Notes under the pieces: generated by a model
Told to the model about the DNA's origin: nothing
Database searches by the model: none
Seen by the model: the letters and a program-made list of their open reading frames with translations, nothing else
Assembly (NCBI GenBank): GCA_029339195.1
Contig: JAPTJF010000053.1
Span: 156,009-220,008 of the forward strand
Reading direction: 5' to 3'
Length of the DNA: 64,000 nt
From: Micractinium sp. NFX-FRZ
Taxonomy: Eukaryota > Chlorophyta > Trebouxiophyceae > Chlorellales > Chlorellaceae
Shown: positions 1 to 64,000 of the stretch, one piece after another
How the letters are laid out: the number at the start of each line of letters is the position of its first letter
How positions within the stretch are numbered: position 1 is the stretch's first letter
Program-made: the position numbers and the translations under genes

Positions 1-3000
1 CCTCGGCGTGAGAGCCAGTACGATGCCGATGCCGGCGGCAGCGGCCCGGAATGCTCCCAATACTGGCCAGAGGGCAGCCGAGGCGGGGCAGCCCGGCAGG
101 GCGGGGGCCAGGGCGGCGAAGACACCGGGGCGGTGCAGCCCCTGCCTGCCGACGCCACGTCAGCAGTCAACCTGCAGTCGATCGAGCGAGCGGACGCTGC
201 CGGGCGGCTGTGGGAGGGGGCCAGCGGCATGGGAGCTGCAGATGACGGCGGCAGCAGTAGCTCTCCTGGTTCAAGCCCCCGCCGGCAGAGGTCCCAGCAA
301 CAGGATCGTGACAATACACAGGGGGCTGCTGCTGCCGAGGCTGCCGAGGCTGGCTCGTTGCCGCACGTCAGCATGTACCAGCGCAACCTTGGGGCGGCTG
401 CCGGCGGGCTGCAGCAGGCGGCTGACAGGGCGCAGCAGTCGCCGGGGCGGCGGGTGGGGGAGCTGATGCGGCAGAAGATACAGGAGGAGGGGTGGCAGCT
501 GATTGTGCAGGGGCACAGGTGGGGAAATTAATTATTGGAAAGGTGGCAGCTGATGATGCAGGGGCACATGAGGACATGGTTCATGCCACTTATGCCAGGG
601 GCCGCTGAGAGGTCTGTGGGTGCTGCCGCCCTGACGTTGCTGGAGCAGTACCCCACTCCATTGCCTCCCTCCCCTGCCCCGCTGCTCCCCTGCCGCCTGC
701 TGCCCCGCAGCCTGGGAGCGGGTGCAGCCGCCCTGGTGTCCCTCAAGCTTCTGGAGCACTACCCTGGCCTGAACTGTATCGCCTACAGCTGCCCAGGTCA
801 GAGACAGCGGGCTGGTGTGTGCTGATGGGGCCAGCTTGCCTGCCATTCCAGCCAGGCCGGTTGCCAGTCGCGCATCCGCCGCTGCGGCACAAGTCATGCT
901 TCTGCTCCTGCTGCTCCGAGGTTCCTCTTGAACCCGGCCTGGCTGTGAGAGCTGCCTTGTGCTACAAGCCTCGGCAGGCGGGCTGGTGCACAGACACCCA
1001 CCCCTTCAGCCCCAGCTTATTTGTAAGCATCTGCCTTGTTGGTTGACGCCCCCTGTGGCTGCAGGCGGGTTGGCGAGCAAGAACCTGGCACGCGCCATGG
1101 CTTCCTTCACCACCACCGGTGAGCCTGATGTACAGGTGCTTGCATGGTCTACAGTATGTGTCAATATGTTTCTCATCAACACCTTGCGTATGGCACGCAT
1201 GCATGTGTCCTTATGGCATCCTGCGCCAGCACTGGTAGCTCCCACCTCTGGTCCCTGCCCTGCCTCTGCCCATCTTGCCATGCCATGCCGCGTCCATGCA
1301 ATGCCACGGGGTCTGCCAGCTCCCATGCCCCGGATGGAAATGCCAGGTGCCTGCTCACCATCCCACCCGCTGCCCACTGCCCTGCCTGCTGCCCCGCCCC
1401 ACTGTATGCCCCTCGCTGGCCTTGCGCCTGCAGTGGTGGTGGGCAAGGACGCGGTGTGCCGTGCCACGGTGGGCAACCTGGCCCGCTTGATGGACGAAAT
1501 GGTGACGGCGCTGGCGCGGTGCCGGCAGCCCAAGCTCAAGGTAAGCCAGGGAAGTGAGGCCTTAGTGGCGGCTGGTGGATTCAGGGACAGCGGCAGGAGG
1601 GGTAGTTTGCCTGAAGAACGAAATGGTGACGGCGGTGGCGCACTGCAGGCAGTGCAAGCTCAAGGTGAGATGGCATTGGAGGCGCTGCTCAGGGTTGATG
1701 TGGGGGTGGGGGCAGGGACGGGGGCGGGAGGGATGGCGTGTCCTGGTGGACGAAATGATGATGGCGATGGCCCGCTGCAGCCAGTCGAAGTTCAAGTTGA
1801 GTGGGCGGTTTATGGCTGGGGCAGGCAGCCCCTCCTGCGGGCCCTCACCACATGCCAGCAATCTGTGTCAAGAGTCTGCCCTGCCTCCCTGCCGCCAACC
1901 CCACACCACATGCACCATCCTCATTCCCGTGCTTGCGTCGACCCCTGGCCCAGGTGCTCTTCTGGCCCTGGTGGCGCCGGCGGCGGGCCCACTTCCGCAA
2001 GCTCTTCTGGGACTACGACCAGATCCCGCCCGAGTCGCTGGAGGTACTGCAGCGGTACTACGAAAGCAGGTGGGTGCCAGGCGGTGCTGGGCGGGGGATC
2101 ACGGTGGCGGGACCAGATCCCGCCCGAGTCGCTGGAGGTACTGCAGCGGTACTACGAGAGCAGGTGGGCGCCAGGCGGTGCTGGGCGGGGGATCACGGTG
2201 GCGGGACCAGATCCCGCCCGAGTCGCTGGAGGTACTGCAGCGGTACTACGAGAGCAGGTGGGCGCCAGGCGGTGCTGGGCGGGGGATCACGAAGGTGGGG
2301 TTTAGGCGTGGAGGAGAAGGAGGCCTGCAATTGGTTGGATGCTGCTGGTGTGCTGGCAGCAGAGCCTGCCCCCTGCCGTCAATATTAGTCCACCCTGTCT
2401 CGACCCCTTGCTCTGCCCCGCCCTGCCCCACCCCAAACTCACGCCCCTCCCCACCTGTCGTGTGCAGGGCGCGCATCGGGCAGCCGCTGAGCATGTACCC
2501 GCCCGGCCGCATCATCTTCCTGCGCCCCATCAAGACGCGGGTGGCCAAGGAGTGGGATGCTGTGTGGATACAACCAGAGGACATCATCGGTGAGAGTGGC
2601 AGGGGCGCACGCTGTGCCTGCTGTGCGGCGCACGCTGTGCCGCGCTCTGGCTGCCAGTCGCTGTCAGAGTGCGGCAGCACAACATGTTCCCAATAGCCCA
2701 CGTGTGCCGGCAAGCGCAGAGGCAGCTAAGCAGGCCTGCCAGCCGCACTACAACCCATCCCCTTCCTCTTCACTCCTTGCCACCCTTGCCCACGCCTGGG
2801 CCCCCCGCTGTGCAGCCGAGGGCCTGCTCGTCTCCCCACACATGCTGCGGGACCACCTGTGCGGTACCGCCTACGAGGCCCTCACCGCCGCAGCTGCCCG
2901 CATGAAGGACTTGGAGAATGGGGCGCCCAGCGCACTCTCTGGGACGGCAGATGCACGCCCTTACATGGCCCGCCTGCTGCGCCAGCAGCGCGCCGCCGCG

Positions 3001-3108
3001 CGCCGCGAGCACCGCCTGCGTCAGGAGGCTGCCCGGCGGCGTGCGCGCCAGCGCATCAGGGCGCAGCGCACTTCCAGCCTGCAGGACGTGTTGATAGAGG
3101 CCTCCTAA
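1..3108 (+). CDS. Class-3 lipase, diacylglycerol lipase (DAGL)-like, 3' part
   Basis: Probable sn1-specific diacylglycerol lipase, a serine hydrolase that cuts an acyl chain from diacylglycerol. The model has exons 1-518 (open from the window edge, so the start lies outside), 711-796, 1065-1118, 1434-1540, 1954-2069, 2468-2589 and 2816-3108, and phases match at every join. The nucleophile motif GHSLGAG is formed across the first intron: the serine codon is AG at the end of exon 1 plus C at the start of exon 2. It continues into YSCPGGLASKNLA, the catalytic-Asp motif VVVGKDAVCRATVGNL and a C-terminal SPHMLRDH segment that should carry the catalytic His. All three triad positions are therefore present. 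The first 300 bases are low-complexity (Gly, Ser, Ala, Gln) and probably an algal insertion. The tail after residue RPYMARLL is Arg-rich. Three introns carry repeats of the neighbouring exon edges. Family call is firm; the exact substrate is inferred. Confidence 0.85.
1493..1801 (+). repeat. Three copies of the GKD-exon 3' edge inside the lipase intron
   Basis: The true exon end (1493-1540, donor at 1541) recurs at about 1617-1670 with a usable GT donor at 1665, and again at about 1748-1801, where the donor GT has become TT. The copies translate as NEMVTAVAHCRQCKLK and DEMMMAMARCSQSKFK beside the real DEMVTALARCRQPKLK. Confidence 0.9.
2017..2298 (+). repeat. 94-bp tandem repeat, three copies, spanning an exon end and its donor site
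   Basis: Copies begin at 2017, 2111 and 2205, an exact 94-bp spacing. Each contains the last 53 bases of the lipase exon ending at 2069 plus the first 41 bases of the following intron, including the GTGGG donor. Copies 2 and 3 are nearly identical to each other. Because 94 is not a multiple of three, only the first donor keeps the lipase frame. Confidence 0.95.
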
Positions 3109-3751
3109 TACAGAGGGGGCGCGATTTTCTGTTGTTGGGGTGGGGATACTTTTGGAGAGGGAAAACATAGTTGCCTTCCGTCCAGAAGAAGGGAGGAGAG
3201 CTTGGGCGGGCGTGCTGGCTACTGCATGCGTTTGCAATCCCCATCTGCTTCATTGGCCTGCAACCTGTTGAGAGCCTGCAGTGGCTGTTGTGTCCTTACT
3301 TTGTAATCAGTTGCTTAAACACTCTTGGAATGCATGAAACCAATGCGCACACGGTGGATGAGAAAACGCAGGTACAGGCGGGAATGGTGCGCGTCCCGGA
3401 GGCAGCTGACCACAATAGTGCATACCAGGCCTTGCGGCGGCCCAGCGGCGGCCATCCGACATGCGTGGCCCAGGATGGTTTGAGGCTCACAGTCAGGCCA
3501 AGGAGATAGCAGGGGCAGGAAGCAAAGCAGCAAACACACAGATGAAATCGAACAGTTTGGATGGGAAAAAGTGGGGCACTGACTGTGAGGCAACATAGCC
3601 TGCCAAGAAAGCACCGCCACGTATTGATCGGCAACGGTCTGTGAAGTGTCAGCGGCTGCAATGGCAACAAGATCAGGCATCATGGAGCGGCCGCTGGATT
3701 TTGAAAGATCATACTCTAAGACAACGTCTCCACGCACCGACGCCGCAGGGT
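3109..3751. other. Convergent 3' region between lipase and pantothenate synthetase
   Basis: I find no coding exon here. It holds the 3' untranslated regions of two genes that meet tail to tail. A TGTAA motif, the usual green-algal polyadenylation signal, lies at 3302-3306, about 195 bases after the lipase stop. I saw no clear TGTAA on the minus strand for the opposing gene. Confidence 0.6.
3302..3306 (+). terminator. Putative TGTAA polyadenylation signal of the lipase gene
   Basis: A TGTAA pentamer lies about 195 bases downstream of the stop at 3108. This motif is the established polyadenylation signal of green algae; its use here is inferred from position only. Confidence 0.5.
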
Positions 3752-6363
3752 TTAGGCATCGAAATCGACGTTGTCAATGAGGCGCACCTTGCCGAAAAAG
3801 GCTGCCACCGCAATGAGCACCACCTGCCCCCGCACATCGCCCGCCAGCGGCCGCAGGCTGGTGGCGCTCACCACCTCCACATAATCCACCCGCCCGCCCC
3901 CCGCTGCCACCGCCTCGGCCACCTGGCGCTGCAGTGTCGCCGCATCGCTGACGGCGCCGACGGTGGCTGCCTGCCGAGCGTCTGCCAGCGCTCGGGAGAT
4001 GCACACGCAGCGCTGGCGGTCCTCCGGTGTCAGCATTGCGTTGCGGCTGCAGGCAGCGAGCAAGGCAGGGATGGGGTGTCAAAAGCACCTTGCGGCTGAG
4101 GTGGCGAGGAACGGCAAGGGGGGCAGGGAGGAAGGGGCACACTGTGTGAGCGGGGGGCCCAACTGTGGGTAGCGCTCAGGGGGCTTGGTGTGCGGTTAGC
4201 AAGACTGGCATCCAGGCAGGCAGGGTGGGTACCCCAGAAACGTGGCTATCCCAAACAGTTTGCCGTCCCACCAGCAAGCTTCTCAGTGCTGCCACCACGC
4301 CCGCCCGCCGCCACCCCAACTAGCACCCACCTGCTCATGGCCAGGCCGTCAGCTTCCCGCTGGATCGGCATGCCCACAACCTGCAGGCGGTGGCAACATG
4401 GGGCGAAAGCAGGTAGGTGGCAGCACGGGCGGGGGTGAGAAGCATGCTGTGGGCAGTTGGGGCCGCCACTTGCGCCCTGGCTCGCGGGAACTGCGGGCAT
4501 GCTGCACACGCTGCCCGCCCGCCTCACCCCCACCGCCATGCCCAGGTCGCCTTCCCTCACCTGTCCCCCACCACCACATGTCTCCCTCCGAGACCCCAGT
4601 TGTGTCTTTGGTGCCGCCCCACTTGACCTGCACGCCTTCCCCTGCAGCGCCAGTCTGGCAATGCGCCGCACAGCCTGCTGCGCCGTCAAGCCCTCTACCT
4701 CTGCTGAACACCACTCCCAGCCCAGACAGCCAGACACATTGCAACACACTCTTGCTGCTGAGTGCCTCCCTCACCTCCACCGCCATGTCCAGGTCCCGCA
4801 CCATGCGCTGGATCACCCGCCACTGCTGGTAGTCCTTGCGCCCAAAGAACGCGGCGTCCGGCTCCACAATGTGAAACAGCTTGGTGACCACCTGCACAGC
4901 AAAATAGGACGTGCATGGAATTAAAACATGTGGAACAGCTTGGTGACCACCTGCAGGGCAGAATGTGCAATCATGCATCAACTTAAACATGTTGAGCAGC
5001 TGGGTGACAGCATGCAAAGCAACTTATCAGGTACAGCAATCGCAAAAGTTTGAGCACCAGGAGTTCAGGACGAAAGCCTGAGAACCACCGCTGCAATGCC
5101 ACCACGCGCCAGCACCGCAGCACCCCAGCAGCACCGCGGCCGTAGCACACAGTGGCAGGCGCACCGTGCACACGCCTCGGAAGAAGTGTGGGCGGCTCTT
5201 GGCGCACAGCCCCTGAACCAGGTGGAAGACAACGGAGTAAAGCACAACCCGAAGAGTTGCGTACTGTACAGGAGTTAACCGGAGGGAAGATGCAGCATGC
5301 AAGGCAAGAGGCACCAGGGCTAGCATACCTGAGAGAGGTGATCCACAGACACCCAGGTTTCGTGGGCGTCGGGATCCGCTGCCTCGCTGGCACCCACCAC
5401 CATGCCTGCATCCGCTGCCGGCGTGCTGCCGCCGCTGCCGCTGCTGGTGGTATGGTAGAGGGTGGCGGGCATGAAGACGGCGACGCAGCCGGCCTCGGCA
5501 AGCTTCCGCAGGTCTTCCTCCTGAGCACAGCAGGCACAGCAGCAGGGTCAGCAGGGTCAGCAGGCTGGAAAGGAGATTAGAAGCTTTTATCGCTGAGCGT
5601 AGCTTGCATCCGTCTTCTCCATTTAGTAATGCAGCAGGCACAGCAGCGACCGCAGCAGGCGGGGAGGGGTAGAAGGTGAATAGACCCCAGGATATGATCA
5701 AAACAGTGTGCATCACCTCGCTGCGTGGGTACACCCCAAAGTCTTCATTTTTGGAGAACTGCGTGGGGTTGACGTATATGGAGGCAACAACCACATCGCA
5801 CCGCTCCCTGCTTCGCGGATACACATTCAACACAGCACAGGATAGCATGGTCAAGGGGAGAGGGTGGGACGTCCCGAGAGGCGCCACACAGCCGGCACGG
5901 GCGGCAGCAGTGGAGCATCAGGATCAGTCTGGATAGAGGGGGCGCGGCAGGAGCAATATGCGCCGAGGTCGAACAGCAGTGCCTTTGGCTACAGCAAACT
6001 GCGGACAGCAACTGGCCATTTGTTGGTAGACAGTGTGGCAGGGAGTGGGTGGCAGCGGCGGCGGCGGCAGCGCCGGCGGCAGCGGCACAACACTCGGCAG
6101 TCGGCGCGTTCACCTTGCGGCATCAACCAAAGAGATGTGGCCGTCGTGCAGGAAGCCCTGCAGCGTGCAGGGGGGCGCAATGAGCGCCACCCCAAAGGCC
6201 ACCAGTCCCCCGGCGCCCGCGACGATCGGCCGCTGCATTGCATGCATCTTATTTCATTGATTACCATGGTGGGCACAAAGCCGATCGTCTTGCCCTGCCG
6301 CCGCTGCTCTCGGCTAAATTTACGCATGTCCGCAGCGCTGCGGAAGACCTGTGGGAGCTCCAT
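3752..6363 (-). CDS. panC: Pantothenate synthetase (pantoate--beta-alanine ligase)
   Basis: Makes pantothenate (vitamin B5) from pantoate, beta-alanine and ATP, the last step before the coenzyme A pathway. Eight exons, 5' to 3': 6363-6265, 6157-6114, 5807-5717, 5520-5329, 5212-5165, 4891-4775, 4380-4331, 4046-3752, giving 311 residues, the usual plant length. The start [10 protein letters not shown] aligns with the cytosolic plant enzymes and has no transit peptide. Signatures in order: KTIGFVPTM joined to GFLHDGH (the HxGH ATP-binding motif), [23 protein letters not shown], the [20 protein letters not shown] block, then ADGLAMSSRN ending at the last splice join. An acidic, Gly/Ser-rich insertion (residues about 100-125, [16 protein letters not shown]) replaces the shorter loop before the ETW motif. 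It faces the phosphatase-chimera gene head to head across about 1.1 kb. Introns before and after exon 6 carry copies of its edges. Confidence 0.93.
4926..5019 (-). repeat. Two copies of the panC exon-6 acceptor edge in the upstream intron
   Basis: The exon-6 start (acceptor plus VVTKLFHIV codons, about 4867-4900) is repeated at about 4926-4958, with its CTGCAG acceptor kept, and less well at about 4986-5019. All three lie on the same strand in a row. Confidence 0.85.
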
Positions 6364-7442
6364 GGCTGCTTCCGCCACGGCAGCGAGCGCAGCGAAGCCG
6401 TTGTTATCTCTGAGAAGCGGACTGGCTTCCGGTTGACGCCCAACCACTGACAGGTGGCGGCACCCGCGGCGCCCTGCACCTCCTTCATCCCGGCGTTGCT
6501 GCTGCTGCCAGTTATCAAACGTGCAGCTTGCTGCAAAACACGACAAGGTCAGTGGTCCCTGCTGCCTGTTAACGCCTCTTTCAAGACCTCCACCTGCCTC
6601 GACCTGAACCCTTCCAGCAGCTTGCGGCAGTCCCGTCGCTTGCACCGACCTGCAACACTGACAGTTGCGACTGCAGCAGCAGCCCCACCGGCAGCATTCC
6701 TCGCAATTTCAAGTGCTGCGCTGTCAGCGGCAGCGGGTTTCGGGTGCTCAGGTGATGGAGGCCCAGCTGCCGGGGCGGGCTGCTGCTCCAATGTTAAAAT
6801 GGGCAGAGGCACCACCTACTTTCCAAATGTGGTGTGGCTGCAGCAGATAAGGATGTACCGGTAAAACTCCCAGGGCGAATAATGTCTTCCAGGAATGCGC
6901 AAGGAAGCAAAAAGGAGTCTGCCTTCAAATAAGCGTGTTGCGTGCTGTCCTTCACACAAGTCTATCATAAGGCTTGCTGCCCTGCTGCCGACCTCTTCCC
7001 TTGTAATGCCTCCCCCGCCGCACCAGAATCAGCCCTTCGATTGGGCGTTGCTAGGCCTGCCAGACGCATCTCGAAACGCAGAAGTCGAACACGTACAGAG
7101 CGCTGGGTTTGACTCATGCTGGGGTGGCAGCAAGCAAAGCGGCGCGGGCGGCAGGGCAGCACAAGCGAATGCAGCAGCACTGTCATGGCGGTGCATTTGA
7201 AGCTTGATATAGGCTCGCAGCAACATCCCTTTACACCCAGCCAGCTGCTTACAAAACTCCGGGGGGAATCGATGTGCATTGCAGCTTGGGTGTGGGTGGT
7301 AGGGCAGTGGTAGGGCGCTGGCGGCATCTCAGCAAGGCATCTGGCCATTTGCCTCGATTCGCATTTCCTCCAGAATTGTGGGCTCTAGAAAGCGGGGGCA
7401 TCCGGAAGGCCTATGCATTGAAAAGTGCCCAAGTGATGCACC
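6364..7442. promoter_or_regulatory. Shared 5' region between panC (-) and the phosphatase chimera (+)
   Basis: About 1.1 kb separates two divergent start codons. I see no convincing coding exon in it. It must contain both promoters and 5' untranslated regions, but I recognise no specific element. An untranslated 5' exon for either gene cannot be excluded. Confidence 0.5.
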
Positions 7443-10400
7443 ATGACAACCTGTGGTGCCCCTGCAGCGGCCCGGGTATTGGCCGCCCTGTCCGTGCTGA
7501 CTGGGCTGCTTGCATTCGCCCCGATCAGCGTTGCCCGTGTCCTGAGCTCTAATGAGCGCCTAGATCGGCTAGCGGGCAGCGCAAAACTCCTGAGTACGGA
7601 CAGCGGAGCGCAGGTGGCGGCCCGGAGCAGGCACCTGCTGCAGGACAGGCAAGCGGGACGGGCTAGATTGCCGGGTCTCGATGGGGAGTCCCCATAGTGG
7701 CACATGAAGGTCTGCTGCTGCGCGCGCTGAGGTGCCCGCCTTGCCGCCCCGCCTTGCCGCCCGCTTGCAGCTGCTCCTCCGCCACCTACACCGGCCCCAC
7801 AAGCACGACCCCCACCCAGCCCGGCAGCGCCAATGGCGGCCTGCTCTTCGATGTCACCGCTGCGGGGTGAGTGATGCGCTAGATGGCTGCTAGACCGCAC
7901 CGTGCCCGTGAACGTGCAATGTTGCCACTCGTTTTCGATCAGCGCAGCTGAGGTGCCGCTGGCAGCATGCATCGCCGGGACGCTCGTTGTTGCAGTGTGG
8001 GCCTCCCAAAATGTGTGCCCCCCCAACTTCCCACCCCTCACACGCCCACCCTGCAGCCAACACCACTGCCATTCAGTCAATGCAATCGAATAATACCGCC
8101 ATTGCGCCCCCGTCCGCCCCTGCAGCGCCCAGGACGTGAGCATCACCGCGCTGAGCTGGTACATGCCTGCCGCCTTTGCCGCCGGCTCCTCCTCCTTTGC
8201 CGTCGCCGTGCTGCACCGCCCCGGCTCCATCGCCGACAGCGGCACCTCCGACTCCGCCATCCTCACCGCACCCTGGGCCACCCTGCTGACCGCCAACGTG
8301 TCGGCACAAAGCGCGCTGGCCAGCCTGCCGCCCTTCCCCCCGCTCACCCTCCCCGCCGGCACCAAGCTGTCCCTCTGGTTCCGCTTCACCGACGGCACCC
8401 GCCCCATGCGCCAGGCCACCCCCAAGATGTCTGCCGGGTACAACACGCTGGCCACCACCGCCGACGGCGCGCTGGCCATCTCATACGCCATGCAGGCGCG
8501 TCTACAGGGCGCGGGGCAGGGATGTGCAGGGGAGGGAGGAGTCCAGTGGCAGGCCCTTGGCTGGCATGCGCATGTGTGCTGCCACTCATTTGTCAAGAAA
8601 GAAAGAACCCTGGAACCCTAGAAAACATAGAAACCCAAAACCCAAAACCCTAAAACCATATCGAGGCTGCCTCTGCACCTGACATTGCTTCGCTCCCCCT
8701 CCGCCGCTGCTGCTTCCCCAGGCCACCAGCGCAACCACCGCCAACTGGGGGTGAGCGCCGCAGTCGGTGCATGTGGCTGTATGGTGTGCAGCATCGACAC
8801 ACAGGGCACCCCGCTGCTGCTGGTGTGCACACAACCACTCCCTGCCCCATGCTGTCCTTGCTGTTGAGCTCCACGCCCTCACGTCCAGTGCCACCCTCGC
8901 CAGTGTCTTGTGCTTCACACGCACCCCCTCCCTCCATCTCACCCCCTCCCTCCTGCTTCTGCAGCAACCAGTACCCCTGGGTTGGCGCTATTTCGTACAA
9001 CACCTGCACCGATGCCGTGCAGCAGCCCCCGCCGTCACCACAGGCGGACACACCACCACCCCCGCCTTCCACCGGCCCCCCGCCCCCCTCGCCATCCCCA
9101 CCCCCAGACCTCCCACCTCCAGTCCCACCGCCTCCCAGCCCACTGCCGCCGCCACCCCAATTAGTGGCCGACACGTGCAGCCAGACGTACTCCTGGCGTC
9201 CAGCCGCTGCCAGCCAGCCCGGCAACGCCAATGGCGGCCTGTTTTTCGACATCATTGCCGGGTAAGCCGACCACGCTGGTCTGCTTGGCTGCCAGGTGCT
9301 GCGGCAACTGCCCGCTTTGCAGGCTGCCTTCTAGCCAGCCACTGGCATGGCACGCAAGCGATCCCTCATGCCGCACTTGCCACCCCGCCCACCAGCCCTG
9401 CCCGCCTGCCGCCCACCCTGCCTACCAGCCCTGCCCGCTGCCGCCCACCATCCCTGCCCCCCATCCCCGATCTGCAGCACCCAGGCCGTCACCATTTCCG
9501 GCTTCTCCTGGCTCATGCCTGCCCTCAGCATGTCTGCCACCCCCAATGCCACCCACTTTCCCGTCGCCGTGTCCGTGCGCAACGGTGGCTCCATCACCGA
9601 CAACGACCCGGAGAATGCACGCCTGTCCGGCGGCAAGGCAACGGACACCATCACAGCCGCCACTGACTGGGCCGCCCTGATCAGCGCCAACGTCACCACC
9701 GCCGCCAGCTACGCCCAGCTGCCGCCCTTTCCCCCCGTCACGATTGCCGCCAGCAGCAAGGCGGCCTTCTGGTTCCGCTTCACCGATGGAACACGCCCCA
9801 TGCGTGCCAACCCACCCAAGCTGGGGTCCGCGCCCTGGCTCTTCCCCAACGTTACTTCCACAGATTACACCTACCAGGTGGGGCGGCAGGCTGCCAGTGG
9901 GGGCTTGGCAAATGGAGGTGCGCTGTGCTGCAGCAACAGCGCGCAAGCTGGGGGCAGGTGAGATAGAACCAGGCACCCTCCACTGGCCAGTGCAGCCCAG
10001 AAGCCCAGCAACCCAAGCGATTCTTGGCTGACACGCCTGGCACGCCTTGCCCCCTTCCGTCCTCCCATCCCCAGGTGTGGAACACCACCGCGGACGGCGC
10101 CATGTCAATCACGTGGGCCATGCAGGCAAGCCAGTGCCCGGTGGGCTGCATGGCTGCTTGCATGGGGCAGCGGAGTCGCCGCAGCGCTCCTCACTGTTGC
10201 TGAAGTGGTTCCCCCCGGTTGGTGCCGCACATGTGAGCCCGCTCCCCGCGCCCACCAATGAGGAGGAAGAAGAAGAGAAGAAGATGATCACAGCTTGCGG
10301 GCGTGGGGTTGAGGAAGCCAACAGGACATGAGGCCAAAGGCATCAGCCAGCTACCCCGCGCCCACAAATGCTTGCAGGCCACCGACCTCATCACCGCCAA

Positions 10401-13400
10401 CTGGGGCAACGTCTACACGTTTGCGGGCGATGTCACCTACACCACGTGTCCCCCACCGCCGTCGCCGCCGGCGCCACCTCCTGCGCCCCCGAGTCCCCCT
10501 GTCTCCCCTCCGCCGCCAACCGCCAGGTGAGCCACGCGTCCCTTGGGTGGGTGCCACTGCTACTGCCTACACCATTATGTGCCGGCGCTCTGCATTTTCG
10601 CCAAGGGCCCCCTACCCCCGCACTACCGCCCTCCAAGCTCCGGGGCTGCCTGCTGCGTTGGCTTGCCATGCACTCGCTTTTCAATCAAAGCCTGCCCTGT
10701 CCTGCCCCCCGCCATGCTGTGACATGCCATGCTGGCCCGCAGTGCCCCCGAGTCGCTGACCGTCAACGCCACCAGCTTTGTGGGCGGCGACGTGGTCACC
10801 GTGAGCTGGGACTTCTCTGCCTACGCCACTGCCCCCTCCAACCAGATCCAGCTGTTCCTGGCCCCCGCCGCCACCTCCTTCGCCTCCCTGTATCCCATAA
10901 AGTTCAAGGCCGCCACCGGCAGCCGCACCGGTTCAATCACGTGAGTGGTGGGGCGGGGCGAGGTGAGTTGGAGGGCAGGGGTGGAGCCGCAGGCGGAGGC
11001 CACACCTGGGCTGCCTCATCTCCCAACACTGCTCGCCCAACTGGGGCGGCCCAGTGCCCGTTTGATTGTTCAGTCAAGGCAAAGCGCCAGGCGCGTGCGC
11101 GTTTCACCCGCTCATGCAGTCCTTGCTTCCCTGCCTGCCCGCTGCTGCTCCCCATTGCTCCCCATTGCTTGCCTCCGCATGGCCGGGCGGCCTGCCGGCA
11201 CTCACCGCCCTGCCACGCACACCGCCCGCACCGTGCGCACATCCGCCTGCGCAGGCTGCTGCTGCCCAACCGGCGGCAGGACGTGCAGCTGGCCTACGTG
11301 GCTGGCACCACCCTGGTAGCCACCTCCCCCATCATCACCAACGCCGCACCCAACCTGCCCTCTGGCGTCAAGACGGTACCGGAGCGGGACGCCAGCCAGA
11401 TGAGCGTGCAGTGGCAGACGCACAACGCGAGCCAGCCGCGCGTGCTGTACGGCACCAGCCCCGCCGCGCTCACGTCCGCCTCCGCCGCCACGACCAGCAC
11501 ATACACCAAGGCGGACATTGTGTCTGCCAACACCCAGGGCCTGTTTACAACGCCCACTGGCCAAATGACGTCGGTGCTCAAGGGCTGGATGGACCCGGGT
11601 GGGTGGGTGGGTGGGCGGGTGGGTGGGATTCAATGATCCAATGAATTAATGATCCAATGATCCAATGATCCAATGATCAGGATCAGCTTGGGTGGCGGTG
11701 GCGGTGGTTGTGTGTCTGAGGGGTGGGAAGGAGCAGGCGGGAGACCAAGGGGCACAGCTGCTGGTGCCAACAGAAGCGTGGAGCAGATGAACGTCACGAC
11801 ATCGGTGTGGTTCCTTCCCCCACCTCCCCGCCCTTCTGTGCACAGGCTCCATCCACAAGGCCGTGCTCACCGGCCTGCAGCCCGACACAACATACTATTA
11901 CCAGGCACGCGCCGCTGGCCGCCCGCTGGTGCTGAGTGAAAGTTGTGCCGAGGCGCGCTGGTGGTGCATGGAAGCTGTTGCTAGGCCCACCGCCCGCACC
12001 CTGCAGCTATGACCGCCCTCGTTGCACCTACCAGCTTGCCTGCACGATGGGGCGCCGAGCCCAAAAGGTTGACGCTAGCCACGCCAGGGTCACACTTTTC
12101 AGGCTGATATTCATCTTCTTCAACCCCGCAGGTTGTGGATGCCGCCAACCCGGGCACTGCCACATCCTCCCCTGTCATGTCCTTCACCACGCCACCCGCC
12201 CCCGGCTCGCCCGCCAGCTTTGTGTGGCTCATGGCTGCCGACGTGGGGCAGGCCCAAGTGGACGGATCCAGCACCGTCACTGACAGCCAGCCGGGCGCAC
12301 TGGGGGTGGGTGGGCGCGGGGAGGAGTGCTGGCGGCGGGCAAGCACGGAGCGCCACTTGCAAGTGTTGCATATCCATGTCAAAACACATCGCATGGCGAG
12401 GCGACGCTGTGCGTGCATGGCTGTATGTGGCCAGTGGCGGGCGTCTGTGCCCGCCGCTGCATTGCGTTGAGCCCGTGCCGCCGCCTCCCACCCTGCCCAC
12501 CATGCACCTCGCCACCCTGCCATGCACAACTCGCCCTCCTGCAGGTGTTCCGTGGCATGGCCAAGCAGGCTGCCCTGCACCAGCCCCGCCTGGTGACTTA
12601 TTCTGGCGACATTTCATACTCGGACGGCATCCTGGGCGATTGGGAGCTGTTCATGGAGAATGCGGCGCCGGTGCTGGGTGCCATGCCGGTGCTGGTGCAG
12701 CAGGGCAACCACGAGCGCGACTCGTGAGTGGCAGGGGCGGTTCATGCACCGCACACCACAGCATGTGCACAGCATGGGTGGGTGGGAGGCGCGGTGTGGC
12801 ATGCCTGGTCGGCCGCGGGCGTGCCAGTGGCGTGCCTGCTGCCTGGGCATTCTGGCTGGTGGGGCGGCTCAGCGAGCGCGCACAGCGAGTATGCATGGCC
12901 CCTACTGTGGTGCCAGTAAGCGTCTGCCTATTGAGCATCCTGGCCCGCGCGCCCCCTCGGCCCTGTGCCTCTTCGCCTCCCTCCCTCCACCACACGCAGG
13001 TACATCAACGAGACAGTCAACTCTGGCGACTGGATCCGGGGCTCCAACTACGGATACGAGGCCGGGTGAGGGAGGAAAGGGGTGACTGGCCAAGTGGATG
13101 GGATGGGCTGGCTGGCTGGCTGGCCAGAGGGTTGCATGGGCTGGCTTGTTACATGGCTGGATGGTTGAATGGTTGGCTGAATCAATCAATCAATGTATGG
13201 TTGGCTGAATCCATGAATGAATGGATGGCTCGTCTGGCCGGCTGAGCCGCTGCCACGGCGCCAAGCGGCCAGGGGGCCCCACTTTCTGACTGGCATGCTC
13301 ACCCCCGGCCACCTCACCCCCACCCGCTGCAGCCTCCCTGTGGAGCAGCTGTTCCAGATGCCCACCGCCACCCACGCCAAGCCCTGGTACTCACTGGACT

Positions 13401-16400
13401 ATGGTGCGCCAATTGACCAGGCTGGGTGGATGGGCGGGGCTGGCTCGAGCTCGCGAGTGTCAAGGGGTGGTGTGGGCTTTTTTTGTTGGGGGGGTGCGCA
13501 ACAACAGGGCGGCGGCACTTGCGCCCGCTCCGGCGGCACACATCAAGCCGGGTGTGCCCGCCCAACTTCTGACTCTGCTTCAAGCACCAGCCTGCCTGCC
13601 CGCCTCATCACTCCCTCCCCCGCAGGCCACGTGCACCTGCTGGCGTTGAACTCGGAAGTGGACATGAGCCGGGGCAGCGCGCAGTGGGAGTTTGCCGCCG
13701 CTGACCTGGCGGCTGTCAACCGCACGCAGACGCCCTTTGTGGTGGCGCAGTGGCACCGCCCCATGTACTGCGCCGCCCCCGCCTCCAACAGCAACTGCCA
13801 GTGGGGCGACACGGTGGGTTGGGTTGGGTTGGCTGCCGGCAGAGGGGGCTCGGGTGGCTTGACAACGAGCGTTGACGTGCAGGGGCAGCGGCAGTCGTTT
13901 ACAGGAGGCATCTGTCCTCCACCCACCACCATGTGCCAAGCCGCGCCCGGGCCCCCATCCCGAAATGCCCCGCCCCCCCCCGCCCCCCGCTTGAGTGCAG
14001 TACTTGTACCAAACCGGGTGGGACGATCTAATGTACAACCACTCGGTCGACCTCACCGTGCAAGGCCACTTCCACGTCTACTCCCGCACCTGCCCTGTCT
14101 GGAGGCGCGCCTGCATGGGGCCCAAGCCCGACGGCCGCCTGGGCGGCCCCGTGCACGTCACCACGGGCTGGGGCGGGCCGCAGTCCTTTTCCACCCTGCC
14201 CGCCACGCCCCACGCCTACATCGCTGCCACCAACAGCGCCGCCACCCCCAACGGCTTCCTCCGAGTCAACGTGTCGAGCACCCGGATGGATGTCACGGCG
14301 CTCGCGGTGCGCCGTGCACGCTCCCTCCCTCACCTCGCTGTGGCACACGGGCACAAAACGCTTGTTGCATGCCCGCCACTCTTCCGCTTCTCTGGCGCAG
14401 GCACGCCATGCAGAGGTTGGAGCAGCGGTGGCAGCCGTCCCCATGGCAGCAGGTGGCTGACGTTGGGTGCCGCTTGTGGCCGGCCGTCGTCTTGCATACC
14501 TGGGAGCTCAACAAGCGCGCCTCCATGCATGCGTGCCTTTGCAAATCTGCAGACCGACTTGAATGGCGATGTGGTGGCAGTGGTGGACAGCTTCAGCATT
14601 CATGCAACCACAGCGGCGCAGGCGCCTCCTCCCAGCCCGCCGCCCCCTTTGCCCTCCGCACCTGTGCCCGCCGGGTAAGCTGCTCAACCTGGCGGGGTGT
14701 TGCCTTGTGCCATTGCTAGCTGCACTCACTTGGTGCACAGGGCAAGCGCTTGTGCCGCTGCCTGTGCGCGCTGAGGTGCCGCCGCCCGCCTTGCCGCCCG
14801 CCTGCAGCTGCTCCTCCGCCACCTACACCGGCCCCACAAGCACAACCCCCACCCAGCCCGGCAGCGCCAACGGCGGCCTGCTCTTCGATGTCACCGCTGC
14901 GGGGTGAGTGATGCGCTAGATGGCTTCCCGACTGGCTACCGTGCCCGTGCCAGCGCCAGCGGAACTGGCGGGGCTGTCGCCAGTAGCGCAGCTGAGGTGC
15001 CGCTGGCAGCATGCATCGCCGGGCCGCTCGTTGTTGCAGTGTGGGCCTCCCAAAATGTGTGCCCCCCCAACTTCCCACCCCTCACACGCCCACCCCGCAG
15101 CCAACACCTCTGCCATTCAGTCAATGCAATCGAATAATACCGCCATTGCGCCCCTGTCCGCCCCTGCAGCGCCCAGGACGTGAGCATCACCGCGCTGAGC
15201 TGGTACATGCCTGCCGCCTTTGCCGCCGGCTCCTCCTCCTTTGCCGTCACGGTGCTGCACCGCCCCGGCTCCATCGCCGACAGCGGCACCTCCGACTCCG
15301 CCATCCTCACCGCACCCTGGGCCACCCTGCTGACCGCCAACGTGTCGGCACAAAGCGCGCTGGCCAGCCTGCCGCCCTTCCCCCCGCTCACCCTCCCCGC
15401 CGGCACCAAGCTGTCCCTCTGGTTCCGCTTCACCGACGGCACCCGCCCCATGCGCCAGGCCACCCCCAAGATGTCGGCCGGGTACAACACGCTGGCCACC
15501 ACCGCCGACGGCGCGCTGGCAATCTCATACGCCATGCAGGCGCGTCTGCCGGGCGCGGGGAGGGGCAGGGGAGGGAGCAGTCCAGTGGCAGGCCCTTGGC
15601 TGGCGTGCGTATGTGTGCTGCCACTCATTTGTCAAGAAATAAAGAACCCTGGAACCCTAGAAACCTAGAAACCCAAAACCAAAAACCCTAAAACCATATC
15701 GAGGCTGCCCCTGCACCTGACATTGCTTCGCTCCCCCTCCGCCGCTGCTGCTTCCCCAGGCCACCAGCGCAACCACCGCCAATTGGGGGTGAGCGCCGCA
15801 GTCGGTGCATGTGGCTGCATGGTGTGCAGCATTGACCAGCTGGGCACCCCGCTGCTGCTGGTGTGCACACAACCACTCCCTGCCCCCTGCTGTCCTTGCC
15901 GCTGCGCTCCACACCCTGCCGCCCAGTGCCGCCCTCGCCAGTGTCTTGTGCTTCACACGCACCCCCTCCCTCCATCTCACCCCCTCCCTCCTGCTTCTGC
16001 AGCAACCAGTACCCCTGGGTTGGCGCTATTTTCTACAACACCTGCACCGATGCCGCGAAGCAGCCGCCGCCGTCACCACAGGCGGACACACCACCACCCC
16101 CGCCTTCCCCCGGCCCCCCGCCCCCCTCGCCATCCCCACCCCCAGACCTCCCACCTCCAGTCCCACCGCCTCCCAGCCCTCAGCCACCCTCGCCCTCTCC
16201 GCCTCCCAGCCCTCAGCCACCCTCGCCCTCTCCGCCTCCCAGCCCTCAGCCACCCTCGCCCTCCCCGCCTCCCAGCCCACAGCCACCCGTGCCCTCCCCG
16301 CCTCCCCGCCCCCAGCCCCCCTCGCCCTCCCCGCCTCCCAGCCCTCAGCCACCCTCGCCCTCCCCGCCTCCCAGCCCTCAGCCACCCTCGCCCTCCCCGC

Positions 16401-18166
16401 CTCCCAGCCCTCAGCCACCCTCGTCCTCCCCGCCTCCCCGCCCTCAGCCACCCTCGCCCTCCCCGCCTCCCAGTCCCAGCCCCCCAAAACCTCCCCCCCC
16501 GCCCAATCCTTCTCCGCCCCCGAAGCCTTCCCCGCCAAAGCCCTCCCCACGCAAACCCTCCCCACCCAAGCCCTCTCCTCCCAAGCGTTCCCCGCCACCT
16601 CGCCGGCCACCACCCCAAGGCCCTGCAAGTGAGCCTTGCACACACTTTCCACGGGGTACTAGCAGCAGGATGCACACTAGCATTTGTCGCAGGATACAGG
16701 ACAACTGGAAGGAGGGCAGCAGGGTGTGAAAGCAAGCCTTAAGGCTGGAAGAGCTTCTCTGAACCCTTTGCTCCTTCTCCCTGCTTGCAATCCTGGCAGC
16801 CCCCCGCTGTTCCAGGGGTCTGTGTCGCGCTTTGCTTGCAGAAACCAGGCTGTAGACCCACAAAAGCATAAAACCCTTGCCCTCTGGCTGCAGGCACCCC
16901 CGTTGCAGGCAAGGCCGCACAGCCGTCCTCCGTGGCCTCACGCGTACTGGCCGGCAGGACGGTGCGGTATACCGGCGCTCTAGCCATCGATGGCAACGCC
17001 CAGACCTTCACCATGACCCTGCCTGAGGTGGGCGCTCTGGCGGGTTGCAGCACCTTGGCTGCTTGGGCATACAGTCATGCCTGCAGTTGTGATTGGTTCA
17101 ATCCTTCTAATCGTCTTCAAAATAAGTGGAGGTGCCACCAACTTGCTTGGGGGGGCAGCAGCCCCAGGACACATAAGAGGGAGCTTCAGGGAGCCACTGT
17201 GATGTGGGAGCCTTCGCTCCTGGCCGGCCTGCGGGAAGGTGAGGAGGCACCCACCCACCCATCGACCCTGCCCCCTTGCAAACCCACCGTGCCATGTGCC
17301 CCGCCGCTGCAGTCCGCCCCCTGGCTCGCCATTGACTTGGGCCGCAGGGTTGAGGTGCTGCACGTGGTTGTACGTCCCGCCCCTGCGGCCAGCGGCGTCA
17401 GCTATGCCAGGGAGCACTCGTTCACTGTGCGGGTGGGGAACGCCGCCTCCACGCCGGCCGGCGGCCTTGACAAGCGGTGAGCTGGCAGACAGGAGGCAGT
17501 TCTACGGCGGGGGGGGGAGCTTCAAAGAAGCCAGCCCTGGTTTAGTTGCATGGGAGAGGCATGGTGGTGGCACTGCCGGAGCCTGGCCTTAGACCCAGAG
17601 GACTAGCGTGCAAGGCGGGCTTGGCGTGGAGCCTGGCCACCCTCGCCCTGCTAGCTGCACCTGCGCGCCATGCTGCCGCAGCTCCCCCCACCTTGGAACA
17701 AAACAACCCAGGGTGTTTGCGTGCTGCTCCCGCCGCCGCCCCTCCCCCCACTGCAGCGCCGCGTCATGCACCTCCGCGGCTGGACCACTCAAGGCGGCGG
17801 GCAGCACCCTGGCGTGCGGCCGCAGGGCAAACAACGGCACCTTTGTGGCCGCCCCACTTGTGGGACGGTATGTCTCAATCGAACTCAAGTCCAGCAAGGC
17901 TGGCGCCAAGAGCACGCTTGCGCTGGCGGAGGTGGTGGTCCACACTCGAGGTGAGGTGGCAGGGTGCAATGCCTCTGCTTGCGATCTTGATGGGGCCGCG
18001 CTTGCAGTCTGTTTTTCCGCAACAGAACTTGCGACACAGACCTCCCGCCAGACACGAGCTGCCATGGGCACGATGCTGCTGCTGAGGTGTATCAATTGCC
18101 CAGCCGCCCGCCCAACCTCTGTGCCCAGCACTCCCCTGCCCTGCAGCCACCACTGTGCGAGGCTGA
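7443..18166 (+). CDS. Secreted purple acid phosphatase fused to beta-sandwich modules, Pro-rich stalks and an F5/8-type C domain
   Basis: Predicted extracellular phosphatase built like a wall glycoprotein: 26 exons, 1645 residues. Exons: 7443-7648, 7771-7866, 8126-8495, 8722-8750, 8965-9261, 9478-9877, 10075-10125, 10378-10526, 10743-10940, 11255-11598, 11846-11904, 12132-12305, 12545-12723, 13000-13065, 13333-13403, 13626-13813, 14001-14306, 14553-14674, 14808-14903, 15170-15539, 15760-15788, 16003-16628, 16894-17027, 17313-17476, 17757-17950, 18147-18166. A signal peptide (about 1-32) precedes module 1 (about 70-250), a Pro-rich linker, module 2 (about 297-500) and another Pro-rich linker. 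The phosphatase part follows (about 533-1061): metal-ligand motifs ADVGQ, GDISYSDG, GNHE, AQWHRP and GHFHVYSR are all present. Module 3 (about 1102-1290), a PPSPSPPPSPQ stalk (to about 1475) and a fucolectin-like F5/8 C domain (IDGNAQTF, WLAIDLGR, GRYVSIEL) complete it. Modules share FDVTAAG, FRFTDGTRPMR and TANWGN and resemble modules of bacterial secreted proteins. Several introns use GC donors. Confidence 0.85.
7724..9140 (+). repeat. Internal segmental duplication, copy A (module 1)
   Basis: This segment, from just before the module-1 acceptor to the start of its Pro-rich linker, is almost the same as 14764-16180. Exon lengths match exactly (96, 370 and 29 bp), and most intron sequence is also near-identical. 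The main difference is a replaced stretch in the first intron (about 7885-7945). Confidence 0.93.
8605..8657 (+). repeat. Telomere-like degenerate tract inside an intron
   Basis: An A/C-rich tract with interspersed CCCTAAA-like units (for example ACCCTAAAACC and ACCCTAG). The plant and Chlorella-type telomere unit is TTTAGGG, that is CCCTAAA on the other strand. It lies just after the weak GC donor of the module-1 exon. Confidence 0.6.
11628..11682 (+). repeat. GATCCAAT octamer repeat in an intron
   Basis: About five tandem, slightly irregular GATCCAAT units follow a short GGGT run just after the donor of the exon ending at 11598. The flanking composition is much more G+C-rich. Confidence 0.8.
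14764..16180 (+). repeat. Internal segmental duplication, copy B (module 3)
   Basis: Second copy of the 7724-9140 block. It places an almost identical module after the phosphatase domain. Intron identity is as high as exon identity, so the copying or gene conversion is recent. Confidence 0.93.
15644..15695 (+). repeat. Telomere-like degenerate tract, duplicated copy
   Basis: Counterpart of the tract at 8605-8657 in the matching intron of module 3. It has a few substitutions and a small deletion, so the tract predates the segmental duplication. Confidence 0.6.
16160..16480 (+). repeat. 33-bp tandem repeat encoding the Pro-Ser stalk
   Basis: About nine units of roughly 33 bp encode an 11-residue repeat of the type SPPPSPQPPSP, typical of hydroxyproline-rich algal wall proteins. 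The tract continues as a Lys-rich KPSPPKPSP segment to about 16600. Confidence 0.9.
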
Positions 18167-18931
18167 GAACTGCGCATGCAAGCTAAGGAGACTAAGGTAA
18201 CCTTTCGCCAAAGAGCTGACGAAAGCCTGGGAAACGCTTCTCCCTGTGTCTCCTGCGCATGCGGCCCTTCGGCCCCGACCACTTTCAGTGCCAGCGCTCG
18301 GCCAGGCCCTGGGCGCTGCGCTCTCATACAGGGCTTTGTTTGCATGTTCCGTGGTCCGATAATGAGTGCTCTTCCGTGAGGTACGCTTTCAAAGTTCTAG
18401 AGACTCCTCTGCACTCTTTGTGAACAAATACACTGACATGTACACACGGCCGCTGGCGCCGCCGCCGCCAGCAGTTGCCCTCCCAAGGCTGTCACCTGGC
18501 ATCTTTCTGCATCCCAAGCCTTTGCACAGCCGTTCAAGTAATACAACACAACGCATCGACGCCAAGCAAGAGGAAGCCTGCACTGCCTGTAATCACATCC
18601 AGCGCGCCACTCAGCACTGTGCTGCATCCGCTGACGCATGTGCCTCCTCATCCCTTTTCTATAAGGTCCTCCTGGTTGTTAAAGGCATTGCACACATGCA
18701 CAGTTGCCGGAGGCAGGGCAAACGCAACTGAGTTCACAACACCGCGACGCTTTGCGAATCAGCATGTGGCTGCGGCCGGCAGGCGCTGCGCCGGCACGGC
18801 GCCGGCACTTGAACGTGTGCACCACGCAGTGTGCACGGCTCCACACCGTCTACAGCATTGCGCATTTCACCAAGCCGGCAAAGCAGCTAGCGGCTGGAGG
18901 GATGCTGCCCCTAACCAGGGATGCAGGCACC
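18167..18931. other. Convergent 3' region after the phosphatase chimera
   Basis: No coding exon seen. A TGTAA at 18588-18592 is the best candidate polyadenylation signal for the phosphatase gene, about 420 bases past its stop. The ankyrin gene on the minus strand ends at 18932. Confidence 0.5.
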
Positions 18932-19584
18932 CTATCCAGCAAGCATTGCCCGCACCTGACGGCGCTGCATGTCGGTGAGTGGGCCCCAAGACGTGCCTGC
19001 ACGCACTAGCGCCACGACAACATCTTGGCCGTCAGGGTGCAGCGCACACGCCAGCGCACACTCGCCGCTGGCGGCTACCACATCCAGGGCAGCACCCGCG
19101 TCAATGAGCAGCTGTGCCGCACTGACTTGCCCCTGCCGGGCTGCCCACATCAGCGCCGTCCAGCCCCTCGTGTCCCGTGCATTGACGTGCGCCCCTGCAT
19201 CCAGCAGCAACTGAACCATGGCTGCAGGCGCGCCGGCCCCAGCGCTGCCGCTAGCAGCGGCCGCTTCCATCAGCGCTGTGCGGCCGTCCAGATTGCAATG
19301 GCTGACGTCTGCCCCCGCACCCAGCAGCAGCGCAGCAACATCAGCCCTGCCGGACCGGGCTGCCGTCGCGAGGGCAGAGGTGCCGTGACTGTCTGTCACG
19401 CTGACGTCTGCCCCTGCACTGAGCAGCTGCCGCACCACATCCGCATGGCCCCTTGCAGCCGCCGCTGCCAGGGCTGTCAAGCCGCCGCTGTCGAGCTGCC
19501 AGTTCACGTCTGCACCACGCAGCATCGCCGCCTGCACCCGCTCCACTTGCCCATTGCATGCCGCGGCAAACAGCGGCTCCTCTC
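18932..19584 (-). CDS. Ankyrin-repeat protein, main exon (5' end unresolved)
   Basis: A protein-interaction repeat protein; no catalytic part is visible. The exon starts at a CTGCAG acceptor (exon edge 19584) and runs to the stop at 18932, about 217 residues. About five ankyrin units are clear, with hallmark segments GLTALAAAAARGHADVVRQLL, SALATAARSGRADVAALLLGAG, RTALMEAAA, GWTALMWAARQGQVSAAQLL and GECALACAL. The open frame upstream of the acceptor has no ATG, so at least one 5' exon is needed. A candidate at 19796-19851 ends in the right phase at a GTGAG donor and would add an Ala/Arg-rich segment, possibly a targeting peptide, but its own start is not seen. The protein ends shortly after the last repeat. 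Function beyond protein binding is unknown. Confidence 0.75.
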
Positions 19585-20600
19585 CTGCAGCAGGGGCAAG
19601 GCGGCAGCACACACATTGCTGCTCTGCCCCGCAGGGCTTGGGCGATGGGTGCCCAGTCAGCTAACCCTGGGGCAGCTGCTGCAGCCCCATTAGGGGCACC
19701 CTCCATGAGCAGGCTGCGCAGAGCGGTGCATAGGCGTGCTGTAGGTGTTTTGTGCTGCTGGTGTGTGGCATCCCCAAATGGAGCACCCCTCTCACCATAA
19801 GCAGCAGGCCCTCCCAAGTTTGCCGCCACTCGTGCAGCACCCCGCGCCCGGCTGCGGGAGATGGTGGGCACAACACGGCAGGTGCCTGCAGGGGCCAGCT
19901 GTTGAGACGGTGACTAACTTGCAATGCACATGCCATGCATATAAGCCTAGCTGGCTTGCCTATGCACTGGAGACTGGGCGCAGCAAGGGCGGGCACCGAG
20001 GAGGTCACGCAACACCGCCCTGGGGTCCCGCCTGCCCGCTGCCCTTGGACGAGTGCCCCGGCGCCTGCGGGTGGCACACGTACCTCGGCAGGACAAGGAA
20101 CGCTGCACATGGGCTGCTAGGCGCAGGGCAGTGGTCCCCGAGTTGCGAGCTGTGGGAGGGAGGGCAGGGCAGCGACTGGCAATTGCCGACATAGCAAGGG
20201 CTGAGGAGACACTGAGCAGCGTTGTATTTCACTTCACTTGAGGAGCCAACTCGTTCGCCAGTCTTCAAGTACCATAGAAATGTCTGCCACTGCCGCTGCC
20301 AACCTGGCGCCACGTCGGCAAGGCGCCTTGCTCTCTGTGTCTCTCCGGCCAGCCTATAGCTTTGCGTCGCCTCCTACAAGGCAGTTGACCTAGGCCTTCT
20401 GCACCCCATCCAGATAGCCAGAAGCGAACCTCAAGCCCGCTCACAAGCTCTGCTGCATGTCTCTGAAGCCCCACTGCTCACCCTGCAATGCAGGCCTGCG
20501 CAGTACCTAGCTTCTTGTCTGCGCAGTTGCACCAATCATCGGGAAAACACACTGGAGGAGCAAGCGCTGGCAGAAGCCCGCATGCGCAGGCAGACCTCGG
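19585..20600. other. Ankyrin-gene 5' region and RABGGTB 3' flank
   Basis: Apart from the candidate ankyrin exon at 19796-19851, I find nothing in either strand that I can support as coding. It must contain the ankyrin promoter and the 3' untranslated region of the next gene. Confidence 0.4.
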
Positions 20601-23600
20601 CTAGCTCTCATTTGCCGCCTCCTGCGACTGCCCCGTGCTGCCTTCCTGCCGCTGCGGCTGCCCCTGCCGCCGCTGGCGCAGGCGCTCAACCACCTCCACA
20701 GGCAGGGCAAATGCTGGGTCGATGGGTGCCAGGCCGGGGCGCCCCATCAGGCTGAGGCCCGCGATCCCAAAGAAGGTGTGGTACACATCCACCTGTGTGT
20801 GGGGGGGAAGGGTGGGGAGATGAGTGGGCAGGCGGGCAGGTGAGAATGAGAAGCAGGTGGGGTGGACAAGCGGGGGTGGCATGAGGTGGGCAGGCAGGTG
20901 GGCAGGTTTGGAAGGGAGCATGTGTTGTGCGGGGCCACCGCCTGCGGTGCGGGTGGCAGGAGTGTAGGTGGGCAGGCAGGAGAGCAGGAGAGCAAGCTCA
21001 AGGGGCCGGGTCAGTGGCTTGCAGCTGCACCGTCTGCCGCTACTCTCCCCTTGCCGCCGTCCTGCTCCAACCATGCCCCACCGCACCACACCTGCCCCCA
21101 ACAAGGCCCCACCTGGTCCTCCGGCCTATCCGAGATGCCCCCGCCCTCCTCGTCCTGCACAGCCAAGCACAGGCACAGGCGGGAATGGCATCAGCGATTC
21201 AGCTCAAACAGTCAGCAAGCCCGCAAGAGAGCAGACCAGGGACAGCAGGCCAAGCTTGAATCCACATGATTCCACAAAGAGAAACGCCAGGCCCCTGCCC
21301 GCCCTGTTGCCTGCCTAAGGGCGCCTGTACCACTCCCTTGCCACCTGGTGCCAGCAGTCGAAGATGAAGCCAGAGTGGCTCTCCCACCGCCGCAACCCAT
21401 GCATCTACCCACAAGCCATGGTTGCCCATCCCAACCCCACTGCCATCTGGCAGACGAGGACGGAGTCTGTGTCCCTCCCTCCACCGCCACCTCACCCACA
21501 GGGCCTGCCAAGCTCCGCCCCCCACCTGCCCCCCTTGCCTGGCAGTCCAGTATGAAGTCTGTGAGCGCTGCCTGGTCAATCCAGTGCAGGCGGCCCAGGA
21601 TGGAGAGGGCTGAGAGGCACCACCACGAGTAGCACACGTCCTGCAGGCACAGGCAGTGAGCCAACAGGCAGGCAACTTGGCTGCATGCAGCACCTGGTTG
21701 GGCATAGCCCTACTCAGAAGACCTCCTGGCCCCCTGGAGGAGGCCTCTGGAGGAGGCCAGGAGTAGCACACACCCTGCGGGCATTGATACAGCCAGCAGG
21801 CAAACAGCTTGGCCGCCGGCAGCAACGGATGCTTGCACGCAGACGAGATGATGATCACCGCGGCTGCTGCGGCTGGGCCAATGATGAGGCACATGCTCAT
21901 GCCTGCCCACCTGCAGCTTCTCTGGCCGCCCGTTGAGCCCGCCGCTCTTGGTCTGCCGCTCGCACAGCCTGCACATCAGCCCAGATGGTTGGTTAATTGG
22001 ACGGTGTTCAATCAAGGTATGGCCCTGGGTCCAGCGAGGTATAGAGAGACATAGAGGGGCAAGGCAGAGTGAGAGGGGCGCAGCTGGGAGAGGCTCAGAG
22101 AGTGGCTCAGCAATGACAGCACACAAGTCGTGCCTCAAGTGCACCCACCCCACCTGCTCGTCGGCATCACGAGAGGCAGCACTGCGTAAGCACATCCTGC
22201 CACACCCCTGCTCGGCTGCCGCGCTTCCCAGCACTGCCACCTCCCTTGCCCTCGGGTGTGCCCCATCCCCGCCTTCAGCAACACCCTGCCCCCCACATGT
22301 CTCCCACCACTGTTTGCCCGACTCACCACCAGCAGAGCAGGTCTCGGTCCGCCAGGTCCAGCCGCCCCGCAATGTCCAGCGCCGCCACACACGTGAACAC
22401 CTGCCCCGCGTGCGACTCATTGCCTGTAAGGCCAAGCGGTGGGTGGGCGGGGAGCACGTGCGGAGCACGGGACATGCAACTGAACAGCTGCCCAGCGTGC
22501 GAACCGTTGCCTGCAAGGGCAAGTGGTAGGTGGGGGGCACGTGCGGAGCAGCCAAACCGGACATCAAACAAGTGACACCCAAACCCCATCTGAACACAAT
22601 GCATCACCCACCACCCACTGGGACCCACCTGGTGTGCAGCCAAAGCCGCCGTCAAAGTTCTTGCATGCCGCCACGTAGGCGGCCGCAGCACCCACGTCCA
22701 CCGCGTCCAGCCTGTCGATCAACCACAGCGCGCACAGCGCGCAGTAGGAGAACCGCGTGTCCGTCTCGCCCCACTCATCCCCCCAGAAAGAGCCGTCGGG
22801 CTGCTGCAGCCCGGCAATGTCTGCAGGGGCGCGGGCCAGGTGAAGGAGGGCGGGTTGGATGGATGCAGGGGCAATGGGGGGTTGGGACAGGTGGGCCAGC
22901 GGCAGGGCACTGGGAGGGGTGTGGGCGGCAGTGTGTACAACTCACGACGAAACAACTGACAACATTCACTGTGCAGGGGAGGGCACGCACGCCGGCCTGC
23001 ACCCCGCATCTACAATTGGTTGCCGCACCCAACCCAGGCAGCAGGCAGCAGGCAGCGGAACTCACAGCTCGCCACAGCGTCTGCGTCCACCGCCGCCAGC
23101 TGGTCGCAGAGAGCCAGGATTTGCAGAGCTGAGAGCGTGTAGAGCAGGTGTGGGTCGTGCCGCTCGCTGCCGCCAAAGCCGCCGCCGGGAAGCTGGCAGC
23201 GCAGCACCCACGCCACAATGGCGCCTCCGTCCAGCGCATCCCGCCGCCCCAGCAGGTGCAACGCTGTCAGGCCCCAGTACACGCCGCTCAGCCGGAAGTG
23301 CTCGGTGGCAAAGTACTCGAAGCTGTCCTTGTTCTGTGGACAGGGAGCAGGAGTGGCCGGCTGTGAGGGTTGCAGGTGAACACGGCAGCAGGCGACGGCG
23401 GCGGCGGCGGGGCAGAAGGCGCAGAGACAGCGGGACGCAGATGATCACCGCTTGGATTCAGAGGTGCGCGTGCACCCCTGTAGAAATCCATAGCGGCAGA
23501 AAAGAGCATGGCCGAGTGGAAGGTTGTGATCGGGGCGCCGGCAGCAACAGACGACGCTTCTAGTTATTCTACAGTTAGTCACAATCCCGGATGATGTCAG

Positions 23601-23681
23601 CAACACTCCTACCTCGCTGAACTTGACAATGAAGTCCGCGTGCAGGCCCGCCAGCAGCTCCTGCCTCTTTGGGTGCACCAT
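20601..23681 (-). CDS. RABGGTB: Rab geranylgeranyltransferase (GGTase II) beta subunit
   Basis: Catalytic beta subunit that attaches geranylgeranyl groups to C-terminal cysteines of Rab GTPases, for membrane traffic. Exons 5' to 3': 23681-23613, 23333-23066, 22820-22629, 22423-22327, 21968-21911, 21640-21539, 21154-21113, 20792-20601; 339 residues, normal for the family. Family landmarks in order: [90 protein letters not shown] (zinc-ligand Asp and Cys), then [17 protein letters not shown] (zinc-ligand His). The C-terminus has a Gln/Arg-rich extension. The sixth exon ends at a GC donor (CAG then GCAAGG). Its start codon is only 213 bp from that of the SPOUT1-like gene on the other strand. Introns contain copies of the starts of exons 4 and 6. 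Confidence 0.93.
22492..22525 (-). repeat. Copy of the RABGGTB exon-4 start in the preceding intron
   Basis: A second CAG acceptor followed by codons for [12 protein letters not shown] lies within the intron just upstream, in transcript order, of the true exon start [12 protein letters not shown] (exon edge 22423). Confidence 0.85.
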
Positions 23682-23894
23682 GGCGCGCACCAATATGCTA
23701 GCACTGTTGCAAGTGTCGTGGGGGTCGCTTGGAAGCGAGAGGCCCCTTGTTTGAGACCTCGCGCGTCCACGTCATCGCGCGCCAGGATTGAACCTGGTGG
23801 CTCTTTGGTGGCAAATCGGCCACATTGCATGCCAACAGGACAGTCATAGGGACTCGAGTCGTTGTCGACAGAGTGCAAAGGGACACTGCAAGCG
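23682..23894. promoter_or_regulatory. Compact bidirectional promoter region
   Basis: Only 213 bp separate the divergent start codons of RABGGTB and the SPOUT1-like gene, so both promoters and 5' untranslated regions must share this segment. I recognise no specific motif in it. Confidence 0.6.
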
Positions 23895-26800
23895 ATGGGC
23901 AGCGACAAGAAGAGCAAGCGGAAGGACAAGGAGGCGAAGAGCGGCAGCGATAAGAAGAAACGGAGATCGGAGGGAGCGCCACAGGAGTGAGCAAGCTTCG
24001 CATGCGGCATGCTCTCCCTGTTTCCTGCCGCTCTGCTCCTCTTGGACGGCTGTCCTTTTGCATTCTGCTTTGCAGCAGCCTGCGTCGGCCCGTGAACCCT
24101 GCATCGCCGCAGGAAGCCCGGAATGCCACTGCCGCCTGTTGCCGCCGCCGCCGCCGCTGCCGCCGCCAGCACGGAGTCCCACACCGCTGCCCCGCTGCCC
24201 CGCTTGCAGGCCCGCCACGCAGGAGCAAGGGCAGGGCCAGGGCCGGCCCTACACCGTGTCCATTGCGGTGGCGGCCTCATGCATTGAGAACGCACAAAAT
24301 TTGGAGCTGGCTACGCTGCTGGCGGGGCAGATTGCGCGTGCGGCAGCCATTTTCAATGTGGACGAGGTGAGGACCTTTGGTTGTGTGTGGCGTGTGTCCG
24401 AGGATGTTGTGTGTATGTGGGGGATGGGTGAGAGGGGTGGGGTTAGGTGCATTGGGTCCCTTGCAGCCTGGTAAGGCAAGACAAGATTTTGCCGCATTGG
24501 GCCCGGTGCAGCCTTGTAAGCCATCAGGGCGGGATTTTTCCAGAAGGCGTGCAGCTTTTGTGTCATGTCCATGAGGTGCTGCCCAGGGCGTGGAGCCTGA
24601 TTGGGCCATGGGCGTGACGCTTGGCGGGGGGGAGGTGGGTGTGACGCTGCCACTGCAGCTGCCCGTCCTGCCCATCTGCCTACCCCACACTCCTGCCTGC
24701 TCCCTCTTCCCCCGCCTGCCCCGCCTGCCCCTGCTGCTGCGCCCCTCCGCCTTGCCAGGTACTTGTGCTGTGCTGTGCTATGGGCACGCCCGCCTCTCTC
24801 CCTTCCGTCCCTCTCCTGGTCTAACCCACAAGCATGCCCCGCTGTCGGCCCTCCCCTTATGCCCCTGTTTGCATGTGGTTGTGCTGGACTACACTCCCAT
24901 CTGTGCTTCCTCCTGCCTGCCTGCCTCCCCAATGGTTTGGCTCACCTTGGTGCCCTGCTGCCCTCATGCTGCCAGGTGGTTGTGCTGGACGACATCCCGG
25001 GGCGGCAGCCGGGGCACGTGAGCGCCGCGGCCGCGCTGTTTGGGCGGGTGCTGCAGTTCATGGAGACGCCGCAGTACCTCAAAAAGTGAGGGGGAGGGAT
25101 GGGTAGAGGGGCACGGGTCGGTGAGCTGGCGGGTGCTGCAGTTCATGGAGACGCCGCAGTACCTGAGAAAGGGGGATGGGAAGGGGAGAGGGGAGGAGGG
25201 GAGGGGAGGTAGGTAGGGTGATGGGTGTGGTGTTGGTGAGATGGTGCAGGCTGCAGGTCATGGAGACGCCTCTTTGGCTCACAAATTTGAGAAAAGGAGG
25301 TACGAAGATGGACGCTAGTTACGTGGTACCCTTGGGCTCTGGCCTGGTGCCAAACCAGGGCCCCATTCCCCAAGCACCCCGACCTCGAGCACGCCCGCGT
25401 GCTGCCCACTTCTTCCTCACCACCGCCCTCCCCCACCCCCGCTCTCCTTCTCTCTCCCCTGTTTCCCTTGCAGGGCGCTGATCCCCATGCACCCCGACCT
25501 CAAGTACGCCGGCGTGCTGCCCCCGCTGGACGCCCCCCACCACCTGCGCTCCACCGAGTGGGGGCCCTACCGGGAGGGGTGCGTGCGGCGCAGCGCCAAG
25601 GGGGAGGGCTCGTGGCTGGACGTGGGGCTGGACAGGGACGCCCACATCCCACAGGTGCGCAGGTGGCAGGGTAAAGGCACGTGTGGGTAGAGAGGGGTGT
25701 GTCACGTGCACAGAGGGTGGGGCAAGGTTGTGCCAGGGGGCACAAGCTCCTGGCTGGGTGGGTGGGGACCTTGTGTTGGATGGGACACAAAATAAAAATA
25801 TAAATAAATATAAGGCAGAACTCAGAGATCACAAAGGCATGACATGCACGCAGCCAGCGTCGGGGCGACAGCTATGGGCTGAAGAAGCCCCGCCTGATTG
25901 CACGCTGGTGGGGGATGCTAGGCAGAGCTCTGTTGTAGTGGTGGGTAGGGTGTGTGGCGGCACAAGCGTGGAGCTCATAGGGCAGTGCAGCGTGGCAGGC
26001 AGCACGCCGTTGGCGGATGGCTCAAAACTGGCCCGCCACACGGTGCTACCGTGCCTGCCTCTTGCATTCACTCTCTCCCCGTCCCCACGCTTCCTCCCCT
26101 CGTTCACTCTGCCGTGCCGATTCCCCACTCCTCCTGCCCTGCCACGTGGCCTGTGCAGGCTGTGAAGGAGGGCGTGCGGCTGACGCTAGCCATGGGTGAC
26201 CAGCCCAGCGCTGTGACGGTACAGGGGCAGCAGGTGCTGCAGGGACAACTGGCGCTACCGGCGGGTGAGCCCAGCACTCAAGGCAGGGTGTAGGTGTAGT
26301 GGTGTTTGTGGTGTGTGTGTAGGGCGCTACCTCCCCGAGTGTGCAGGCCCCCGTGTGAAGCAGGCCCACATAACCCGCACCTCCCGCATCACCTTCCCCT
26401 GCCCCTTCTAACGCCTGCCCGCCCGCCCGCCCGCCCCCTCGCTGCCTGCAGACCCCCGTGAGAAGCGGGGCCTGTACTGGGGGTACATCACCCGCATCGC
26501 GCCCACCCTGGCGGCCATGGTGCAGGAGTGCCCCTTCCCGGGGGGGTACGACCTGACCGTGGGCACCTCAGGTAGGGGGAGCACAGCATGCACAGCAGCA
26601 GGACCACAGCATGGCCAGCAGGAGCTGTTGAAGCAAACGCACCAGTCGCGCTCTAGCACAACAGGCAGCAGGGAGGACAGGGAGGCAAGCAGGGGAGTGG
26701 AAGGAGCAAGCCACTTGCCCCCTCCCTTTCCCATGCCTCTCGGCCCACCGCCCGCCCCGCCCTGCATCCCCCCTCCTTCCCTCCTTCCCCTCCCACTCCC

Positions 26801-27581
26801 CTGTGCGCAGAGCGCGGCGAGCGCACGCCTGCCTGCCAGCTGCAGCTGGGCGGCTTCCGCCACCTGCTGGTCGTGTTTGGCGGGCCGCAGGGGCTGGAGT
26901 ATGCGCTGCAAACCGATGGGCTGGCGGGGCGGCACAGCTGCCCCAGCGAGCTGTTTGACAGGTGGGTGGGTGGGTGGGTGGGTGGTGAGCTGGCAGGTGG
27001 GGTGGAGGGCATGCAGGGCCGGTGTTGGAGGGTGCAGTTTGTTTTCAGGTGCGCCACAGGTCGGCGGGGGTTGCTTGCAGCAGAGGCGTGTGCGCCGGGA
27101 GGTGAGGCGGCCCCCTGCCGCGCTAGGCAGCTCGGGGGCCTGCTGGGTCTGCAACTGCTGGTTGGAGAGCTGACAGGGCAGGGCAGTATGGGCCTCATTG
27201 AGACGTTTTTCAACTGGCAAGGCTTTGCGAGGAGGCACAAGCCAGGTGGGCTGGCCGGTGGGTCGGTCAGCAGTGAGAGGTGTGTGTGGAGTAGGCTGGG
27301 CACGCAAGTGGTACCAGGCAAGGTGGGCGCGAGCCACCGCGCGCACCCCTCACACCAGCCCTTTTGTGCCTCACACACAAACCGCTGCCTCACCGACCCT
27401 GGCCACCCTGCCCCCCACCCGCCCCCGCGTAACTGTTTCCAGGTACCTCAACACCTGCTTCGACCAGGGCAGCCGCACCATCCGCAGCGAGGAGGCGATC
27501 CTCATTTCAATGGCCTTCCTGCAGCCCGCCATCAGCGCCGGGGCGGCACAGCAGCCGCCGGCAGGCGGCGGCACGCAATGA
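23895..27581 (+). CDS. SPOUT-domain RNA methyltransferase, SPOUT1/C9orf114-like
   Basis: A knotted SPOUT-class methyltransferase using S-adenosylmethionine. Animal relatives act on large-subunit rRNA and at spindles; the algal target is inferred. Exons: 23895-23986, 24210-24366, 24976-25085, 25474-25654, 26159-26264, 26452-26571, 26811-26961, 27443-27581; 351 residues. The N-terminus is a Lys/Arg-rich nuclear or nucleolar-type tail (MGSDKKSKRKDKEAK). Then follow the family blocks PYTVSIAVAASCIENAQ, LAGQIARAAAIFNVDEVVVLDD, LQFMETPQYLKKALIPMHPDLKYAG, PLDAPHHLR, REKRGLYWGYITRIAP, GGYDLTVGTSERGE, FRHLLVVFGG and NTCFDQGSRTIRSEEAILIS, the last two forming the cofactor-binding knot. The C-terminus is Ala/Gln/Gly-rich. 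Introns hold copies of four exon edges. A TGTAA lies about 70 bases after the stop. Confidence 0.92.
24871..25410 (+). repeat. Cluster of exon-edge copies around SPOUT1-like exons 3 and 4
   Basis: The start of exon 3 (from 24976, VVVLDDIPG) is echoed at about 24874-24900 (VVVLDYTPI). The end of exon 3 (25048-25085 plus donor) is echoed at about 25130-25170 and 25248-25290. The start of exon 4 (25474) is echoed at about 25355-25410, where the copy would read APFPKHPDLEHARVLP beside the real ALIPMHPDLKYAGVLP. Confidence 0.88.
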
Positions 27582-27651
27582 CGATGACCACAATTGAGGA
27601 GTGCCTGTGTGCAGAGGTTCAGTATGCATGATTGGTTGTACGTCGACGCAA

Positions 27652-27656
27652 ATGTA
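27652..27656 (+). terminator. Putative TGTAA polyadenylation signal of the SPOUT1-like gene
   Basis: TGTAA lies about 70 bases after the stop codon at 27581, at the usual distance for green-algal genes. Confidence 0.55.
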
Positions 27657-28508
27657 ACCTGACTTTGACTGAATGAAGATTGCAGAAGGGCAGATGGCGC
27701 GGCTGCGCATGCAGCATGATTCGAGACAGCAGGGTCACTTCAATTCGACCCAAGAGGGTAATGTGCGGTGCCTCTAAACTGGGGAGGAGTGACGCGACTT
27801 GGCATGACGTGGCGTGACATGGCCCAGACCGCCCGGCCTGGAAGGCCAGCAGTCACCGGCGGTGGTCATGCATGTATCGCTTCGCCATGCATGTATCGCT
27901 TGACCATGCTTGTATTGCTGCATGGCTGCACCAGTCCGATAGCCGGCAGAGGGGGCCCACACCTTCGCTTGTTTCCTCAACCCACGCACCCACGCCCAGG
28001 GGCCCTCGCCAGGGCACATTCTGCTTCTTCTTCTGCAAGGGCGAAAGTTTCTGCCCTAGCGGTGCTTGCCACCAGCGCTGAGACGCAGCACAGCCGTGTG
28101 TACATGTGTACACAGTGCGGGCCATCACGTGTCGGCACGACCTGCCCTCTGGGGGACTCCGCTGCATGGGAAGCTAGGGTTTACACCACATGTGCCTGCT
28201 TATACCTGCAACCTGCGGTACGTACCTTTGGCAGTGCGCTCAACGCTCAAGCAACACCGCATGGCCACAACGCTGACCAACAGAGCCTGGGGCGGCCAGC
28301 CCTGGGCTGGCAAGTGGCCAGCGGCTCTTCAGACTGGGCAGCTGAAGAAGAATACGCCCTTGGGCGTGAGTGGGTTCAAGTTGAGGAGACCAGCAGAGGT
28401 GTGGAGACCCATGGCGGGGGCCCCCTCCGCTGGCTACCAGATTGGGCAGCTGCAGGGCGAGCTGGTGCATGCACTGTGGGAACTGTGGTGGTCAGGCAGC
28501 TCCGTCAG

Positions 28509-28542
28509 CAGTGCGCCCCCGCGCCGGCGCGGGGGCGCACTG
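28509..28542. repeat. 34-bp perfect palindrome
   Basis: A perfect inverted repeat with no spacer, almost all G and C at the centre (arms CAGTGCGCCCCCGCGCC and its complement). It lies about 325 bp upstream of the start codon of paralogue A. The corresponding part of the second unit does not carry it. Confidence 0.95.
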
Positions 28543-28867
28543 AGGCCCATGCCCTCCGCTGCCGGTTTCTGTTGCTCTTTGCACGCGGCAGTAAGGTCGT
28601 CCTTGATCTTCGTCGCTGCACACTGCCAGCGGCTTTGTGCTGGTGTTTGTACATGCAGGTTGTACACGGTGCTTGTACATGGAGGGGATTCCTGGTGACG
28701 TGGCAGGGACTGCCTGCCACCTGTGCACTGCCAGGAAGAGGGATCTACTGCCGCTCAGACCCCTTGTAGTCTGCCCCTTTGGTCATAGGCACATTTGGTC
28801 AACATCTGACAGTGCCCGTCACCCAAGCAGTCCACCACTTTTCGGGCCGCCCGGTACAATACTATCC

Positions 28868-30163
28868 ATGGTGTCCACTTGTGAAAGCCCGGCCAGTGCC
28901 GTCCCGCTTCAAAACCAATCCGCCATACAAAGCCTGCGTGTGCAGCTGGGAGGGCTCAAGGAGCGCAAAGAGCTGCTGCGCTGGTGAGAGTTGTGAAGTC
29001 AGTCCTGCTCGCGCTGGGGCCCCAAGCAGATTTGTGTGCCTAGCATTATCTCGGAAACACGTCCATGTCTAACCAGGGCGGGGCGGGGTGGCGGACATGT
29101 GCCGACTCTGGCGCAACGCCGTGCGCACGGCAGTCGAAGGAGCTCGAGGACAGTACTAGTACTCTGAGCTCCGATCCCCGCCCCCCTTCCGGATCCTCGT
29201 ATGGAAGTCTTGAAAGCCTTGCCGTCTGTATGACATTCACGGTGTTGCTGCACTCTCTGGGCTTACATCATTTGGAAGCAAGCAAGCAAAGCACATGTAT
29301 GTGACCGTTCTGCTGCAGGCTGGGAGACGCCAGGCGGTTTGCGCTGCACTCTACCACAGCCCCTGAGACGTCCGGCAACCGCCCGGCCCTGGATTCTGGG
29401 GGCGCGGGCACAGGTGTGTCACCGCCGCCGCCGCAGCATCCGCGGGGAGTCCACGGCGCATGATCAAATCGGCAGCAAGCGGATTGACAGCAATTGTGTG
29501 TTGCATGGGCCCATGCAACACACACACCGGGGGCCCAGCGGTATGCAGACGGAAGGCCACCCTTTGCGCATCAGTGCCTCTAACAAGTTGCGGGCTGAAA
29601 GCAGCGTCGCATTGGAGCAGGGGGCTTGCACGCCCGCCGCTGAACATGCCCAACACACCACCTCCTGCAGCTTAATCATCCCGGTTGCCTCCCACCACTG
29701 CCCCCACATCGCAGGCGTGTTTATTCCGGAGTACCTCCAGCAGCACGGGCGCAGCCGCCCCCGCTCGTCGTCAGGCGGTCGCCGCAGCAATGCAGAGCAG
29801 TGCGCGCATGGCGCCAAGGCCTCCGCCCAGCAGCAGCAGCAGCAGAAGCAGCCACCAGGCAGCCCGATCAGCACGCTGCCGGCTGCCTGCGCTGAGCCAG
29901 CCGTCCTAAGGCTGCCTTGCGATCGCGACTTCTTCAAAGCGCTCGTGTGTCCCCGCTCCCCGCTGCGCGCCCGCTGCAGCAAGGCAGAGCAGCGCACGCA
30001 GGGGGGAAAGGCCGCCGCCCAGCAGCAGCAGGAGCAGCCTGGCAGCCCGACCAGCACGCTGCCTGCTGCCGGCGCTGAGCCTCAGGCTGAGCCAGCCTGG
30101 CATGGCCTCAGGCTGCCCTGCGACCTCGAGTTCTTCCAGGCACTGGTGTGCAACCGGCCATGA
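28868..30163 (+). CDS. Unrecognised protein, tandem paralogue A
   Basis: I do not recognise this family. Three exons, 28868-28983, 29319-29413 and 29715-30163, give 219 residues. The same structure and phases occur in the neighbour at 31238-32545, which supports the model. Exon 1 encodes a short amphipathic, likely helical segment, SAIQSLRVQLGGLKERKELLRW, continued as LGDARRFAL in exon 2. Exon 3 opens with GVFIPEYLQQHGRSRPRSSS, then a Gln-rich stretch, and contains two copies of a motif of the form LPCDxxFFxALVC: LPCDRDFFKALVCPRS and the C-terminal LPCDLEFFQALVCNRP. The paired motif with conserved Cys residues may bind a partner or metal; that is a guess. No signal peptide or membrane segment is visible. 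Confidence 0.6.
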
Positions 30164-31237
30164 GACAGCGGCGGCCCCTCATGAGGTGATCAACCTCACA
30201 CACAAGAAGCAGTAAGGTGTCCCACTACACGAATGTGACCACGGCCAAGGGCGCATGCTTCTTTTTCTTTCTTCTTCTTCTGTCCCACCCTCGCTGGTTT
30301 CCTAAACCCACGCCAGAGGGCTTCTTCTTCTTCTTCTTCTTCTTCAATAAGATGGTGTTCCACGCCTGTCTGCCAGTCGGACTACACCCACACCCTCACC
30401 TTGCAATTGCCCGCCTGCCGCGACTGCATACTATTATCATCATGATAATCAGCCCTGCCTGCAGCACTTGTACGCACGCCTCACTCGCCGCATCGCACGC
30501 CTGCATACCCCCCACCACACACGAATGCTTCTGAGAGTCCCGCAGTCTGATTGCCGCAAACAGAGTGTGACGCAGACCCCTGCTTTCATACATCTGCATG
30601 CAAGGAAAGGTCACCGTTTTTTATCTGCTCCTTTTTTGTCTGCTCTCTGCTCAGGCTAAGCACTGTAAAATTAGCTCTGACTGGTGGATTGAAATTTCAG
30701 CCTGCTGAGCAAGGGCATCTGGTGCGGCTGCGCGTACGCAGGCAGCATACCTGGGCTGGCAAGTGGCCAGCTGATCTGCAGACTGGGCAGGGCGAGGTGG
30801 TGGTCATCAGGCAGCTCCTGTCAGCAGGGGTGGTGGCCAGGCAGCTCCTGTCGGCAGGGGGGTGGCGAGTCCACTCCAGTCGGCAGGGCGGTGGCCAGTC
30901 AACTCCAGTCAGTAGCCGGAAGCGTCGAGTCCCACGCCCTCTCCTGCAGGTTTCTTTTCCTCACTGCATGCGTGAGTAAGGATGCTCTTGCTACCTCCAG
31001 CTCCAGGCGTGTTGGGGGGTACCAGTCACATGCAGGGTTCCCTGTGACGTGGCAGGCGGGAGCCCCTTGCCAGGTGGACATGCTGCCGGCAACGGGTGGA
31101 GCTCGGCAACCGTCTGAGCCTCTACACCATTCAGGCACGTCAGTTCTTCCCCTCTGATCGACATCTGGCCGCCTTTTCGGCCACCTCTGCCCGGGCAGCA
31201 CTTGCTCACTATCCCGAGGGCCGGTACAGTATTTCCG
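30164..31237. other. Spacer between the tandem paralogues
   Basis: No supported coding exon. It includes a TTC/CTT microsatellite at about 30255-30350 and, from about 30690, sequence related to the region upstream of paralogue A. The promoter of paralogue B should lie at its right end. Confidence 0.5.
30255..30350 (+). repeat. TTC/CTT microsatellite
   Basis: Two blocks of repeated CTT/TTC triplets separated by a short unique stretch. A shorter TTCTTC run occupies the matching place near 28020 upstream of paralogue A. Confidence 0.9.
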
Positions 31238-32181
31238 ATGAATGGCAGCCCCTCCAACGCCGCCGGCCAGCTTCACGACCATTCCGCGATCCAGAGCCTT
31301 CGTGTGCAGCTGGGGGCGCTCAAGGAGCGCAAGGAACTGCTGCGATGGTGAGACCACTGCTCGCACTGAGGCTCCAAACCGAGTCGTGCGCCATAGTGTG
31401 AGCTCTGAGGCTCCCATGGTCACATAAATGCCTGCCACTGGCCCCGGCGGGAGTCGACCGGTGCCTTTCCACGCCGGCCGGGACGCTGCAAGGCCGGGGC
31501 ACGCACTTGGAGCCCCCACCCTGGTCCGCACGGTCCTTTGATGGCCTTTTTGGAAGTCTTGAAAGCCCTTGTCGCTGCTGGATTTTAGGTGTGTGTCCGT
31601 ACACTCTGTCCAGCGTGGAAAGAGTTCACGAGCCCACGAGTATGTGACCGTTCTGCTGCAGGCTGGGGGACGCCAAGCGCTTTGCACTGCGCTCTGCCAC
31701 AACCGTTGAGACGTTGGGGAGCCGCCGGGCCCTGCAAGCGGCGCATTCATTCGAGGGCGCGGGTACAGGTGTGTGTCACCGCCGACGCTCTGCCGCCGCT
31801 CCGCCACTGCAGGGAGGTCGCAGCGCATGCCGAACTCGCAAGCTGGGCAGGGGGGTGGCAGCCATATTTCGCGAGTGGGGGACCAGGGCTGGCCAAGCCC
31901 ACACCGTTGCGCAGCAGCACTCATGGCGCATTGCGGGCAGAGAGCCCTGTGCTGCGCTGTAAAGGCAGGGGGCTTGCACGCCCGCCGCTGAACAACCACC
32001 ACAACCAGCACACCACCTCCTGCAGCTTAATCATCCCGGTTGCCTCCCACCACTGCCCCCACATCGCAGGCGTCTTCATTCCGGAGTACATCCAGCAGCA
32101 CGGGCGCAGCCGCCCCCGCTCGTCGTCAGGCGGTCACCGCAGCAATGCAGAGCAGTGCGCACATGGCGCCAAGACCGCCGC

Positions 32182-32223
<42 letters not shown>

Positions 32224-32545
32224 GCAGCGGCAGCAGAAGCAGCCACCAGGCAGCCCGACCAGCACGCTGCCGGCTGCCTGTGCTGAACCAGCCGCCCTGG
32301 CACTGCCTTGTGACTTCGACTTCTTCAAAGCACTTGTTTGCCCCTGCTCCCCGCTGGGCGGACGCTGCAGCAACGCACAGCAGCGCACGCAGCGCGCCAA
32401 GGCAGCCGCCCAGCAGCAGGAGCAGGAGCCACCACTCAGTCCGACCAGCACACTGCCTGCAGCGTGCGCTGAGCCAGCCTGGCACGGCCTCAGGCTGCCT
32501 TGCGACCTGGAGTTCTTCCAGGCACTGGTGTGCACCCGGCCATGA
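31238..32545 (+). CDS. Unrecognised protein, tandem paralogue B, with polyglutamine run
   Basis: Second member of the tandem pair; function unknown. Exons 31238-31347, 31662-31768 and 32070-32545 give 230 residues with the same splice phases as paralogue A. The start MNGSPSNAAG is the first ATG in frame; the N-terminal sequence differs from A, but HSAIQSLRVQLGALKERKELLRW and LGDAKRFALRSAT are shared. Exon 3 has GVFIPEYIQQHGRSRPR, a run of about 13 Gln (about seven in A), and the paired motifs LPCDFDFFKALVCPCS and LPCDLEFFQALVCTRP. Conservation is strongest at the helix in exon 1 and at the two LPCD motifs, suggesting these are the working parts. The Gln tract is a CAG microsatellite (about 32181-32220) and has probably grown by slippage. 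Confidence 0.6.
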
Positions 32546-33698
32546 GATGGGCAGCACACCGTGTGGGCAGCACACCGTGACGAACGGAACGTATTGTGAC
32601 CGCCGCACCTGTTTTGGTTGACCTGCTGCCTGCTTCCACAAACTGCCCATTCTGATGCTGGCGCCTGCCTGCATGCTTGCGCGGCTGCCCCTCGGCCCAT
32701 CCACTTTCAAAGTAGTAAGGTGTCCCGTGCCTCACAGCAGTTCCAGACCCACCCACTCCCCCTCACCATGCCTGCCTGCTCGGACTAAGTCTGACCCACA
32801 TACCCGCATTGTTTTTTCGTTGGCCCTGTCTGCTGCCCTCTTAAGTACGCCCCACGTGCCCTCTCTCACGTCTGACTACTCATTTGCTTCTGCATGTTTA
32901 CATTTTTGATTTCCGCAACAAAAAGAACTTGTTGCTAGGCCTGTTTCCTTGCGCCTCTGTCTGCTCCTTCCGTTTCTGCTCTGAGCACTGCCAATCCTAC
33001 CCCCACAGCGTGCCTACCCTTGTCAAACTTGCAACCCCTCTGATGAATTTCACAGGTTGGGCTGTGGCACACAAGAGCAGGTGGCATACGAACCAGCAAC
33101 ACTGCAGAGGGCTTGTTCAGCAGGAGGCGAGGAGGCACTCCCTGTCGCTGCACCTGGCAAGCAGCGCCAGGTTGGCGGAGCTGCGCGCCTGTGGCTCCAC
33201 CTGGCTTCCTCGCCACAGATTGCCAAAACAAATGCAAGCAACCCTCTTCGACAGGAGTTGGCAAGCAGGGGCTCCCGTTTCTCGGGGACCACGGTATGAT
33301 GCTGCACTGTGCCAGCTGGCGCGCTCACTCGCTGCCAACAGCGCCGCCAGGGTGGCAGCTCTGCCTTTCCGGCTCCTCCCAAGGGAAGGGGAAGAGTGTA
33401 CATCAGGTGGTTGTGGACAGAAAAATGGATTGCAGCGGCAAAGGCGAGCAGGGGCAGCGGTGAGCAAGGGCAGATGTCAGCGAGCGGGAGGAGGGCAGAG
33501 AGAGAGCGGAGCAAACAGTTCACAGGGCCACAAGGGCTTGGGGGTAGATATAGAAGCGGCAGGGTCAAGTCAAAACAGAGGTGCCTCGTGAGCTGGGAGG
33601 CCTGGAGCGGCGTGGCATGACGTGGCATGTACGTGGCCCGGCCTGCCCGGGCTGGAATGCCAGCGAGGTCGAGCTGGGGGACTAGCCAGGCCCCATGA
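32546..33698. other. Spacer between paralogue B and the FtsJ-type gene
   Basis: No supported coding exon on either strand. Near the right end (33606-33665) is a direct repeat of about 60 bp matching 27787-27850, so related sequences flank the tandem gene pair. Confidence 0.5.
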
Positions 33699-36670
33699 TC
33701 ACTTGCGCTTCAGGCCCAGCAGGAAGACCTCCTTGCTCTCGCTGCGCGTCGCCTTGGGGCGGTGCCACGCCACTTTGCCGAAATCGCGCCGCAGCTCGGC
33801 AGCAAACTCTTGCGTGCCTGCGGGGAGGAGTCAGAGCAACCGGGTGATCAAGAGAGCTTGGAAGGTTTGGCAGCAAACTCTTGCGTGCCTGCGGGTGTGT
33901 ACAGAAAGTGAGGTGGAATAGGGTGACGGTGGGGGGAAGAGGCTGCAGCCGCCTTGTCCCCCCATCTGCCTCTCCCCTCTGCCCGCGCCCAATGCATGTT
34001 CGAGCTGCTCCGCCCGACTGTCATCACCAGGCTACCGCCCACAACTTCCCAGCCACCCTCGCACCTCCCTCCCCCTTTCTGCCCACCCTTCCACCCTTGC
34101 AGTTCCCCCACCTGAGCCCTGCAGCAGCTTCATCACCAGGCTGCCCCCCGGCTTGAGCACCCCCCGGCCGGGCGCTCCCCAGGGCGCCCCGGGGTCTGCA
34201 TTCTCCGCCTCATCCCCGCCAGTGGCAATGCTCCAGGCGGTGCGCGCCAGCTCCAAGCTCTTGTAGGCATCTGCCACGCTGTTGCCCAGCGTGAAGTGAC
34301 ACCTGGCAGGGCGGGGCGGGCGGTTGGATGGGGCGAAGGAGAGCGGCGGTGAGGCAGGGTGGTGATGGAGCGGTGGGGCCATGCTTCTGCTCGTTAGCGT
34401 GAAGTGCTAGCGCCTACACAGCAGGCGGGGCGCCTGAGGGGCTGGAATGTGAGAGAGAGTGCAGCGGCAGGGCGACAGGCAGCGACACATGCTGGCACGA
34501 GGAGGGGCGGCAGGGTCAGGGGTCAGGCTGCAACAGAAGATGGCGCCTGACACGGGGCGCGGAGCCTGAAGCGGGGCTCTGTGGCACCCAGCACTGCCAC
34601 AAGAGAGTGCACCCCACGCTGTGCCTGGGCGGTCCCAAAAAGGCTGGCAGAATCTCGCCCCACAGGCGCTGCCAGTATCATCCTCTCCATATGGTATGGC
34701 CCCCTCACATGTCTGAGACACACATACACGCTGGCAGTTCGAGCCCCATGGGGCTCACAGGCGCTGCCAGCCCTTCCACCCCCCTCTGTTGTTCACATCT
34801 CCACAGCCCCCTCACATGTCTGAGAGCACCACGTCAAATCCGCCCGGGCAGTTGAGCTGCCAGAACTCCGGCCCAAGCTCCCGAGCGTCCGCCTGCACAC
34901 ACATCGCACACAAGTGTGGCTCAGCTTCCTAGCAGCAGTAGGAGGCCACCCGACCCCTTGATCTACAGCTTGCAGCATCAACAGCGGAAGAGAGGCTGGG
35001 CAGCAGCATGCCCCAGCTGACGTGAACCCGCCTGCATTGATGACAGCAGTTAAGCCAGGTGTCATACTGTACCCTCATAGCAATCCGCCTGTGCTGCCAG
35101 GCAAGTGGCCCCTGGATGGATACCCTCATAGCAGCAAGCGGCTGCCCTGTGCTCCACCACAGAAAATAGCACCTCAGCTGCACGAGACGCTGGATCAGAA
35201 TCGCCTCAAGCGAGCAACCCCCTTGGCTGACTTGCGCCTGCCTACCCGTTAGCAGCTGTCAAGACACACCAAGGCTGGGCACAGGGGCAGGCGCGGAGGC
35301 AGGGCAGGGACGGCTGTGTTCCAACACAGAGAAGGCAAAAACTCATGCTCACACCTTCACGATGGTCACCCGATCGTCACAAAACTTGTCGGGACGCCGC
35401 GTCTCCTGCAACTCACAGGGAGCGTGTGCAGGGTGGCCGTGGGTGGAGGGTGCAGGGCACAAAAGGCAGCATGTGGGGGACGCGGGCAGCAGCGCGGGCA
35501 GCGGCATGGACAGCGTGTGGGCAGCATGAGCAGTGGCATGGGCAGCGTGGGCAGTGTGGGCAGATAGGGCAGCATGCGGGGCATGTGCAGCGTGGGCAGC
35601 ATGGGCAGATATGGCAGCATGCGGGGCATGGGCAGCGGCATGGGCATGTGCAGCGGCATGGCCAGAGTGTGGGGCATGTAGTAGTATGACTTAGTATCAT
35701 TGATGTAATAAGCCTGCCCTCACCTGAATGTCCACGCCAATCACGCGCCCCCCCTTCTTGACAGGCCCCAACGACTCGCACGCCACCTGGCAGGCCACGG
35801 GGAGGCGCAAGTGAGCATGCGGCTCAAGGGATGCGCATGCCTGGCAGGCGGCCTATGCTGCTGGCAGGCAGCATTGCATGCCAGGCCAGAGGGCATGGAG
35901 GAGGAGTTGCCAGAGGGGAGCGTCCAAGGGGCAGCAACCGACTGCCAATGCTCCGCACTTGCGTGCGTGCGTGCCTGCCTGCCTGCTTGTTCGCCCGCCT
36001 GCCCGCCTCGCCTGCCTGCCCAGCTTCCTCAAGAGCGCTCTCGCAGCTCACACTACCACTCCTGCATGCCACAGACGGCGCCCACCAGTAAACGTCTCCA
36101 ACAGCCACGCTCCTGGATCGCAGCCAAAGTGCAACACCGGCCGTACAGCTGTGCATGCTGCGCCTGCAGCACCCACCTGCAGCCATGCGCCCGGGTGGCA
36201 GCCCAGGTCAAGCACTTGCCCTGCCGGCGGGATGACCTTGTGCTTTTGCTGGATTTCCAGCAGCTTGAAGGCGGAGCGAGCCACGTAGCCCTTGGCCTGC
36301 ATGGGGAAGGCGGTTGACCATGGCAGGCAAGTGAAGGGCGAGGGGCACAGGAGGTGGTAAGGTGGGTCATCCACGGCACACACATACGCAAGGCCTGCGC
36401 AAGGCCTGCCCTCAATCAGTGTGCTGTTGCAAGCCACAGGTCGGCCTGGCTGCCCAGGAGAAAGCTGCACCCAGGCAGGCAGCTGTGCACGCACTAAAGC
36501 ACCTTGGCCTGCTTGAAGAAAGTGTCCTCCAGTACCCGCCCAGTTCTGCAACAAGTGACGAAGGAGCGGCCTGGGCTGGGCGGCATTGGCGGCAGGCATT
36601 GGCGGCGGCTGGCAGCAACCGTGCCGGCCGGCCACCCTTCCCGCGCCTGCCGCCGCTCCTTGCACGACAT
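33699..36670 (-). CDS. FtsJ/RlmE-type rRNA 2'-O-methyltransferase, probably organellar
   Basis: A Rossmann-fold methyltransferase that methylates a ribose 2'-OH of rRNA. Exons 5' to 3': 36670-36503, 36296-36177, 35786-35724, 35405-35355, 34892-34816, 34302-34112, 33817-33699; 262 residues. After an Arg/Ser/Ala-rich N-terminus that could target a mitochondrion or plastid (MSCKERRQAREGW, about 40 residues) comes the family start DTFFKQAK|AKGYVARSAFKLLEI. The SAM-binding motif is VLDLGCHPGAWLQV, followed by GRVIGVDIQE, VVLSDM (catalytic Asp) and LKPGGSLVMKLLQGSG (catalytic Lys region). The C-terminal SKEVFLLGLKRK is typical. The first splice join uses the AAG/GTGCTT donor rather than an equally possible GC donor six bases earlier, because this length aligns with relatives. 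It shares a short promoter region with the ZnT9-like gene. Introns carry echoes of exons 2, 5 and 7. Confidence 0.9.
33871..33893 (-). repeat. Copy of the last FtsJ-type exon's acceptor edge
   Basis: The acceptor and first codons of exon 7 (GTQEFAA, exon edge 33817) are repeated about 77 bp upstream in transcript order, complete with a CGCAG acceptor. Confidence 0.9.
34703..34730 (-). repeat. Copy of FtsJ-type exon-5 3' edge
   Basis: The exon-5 end with its GTGAGG donor (about 34806-34830) is repeated about 105 bp further into the intron, keeping the donor sequence. Confidence 0.85.
35440..35690. repeat. Irregular GGGCAG/GGGCAT repeat field in an intron
   Basis: Many loose copies of a unit like GCAGCATGGGCAG occur in the intron between FtsJ-type exons 4 and 3. 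The strand asymmetry is strong (G-rich on plus). Confidence 0.75.
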
Positions 36671-37033
36671 GAAACGCAGCTCCGCCTGCCTCTGGGCAAC
36701 GCCATGCGGCCAAGACGGCACCAGAGGAGCACGCAGTCAAGTCACCTTGTGACACGCGCTCGCATGCCGCTCATATTGCCGACACACAGTAAATGCACAA
36801 TGGACGGTCCGCAGGTGCACCCAGCCCCTCTGAGAAGATGCGGAAGAAAACCCTGGCATTCGACTATTCAGCTCTGATTGTCGGCGATCGCTTTGCCGAG
36901 AGACTCCTCGAGCAAGCTTGTTTCATTTGATCATTCGACAGAAGCAGGCGGGGCTTCCTGAACTTGCAACCCAACCCGCCCTGCGTTCCTCGTCACACTG
37001 CACCAGCCCGCTTAGGCTGGTATGCCAGTGTGA
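36671..37033. promoter_or_regulatory. Bidirectional promoter region, FtsJ-type (-) and ZnT9-like (+)
   Basis: About 360 bp lie between the chosen start codons. No specific element recognised. If the ZnT9-like protein starts at the internal Met at 37136, the shared region is about 100 bp longer. Confidence 0.5.
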
Positions 37034-40000
37034 ATGTTGCTTCGGTGTGCCCTGCAGCGCAACTGTGCGCGGCTGGTGAAGCTTCCGCTCGGAGAAGGCT
37101 GCACGAAAGGCTGGCGGGGCCTCACTAGCGCCGCCATGACGCAGAGATTTAGGAGCAGCATGCCGATGGCAGCAGAAGTGCCGCGAGGCAGGTGGGCCCT
37201 GGCTGTCGCCGCCGCCACCGCTCCTGCCGCCGTTTCGCACCTGCCGCCAGGCAGCAGCAGCAGCAGGCAGCGGATGCGGCGGCAAGGGGTAGCAGTTCAT
37301 GCCTCGGCGCTCACAAGCAGCAGCAGCAACAACAGCAGCAGCGCGAAGCCACCAGGACTGGGCGCCGGCGGCCCCGCCCGCCTGCACTCGCTGCGTAGCA
37401 CGCGCACGCCGCTGCATTCGCGGCAGGGGCCACGGCTGCCGCCCCGCCCGCTCCGCGCAGCGGCACCCTCCTGGCCTGGCCAGGAGGGCGACTCGCAGCA
37501 ATGGCAGCAGCAGCAGCAGCAGCAGCAGCGGGGGATGGGCACGCAGCCGCCGTGGTGGCAGTTCTGGGCTCGGCCCCCCTTTGTCTTCCGCGCCGACGAG
37601 GGCGACGACGCGGCGTTCCAGCGGGAGCTCAAGGCGGTCAACACAGCTGTCGTGGTCAACGGCGCCATCTTCATTGCCAAGATGCTGACGTGGATGGTCA
37701 CCGGCAGCGGGTGTGTGGGTGGGACGATGGCAGAGGGCAAAGAGGGCACATGATGTGGTCATGATTTGGTCATACGATGTGGTGATGAGCTGGCCACGGG
37801 CGAGGCGATTAGGGGTCTCATCCAGTAGCGGGGGGCCCTTAGTCCTGACGTGGCCAATCACGTGCTGCCTAGTTGAGGCATCCCCCTGCCTCAACTTGAG
37901 CCCACTTCTCTCCCTTTCTACCCCTCCCCTCCGCCCTCGCCTCCCGCCCTCAGGGCGCTGCTGGCCGAGGGCCTGCACTCTGCTGCCGACGTGGCCAACC
38001 AGGTCCTGCTGAAGCTGGGGGTGATCCGGTCGCGGCGCAAGCCCACGATGCAGCACCAGTACGGTTTCCACAAAGAGAAGTACGTCTACGCCCTCATCTC
38101 AGGTGCGTGCCAACATGGTATGTGTGGGTGTGGGTGCTGCCTGTGGAGGTGGCTCCTTGTGCACAGGTGTGTGTGTGTGTGCCCTCAGCTCACTGAGCGG
38201 CCCGGTCACACGGACACACCATGCCTGGCTCGGCAGCTTGTTGATCTGGTGTGGGATGCACTTGGTGCACTCACCTCAGGTGCTCGCCCATCCTGTCGTG
38301 TATGTCGCCCAGTGCTGGGACTTTTGAACACACAGCATTGCGTTTGCATGCACCTTAAAGCACTTTGTGTGGTGCGCGCGCGCCCCCAGCTTTGGGGGAG
38401 GCGGCCGGGCACCCGCGCTCACCACGCCACGCGCTGCCCCACCCCCGCGCTGCAGCCGCCTGCGTGTTCTGCGTCGGCTGCGGCGCCTCTGTCGTCCACG
38501 GCGTGACCAGCTGGTTTGACCCCCACCCTCTGGAACAGATGGGGCTGTCGCTGGCAGGTGAGACGGCTACCTGTTGCCCAGCTAGGGGGCGTGGGGGGTG
38601 TGCGTGAGGCTTGGGTGGGGTGCAAGCAAGATATTCCAGTCTTGCTGGCAGCACTGCCTGCAGAGCCCTGCGTGTGCGTGGCTGGCGGGCATCGCCTCCC
38701 CCGCTGGCAGTGTCGGCGCTGCGCCCTCGTTGGTCGCCGAGGGCAAGGCGCCGTGTGCCGCCCGCCGCATGCACATTTTGCCCGACGGATCCGTGCCATG
38801 GGGGGACGGCTGTCCTACGGCTGTCCCTCCGTCTCCCTGCTCGCCCGCCGCATGCTGCCTGTGCCTGGACCCATCCTGGCACCCTCTCCCTCCTTCTCCC
38901 TCTCCCTCCCCTCCCCTCCCCTCCCTGCAGTGCTGCTGGCGTCCTCTGTTGCCGAGGGCTACTCCCTGTGGGTCGCCTACCGCATGATCAAGCACAACGC
39001 CGACGAGCAGGGCACCGATGTGTGGCAGTACATCCAGCGGGGGCGCGACCCAACCACCGCTGGTGCGAGGGCGGTTGTGGGGGACTGCTGCGAGGAGAGC
39101 GGGGGGCGGGGGACCGCAACAGGCGACATGGGCACGTACCATTAACAAGTCGGTGGCTACGCACTGCAGGGTTTGCCGGGCTGGCGGCCTTGCTGCCTTG
39201 CTTGCCACGGGCCTGCGCCAGGCACTCCCTGCCTGCGTTCCCGGCTGTGTGCTCCTTGCTGAGAAACAGTTCCCAACCTGCTTTTTGCTGACGCGGCTCT
39301 CCCACCTGCTGCTGCTGCCCCTCCTGCTGCTGTCCATTCTGACGTGGCCCTCCCACCTGCTGCTGCTGCCCCTCCTGCTGCTGCCCATTCTGACGTGGCC
39401 CTCCCACCTGCTGCTGCTGCCCCTCCTACCGTGCTGCAGCGATCCTGTGGGAGGATGGCGGCGCCGTGGCCGGCCTGGGCATCGCCATGTGCTTCACCGC
39501 ACTCACCTGGAAGACGGGGCAGCCGCACTGGGATGCCATGGGCTCCATTGCCGTGGGCCTGCTCATGGGCGTGATTGCACTGCAGCTGATGCGCACCAAC
39601 AAGAAGTTCCTCATCGGTGAGGTGCTGCCGCCGGCGTGCGTGGCTGCTTGTTGGCCTTGCGGGGGCTTGAGGCGGGCGGGCGGATGCAAGGAGGGGGTGG
39701 GGCGCTGGAGCCGCCTGGCTGGCTTGCACTGCCCTGCCCTGCCCTGACCCGCTGCATGTCCCGCCTGCCCACCCTCCGCCCGCCTGGTCCGCTGTGCGTG
39801 CTGCGCTGGTAGCGTGCCAGGCATGCGCCAGCGCAGCGCAGCGGCCTCTGCGGGCGTCTTACGTGCCAGCGGCCAGCCCGGCTAGCGAGCCGCCTGCTTG
39901 GCCTCCACGGCCGCTGCTCCGTTCCTGCTTGCCACTGCTTTGCTCATTTCTCTTCTCTGACCCTGCCTTGCCCTCTACCCTGCATGGCGGGCGGCGCAGC

Positions 40001-42075
40001 CTGAGCTGCATCCGACTGCCTTTGCTCTGCTCACGTCACTTCCCTCCCGCTTCTTCTCTCGACGCCCGCTCGCCTCTCTTGTCCCCTGAACTTTCACGCC
40101 CTCGCCCCTCCTGCGACCGTCCCGCCAACCCACCGTATGTTCCTCAAACTGCTCACGCTGTGCGCAGCCTGAGAGATAAGCTCTGCATCCCCCTGCCCAC
40201 CCCTCCCCTAACCCCCCTAACCCCCTCCCCCCAACCGCTCCCGCTGCGTGTGCGCTGCAGGTCAGGCGATGGAGCCCGAGACTCAGAAAAAGATTGTGGA
40301 CCACTTGGAGCAGGACAGCATGGTGGGTGACGTGGCGGGTGACGTGGCGGGTGATGTGGCGGGGTGGCGGGGTGCTCAGCATGGCGGGCGGGTGGGTGAT
40401 GCGGTGGGATGGAGGGTAGCTGGGTGCTCGCTTGGGCTTGCGCGTGATGGTCGGGTGGGGGGCGTGCCTGGGTGTGAGTGGGAGACAGCCCTGAGCCAGA
40501 ACAACTTGGCGGGTGGGGCGGGGTGGATGGGTGGGGAGCCATCTAGTCGCGCTTCCCAAGTGGCAGGCGTACGCTTGCACTCACGCTTCCTTGCACTCCG
40601 CCACTGCCGCCCACGCCTGCTGTTGCGCCTCCTGTGCCCCCAGCAGGTCCTGCATGTGGCAGCCCCACGCTTGCACTGCCTCTTCCCTGTACTCTGCCAC
40701 TGACACCCACGTGTCCTGCCCCAGCTATGCCAGCATCCCCAACCACCACCAACCTATCCTCTTGTGCCTCCCGTGCCCCACCCCCCTCAGGTCCTCAAAG
40801 TGGTGGACCCCAAGAGCGAGGAGATGGGGGATGGCGTGTACAGGTGGGCATGATGAGAAAGGGATTGCTGTTTTGCCAGTGGCGGCGGGTGTGGGTGTGG
40901 GTGTGGGTGTGGTGTGGATAGGACGGGGGGCTGGTCATGCCGGGGGTCAAGGATTTGGATGCATTGGTGCAGCAGTGAACACTGCTACTCCAACCGTAGC
41001 ACCCCACCACACCTCTGACCCTGTGCCATCCGCAGCGCAGGCTCAAGGCTGAGCCTCCCGACATGAGCCGCCGCAACCTGGCCCATCCCCCTGCAACACC
41101 CTGTATCACCCCGCAGGTTCAAGGCTGCAATTTACTGCAGCCTTCACCATCAATCGCCACACCTGATCTCAACCCCTACACCCTGTGTCACCTTGCAGGT
41201 TCAAGGCTGAGATCCAGTGGAGCGGGGAGCACGTGGTGCAAAAGTACCTGGCGGCGCGGGGGCGGGAGGCGCTGTACCGCCAGCTGCGCGCGGCCGCCTG
41301 CGGCTCGGTGCCGGTGCAGGCGGGGGAGGCGGAGGCGGGGCGCGCCAGCGAGCTGCTGGTGCGGGAGGATGCCATCGACTTTGCGATGATGGACTTTGGT
41401 GAGCACTACCACGTGTTCTCAAACACGCCGCAACTGTTTGAATCATGTACTGTACTGTGCAGCTGTGGTGTGCACAGCGGGCATGACATGGACCCCATCT
41501 GGCACGCGAAGCGCTCCTGGCCAATCCCCATAGCGTGTCCCTATGCCGTTGTGTGCAAGCGAGGGTGTGATGCGCACGTGTGGGCATTGAGGCTCTCCTG
41601 CTTGAGAGGGGAACTGCCATGCCATGTCAACCACTGGTTTCTTCCTCGCCCTTTGCTTCCTGCAGGCAAGGGCGTGATCCGCACGGTGGGCACCGAGATC
41701 GACCGGCTGGAGGGCGAGCTGCGCAAGCTGGTGCCCGGGCTGCGGTACGTGGACCTGGAAACCGACAAGGGCGCCAGCGCGCGCAGCGGCGAGGGCAGCA
41801 TGCTGGGCAGCATGGATGGCGGCGGCGAGGCGGCGGCGGCCGCCGCCATCGAGGCGATGCGCCAGGCGGGGGTGAGCGGTGAGCCCTCCTCTGTGCTGGC
41901 GGCGCAGCTGAGGCAAACGGCGCGAGCGCCTGCCATGGATTTGAGCGCCATGCGAGAGCTGTATGAGGGGGCGGCAAGGGATGGCCAGGCTGGCGACCTT
42001 GGCGGCGATGAGTTTCCCGGCGGTGACAAGCTTGGCGGCGGCGAGCTTGGCGTCGGCAGCAAGCCTGCGGCATAG
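37034..42075 (+). CDS. Cation diffusion facilitator, ZnT9 (SLC30A9)-like zinc transporter
   Basis: Membrane carrier of the cation diffusion family; ZnT9 relatives move zinc across the mitochondrial membrane. Exons: 37034-37710, 37954-38102, 38456-38557, 38931-39062, 39440-39616, 40261-40322, 40791-40843, 41199-41398, 41666-42075; 653 residues. The first about 150 residues are Ser/Arg/Ala/Gln-rich, consistent with an organelle targeting peptide; a later in-frame ATG at 37136 (MTQRFRSSMPM) may be the real start. The transporter begins near VNTAVVVNGAIFIAKMLTWM and has the metal-site segment EGLHSAADVANQ, then YGFHKEKYVYALIS, a helix ending in VHGVTSWFDPHPLE, SSVAEGYSLWVA, RDPTTAAILWEDGGAVAG, HWDAMGSIAVGLLMG and the soluble tail RFKAEIQWSG with IRTVGTEIDRLEGELRKL. 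The C-terminus carries a low-complexity Gly/Asp-rich extension. All blocks match ZnT9 order. Confidence 0.9.
39289..39428 (+). repeat. 51-bp tandem repeat next to a splice acceptor
   Basis: Nearly three copies, starting at 39289, 39340 and 39391, of a pyrimidine-rich unit that begins TGACGTGGCCCTCCCACCTG. The last copy ends just before the acceptor at 39438-39439, so it supplies the polypyrimidine tract. Confidence 0.92.
41029..41140 (+). repeat. Two copies of ZnT9-like exon-8 acceptor edge in the upstream intron
   Basis: The true edge (acceptor before 41199, codons for FKAEIQWS) is preceded by copies at about 41033-41060 and 41110-41140. The nearer copy keeps its CGCAG acceptor and would read FKAAIYCS. 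Confidence 0.9.
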
Positions 42076-43067
42076 GGGGGTAAGCGCGTTGCGGGGCACA
42101 GCATGCGATGCGCCGTGCCCCCGCCCTACCCGCCCCACCCACGCACACGCACACTCCCTGATGCATGCAATTCATACATACTCTCTCTCTCCCTGGGCCA
42201 CCCCAGCCCAGCAACTGCAGTCAGCTACTCCACCCTCCCGTCAGCCAGGGCTCAGCCCCAGAGCCCCCCCCTAGCTCTGTGTTTGCCTAGTTAGCATCGC
42301 CACTACCATAACCTTCTTGTAGCCTCCCCCTCCGCTGTGTACTCTGCCTGTTGTCCCTCCTCCCGCACCACACCACGCATGCCGGCAAAGCTGCCGCCAT
42401 TCTTTGCACCGCTCTGTGTGCACCTCCCTGTTCACACCACAGCATCTTGCCGAATCAATGGAACGAATTTTGCTTCCACAGTGCAACTTACACTCACGGG
42501 ACAGCGTCCATGTCGGCCAGCAGGGGGGCATAAGGCAGCAAAACATAGCAAAATAGGGAGGAACGGGTACGCTGTTTGTGTTCAGGTGCGCAGGATGAGC
42601 AGGGCAGGCCTTGTTGACGACCCACCGAGCTGCTGACAGGCAGTGTCTGGCTGTGCTCATATTCAAGAGAGCATGGGCGGAGGTTGGTGGCGGGGGTGCC
42701 AGGGGCGGGTGGCACATTAGAGCTCTTAGGGTTGCCCGCACACTCTGCGAGGTGCTACCGGGCAGCTGGCCACCAGAGGGCCAGCAGACAACACAGCTGT
42801 AGAATGAGCGGGCAGCGGGGAACGTGGCGGAGGAAGAGAGGAGCAGGCGAAAAACAAAGAAAAACTCGAGTCAAGTTTGGGTCGGGGAGAGGGAGCACGG
42901 AGGAGCGCAGCGTGTCGCGGGTGCAGCCAAGGGTGCAGGGCGTGGTGGTACACCCGCACAGTGCCGACATGACGGCTAGGCAGCTGCCACGCTGCACCTC
43001 CGGGGCGGAGACGCAGCAAGCCTGACATCCAGGCGCCACGCTGCTGGCAAGCCCGCTGGCCAGCCTG
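42076..43067. other. Convergent 3' region, ZnT9-like (+) and transporter (-)
   Basis: No supported coding exon. Both neighbouring genes end here. A TTACA at 42488-42492 (TGTAA on the minus strand) could be the signal of the minus-strand transporter but is rather far, about 575 bases past its stop. Confidence 0.5.
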
Positions 43068-46000
43068 CTACACTTGTCCCGCTGCGCCGCTGTTGGAGGC
43101 GACCCGGTGTATGGCCCCTCCACCCTCTGCTAAGCTGCTCTTCAGGGGCACCAGCTCGGGTGAGCTGCCGTTGCCGCTGGCCGTCAGGCTGATCACCCGC
43201 GGCTGCACGCTCTCCCTGAACTTTTGGATCTTGGTGTGGCTGCAGGCAGGCAGGCAGGGAGGGGTGGAGGGTCCATGATGGTGTGTTGGAGAGGGAAGCT
43301 GGGGTGATGAGGGCAGGGCAAGTTGAAGGCGCGGCTGCGGCAAGCGTTGAGGACGCGGGGGCATGCAGCGAGAGGGTGGTGTGGAGTGTAGGGCAAGGGA
43401 GGCGGGCGTCTGGGTGCAAAGCCAGACCTAGCACTGCCTGCCTGCTCTGCAACCTCTCTTCAACCGACCCAGCACCCGCATGCACCTGCTGCCACCCGCG
43501 CGTGCATGGTACGGCCCCATAGGGCAAGCACTGCGCTGCAATATAGCACAGCAATGCACCTGCCGGCACCAGCTCAGCATCGGCTGCCGTGACCGCACAC
43601 CCAAGCACCTGTACATGGCAAAGCCGGTCATGGCCAGCACCACCCCCAACGTCATCTTGATGGTGAACTCCTTGCCCTCCCCCAGCAGCATGGCTGACAG
43701 CACCAGCAGCCCAACAATCTTGACCTGCAAGAGGGAGGACACACAGAGGAGGCACGAGTAAAAAATGACTGCAAAAGGCGGACCAGGTGCGGGGAATAGC
43801 CGCAGCATGGCACGCAGCACCAGCGGGCAGATGATCTGGGCCATCCGTGGGGGGGTCGGCAAAGGTAGGAGCGGCGCTGAAGCGAGATGAAGGCGCAGGG
43901 CAAGCAGCAGCTGTTGCAGGCGTGTGTGGGCGTGGTGGGTGGTTGGGGGCAAAACCAACGCCTGGGGCAGTGACAATACGCAAGGCCGGGCACAGCTGCA
44001 CCAGCCTTCACCCAGGCGGCAAGCAGCTGTGCTGGTCAGTGTGCTCCTGCCTGCCCCGCCGGCCGGTCAGCATGCACAGCGCCCACCCACGCACCTCTCC
44101 CAGCACAGTGGTGGTCACAGCGCTGGTCCTCTTGATCATGAGGCTGTGGATCTGCACAGGTGGCAGGGCAGCAGCGCAGGGGCAGCAGCATGGGCAGTGT
44201 AGGTGATTGGGCCAGGGGAGAAGAGCAGGGGTGCGGCCCATGTGGTCTGCTCTGCAGCAGAGCAGCATGGCACCGCTCATAGCGGACCGAATGCCTCGCT
44301 CACCTTTGCTTTGGCCAAGCATGAGACCAGGCGCCCACGCACCCATTCCCCGCGGAAGCCCCCTCCCTGCTGCCTCGCCCTTCCCTTCCTCCTCCCTCGC
44401 TCCACCCACCCCGTCCACCCACCCACCATGTTGTAGCAGACGGCATTGATGGAGGAGACGAGGATGATCATGGCCACGCCGTTGGAGTGGGCGGGCAGGT
44501 ACTCCAGGAAGTGGGTGCGCTGCAGGGCTCAGGGTGGCAGGGGGGTGGGGAGTGCTGAGATGACTGCAGAAACGGGTGCGCTGCAGGGCGGTGAAGGCTC
44601 ATACGTTTTGTTTCAGGGCTGTCAGGGCAGGGCACAGGCAGCGGGAAAATACTGCACACGCCCGCAAGTTCCCCGCCTCGCATGAGTCGACGTGCGGTTG
44701 CAGCCCCGCTGCTGCGCCACGAGTTTGTCGCCCCAGCACACACCTTGCACGCCAAGCACCAAGAGAGGCGGCCTCACCCCCCTGGAACACCCCCTCCTCT
44801 ACGACACCTCCACGCGCAAACTTGTACCCCACAGGGCCTCACCCACCCAGCACCCACCTGCGATGTACGGGTCATACACCACGCAACCTGCGCTGTGCCT
44901 GCGAGTCGTACATCCAAGAGCAGGGCGCCCAGCTGCACGCACGGCTGCATCCCTGGCAGACGCCCCTGGGGCCCACCACCCTGGGGACCCCCCCCCGCCA
45001 GGTCCTTGCCATACCCCCTGGGCGCCCAGCACCCACCTCGTACATCAAGAAGAAGGGCGCCAGGCACAGTAGGCTGACTGGCGCAGTGTAAAAAGTGAGC
45101 CGCACCACATCCAGCTTCTCGCTGCAGCCAAAAGCGGAGCACAGGCTAGAGGGTTGGACGCCAGGGACCGGTGTGTGTGAACGGGCAGTGTGAATTTCAC
45201 CACCACGCATCCAGCTTCCCACGCATCCAGCTTCCCTCCGCACACCGACATGGCAGGGCCCGCGGCAGCGCCAGGAGCAGCATCCACAAGCGGCAGGCCA
45301 GCGACAGGGGGCAGCCGGAGCGCGGTAGGGCTGGCAGCGCATCACATCAGAATCGACTTGCCGTCACCCCTCACGCACAGCAAACCACACCCCCTCTGGT
45401 AGTTGTGCTTCATGCCTGGCTTGCCCTCCAACCTTCCCATGGTGCACATGTGCCTGCCCGCCCCAGCCACGCCAATGATGCCAGCACACCACAACCCTGA
45501 GAAACGCGCCGCTCTGCCGCTGCACGCCACCACTCCCAGCTGCACGCAACTGCGCACACCTTCCCATGCCAAACCCAACCTCAGAAGCCACAGCGCACAG
45601 CGCACCTGAGGACCTTGCCGCTAAACGTCATCATCGCGCCGTTGCACACCGTGCCCACCAAGCAGAAGCCGATGGCATACGGCTTGCCCGTGACCGTGCC
45701 CTGCCACACCGCCAGCATCACACCAACGGTCAGCGTGATCAGAGCGCCCAGCTCCTGGCCGCTGGGGTAGCGGGACTCAACCACAATCGCCAGCAGGCAG
45801 GTCACCACTGGGATGGCAGACCTGCAGGGCGCGCGGGCGGTGGCAGGACGGGCGTACGGGTTGGGCAGCAGGCAGGCGGGCAGGGTGCACATGCAGCATG
45901 TATGCGTGTAGCGCTGGCATGCACGGCAGGATGTGCCACCGGCCTGCTCCAATGGCATCTGCCTTTGCGTGTCCGCATTGGTGAGCCTCAGTCGCAGCCG

Positions 46001-46787
46001 CGGCTACCAACGCCACCACTGCAACGGCACCAGCGTGGCACCAGCGCTGTTCTGTCCGCCGGTTGACTGTCCACAGTCAACCATGGCACCATGCTGCCCC
46101 CAACCACCACGCAAGCACCCACCGGATGATCTGGTTGAGCGTGAGCGAGATGTCAAGTAGCGAGATGTTGTTGAGGGCAATGTTGAGGGCCATGAACGCC
46201 CCAATGTACACCACACCCTTCCACTGCTTCTCCAGCGTGCGCCGGTGGCTCTCCCACGACTCCCGCATCGCCACAGGGGCCAGCACAACAAAGCTGAAGG
46301 CCATGTGGCCTGCGGGGCACGAGGCAGGCATCACACGGGGCAGGCATCAGGAATTGCACACGGCAGGGGTGGAGGAAGTGGGCATGCGCACACTGCATGC
46401 GTGCGGCGCTGCCTCTGTGCTGCAATCATGTACCCAGGCATGCTCTACAAGCAGCACCCAGCTGGAAGTGGCACCAACAAGCTGCAGCATGTGCGGATGG
46501 CAGCGCTGATGCTGCAGCGCCCGAGAGGCTCACAGGATGTGAGGAGGAAGGGGAAGCGGAAGCCGTACACGCCCAGCGACCATTTGTTCAGCAGGTTGAG
46601 TGAGGAATTCAAGCTGCAGGGCAGGGATGGGGCAGGCAAGGGGTGAGGACGTGCGGCAGGCCAGTATATGCGCGTGCCGCCACCACCCCCGCCCGGCAGC
46701 GCACCTTAGGTAGGTGGCCACTAGCACGGCGAAGCCCACAGCCTTCATTTTGGGCGTGTCGGTGGTCATCTTTATCTTCTCCACCAT
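43068..46787 (-). CDS. Triose-phosphate/nucleotide-sugar-type transporter (DMT superfamily)
   Basis: Multi-pass membrane carrier of the triose-phosphate translocator family; the substrate cannot be read from sequence. Exons 5' to 3': 46787-46705, 46613-46534, 46309-46123, 45821-45606, 45121-45037, 44519-44427, 44151-44095, 43724-43609, 43239-43068; 362 residues. About ten hydrophobic helices are seen. Landmarks are LNLLNKWSLGVYGFRFPFLLTS then CHMAFSFVVLAP, NNISLLDISLTLNQIIR, SAIPVVTCLLA, GVMLAVWQGTVTG, CNGAMMTFSGKVL, FYTAPVSLLCLAPFF, HSLMIKRTSAVTTTVLGE and LGVVLAMTGFAMYS, which fit the family order. The tail is Ser/Ala-rich. The chosen ATG gives MVEKIKMTTDTPKMK. The frame is open further upstream but without an ATG, so an extra 5' exon is possible. 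Introns 4 and 5 contain several copies of exon-5 edges. Confidence 0.85.
44850..45236 (-). repeat. Copies of both edges of transporter exon 5 in its flanking introns
   Basis: The exon-5 end (about 45027-45065) is echoed at about 44850-44880 and 44899-44940. The exon-5 start (about 45093-45127) is echoed twice in a row at about 45187-45236 on the other side. One small exon is therefore surrounded on both sides by copies of its own edges. Confidence 0.85.
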
Positions 46788-47518
46788 CAGCGTGGCCCAA
46801 GGACAGCAGCAACAGGAGCGGACGCTTGAGCGGGTCTTTTCGCGGATCTCCCCCTCCTGTTGGTCGCGCTGGAGCTTGCGCCGTGTATCCGCACTGTTGG
46901 AGCGCGACAGCAGGGCCCCCAACCGCGTCAGGCTGCGCTGCGTCAGGCCAACGCCCTCAAGTGCCGGGCTGTCTGTTACCGCTCAGCAACTGCACAGGCG
47001 AACAATGCCGGCATTGAGGAATGCAGGAGTGCGGGAAGCAACAGCAACTGGACGAGGCCAACGGCATGCACCTAACAATGCGCCGCGCGCGATGGCGCGC
47101 GCCGCCGCCTGGAAAGGTGCTGCCGCAAGCGGCATGACCAGGCAGCTGTAGAACAGTGCGCACCATGCACCCCTGCTGGTGTGCAGTGCCGTCATCTTGT
47201 GCTGTAGACTAGCGCTGCAGATGCAGGCTCACTCAAGAGCAAATACGGTGCGCCCAACCACAGCACTGGATGGTAAGGTGCACCCGTCGCGACACGCAGC
47301 CCAGGTGTGATTACAGGGGGAGCATACGAAGAACAGTACAGCGCCAAAATGAAATGAACAGCTGCATGCTTGGTGCATTCGTTACCACGCGGGCAGGCGG
47401 AGCCAGACGCGGGTGCTACTGTGGCGTGGGCGGGCAGGCAGCCGGGGGGGCCGCCGAGCCATAACAACATGCGCTGCATCCATCCTTCATGGCTGACCCT
47501 CCTCAAGAGGAGCAGCAG
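46788..47518. other. Transporter 5' region and Y3IP1-like 3' flank
   Basis: No firmly supported exon. The transporter frame stays open without an ATG to about 46920, so part of this may be coding. A TTACA at 47311-47315 (TGTAA on minus) suits the Y3IP1-like gene. Confidence 0.45.
47311..47315 (-). terminator. Putative TGTAA polyadenylation signal of the Y3IP1-like gene
   Basis: TGTAA on the minus strand, about 205 bases past the stop at 47519. Confidence 0.5.
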
Positions 47519-49678
47519 CTAGCGGAGGGAGTTGAGGAACAGGATCGTGATGGCTCCAGCCGCAATAAGGATGGGGGCGATGGAGATGAAGTACAGGAAG
47601 CCGTAGCCCACCCAGTCGGGCAGCCTGTCTTCAAGCTTCTTGGGTGCCTCTGTGGGGTCGCGCCCCATCGGCGGCCGCACCTCGCTCTCCTGCCGCCACG
47701 GCGCCGCCGCGTCCTCTGCTGCGGGGGTCAGCTCGTAGCTGCTGCTGACCACTGCCGGCTCCTCTACCGCGGGAGCTGCGCGCACGCCGCCGAAGCGCCG
47801 CGGGCCTGCAGCAGCCGGTTGGTTGGTGGTTGTAGATGGGCGGGGCGGCAGCCAGCGCCAGGCGGAGCGGCTGGTCAGGCACCTTCACAGGGCAGGCAGG
47901 CGGGCGGGCAGCGGGGGCGCGCACCGTCATGTGCCGGGAGCCGGGGCGGGTGGCACAGGCACCCCTGCTGCCCAGCCCCGCGCTGCATGCGAGCCGCAAC
48001 GCGCTGCACATTCACTAGCACAGCACAAGCAGGCAGGCCCTTCCCCCCAGCGACCCGCCAACGCTCCCCTCCAGGCGCACTCGTATGCCTCTGCCGCAGA
48101 CGCATGCCCCCAAGCCCCACTCACTGGGCTCGTCCAGCGCGGGCCAGGCGGACATCTCGCGTGACAGCTCGCGCAGGGCAATACGGTCAGCAGGGATCTT
48201 GCCCTCAGACACCTCCATGAGTGCTGTCGCCATCTCATCGCGAGAAATGCCGCTGCTGTCCTGCAGCATGGGGCGCCGAGCCGGAGGGGCGCAAGGGCAG
48301 GTGGTTGAGCGGGTGCGCAGCGCAGGGGCGGGCTGGCAGCCAGAGCACTGTGCAGCGCAGACAGCACGGGGGCATGGGGCAGCAAGTGAACACCACATGC
48401 ACGTGGCAGCAAGCACAGCGGCCTGTTCACGTGGCAGCAAGGTAAACACGGCAAAAATGCATGTGCAGCAAGGGAGCAGCGTGAGGCTGCATACGAGAGG
48501 GGGCTGTCATCGCAAGGGGGTTGTATCAGCAGAGCCGTGTGGGCTTGTAAGCTCCGAAAGATGGTTAACTTTGCTTACAATCACCCAGCCCAGGGAGAGG
48601 GTTCATGCCTTGATGCACATGCATGTGCAGTGCAGCGGCAGCACAGGCGGCAGCAGGCGGCACGGGACGCGGTGGCAAAGGGGAACGTGGGCTTGCATGC
48701 AGCACCCAGTTACAAGATTCGAACTGTTCAGCTCACCTCCATGCCCATCAGTCGCTTCTCACGTGCGCGAGGGTCCTCAATTCCCACCGTCAGCCGCACC
48801 TGCACAGAGGCAGACGTACGGGGCGGGGCGAGGCGGGCACGTCGGGAAGAGGCACGAAATGAACACCCACTCATCCACACCGGGCTCGCCAAGAATGCAG
48901 CCAGTAGTGCCGCCGCCTCGCTGCTTATGATAAAACAGGACGGCCGGCAGCCGCTGGGCACCCATCAACCTGATCTGGCCCACACCTTTCAGCCAGTGTT
49001 GCCCAGCACCCACCTCGTTTAGCGACATGTCGCGCTGCTCCTTCAGCTTCTTAAGCATGGCCACCACCTCGCGGCAGTAGCGCTTGGCCTCCTGCAGATC
49101 AGGTGGCAGCAGGGAACCAGCGGCAGTGAGCAGCAATGCTAGGTAGAGCAGCAGCGCGGAGCACGCTGTAGCTCCGCTCCAGCAGCACTCCCCCGCTCTG
49201 CACCCATCTCGTGCAGCGCACGGCAGCCTATTGTCGTCTTGGTGACCACGCCTCTGCCCCTTTGCCCTCCCAGCCCATGCTCTCACCTCCTCGGACACCT
49301 CGTCAGCACCCAGCACCTTGCCAGGCTCCGCCTTCCGCGTGGTGGCGCCGCTCTCAATCTCCGCCTGCCGCCGCATAAACTCCTCCAGCTGCTCCTGCAG
49401 GTCCTCCTGCGTCATGTCGCTGTCGTAGGCTGCCACCCTGCGGGAAAGAGGCGACTGAGGGCTGGCTTTGAGCGCAGGCGGGGAGGAGCAGACAGAACTT
49501 GGGGAGCAAAGCCTCCAACCTCGGCCCCCACGCACCTCCACGCCGTCCGTCGCCGTGCCGCCGCATGCTGCTGCCGATGGGCCGTTGGCCGCGCTACAGA
49601 CTGCCTGCCGGTGCGCTGCACCGCCTGCGACGGGGCGGCTGCCTGCGCGCAGCTGCTGCTGGCGATGATGCACTGCAT
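47519..49678 (-). CDS. Y3IP1: Y3IP1/CGL59-like photosystem I assembly protein, plastid
   Basis: In plants Y3IP1 works with Ycf3 in assembling photosystem I in the thylakoid. Exons 5' to 3': 49678-49536, 49437-49287, 49091-49014, 48799-48737, 48260-48125, 47805-47519; 285 residues, close to the plant length. The N-terminus (MQCIIASSSCAQAAAPSQAV, then Arg/His/Ala-rich for about 48 residues) is a chloroplast transit peptide. The conserved core reads LKKLKEQRDMSLNE|VRLTVGIEDPRAREKRLMGME, then GISRDEMATALMEVSEGKIP and LRELSREMSAWPALDEP, matching the plant protein block by block as I recall it. The C-terminus has one transmembrane helix after DWVGYGFLYFISIAPILI and ends FLNSLR, as in plants. The start is the only ATG that gives a good transit peptide. 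The gene name is by similarity from memory and could not be searched. Confidence 0.82.
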
Positions 49679-50044
49679 TGCACCCGCTAGATCGGATGCT
49701 GGTGAAAGCAAGGGAGCAGGGGGCGAGCGCGCTGCACCGCGGAAGGGATAGGGAGCTTATCTCCTAGCAGCTCGGGGTGAAAGCAAATGTCGAGCAATTG
49801 GGATGATGGCACTTGCCGGGCGTTTGATGGGAGAGAAGGGCTATGCCAAGGATTGCCACCAGGCCCCCCGCTGCCAGTACAGGCAGGACAGGCCCGCCGC
49901 CGCTGCCAGCCGCATGGTTCTCACCTGTAGCACTGCCCGGCTTTCTTCAGTGCTCTAGCACATCCAACACGCCGTGGTAATCAATAAGATGACACTTTCA
50001 TTCCTGAACTGGTGCAGTGATGCCCGCTACTGGAGACATTGAAA

Positions 50045-50049
50045 TTACA
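50045..50049 (-). terminator. Putative TGTAA polyadenylation signal of the membrane-protein gene
   Basis: TGTAA on the minus strand about 100 bases past the stop at 50149. Confidence 0.5.
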
Positions 50050-50148
50050 CATGCAGCAAAGCCTGCACGATCGCACCGCCTTGCTTGCCCATTCAAGCAT
50101 GCACGCAACCAGAGAAAGTAAAGGTGGGAGCGATAGTCAGGAAGACTT

Positions 50149-51887
50149 CTAGGTGCGGACGGTTATGGCAACGGAATGGCACTGCTGCACTTGCTTCCCG
50201 CCGTCTGCCACCGCTGCGTCGGTCCGCTCCCTGCCCCAGCGCTCTGCTGCCAACTTGGCAGTGTCAGCAGCTGCTTTGGCAGCATTTGCCGCTCCTGCAC
50301 TTCGGCCAGCCGCATCCGCTGCTGCCTTTGCTGCTCGCCTTGCGCCGCCCCTCGGCCCCGACCTGGCCGCCCGTTCTGCCATCTTGGCAGCTGCTGCTGC
50401 CCTCGCTGCTTTGTGTGCCTGCTCTGCTGCGGCAGCGGCTGCAGTCCTTGCCATGTCGGCTGCCCTACCCACTGCCTCCGCCCCTGCTGTTGCCTCCGCT
50501 GCAACCGCGGCTGCTCGCTTGGCTGTTGTCACCTCACCTTCTGCCGCAGCTGCTGCCCTCTTGGCTTCCTCCGCTGCAGCTGCGGCCGCCTGCGCCGGCG
50601 CCACAGGCCTGCGCGCCTGCCGCCGCCGCCCGCACCACTCGCCGACAGCCTGGCGCACCTCCCCCACGCCATTCAGCACAGCCAGGGGGCCCAGGCACAT
50701 GATTGCAACCCTGGCGAGGTACTTCCAGAAGTAGTGCTTGATGGAGCTGTCGGCGGAGAAGCGCCGCCGCCGATCGATGTACAGCTGGAGAGGGTGCCAG
50801 CGCGCCTCTCCAGTGAGCCAATCCACAGAGTTGTCGGGGCCGAAGGTGCCCGTCTTGACATCGTACAGGTGGTTGAAGGCGAGGAAGGGCTCCAAGCGGT
50901 GCAGCGCGGCGACAGGGACCTTGCGGGAGGTATCGACATACCTGCAGGCGCAATGGTGTGTGCGTGTGTGAGAGAGAGAGTTTGGGGGTCCAGGGCGGGG
51001 ACCATGGGGCGGGCAGGCAGGCGGGCAAGCACAGCAAGAGGGATGAGGGCCAGCGGATGGGGGGGGACTGCGGGGCGGGCAGGCGGGCAGGCAAGCAAGC
51101 ACAGCAGGAGAGATGAGAGCCGAGAGGGGGCGGCGGGCGTCTGCCTGTGTGCAACCCATCACCGTTGCACTCATGGCATGCACACCCCTTGTGGTAGGTG
51201 GGATGCTCACAGGCAGACTATGACGCGGCTGGGTGCTAATGTACTGCCCACAGCAACAGGCGCAAGCCCAAGCTCTAAATAGCGCCCCCCGCTCACCAGC
51301 GCTGCTGGTAGTCGACAAACAGCGTGAAGAGGAGCACCGCCGCCGTGGCCGCCGAGAGCGCCAGGCCAAACGCTGTGCGGGCGCTGGCGCCAAACTGGGT
51401 TTCCAGGAGGTCCCAGAGCAGCAGCAGTGCGGCAATGAGCAGCGAGACCACGGCGCTGAGGAAGCAGGCAAAGGAGGTGGTGGTGAGGGATTCGCCAAAG
51501 AGGAGGAAGCGGATGAAGCTGCGTGGGGCGCGGCAGGAGCACATGCTGATGGCCGCTCCCAGGAAGAGCTGGAGCACGGAGCAGAATAAGGAGATGGCGG
51601 CGAAGGCCATGCGCACGTGGGCGGCGCCGGTGTGCGTGCTGCCGTTTGTGGGGGACGTCAGCTGGTGGGAGATGGAGGCAAGAAGGCCGGTCACCACCAT
51701 CTGCACCACAGGGAGCTCCTCGAGGGAGGAAGGGCAGAGGTAAAGAGTGAGTGGGGGACTCACAATGAGGAGCAGCTTTGCAGGCTGGCTGGAAGGTGGG
51801 CAGGCAGCCTGGGAGGCTGACTGGAGGAAACAACAGGCTGGCAGGCAGGCAGGCAGGTGGCAGGCAGGCAGGCAGGCAGGCAAGTGG

Positions 51888-51927
<40 letters not shown>

Positions 51928-52957
51928 CATGCAGGCAGGCATGCAGGCAGGCAGGGAGGCAGGCAGGCAGCAGGCCTGTGGCCAAGTGGCGCGCTGCCTG
52001 GCGGACAGGAGTGGGGCCAGCGGGTGGGCCTGGGGCGAGGCTGCAGACAGGAAGTCAGGTCAACGGGAAGTGTTGCTCACCAGAGTGCCCGTCTCCTGGA
52101 TCAGCCTGTCACGGGCATTGGTCACCGACTTGAGGAAGCAGTCGACCAACTGCTTCTTTGGAGGACAAGTGAGGGCGTGGTCAAACGGCAACGTCCCCGC
52201 ACTGCGGCACTCCTCCACGTAACCGTACAGGACCAGATGCAGCCAGCGGCCAATGAAGACCGTGTCGCAGACGCCGTGGATTGTCTTCATCTGCAGCCAA
52301 CCGAGCATGGGAGGAGCAGCAGGGAGGTCAGGTACCGCGCAACGAGTGGCGGGCGGCGGGCGGCGGGCGGCAGCTTCCAGCTGTGGACTGCAGCCGGCGA
52401 TGGACGGCGTGCTGCCGCCCAGTAATGCGGCAAACGAAAGAAAAGAATTATCGCGCCGAGCCAGCTTCCGGCAAAGCTACACCACAGGTCTCCCCGTGTG
52501 AGCACTGGCCAGCAGGCGAGGAACAGAGGGCTGGTGACCGCAACATGGGATGTCTGCTCGCAAATTGTGACATGTACCGCGCACAACACTGAACAGCGGC
52601 GTGTGCATGCAAGGCCCCACCCTGTCCCTGCCTGCTGGGCACCACCGTGGTGACCCACCTGTAGGCTGGTCCCCCGGAGTGGCGCAAATCCTTGCGGGCG
52701 GGGGCAAATTTTACAATTGGAATAGCAAACACGAGCAGTTCTGTCCAGAAATAGCAGAAAACGAGCGACCGTGTTAACTCTAGCACCTGCCCCGCAGCTG
52801 CAGCTGTGTACTGCGGCACCAGCTTCCCCTGTGAGCGGGTGGGAGCAAGCACATGCACAGAACCTGTGCAGGGCAGCGCCAGAGCACGGAAAGGTTGCCA
52901 TGCTTTGCAGGCTTCTGGCCAACAAGCTACCAACACATCAAGGCAGTGTTCCTGCAT
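50149..52957 (-). CDS. Unknown multi-pass membrane protein with Ala-rich C-terminal region (5' end unresolved)
   Basis: I do not recognise the family. Supported exons on the minus strand: 50941-50149, 51718-51297 and about 52290-52081. A probable upstream exon at about 52957-52664 encodes MQEHCLDVLVACWPEA and later a hydrophobic helix, SLVFCYFWTELLVFAIPIV, but its phase does not join directly to the next exon, so one exon is missing or wrong. The 51718-51297 exon encodes four hydrophobic helices (around AHVRMAFAAISLFCSVLQL, TTSFACFLSAVVSLLIAALL and FGLALSAATAAVLLFTLF). The last exon begins with a conserved-looking soluble part (VPVAALHRLEPFLAFNHLYD, RFSADSSIKHYFWKYLARVA), then about 140 residues of Ala-rich helix with regular Glu, Lys and Arg, probably a coiled coil. 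Location and function are unknown. Confidence 0.6.
51836..51976 (+). repeat. GGCA tetranucleotide repeat in an intron
   Basis: About 30 near-perfect GGCA units with occasional GGTGGCA or CATGCA interruptions, in the intron between 51718 and 52081 of the membrane-protein gene. Confidence 0.95.
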
Positions 52958-53549
52958 GCCGGCCCGAGGGCACACACGCTCTTGGGCCCACTTGCGCAGC
53001 ACCTGCAGCGCTATAGCACGCCCTCAGGAGGGCGCATTGTGGTGACTGCAGCAACCGACAAAAGCAGTGGCGGAGAGGCTTGCCGTTACTTTGTTGCCCT
53101 GCAAACACGGGGGCCGCGGCACATGCCTTTGCGCCCCGGCTGTGCCGCGTCGCGAGGCGGCAGAGACAGCGGCCCATCACATGGCATGTAGGGCCCCACA
53201 GCAATGGTGATGAATCCTCGGACAGACATCTAACGCACGTCTGTGGTCTATCCAGTGCTATTGGTCCAGCGTTGCGCCCCAGCGCGGGAGCACCGTGCAT
53301 CGTCCCTCGCGAGTTCGTGAACGCGTAGCAGCCCGCCTCCCTGTGCAGACGACCACAATTGGCGTGGGGCACCGCTGGTCTGGCCCTCTTGCAGGTCGGT
53401 GCTGGTGGGCACGCCTGTGCCTGCTGCCGCCGCCCTGCTGCCCCGGCAGTGGCGGCCCGCTTCTCTGGCGCTCCCACGCCATCCCCCCGCTCCCGACCTT
53501 GCCTCTCTCACACCCTCTCTCACCCCCATGCAGCGACCAGGAGGCGCCC
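52958..53549. promoter_or_regulatory. Divergent 5' region, membrane protein (-) and MYND protein (+)
   Basis: Lies between the two likely start regions. The MYND frame is open back to an ATG at 53295, so its right half may be coding or contain a 5' intron ending at the CATGCAG at 53527-53533. No promoter element recognised. Confidence 0.45.
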
Positions 53550-56500
53550 ATGAATGCACAAGATGAGGCATGGGCGCCAGCGGCACGGTGCCTGCGCTCA
53601 GCGGCGCCCGCCCTGGCGTCCGCCAATCCGGCGGTGCGTCAGCCAGCTGCTCAGCTGCTGGACAGCTGGATGGCTACAATCCAGCGGCTCCTCCAAGACC
53701 CCGGCGCTGTACCCTCACAAGACTACTGCAGGCAAGCCAGTCGCTGGTACATTGGGTGCTGCCTTGTGCCTGAGCAGCTCCAGGTGGGTGCTGCGCAAGG
53801 CGACGCGCGCGCCCTGCCGGTGCTTGGTGGCACCCCCTTCGCAGCTGACACTTGGCCCCTCAGCGGGATCTCTGAAGTCCACAAGCTTATCGCCAGCCTG
53901 CCGCTGCAGGGCGGCGGTGGAGGTGGCCGGCGCTATCTGCAGCCTGAACGCGGCTGTCAAGCGGCGCGCCCAAGCGGTCGCCATGGCCGGAGCAAGCGCT
54001 CCCGCCCCCACTCGCCAGGCAGTGCTGCAGGACATGGGGACAGCAAAGGTGAGAGCCGGAGTAGAGTGCAAATTATGGGCCCCAAAGGTAAGGTCGGGCG
54101 GCGGGCAGTTATGGCATTGCCACAAGTGGTGCAGCACCGTTGCGGGCCAGCACATTGCGATTGCACTGCAGCCTTGGGACCTTCCCTCTCACCTGGCACC
54201 GTCCCTGTCCAACCCAGTGCAGCTGTGCGGCATGGCCAGCGGCGTTGCGCTGCACCTGTGCCACGCCGTGACCGAGGGCTACTTGCGCAACCAGCTGAGC
54301 GGCAGCGACGCCTACCGCGTGGCTTCCTGCATCATTGTTTCGCTTGAGGCCGTCCCCGCCTCCCTGCGCCTCTTGTGGCAGCAGAACCTGCGCCTGCAGC
54401 GCGCCGAGCGCCTCAAACCCCAAACCTGTGCATGCCTCGTGGGAAGTATTGCAGGGCAGGCGGCCGAGGCCACGCGCCGCCTGATTGGCTGGGGCGGCGA
54501 GCGGCCACTGCCCGGCGAGCCGCCGCTGCCCCCGGTGGCGTCCCAGCTGCACCGCACCACTGGCCGGCCTGTCATGACGCTTGACGCAATGGACAGCCTC
54601 AGCTGGATTGTGCTGCAGGTGGCGGGCAGCACCGAGCGTGCGGCTGGTGAGTGTGCGACATGGCGGCACCACGTGCCTGCACCCTGCCGTTGCCTCTGCA
54701 CTGCAGCACGGACCCTGGCCAGCTGGCGGCCTGACGCTTGCCCCCCACTGCCCCGTCCGCCCGTTCTCATGGTGCCGCTGCAGCGCACGGCATACCGGCT
54801 GAGCAGGAGAGTGCTTGGGTGGAGCTGCTGGCAGCTGCCGCCCTCATCCTGGGCACCAGCCGGCGCAGGGATGCCGAGCTCGTGGGGGAGCGCGAGGCGC
54901 TGGCGGCACGGCCGGAGCTCTGTGCCCGCCTGGCACGAATGATGTCAGGCAAGCATGGGGCCTGTCACATCCGCATTCAACACAAGCATGCCAGCTGGCC
55001 ACAGCCAGCAGTCAGGCCGGGGCCTGCCTCTGTGCAACCCTGCAACCCAACTGTACTCTCAATCTGCTGGGCACATCCCAGCCTTGCAGGCCTGCCCTGC
55101 TGAGGTCCTATGCCCCATCAGCGGCTGACCCCGAGCCACGTACTGTGCTGTGCATGCTACCGCATGTGCGTGCCAGCTGCAGCCCAGCACCGCTCACCCG
55201 GCCGCCCCTTGCCCCACCCGTGCGTCTGCGTGTGCAGCGTTCCTGTTGGCTTTGGAGCATCGCCCGGAGCGCTGGCGGACTGTGCAGGTCAGCATCATCC
55301 TGGAGGATGCGGTGCACATTCTGGCCAGCCCGCACGTGCTGCCGCACAGCGTGCCCCTGCTGCTGGGCTGCCAGCGAGGCAGCGCCGCCAGCAGCAGCAG
55401 CAACGATGGCGGGGGCAGCAGCACCGGCGGGGGCAGCAGCCTGCCCCCACTGCTGCCGGCCATGCAGCAGCGGCTGGAGGCCCTGCTGCAAGCGGAGCAC
55501 CCGCAGCAGCAGCAGCCACAACAGCAGGAGCAGCAGGAGCAGCAGCAGCAGGAGCAGGAGCAGCAGTCAGGCGCCGGTTTCAGGCCAGCAGATGAGGCCC
55601 TCCTGCTGGCGCTGTTCTTGACAGAATGCATCTGGCATGCCAGCTCAGCAAGTGACAGCTGGCAGCAGCAGGCACAGCAGGCGCAGCAGCAGCAGCAGCA
55701 GCAAGGTGTTGACGTGGACCTCCTCCTGTGCGGGCTCCGAGCCCTGCCGGCCGTGCTGGGCGCGCTGCACGGCTACCGCGGCTCGGATCCGGGGCCGGCA
55801 CCGCAGGACCGGTGTCAGACCGAAGAGGAGGAGCTTGCAGGCGTGTGCTGGTCTGCACAGATTTTGGTCGCCGGATTCCTGCAGTGCTTCACCTGCACAA
55901 TCAAGAACATCGACGCGGCGCCGGCGCGGGCGGCAGAGGTGCACAGCGCGGCGGCTGCCGCCCTGGCTGCGGTGCTGCGCCACCTGCTGCTCACGCCGGC
56001 GGATGGCGCCGCCTCGGCAGCGGCACCGGGGCAATGGCAGCCAGCGCTGTGGCCCCTGGCGCTCTGCCTTGCCATGCTGGCAACAAGCGCGGGACGGGAC
56101 GCGCATGCGGGCAGCAGCGGGGCTGCAGGCAGGGGTAGCGGCACGGCTGCAGATGCATCTGGCTCTTCCCTTTGGGACGACGTGGATACAGAGGCGTGCA
56201 TGGCGTTTGAAGCGCCCACGCTTGGGACCGTGCGGCGGCTGGCGACCGCCACGTGCCTGCTGGCGCACCGCTGGGCGGCGGGCCAGGTGCCGCCTGCCAT
56301 GCGCCGTGCGCCCCAGTCACAGCTGGCATATGACGTTTGTCAGTATGCCGAGGCGGCCTGCGCTGCGCTGACGGCATTTCTGCAGCGTGCGCCAGCACAA
56401 GCTGCGATCGCGGGCGGCGCTGGCGAGGCGAGCGGCGCTCCTGCCAGGTGAGCGCAGCATGCGCAGCAGCCTGCCTGGCAGCTGGATGAGCACTGCTTGG

Positions 56501-58815
56501 AAAGTGCTGAGACCAGTGCAGCTCAAGTCCAGACGTCCTCCTCATCTCACTGCCTGCCAGCCTTCCTATCAGTCCGGCTGCTGGTCCTTACTGCTGCCGC
56601 GGCCCCCTTCCTATTGACTCTGCTGCTGCTCCTTACTGCCCCCGCACCCGATGCACGCAGGCAGCTGGCGGCCGTCTTCCTTGAGCTGACAGAGGCCTGC
56701 GCACTGGCCGTCCGCCTGCTGCATGGAGCGGTTGAGACCGAGGCTGCGGCTGGCGGCGCGACCGGCGGCCAGCAGTGTGACTATGTCGCGGTTGAGCACG
56801 TGCCCGCTTTGCTGCTGCAGCTGCAGGCCACGTTGGGCGCGCTGCGCTTGCAAGCGCCAGCACACGGCCAGCAGGCGGCGCTGTCTGCCGGCGGCTTTGT
56901 GTTGGCCCAGATACTGTGCCTGACTGCGGTGAGAGGTGCCCCTTTGATCAAACTTGGCTCCTGGCTCTGCTGGACCTGCTGCTGCTGCCACAGCCCGCTG
57001 CTGCTGGAGGGCCTGACGTGCCTGCCCGCTCTCCGGCCTGCTCATTCCTGCTACAGCCGCTGCCACAGCAGCAGCCACTGCTGGTGCTGTGGGTGCTTTT
57101 CGTCAGGGCTGGGCACGAGCACAGCCCTACTCCAGGGTTCTTCAGCTGACTGCTCTGCTGCCCGCCATCTGCAACCCGCAGCGCCTGGATGGTGGCACCG
57201 GCACCGGGGAGATGTCGGAGGCATGGGCGCAGGTGGCCTACACACTGATGCAGGCCCCTGAGTGAGTGGGGCAGGCAGGCGGCACGAGGTTGGTCTCAGA
57301 GGGTGGGCATGGAGGGTTGGGTGGGGCAGGCAGCCACATGGGGTGGGCACAGTGCATGGGCACACAACGTTGGGTAGAGCAGGCAGGCGGCAAGGAACCA
57401 CACAGTGCGTGCGCGCATGTACGGTGGGTGGGGCAAGCAGGCAAGGCAACAAGGGTGGGCGTGGCGGGTGGGCACAACGGGCTGGTTGGCCGGTGTGTGC
57501 CCCCCGGGCCCTTGACGGAAAAGACACGCGTCGACCTGCCGCCCTCTTTCCATGCATGTTACCCCTTGCCTGGGTGCGCCAGGCATGCGAAGCAAGGGTG
57601 TGCCAGGCATGCATCTCGCCCTGCTCACCCCGCACCATCCCTCCCTCCCTCCTCGCTGCGGCAGGTTGTGCTACGACCTGGCTGCTGGCGGGGCAGTTGA
57701 GGCGGGCCTGCGCTGGCTGGACCGCACTGCCGGCATCAACAGCAGCAACGAGCAGCTAGCGCTCCAGGTGAAGTGATGGGACGGGGCGTATCGCCGCCGT
57801 GCTGGGCGGGGGGTGCTTGGAGGAGGGTGTGCCGCCGCATGAGCTTGGCGCCATCACATGTTGTTGCTGCTGCTTCACATGGCGTGGGAGCGAGCACTGG
57901 GGCTGGTGCTGAACACGGGGCAACTACCGCCCTCCAAAGGGGGAGGCCTGGGGCTGCGAGCTGCCTGGCAACATCGCCAAAGCGAGCGCCGGATGACTTG
58001 GCTGCCAGTGGGATGGAAAGGGTGCAGCTGTTGGCGGGCACCAGGGATTAAGGCCGCCCGGCCGCCCGGCCGCACCCTTCCAGGCTGGCTGTCGACAGCT
58101 GTCCCTGGCGAGCTGGCAGCTATGAGCTGCCAAAACCAACTTGCTGACCATCCACCAACCAACCCGCGCCGCTGCTGCCACGCCCCTCCCGCTACAGGCG
58201 AGCACCGTGTTCCGGGGGCTGGCAATGGTGCTGCTGTGCGGCGCCGTGCTTCTGGTGATGCGGCGGCTGGCTGCTGAGGGCGCTGCCACCGGAGATGCCA
58301 CCAGCGGCAGCAACAGCGGCAGCGGCGGCGCCAGCAGAGAAGCGGTCGGAGAGGCAGTGTGGTGGCTGGGCCTCGCCAGCAAGCCGGCGCGGTTGGTGAT
58401 GAGGGCAATGGAGCAGGCGGACGATGATGAGGGTTTATATCGCGGCCTGGGAGAGGCAGCAGACTGCTTGAATTTTGAGCTGGAGCTGGATCTGCTGGCC
58501 CAATGCGTGCTGGACAGGCTGGCGGCGGCCGCAGCGGAGCGCGCAGCGCCCGGCTTGCCCGCGGCGCAGGCGGCGGCAGTGGCGCGCTGCCAGGCGCTGG
58601 GCGCGCGGCGGTGCACGCACCTGGGCTGCACCAACGTGCCGCTGCTGCTGGGGGGGGAAGGGCTCAAGCCGAGGCGCTGCAGCGGCTGCCGGGCGGTCCG
58701 CTTCTGCTCAGAGCAGTGCAGTAAAGCGGCGTGGCGAGGCCACAAGATGGCTTGCCGCGCGCTGGCGGCAGAGGCGGCAGTTGCGGTGGCAGAGGCAGGG
58801 GCGGAACAGCACTAG
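53550..58815 (+). CDS. Large protein with C-terminal MYND zinc finger
   Basis: MYND fingers bind proline-rich peptides of partner proteins; the rest of this protein is not recognised. Exons: 53550-53731, 53910-54048, 54223-54646, 54784-54948, 55238-56447, 56661-56928, 57182-57261, 57665-57767, 58198-58815; 1062 residues. Exons 1 and 4 end at GC donors (CAG/GCAAGC), which are needed to keep the frame. Most of the length is Ala/Leu-rich helix that looks like an ARM/HEAT-type solenoid. Exon 5 carries Gln-rich insertions (CAG microsatellites near 55500 and 55690). The finger (about 996-1042) has CTHLGC, then CSGC, CSEQC and HKMAC, so all eight ligands are present, with four residues rather than two between the first Cys pair as in many algal copies. 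An ATG at 53295 is an alternative start. TGTAA lies at 58931. Confidence 0.75.
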
Positions 58816-59147
58816 TAGCAGAGCTGCGGCTGGTATCATGGGATACATGCCAGCGCGGCAGGCGGCAGTTGGAAGTCGTGCCCTGCCCACTGCCTTTGCC
58901 CTTCCATTCTTTGCACCTATGAGCCCTCAATGTAACCAGCAGAAGTCACTTGGCAATAATGAAACCGCCAATGTATGTTCATGAAGCGTCTCAAGACATT
59001 TGCAGGAAGCTTCCCTTCCTCCGCCGCAGCAGGTCGGTGTGCCGCTTGGGCTACCATTACATCATCCCTCTTTCTTCCATCTACTTTCGCTTCGCCTGTC
59101 ACTGCTCATTTGTTCCAACACTCTCTGCAGACGCGTTCCGGCCGACC
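58816..59147. other. Spacer between the MYND and FSP1-like genes
   Basis: Two genes follow each other on the plus strand. A TGTAA at 58931-58935 suits the MYND gene, about 115 bases past its stop. The remainder is 5' flank of the next gene; a CTGCAG at 59125-59130 could be the acceptor of an untranslated 5' exon. Confidence 0.5.
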
Positions 59148-62100
59148 ATGTCAAAGAAGACGGTCCTCGTTGTTGGCGGGGGCTTTGCGGGCCTGTCCGC
59201 GGGCAACCAGCTGCGCGGCTCCAACTTCGATGTCGTGCTCCTGGACCCCAAGAGGTGGGAGCATGGCATTCCGCGGGCCCCGCTGCCCCGCCGCCCTCTT
59301 TGCAGGGCTCCCGCCCTGCCTCCGCCTGCCGCCTGCCGCCGCCGCCGCCGCGCTGTGCCCAAGCCCTTCTCAGCCTTCTCCCTCTCCCCTCCCTTCTTCT
59401 CCCTCTCTTCCGCCCTCCTGCAGCTTCTTTGAGTACATCCCCGTCTCCCCGCACAACCTCGTGGTCCCTGCCCATGCGCCCCGCACCCTGGTTGACTATC
59501 CGGCAGGCCTGCACCCAAAGCAGGGCCTGCTGGTGGGGCTGACCACAGATGGCACCAAGGGGCGCGCCACACTGCAGGTGAGGCCATGGTGGACTTATTT
59601 CTGCGGTCTTGACCCGCAGCGAGTGGTGGCGCCCAGGTGGCGCCCAGGTGGCTGCCCGCACATGTGCCTGCCGGCTGGGCTGTGTTGCCCCACCCCACCT
59701 GCTGTGCCCGTTCTCTGCCCGCCACCAGCCATTCTCGTCATTCTCCTGTTCTTTTCTGCAGGGCGGCGAGGAGGTGGATTTTGACTACTGCCTGCTGGCC
59801 ACTGGATCCACCTACCCCTCGGGCGTCAAGCCGCCGGCCGACCGCCTCACCCACCGGGCAGACCGGCTGAAGGAGTTTTCAGACATTGGGGAAAAGGTGT
59901 GGTGCGTTTCTGTTTGTTGGAAGGAACGAACAAGAGAGAGCTGCCTTTCGGTGATTGACAGAGGAGTGCATGCGCAGCGGGCAGGCGGCAAGGCCCGCGC
60001 CTGCAGAGCCGCTGCGGGCAGCAGGCAGGCAGCCGCCTTGACCATGTGAACCTGCGCCCCCTGCGTGTGCGTGCGTGCACACGCCCGTTCGCCCTGGACC
60101 TGCTCCCCCACCACCCATTGCCGCCTGCCACGAGCACCGCAAGTTGCCGCAAACGTATTGAATGGTTGAAAGTCTCCCGTCGTTGTTCGCCCCTCTGCTG
60201 CAGATTGCCGCTGCAAAGACGGTGGTCGTGGTTGGCGGCGGGTCCGTGGGCGTGGAGGCGGCCTCCGAAGTGGCAGAGGCGTACCCCGATAAGAAGGTGG
60301 GTGGTACATTGGGAGGGTGGGTCAGTTGGCTAACAGTGGTGGGGGCCAACTTGCAAAGCGTTTGGCAGCTCTGTGCATCAGCATCGTCTGCCGGGCCACC
60401 TGCCTGTGCCGCTCCTCGACTGCCCCCAGGTGCCTCCCCCTCTCCCACCTGTCGGCCACGTCTGCTCCTTTGCCTTTCCTCTATCGCCTCCCCTCTCCGC
60501 TCATCTCGCCGTCCCCATTCTTTTACGCTCGCCAGCGCTCCCTGCGCTCACCTCCCGCTCTTTCTGCCGCCCTGCCGCCCGCCCGGGGGTATCCCGATCT
60601 CCTCTGGGGGCCTGCCGGAGCACGCGGCCCCCAAATCCCACAATGTGCCCGCCGGTTTCGCCCCTGGCCTACCTCCCCTTTGATCACATTATGAACTTCT
60701 GTGCGTCTGCGCACCCTTGCCTGCAGGTGATCCTCATCTCCTCTGGAGGCCTGCTGGAGCGGATGGACCCCAAAGCCCAGGAGTTTGGCGCCGCCTGGCT
60801 GAAGGAGCACGGAGTGGAGGTGCTGCTGGGGGAGCGCATCAGGTGCTGCTGGGAGGTGTGAAGAAGGCTTACCCTGGGTCACAGGGCACGTTTGGTTGGG
60901 GGAGCGCATCAGGTGGCGGGGGTTGGGAGATGTGGGGGAAGTGAGGGTCTGGGGGGGTGAGGGACAGTGGCATGGCGCTGCCTGGCTCACAGGCGCGGTG
61001 TGGTGGGGCAGCGCATCAGGTAAGGCTGGGAGGTTGGAAGCTGAGGGACGGTGGTATTATGGCGCAACCTGGGTCAAAGGGCGTGATGTGGTGGGGGGGC
61101 TCATTACGTGGGGGGTGGGAGATGTGGGGGAGGTTGACGTGGGTGGGAGTCAGTGGGCGAGGGTGGAGAGGGGAAGATGCAAAGCAGGCGCAACGGCACG
61201 GATGGATGTAAAGAGGGCGGGCGAGTCAGGCATTGGTGCACACCCAGTGCCGCCGTCTTCAACCGCCGCCGTGCGGCTCCTCTTGCCTCTATCTCTTGAC
61301 CTCTGTGCTCTGCTACTCCCCCCGCCTTTGTGGTGTGCAGCGACTGGGGCGGCCTTGGTGACGGGCTGCCCGGGCCCGCCACTTTGAAGACTGCCAGCGG
61401 GCGCACGATTGAGGGGGATTTGGTGATCAAGTGTGTGGGTGTGAAGCCGGCCACCGCGCTGTTTGCCAGCTCACTGGGCGGCGGCCAGCTGGCGCCCAAC
61501 GGCTCGATTGCAGTGGAGCCTTCGCTGCAGGTGCGTGCTTGCCCTCACGCCTGGCTAGCCCTCTGGATTTGCTTTTCTGTTTGCGGAATGCCCTGTTAAG
61601 GCGTGGGAATTGCGGCGCGCCTTTTTATTGAGGCGTGGGGCGTGCCTTGCTGGCTGGATCGAGTGTGGAGCAGCGCCGCGGTGCCCCCACTGCGCCCTCG
61701 CATGTGTTGCATTGCCGCCCTGGGGCGTTGCATTTCTGCCCGCCGCCCCAGCCCCATCCGGCTGTGGCCCCGCCCACGCTGCAGGTCAAGGGCTGGCGCA
61801 ATGTGTTTGCCTGCGGCGACGTCTCAAACACGCCCGAAGAGAAGACGGCGGCATATGCTGGCGTGGCAGGTGCTGCTGCTTGCTGTTGGTTGCTGGCGCT
61901 GCTGCCGCTGTCGCTGCCCTCGCTGCCGATGCCGCCGCTGCCGCCTGCACTGCCATACTTGTGCTGCTGCCGCTGCTTCCTGCAAGTGCAAGCCGCAGTG
62001 GCCGCTCTCGTCCCAGGTACCAGCGCTCTCCACCGCCTGCTCACCTGTGCCATTGCTGCCTGCCATGCCCTGCTCCCTCCCTGCTGCAGCCGTGGTGGCA

Positions 62101-63383
62101 GCCGACAACATCTTGGCTCTGGATGCCGGGAAGGAGCTGAAGACGTACCCGGAGGGTGAGTGCACATTGTTTTCTGTCTTCCAGTGTCTCATCCACTTTC
62201 TTGAGTAGATTGTGGTCTAAAGGGTGAAAACCACGGAGTGAAGACTTGACCGGAGGGTGGGACAGAGGCATGAAGCAGGCTGCGCTGTGGTTGCGCTGTG
62301 GTTGAATGTCGATGCCAGCAGGTCGCAGCGGCCTGGCAGGCTGGCAGGCGAGTTGTCAAGGCTGGCAGTCCATCGCTGCGTGCAGTGCGCCCGCCTGCCC
62401 CTCCTCCTCCTCCCTGTCTCCGTTTTCGCCAAGCAAGCCAACATCTCAACAGCTGCTGCACCACGCCACCTGCTGCCATGCTTTTTGCAGGCACGTTTGG
62501 TGGCGTCATGCCCCCCATGGCGGGTGGCTTCTCTCTGGGCACCAAGGTTGGGGCCTTTCAGATGGGCAGCGATGTGCAAATGGGCGCCGCGCCAGCCAAG
62601 ATTAAGGTGGGTGCTGGTAGGGCATCATGGGAGGGGAATTGAGTTTGATGTCACACAGATTGGCGCCAGGCCGGCCAAGATCAAGGTGGGTGCTGCTTGC
62701 CTGTTTGGCATTTCTGAATTTCAAGGTTACAGTACGTGTTTTTCGCAGCAGCAAATCACAGACCCGTGGTTGCGACACAGATCCCTGGTGAGCATCATGG
62801 GAGGGACAGCGGAGTTGGTGCCACGCAAATGGGCGCTGGTCCGGCCAAGAGCAAGCTGGGCAGGGTGCAGCTTAGGGGAGAGCTTGCGGGGGAGGGGAGC
62901 AATCAATTCAAGGGGCAGGCAGGCGCAGGGACGAGTGGCGGTCCTTGCAAGTGGCAAGCATGTGAGCAGGGGAGGCGGCATCTGGGGGCAGCTCCCTCTT
63001 CGCTTGACATTCCTGCCCGAACAGCAGCCAGCTTTCCGCTCTTCTTCTGCTGCTCCCGGTGTACACCGGTGTACACCGGTGTACATATGTGACCCATGCA
63101 CACCCTCCTGCCCAGCCAACCATGCATCCACCCGCGCACCGCCCACCTTGCCAACACCTCTGTCCCCTCCCTCCCCATCACATACACACGGCTCAACCTG
63201 CAGGGAGTGATCATGTGGCTGTTCCTCAGGATCGCGGGTGGCAGCCGCTTCTGGAGCTGGGTGTACGGCAACATGCGCGGCATGATGATCGGCGGTCTCA
63301 CAAAAGAGGGCAAAAAGGCGGCCGCCGCCAAGGCCGCTGCTGCTGACGCGGGCGCACCGGCTGTGGCTCCCGCCGCCGCCTGA
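59148..63383 (+). CDS. AIFM2/FSP1-like FAD-dependent oxidoreductase
   Basis: Flavoprotein of the type-II NADH dehydrogenase-like fold. AIFM2/FSP1 relatives reduce quinones with NAD(P)H and protect lipids; that role is inferred here. Exons: 59148-59254, 59424-59577, 59762-59896, 60204-60296, 60727-60842, 61341-61530, 61785-61869, 62090-62155, 62491-62606, 63204-63383; 413 residues. FAD-binding motif VLVVGGGFAGLSAG at the N-terminus, then FFEYIPVSPHN, DYCLLATGSTYPS, the NAD(P)-binding motif VVVVGGGSVGVEAASE at about 137-152, VILISSGG and the second FAD motif NVFACGDVSNTPEEKTAAYA. A hydrophobic C-terminal segment (GVIMWLFLRIAGG) and an Ala/Lys tail could anchor it to a membrane. No transit peptide is evident. 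The introns after exons 4, 5 and 9 contain copies of exon edges. Confidence 0.9.
60590..61030 (+). repeat. Copies of FSP1-like exon-5 start and end in flanking introns
   Basis: Exon-5 start (60727, VILISSGGLLERMDPKAQEF) is echoed at about 60593-60650 as GIPISSGGLPEHAAPKSHNV. Exon-5 end (GERIR plus donor, about 60830-60860) is echoed at about 60890-60920 and 60997-61030, each with an AGGT donor. Confidence 0.9.
62565..62870 (+). repeat. Three copies of FSP1-like exon-9 end plus intron start
   Basis: The exon-9 end and the first bases of the intron (about 62570-62640) recur at about 62647-62705, with donor AAGGTGGGT kept, and at about 62790-62870, with the donor lost. Confidence 0.88.
63058..63087. 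repeat. Short palindromic tandem GTGTACACCG
   Basis: Three overlapping units of the self-complementary GTGTACAC, at 10-bp spacing, in the last FSP1-like intron. Confidence 0.9.
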
Positions 63384-63663
63384 TCCCAGCAAGCGTGCAC
63401 ACTGTTCATCCTTCGCCTGGTAGCAGGGGCACCCGCCGCTAGCAGCCGTCCGGTGTCTGGCTCAGGAGGCACCCTCCCTCAGCAATCAGAACTGAGAAAA
63501 CCCAGCACCACCCGACTGCCTTGTTCACAACCCTTTTCCATAGCGTTCCGTCTTTTTTAGGACCACGAAATGTTACATGTATGCCCCTTGCCGTCGCAAT
63601 CCCTCCGATCACACACCCTTTCAATCAAAACTCAAGGAGTCCTGCTGCCCGCATGCATTGCAT

Positions 63664-63713
63664 TGTAATGCCGACGACTGTATTGTAAATGGTGCTTGCG
63701 CCCTCCCATGTAA
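63664..63713 (+). terminator. Three TGTAA polyadenylation-type signals
   Basis: TGTAA at 63664-63668, 63684-63688 and 63709-63713, beginning about 280 bases past the FSP1-like stop. Clustered signals suggest more than one cleavage site. Confidence 0.5.
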
Positions 63714-63750
63714 TGCTGACATCAGCAAGCTGGAGCTCCAGCCGCGCCGC

Positions 63751-63824
63751 TTATGCCAGTGCCAGCTGCTGCTGCTGCGCCTCCTCGTCCTCCTCTGCTG
63801 CTGGGGCGCCCTCGCCTCGCTCTA
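63751..63824 (-). CDS. Possible C-terminal exon of a minus-strand gene (partial)
   Basis: Reading the minus strand toward a TAA at 63751-63753 gives an acidic, Gln-rich tail (RGEGAPAAEEDEEAQQQQLALA). An AG boundary at about 63824, after a TTGA repeat, could be its acceptor. A minus-strand TGTAA occurs about 180 bases past the stop. There is no homology support, and it may be chance in GC-rich sequence. Confidence 0.25.
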
Positions 63825-64000
63825 TCAATCAATCAATCAATTACATTTGAAGTCCACGGGGAGGCAGCAGCGGTCTCATGGGACAGAGCAGGGGGAGAGC
63901 AATGGAGTGTGTAGCTTTGATGGAGGAACTGTGCGAGGCGGGCGCTGGCTGGCTGGGCCAGCCAGGCCGCAGGGGTTGAGATAGAGGGTGGGAAGAGGTC

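What the first reader, a model, noticed from the sequence alone, without database searches (positions are those of the whole stretch)
1..64000. Exon-edge echoes: introns repeatedly carry copies of their own flanking exon edges with splice sites
Across at least eight unrelated genes (lipase, panC, RABGGTB, SPOUT1-like, FtsJ-type, ZnT9-like, TPT-type transporter, FSP1-like), an intron contains one to three imperfect direct copies of 25-60 bases covering the end of the adjoining exon, usually with its donor or acceptor. The copies are always on the same strand and near the real border, and differ from gene to gene, so this is not one mobile repeat. Several still translate to a conservatively changed version of the exon edge. 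This points to a process that keeps duplicating splice borders, giving intron growth, spare splice sites or alternative exon ends. I cannot check whether it has been reported in chlorellacean genomes.
Basis: partly seen in the sequence, partly recalled or inferred. Interest (0 to 1): 0.92.

Follow-up and report, generated by a model that had tools for sequence, protein, structure and literature searches.

The report
Copied exon edges inside algal introns
In this green alga many introns hold a worn copy of the edge of their own neighbouring exon, splice site included, which looks like the scar of small local DNA duplications that lengthen introns by about 100 bases at a time.

Summary
In 314 kb (window plus 25 sampled 10-kb stretches of the same 66-Mb genome) the 50 exonic bases beside the donor match their own intron in 25 of 455 cases, length-matched foreign introns in 2 of 4550; acceptor side 25 of 470 against 1 of 4700; reverse complements 0 of 455 and 1 of 470.

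Copies lie 70-175 bases apart in 43 of 47 events. Of 40 events examined, 13 still align as tandem units through the intron part, 27 keep little more than the exon edge. Introns with an echo are longer by about the offset: median 326, minus offset 220, others 223. Echoes decay neutrally, without coding constraint or frame preference. No AGGT-type intron-gain signature was seen.

Best reading: small local tandem duplications, probably break-repair products, that survive where they straddle a splice border and lengthen the intron. Against a purely neutral account, border events exceed a simulation 2.8-5.4 fold over intron-only ones, and edge-only copies are commoner than simulated. That excess is the interesting, unexplained part.

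The parts
1485..1545 (+). lipase-like gene: exon edge and donor (source copy)
   Evidence: direct repeats 1485/1609 and 1488/1744
1609..1669 (+). first echo of the lipase exon edge, donor GT kept
   Evidence: 84% over 61 nt to 1485-1545; HMM called part of it exonic
1744..1796 (+). second echo of the same edge, donor GT changed to TT
   Evidence: 79% over 53 nt to 1488-1540
2017..2291 (+). lipase-like gene: 94-bp unit (53 nt exon edge + donor + 41 nt intron) in 2.9 tandem copies
   Evidence: TRF period 94, 98% matches; copies 95-97%; the youngest full-unit case
4769..4795 (-). panC exon edge and donor (source copy); echo at 4522-4548
   Evidence: 93% over 27 nt, offset 247
4869..5016 (-). panC acceptor and exon start in three copies about 59 nt apart; exon copy is the lowest-coordinate one
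   Evidence: offset 59, 77%; sequence read; the protein aligns without an insertion there
21623..21692 (-). RABGGTB acceptor and exon start; echo at 21757-21824
   Evidence: 74%, offset 134
22394..22467 (-). RABGGTB acceptor and exon start; echo at 22481-22550
   Evidence: 81%, offset 87; the HMM added 2 residues from the echo that the Symbiochloris relative lacks
25043..25111 (+). SPOUT1-like exon edge and donor; echo at 25128-25193, further decayed copy near 25232-25270
   Evidence: 87%, offset 85
25471..25522 (+). SPOUT1-like acceptor and exon start; echo at 25356-25407 in the same intron
   Evidence: 85%, offset 115
33798..33824 (-). FtsJ-type acceptor and exon start; echo at 33869-33895
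   Evidence: 27 of 27 identical, offset 71, flanks not alike
34806..34825 (-). FtsJ-type exon edge and donor; echo at 34699-34718
   Evidence: 20 of 20 identical, offset 107; short, so weaker evidence
41178..41209 (+). ZnT9-like acceptor and exon start (21 nt intron, 11 nt exon); echo at 41096-41127
   Evidence: 91%, offset 82
43725..45036 (-). TPT-type transporter: introns 43725-44094 (acceptor-side match) and 44520-45036 (donor-side match)
   Evidence: edge scores 31 and 28; weak
60730..60779 (+). FSP1-like exon start; echo at 60591-60640
   Evidence: 80%, offset 139
60819..61134 (+). FSP1-like exon edge with diverged repeated units around one border
   Evidence: pairs 60819/60997 and 60873/60981, 68-76%
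62577..62616 (+). FSP1-like exon edge and donor; echoes at 62656-62695 and within 62785-62860
   Evidence: 85% offset 79; 75% offset 171 between the two echoes

Best explanation
The echoes are scars of small local tandem duplications (unit mostly 70-175 bp) that arise in many places of this genome, most likely by error-prone repair of nicks or staggered breaks. Inside an exon such a duplication disrupts the coding sequence and is lost. Where the unit spans a donor or acceptor, one copy of the exon edge with its splice site falls inside the intron, the original site stays in use, and the intron is longer by one unit. The stray edge then decays neutrally. Because the true exon and its splice site are constrained, exon and echo stay recognisable after the duplicated intron parts have blurred. 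Shown here: direct orientation, own-border specificity, unit size, full-unit cases, neutral decay, extra intron length of about one unit. Inferred: the repair mechanism, and that the original splice site is the one used. Not explained: why border-spanning events exceed intron-only ones about 3-5 fold and why edge-only copies are so common.
For: Direct 76, inverted 5. Own against foreign introns 25/455 vs 2/4550 and 25/470 vs 1/4700. 13 of 40 events align through 22 nt or more of intron; 94-bp array at 98%. Intron-only duplications have the same offsets: 7 of 8 at 70-175. Intron length 326 with echo, 220 after subtracting the offset, 223 for the others (MWU p 2e-7 before, 0.39 after). Neutral decay. 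Residual homology of the spacer in 7 of 28 testable events (z>1.64). A simulation of tandem duplication plus decay yields edge-only remnants in 28-39% of detected events. The only run of two or more telomere repeats in 314 kb, five TTTAGGG units at L021 4118-4152, lies between an echo pair and overlaps the copy boundary by 3 bases: one case, suggestive of break repair.
Against: Border events exceed the neutral simulation: 47 border, 7 intron-only, 1 intergenic observed against 568:459:220 expected (without intergenic p 6e-7; looser filter 49, 14, 2, p 2e-4). Edge-only events are 27 of 40 against 28-39% simulated, and 16 of 22 (5 of the 40 plus the 2017 array being full-unit) at exon identity 0.85 or more against 17-31%. 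In full-unit events intron parts are still 71-91% alike, so fast intron decay is not an obvious excuse. Two of 28 spacers score clearly below controls (z < -2). The length comparison can be inflated because long introns have more room for a detectable copy.
Confidence: 0.6

Rival explanations
1. Borders are true hot spots: a process tied to splicing or transcription (breaks at spliceosome-loaded borders, R-loops, or repair templated by pre-mRNA) copies exon edges preferentially, ending near the splice site by mechanism.
For: Border excess 5.4 and 2.8 fold over intron-only events after simulation; exon edges 38/429 against interior intron tiles 19/763; 27 of 40 copies end within 21 nt of the border on the intron side; spacers mostly unlike their flanks (6 and 8 of 46 above the control's 95th percentile).
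Against: Intron-only events with the same offsets exist. The native splice site is constrained, which by itself makes alignments stop near it. Simulated tandem units give many edge-only remnants too. Donor and acceptor sides are hit about equally (24 and 22), which a 5'-exon intermediate would not predict.
Confidence: 0.2
2. Staggered-break repair with filler: a 25-70 nt overhang is filled in on both sides and unrelated filler is inserted, giving copy-filler-copy, so the unlike spacer is new sequence.
For: Copy-spacer-copy shape in 27 of 40 events; telomere repeats in one spacer; near-identical short copies with unlike flanks, such as 33798/33869.
Against: Edge-only and full-unit events share one offset range, 71-261 and 77-171, which independent overhang and filler lengths would not give. 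Residual spacer homology in 7 of 28. Three informative whole-genome searches found no other source for a spacer, though a spacer could be untemplated.
Confidence: 0.1
3. Intron gain by tandem duplication of exonic AGGT (the tandem genomic duplication model): the echoes are the exon-derived ends of newly made introns.
For: Offsets start near the smallest intron lengths. A few exon-exon pairs could be read so, for example L007 3208/3371, where GC...AG of 163 nt would restore the frame (by my reading).
Against: Exact-register similarity of exon end to intron 3' end: 0 of 533 at 18 of 30 matches or more (controls 2 of 5146); exon start to intron 5' end 0 of 546 (controls 2 of 5267). Echo-bearing introns go on beyond the echo.
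Confidence: 0.04
4. The echoes are functional alternative exon ends or spare splice sites kept by selection.
For: 34 of 46 keep the splice dinucleotide, acceptors mostly (list).
Against: Neutral expectation for 34 of 46 (p 0.87); no coding constraint and frame-breaking gaps; no frame preference of offsets (16 of 46).
Confidence: 0.04
5. Assembly or gene-model artefact.
For: The 94-bp array is near identical, so its copy number could be an assembly matter. The HMM sometimes calls an echo exonic.
Against: Copies are diverged, median identity 83% of 46. Foreign introns and reverse complements give almost nothing. Two genes are backed by protein alignments.
Confidence: 0.02

Closest known systems
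Small tandem duplications from repair of staggered breaks (PMC8355091, passages read; rice patch-mediated and plant paired-nick studies recalled, not read)
   Same: Short direct duplications in place, no inverted ones; break repair as a plausible source.
   Different: That paper studies induced breaks in mouse and human cells and speaks of insertions mostly below 100 bp; here units of 70-175 bp are seen as old scars at splice borders of an alga. The repair route was not tested here.
Intron gain by tandem genomic duplication (PMC3443670 and PMC2891723, passages read; PMC4974935, listing only)
   Same: Tandem duplication in genes next to splice-site-like sequence.
   Different: There a duplicated exonic AGGT makes a new intron of the unit's length. 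Here existing introns get longer and the exact-register signature is absent.
[quoted passage not shown]
   Same: Direct repeats around inserted sequence.
   Different: There short direct repeats flank a whole new intron; here 25-100 nt copies lie inside an existing intron and on its exon edge.
Introners (PMC9860276, start of abstract in a listing; otherwise recalled)
   Same: Recurrent, genome-wide remodelling of introns in single-celled eukaryotes.
   Different: Introners are copies of one element in many genes; each echo here copies its own exon, and three echo regions searched match only themselves in the genome.

Membership tests
Small local tandem duplications | Direct, not inverted, orientation at short distance | tested here: met
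   76 direct, 5 inverted events
Small local tandem duplications | Copies cover the whole unit between them (head to tail) | tested here: inconclusive
   13 of 40 align through 22 nt or more of intron; 27 only at the exon edge; 7 of 28 spacers show residual homology
Small local tandem duplications | Adds one unit of length to the host sequence | tested here: met
   Intron length 326 with echo, 220 after subtraction, 223 in others; indirect, no outgroup
Small local tandem duplications | Made by break or nick repair | not testable with these tools
   One telomere-repeat filler is only a hint
Intron gain by AGGT tandem duplication | Intron ends match flanking exons in exact register | tested here: not met
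   0 of 533 and 0 of 546 at 18/30 matches or more; controls 2/5146 and 2/5267
Introners or other mobile repeat | Shared sequence among many genes | tested here: not met
   Foreign introns 2/4550 and 1/4700; self-match only. One search gave 54 matches; all but the self-match lie outside the echo pair
Alternative exons | Coding constraint on the copy | tested here: not met
   Codon positions 48/52/51, synonymous 31/105 against 0.27
Alternative exons | Use in transcripts | not testable with these tools
   No RNA data held

The most novel reading that the evidence does not exclude
Splice borders in this alga are true hot spots of a splicing- or transcription-coupled duplication process that copies about 50 nt of exon edge with its splice site to a place roughly 100 nt away inside the intron, so that introns grow stepwise and are seeded with ready-made spare splice sites, with scars on the order of 10,000 genome-wide.
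Probability: 0.2. Interest if true: 0.85.

Novelty: new variant of a known kind. Interest (0 to 1): 0.62.

Why it matters
Intron lengthening is usually put down to mobile elements (recalled). This genome shows another countable route: local duplications across splice borders that add about 100 nt and leave a readable scar. The 46 events tied to introns in 314 kb extrapolate to about 9,700 in 66 Mb if the sample is representative. Because the source exon is constrained, each echo is an internal clock, so rates of duplication, decay and decoy splice-site loss become measurable. Echoes also mislead gene finders: my HMM put echo peptides into the lipase-like, RABGGTB and FSP1-like models (for RABGGTB shown by alignment).

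Tried and rejected
Two-step splicing rescue (the echo needs an exon ending in AG or starting in GT): 15/24 against a background of 0.56 and 5/22 against 0.17, no enrichment. Hypermutating copying: the spectrum shows only higher change at A and T. Spacers as captured mobile DNA: self-match only; one search had many hits outside the echo pair; short spacer hits within the sample are weak (output partly cut). AGGT intron gain. Decay alone as cause of edge-only copies: simulated, falls short. An HMM-independent splice-motif test was only mildly positive (81 events, mean tail 0.38, KS p 3e-4). An early tile scan without a strict complexity filter showed direct hits in intron tiles too and was replaced. 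Left out of the border share: 19 (stricter) or 21 (looser) exon-exon events, some of them echoes called exonic by the HMM. Sister-strain comparison: no algal collection was open to me. Literature: ten searches of open PMC text listed no title or shown abstract start that describes border-spanning duplications as a route of intron growth; subscription papers were not covered.
Full report
WHAT WAS CHECKED. The window is bases 156009-220008 of contig 53 of a 66.07-Mb assembly in 838 contigs, with 62-67% GC. Among the 120 listed of 3440 protein matches, the alga closest in identity to its RABGGTB is Symbiochloris irregularis at 71%. This fits a trebouxiophyte green alga; 'chlorellacean' is unproved. 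I took 20 stretches of 10 kb and later 5 more, so 314 kb in all.

GENE MODELS. A self-trained HMM settled on a CAG|GTGAG-like donor and a CTGCAG|G-like acceptor and gave 651 complete introns, median 227 nt. Pfam supports the eight genes of the finding. Protein alignments support exon borders in RABGGTB and PanC. In RABGGTB the HMM added two residues from an echo that the relative lacks. The stretch 27582-33698 got no gene model and was counted as intergenic.

THE PHENOMENON. Self-BLAST of the window gave many short-offset direct repeats; its 16 inverted rows were palindromes or matches more than 15 kb apart. On 314 kb with complexity filtering there are 76 direct and 5 inverted events at offsets below 1500. 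By class: 47 exon edge to intron, 19 exon-exon, 8 intron-intron, 2 intergenic. Of the 47, 43 have offsets of 70-175. At score 24: 42 of 455 against 29 of 4550, and 43 of 470 against 34 of 4700, so roughly 8-9% of tested borders carry a trace. Only edges of at least 30 nt and of sufficient complexity were tested. Hits are uneven: 12 of 118 introns in the window, 4 of 26 in L013, none in 10 of the 25 stretches.

ANATOMY. At an intermediate filter 46 of 49 edge-intron events could be tied to a predicted intron: 24 donor and 22 acceptor, in 44 of 651 introns (three had no modelled intron). Median offset is 106.5 and median identity 83%. Of 40 events examined base by base in the first 264 kb, 13 align through 22 nt or more of intron and 27 only over the exon edge and up to 21 nt of intron. 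For 46 pairs with a spacer, the spacer exceeded the 95th percentile of controls against what follows in 6 and against what precedes in 8; by an anchored alignment 7 of 28 had z above 1.64 and 2 had z below -2. Intron-only duplications have the same offsets, 7 of 8 at 70-175.

FATE OF THE ECHO. In the 27 edge-only events mismatches fall evenly on codon positions (48, 52, 51), 31 of 105 single-change codons are synonymous against 0.27 expected, and 13 of 15 gaps are not multiples of three. By simple mapping 34 of 46 echoes keep GT/GC or AG, as neutral decay predicts; at least three of the 12 called lost (L003 3933, L005 1137, L014 1859) are mapping slips at gaps, by my reading. Introns with an echo have median length 326; subtracting the offset gives 220, like the others (223). 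That is the best evidence for growth by one unit, with the caveat that long introns also leave more room for a visible copy.

IS IT JUST SURVIVORSHIP? I simulated random tandem duplications with neutral decay, with an indel rate taken from a 1.4-kb duplicate in the window (intron divergence 0.059, exon 0.021, 11 small gaps), and ran the same detection. Expected: 568 border, 459 intron-only, 220 intergenic; 68 further border units showed under 10 nt of exon and were set aside, which favours the null. Observed at offsets 50-300: 47, 7, 1 at the stricter and 49, 14, 2 at the looser filter. The excess over intron-only is 5.4 and 2.8 fold, p 6e-7 and 2e-4. A tile test agrees: 38 of 429 exon edges against 19 of 763 interior intron tiles. 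Edge-only remnants also exceed the simulated share: 27 of 40 against 28-39%. So survivorship explains the kind of pattern but not its full size. Intron turnover faster than calibrated, gene-model bias, exon-to-echo conversion or a real border preference could fill the gap; I could not tell these apart.

MECHANISM. Direct orientation, a narrow unit size shared with intron-only events and full-unit young cases point to small tandem duplications. The passages I read of PMC8355091 describe such duplications at breaks with complementary 3' overhangs, through fill-in by CST-guided Pol alpha-primase; CST also acts in telomere fill-in. The one run of two or more telomere repeats in my 314 kb, five TTTAGGG units at L021 4118-4152, lies between an echo pair and overlaps the copy boundary by three bases. 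That is a single case.

KNOWN RELATIVES. The passages I read of PMC3443670 and PMC2891723 describe intron gain by tandem duplication of AGGT segments and by break repair with direct repeats. The exact-register signature of the former is absent here. Ten searches of open PMC text showed no report of border-spanning duplications lengthening introns; I judged from titles and abstract starts.

VERDICT. Ordinary parts: small tandem duplications and neutral decay. New part: their build-up across splice borders in about 7% of introns at plain detection, and an excess at borders that a neutral model does not reach.

Noticed in passing
window 7714-9150 and 14757-16188: A 1.4-kb duplicate 7 kb apart, 93.8% identical, within one HMM gene model whose protein looks like a purple acid phosphatase (my reading, not searched). 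Introns differ by 5.9%, exons by 2.1%.
   Followed up: partly
window 28898-30165 and 31262-32547: A diverged tandem duplication of about 2.3 kb spacing (75-85% in pieces) in a 6-kb stretch where the HMM predicts no gene.
   Followed up: no
window 28509-28542, 29495-29524, 63060-63085: Perfect palindromes of 34, 30 and 26 nt.
   Followed up: no
L021 4118-4152: Five telomere-type TTTAGGG units inside an intron, at the boundary of an exon-edge copy; the only run of two or more units in the 314 kb.
   Followed up: partly
window 16109-16485: 33-nt minisatellite, 11.5 copies, in a predicted intron.
   Followed up: no
window 51834-51975: Run of the tetranucleotide CAGG, about 36 units, in a predicted intron of a minus-strand gene.
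   Followed up: no
L013 and L032, 10 kb each: Echo density is very uneven: 4 of 26 introns against 0 of 28 at score 30; cause unknown.
   Followed up: no
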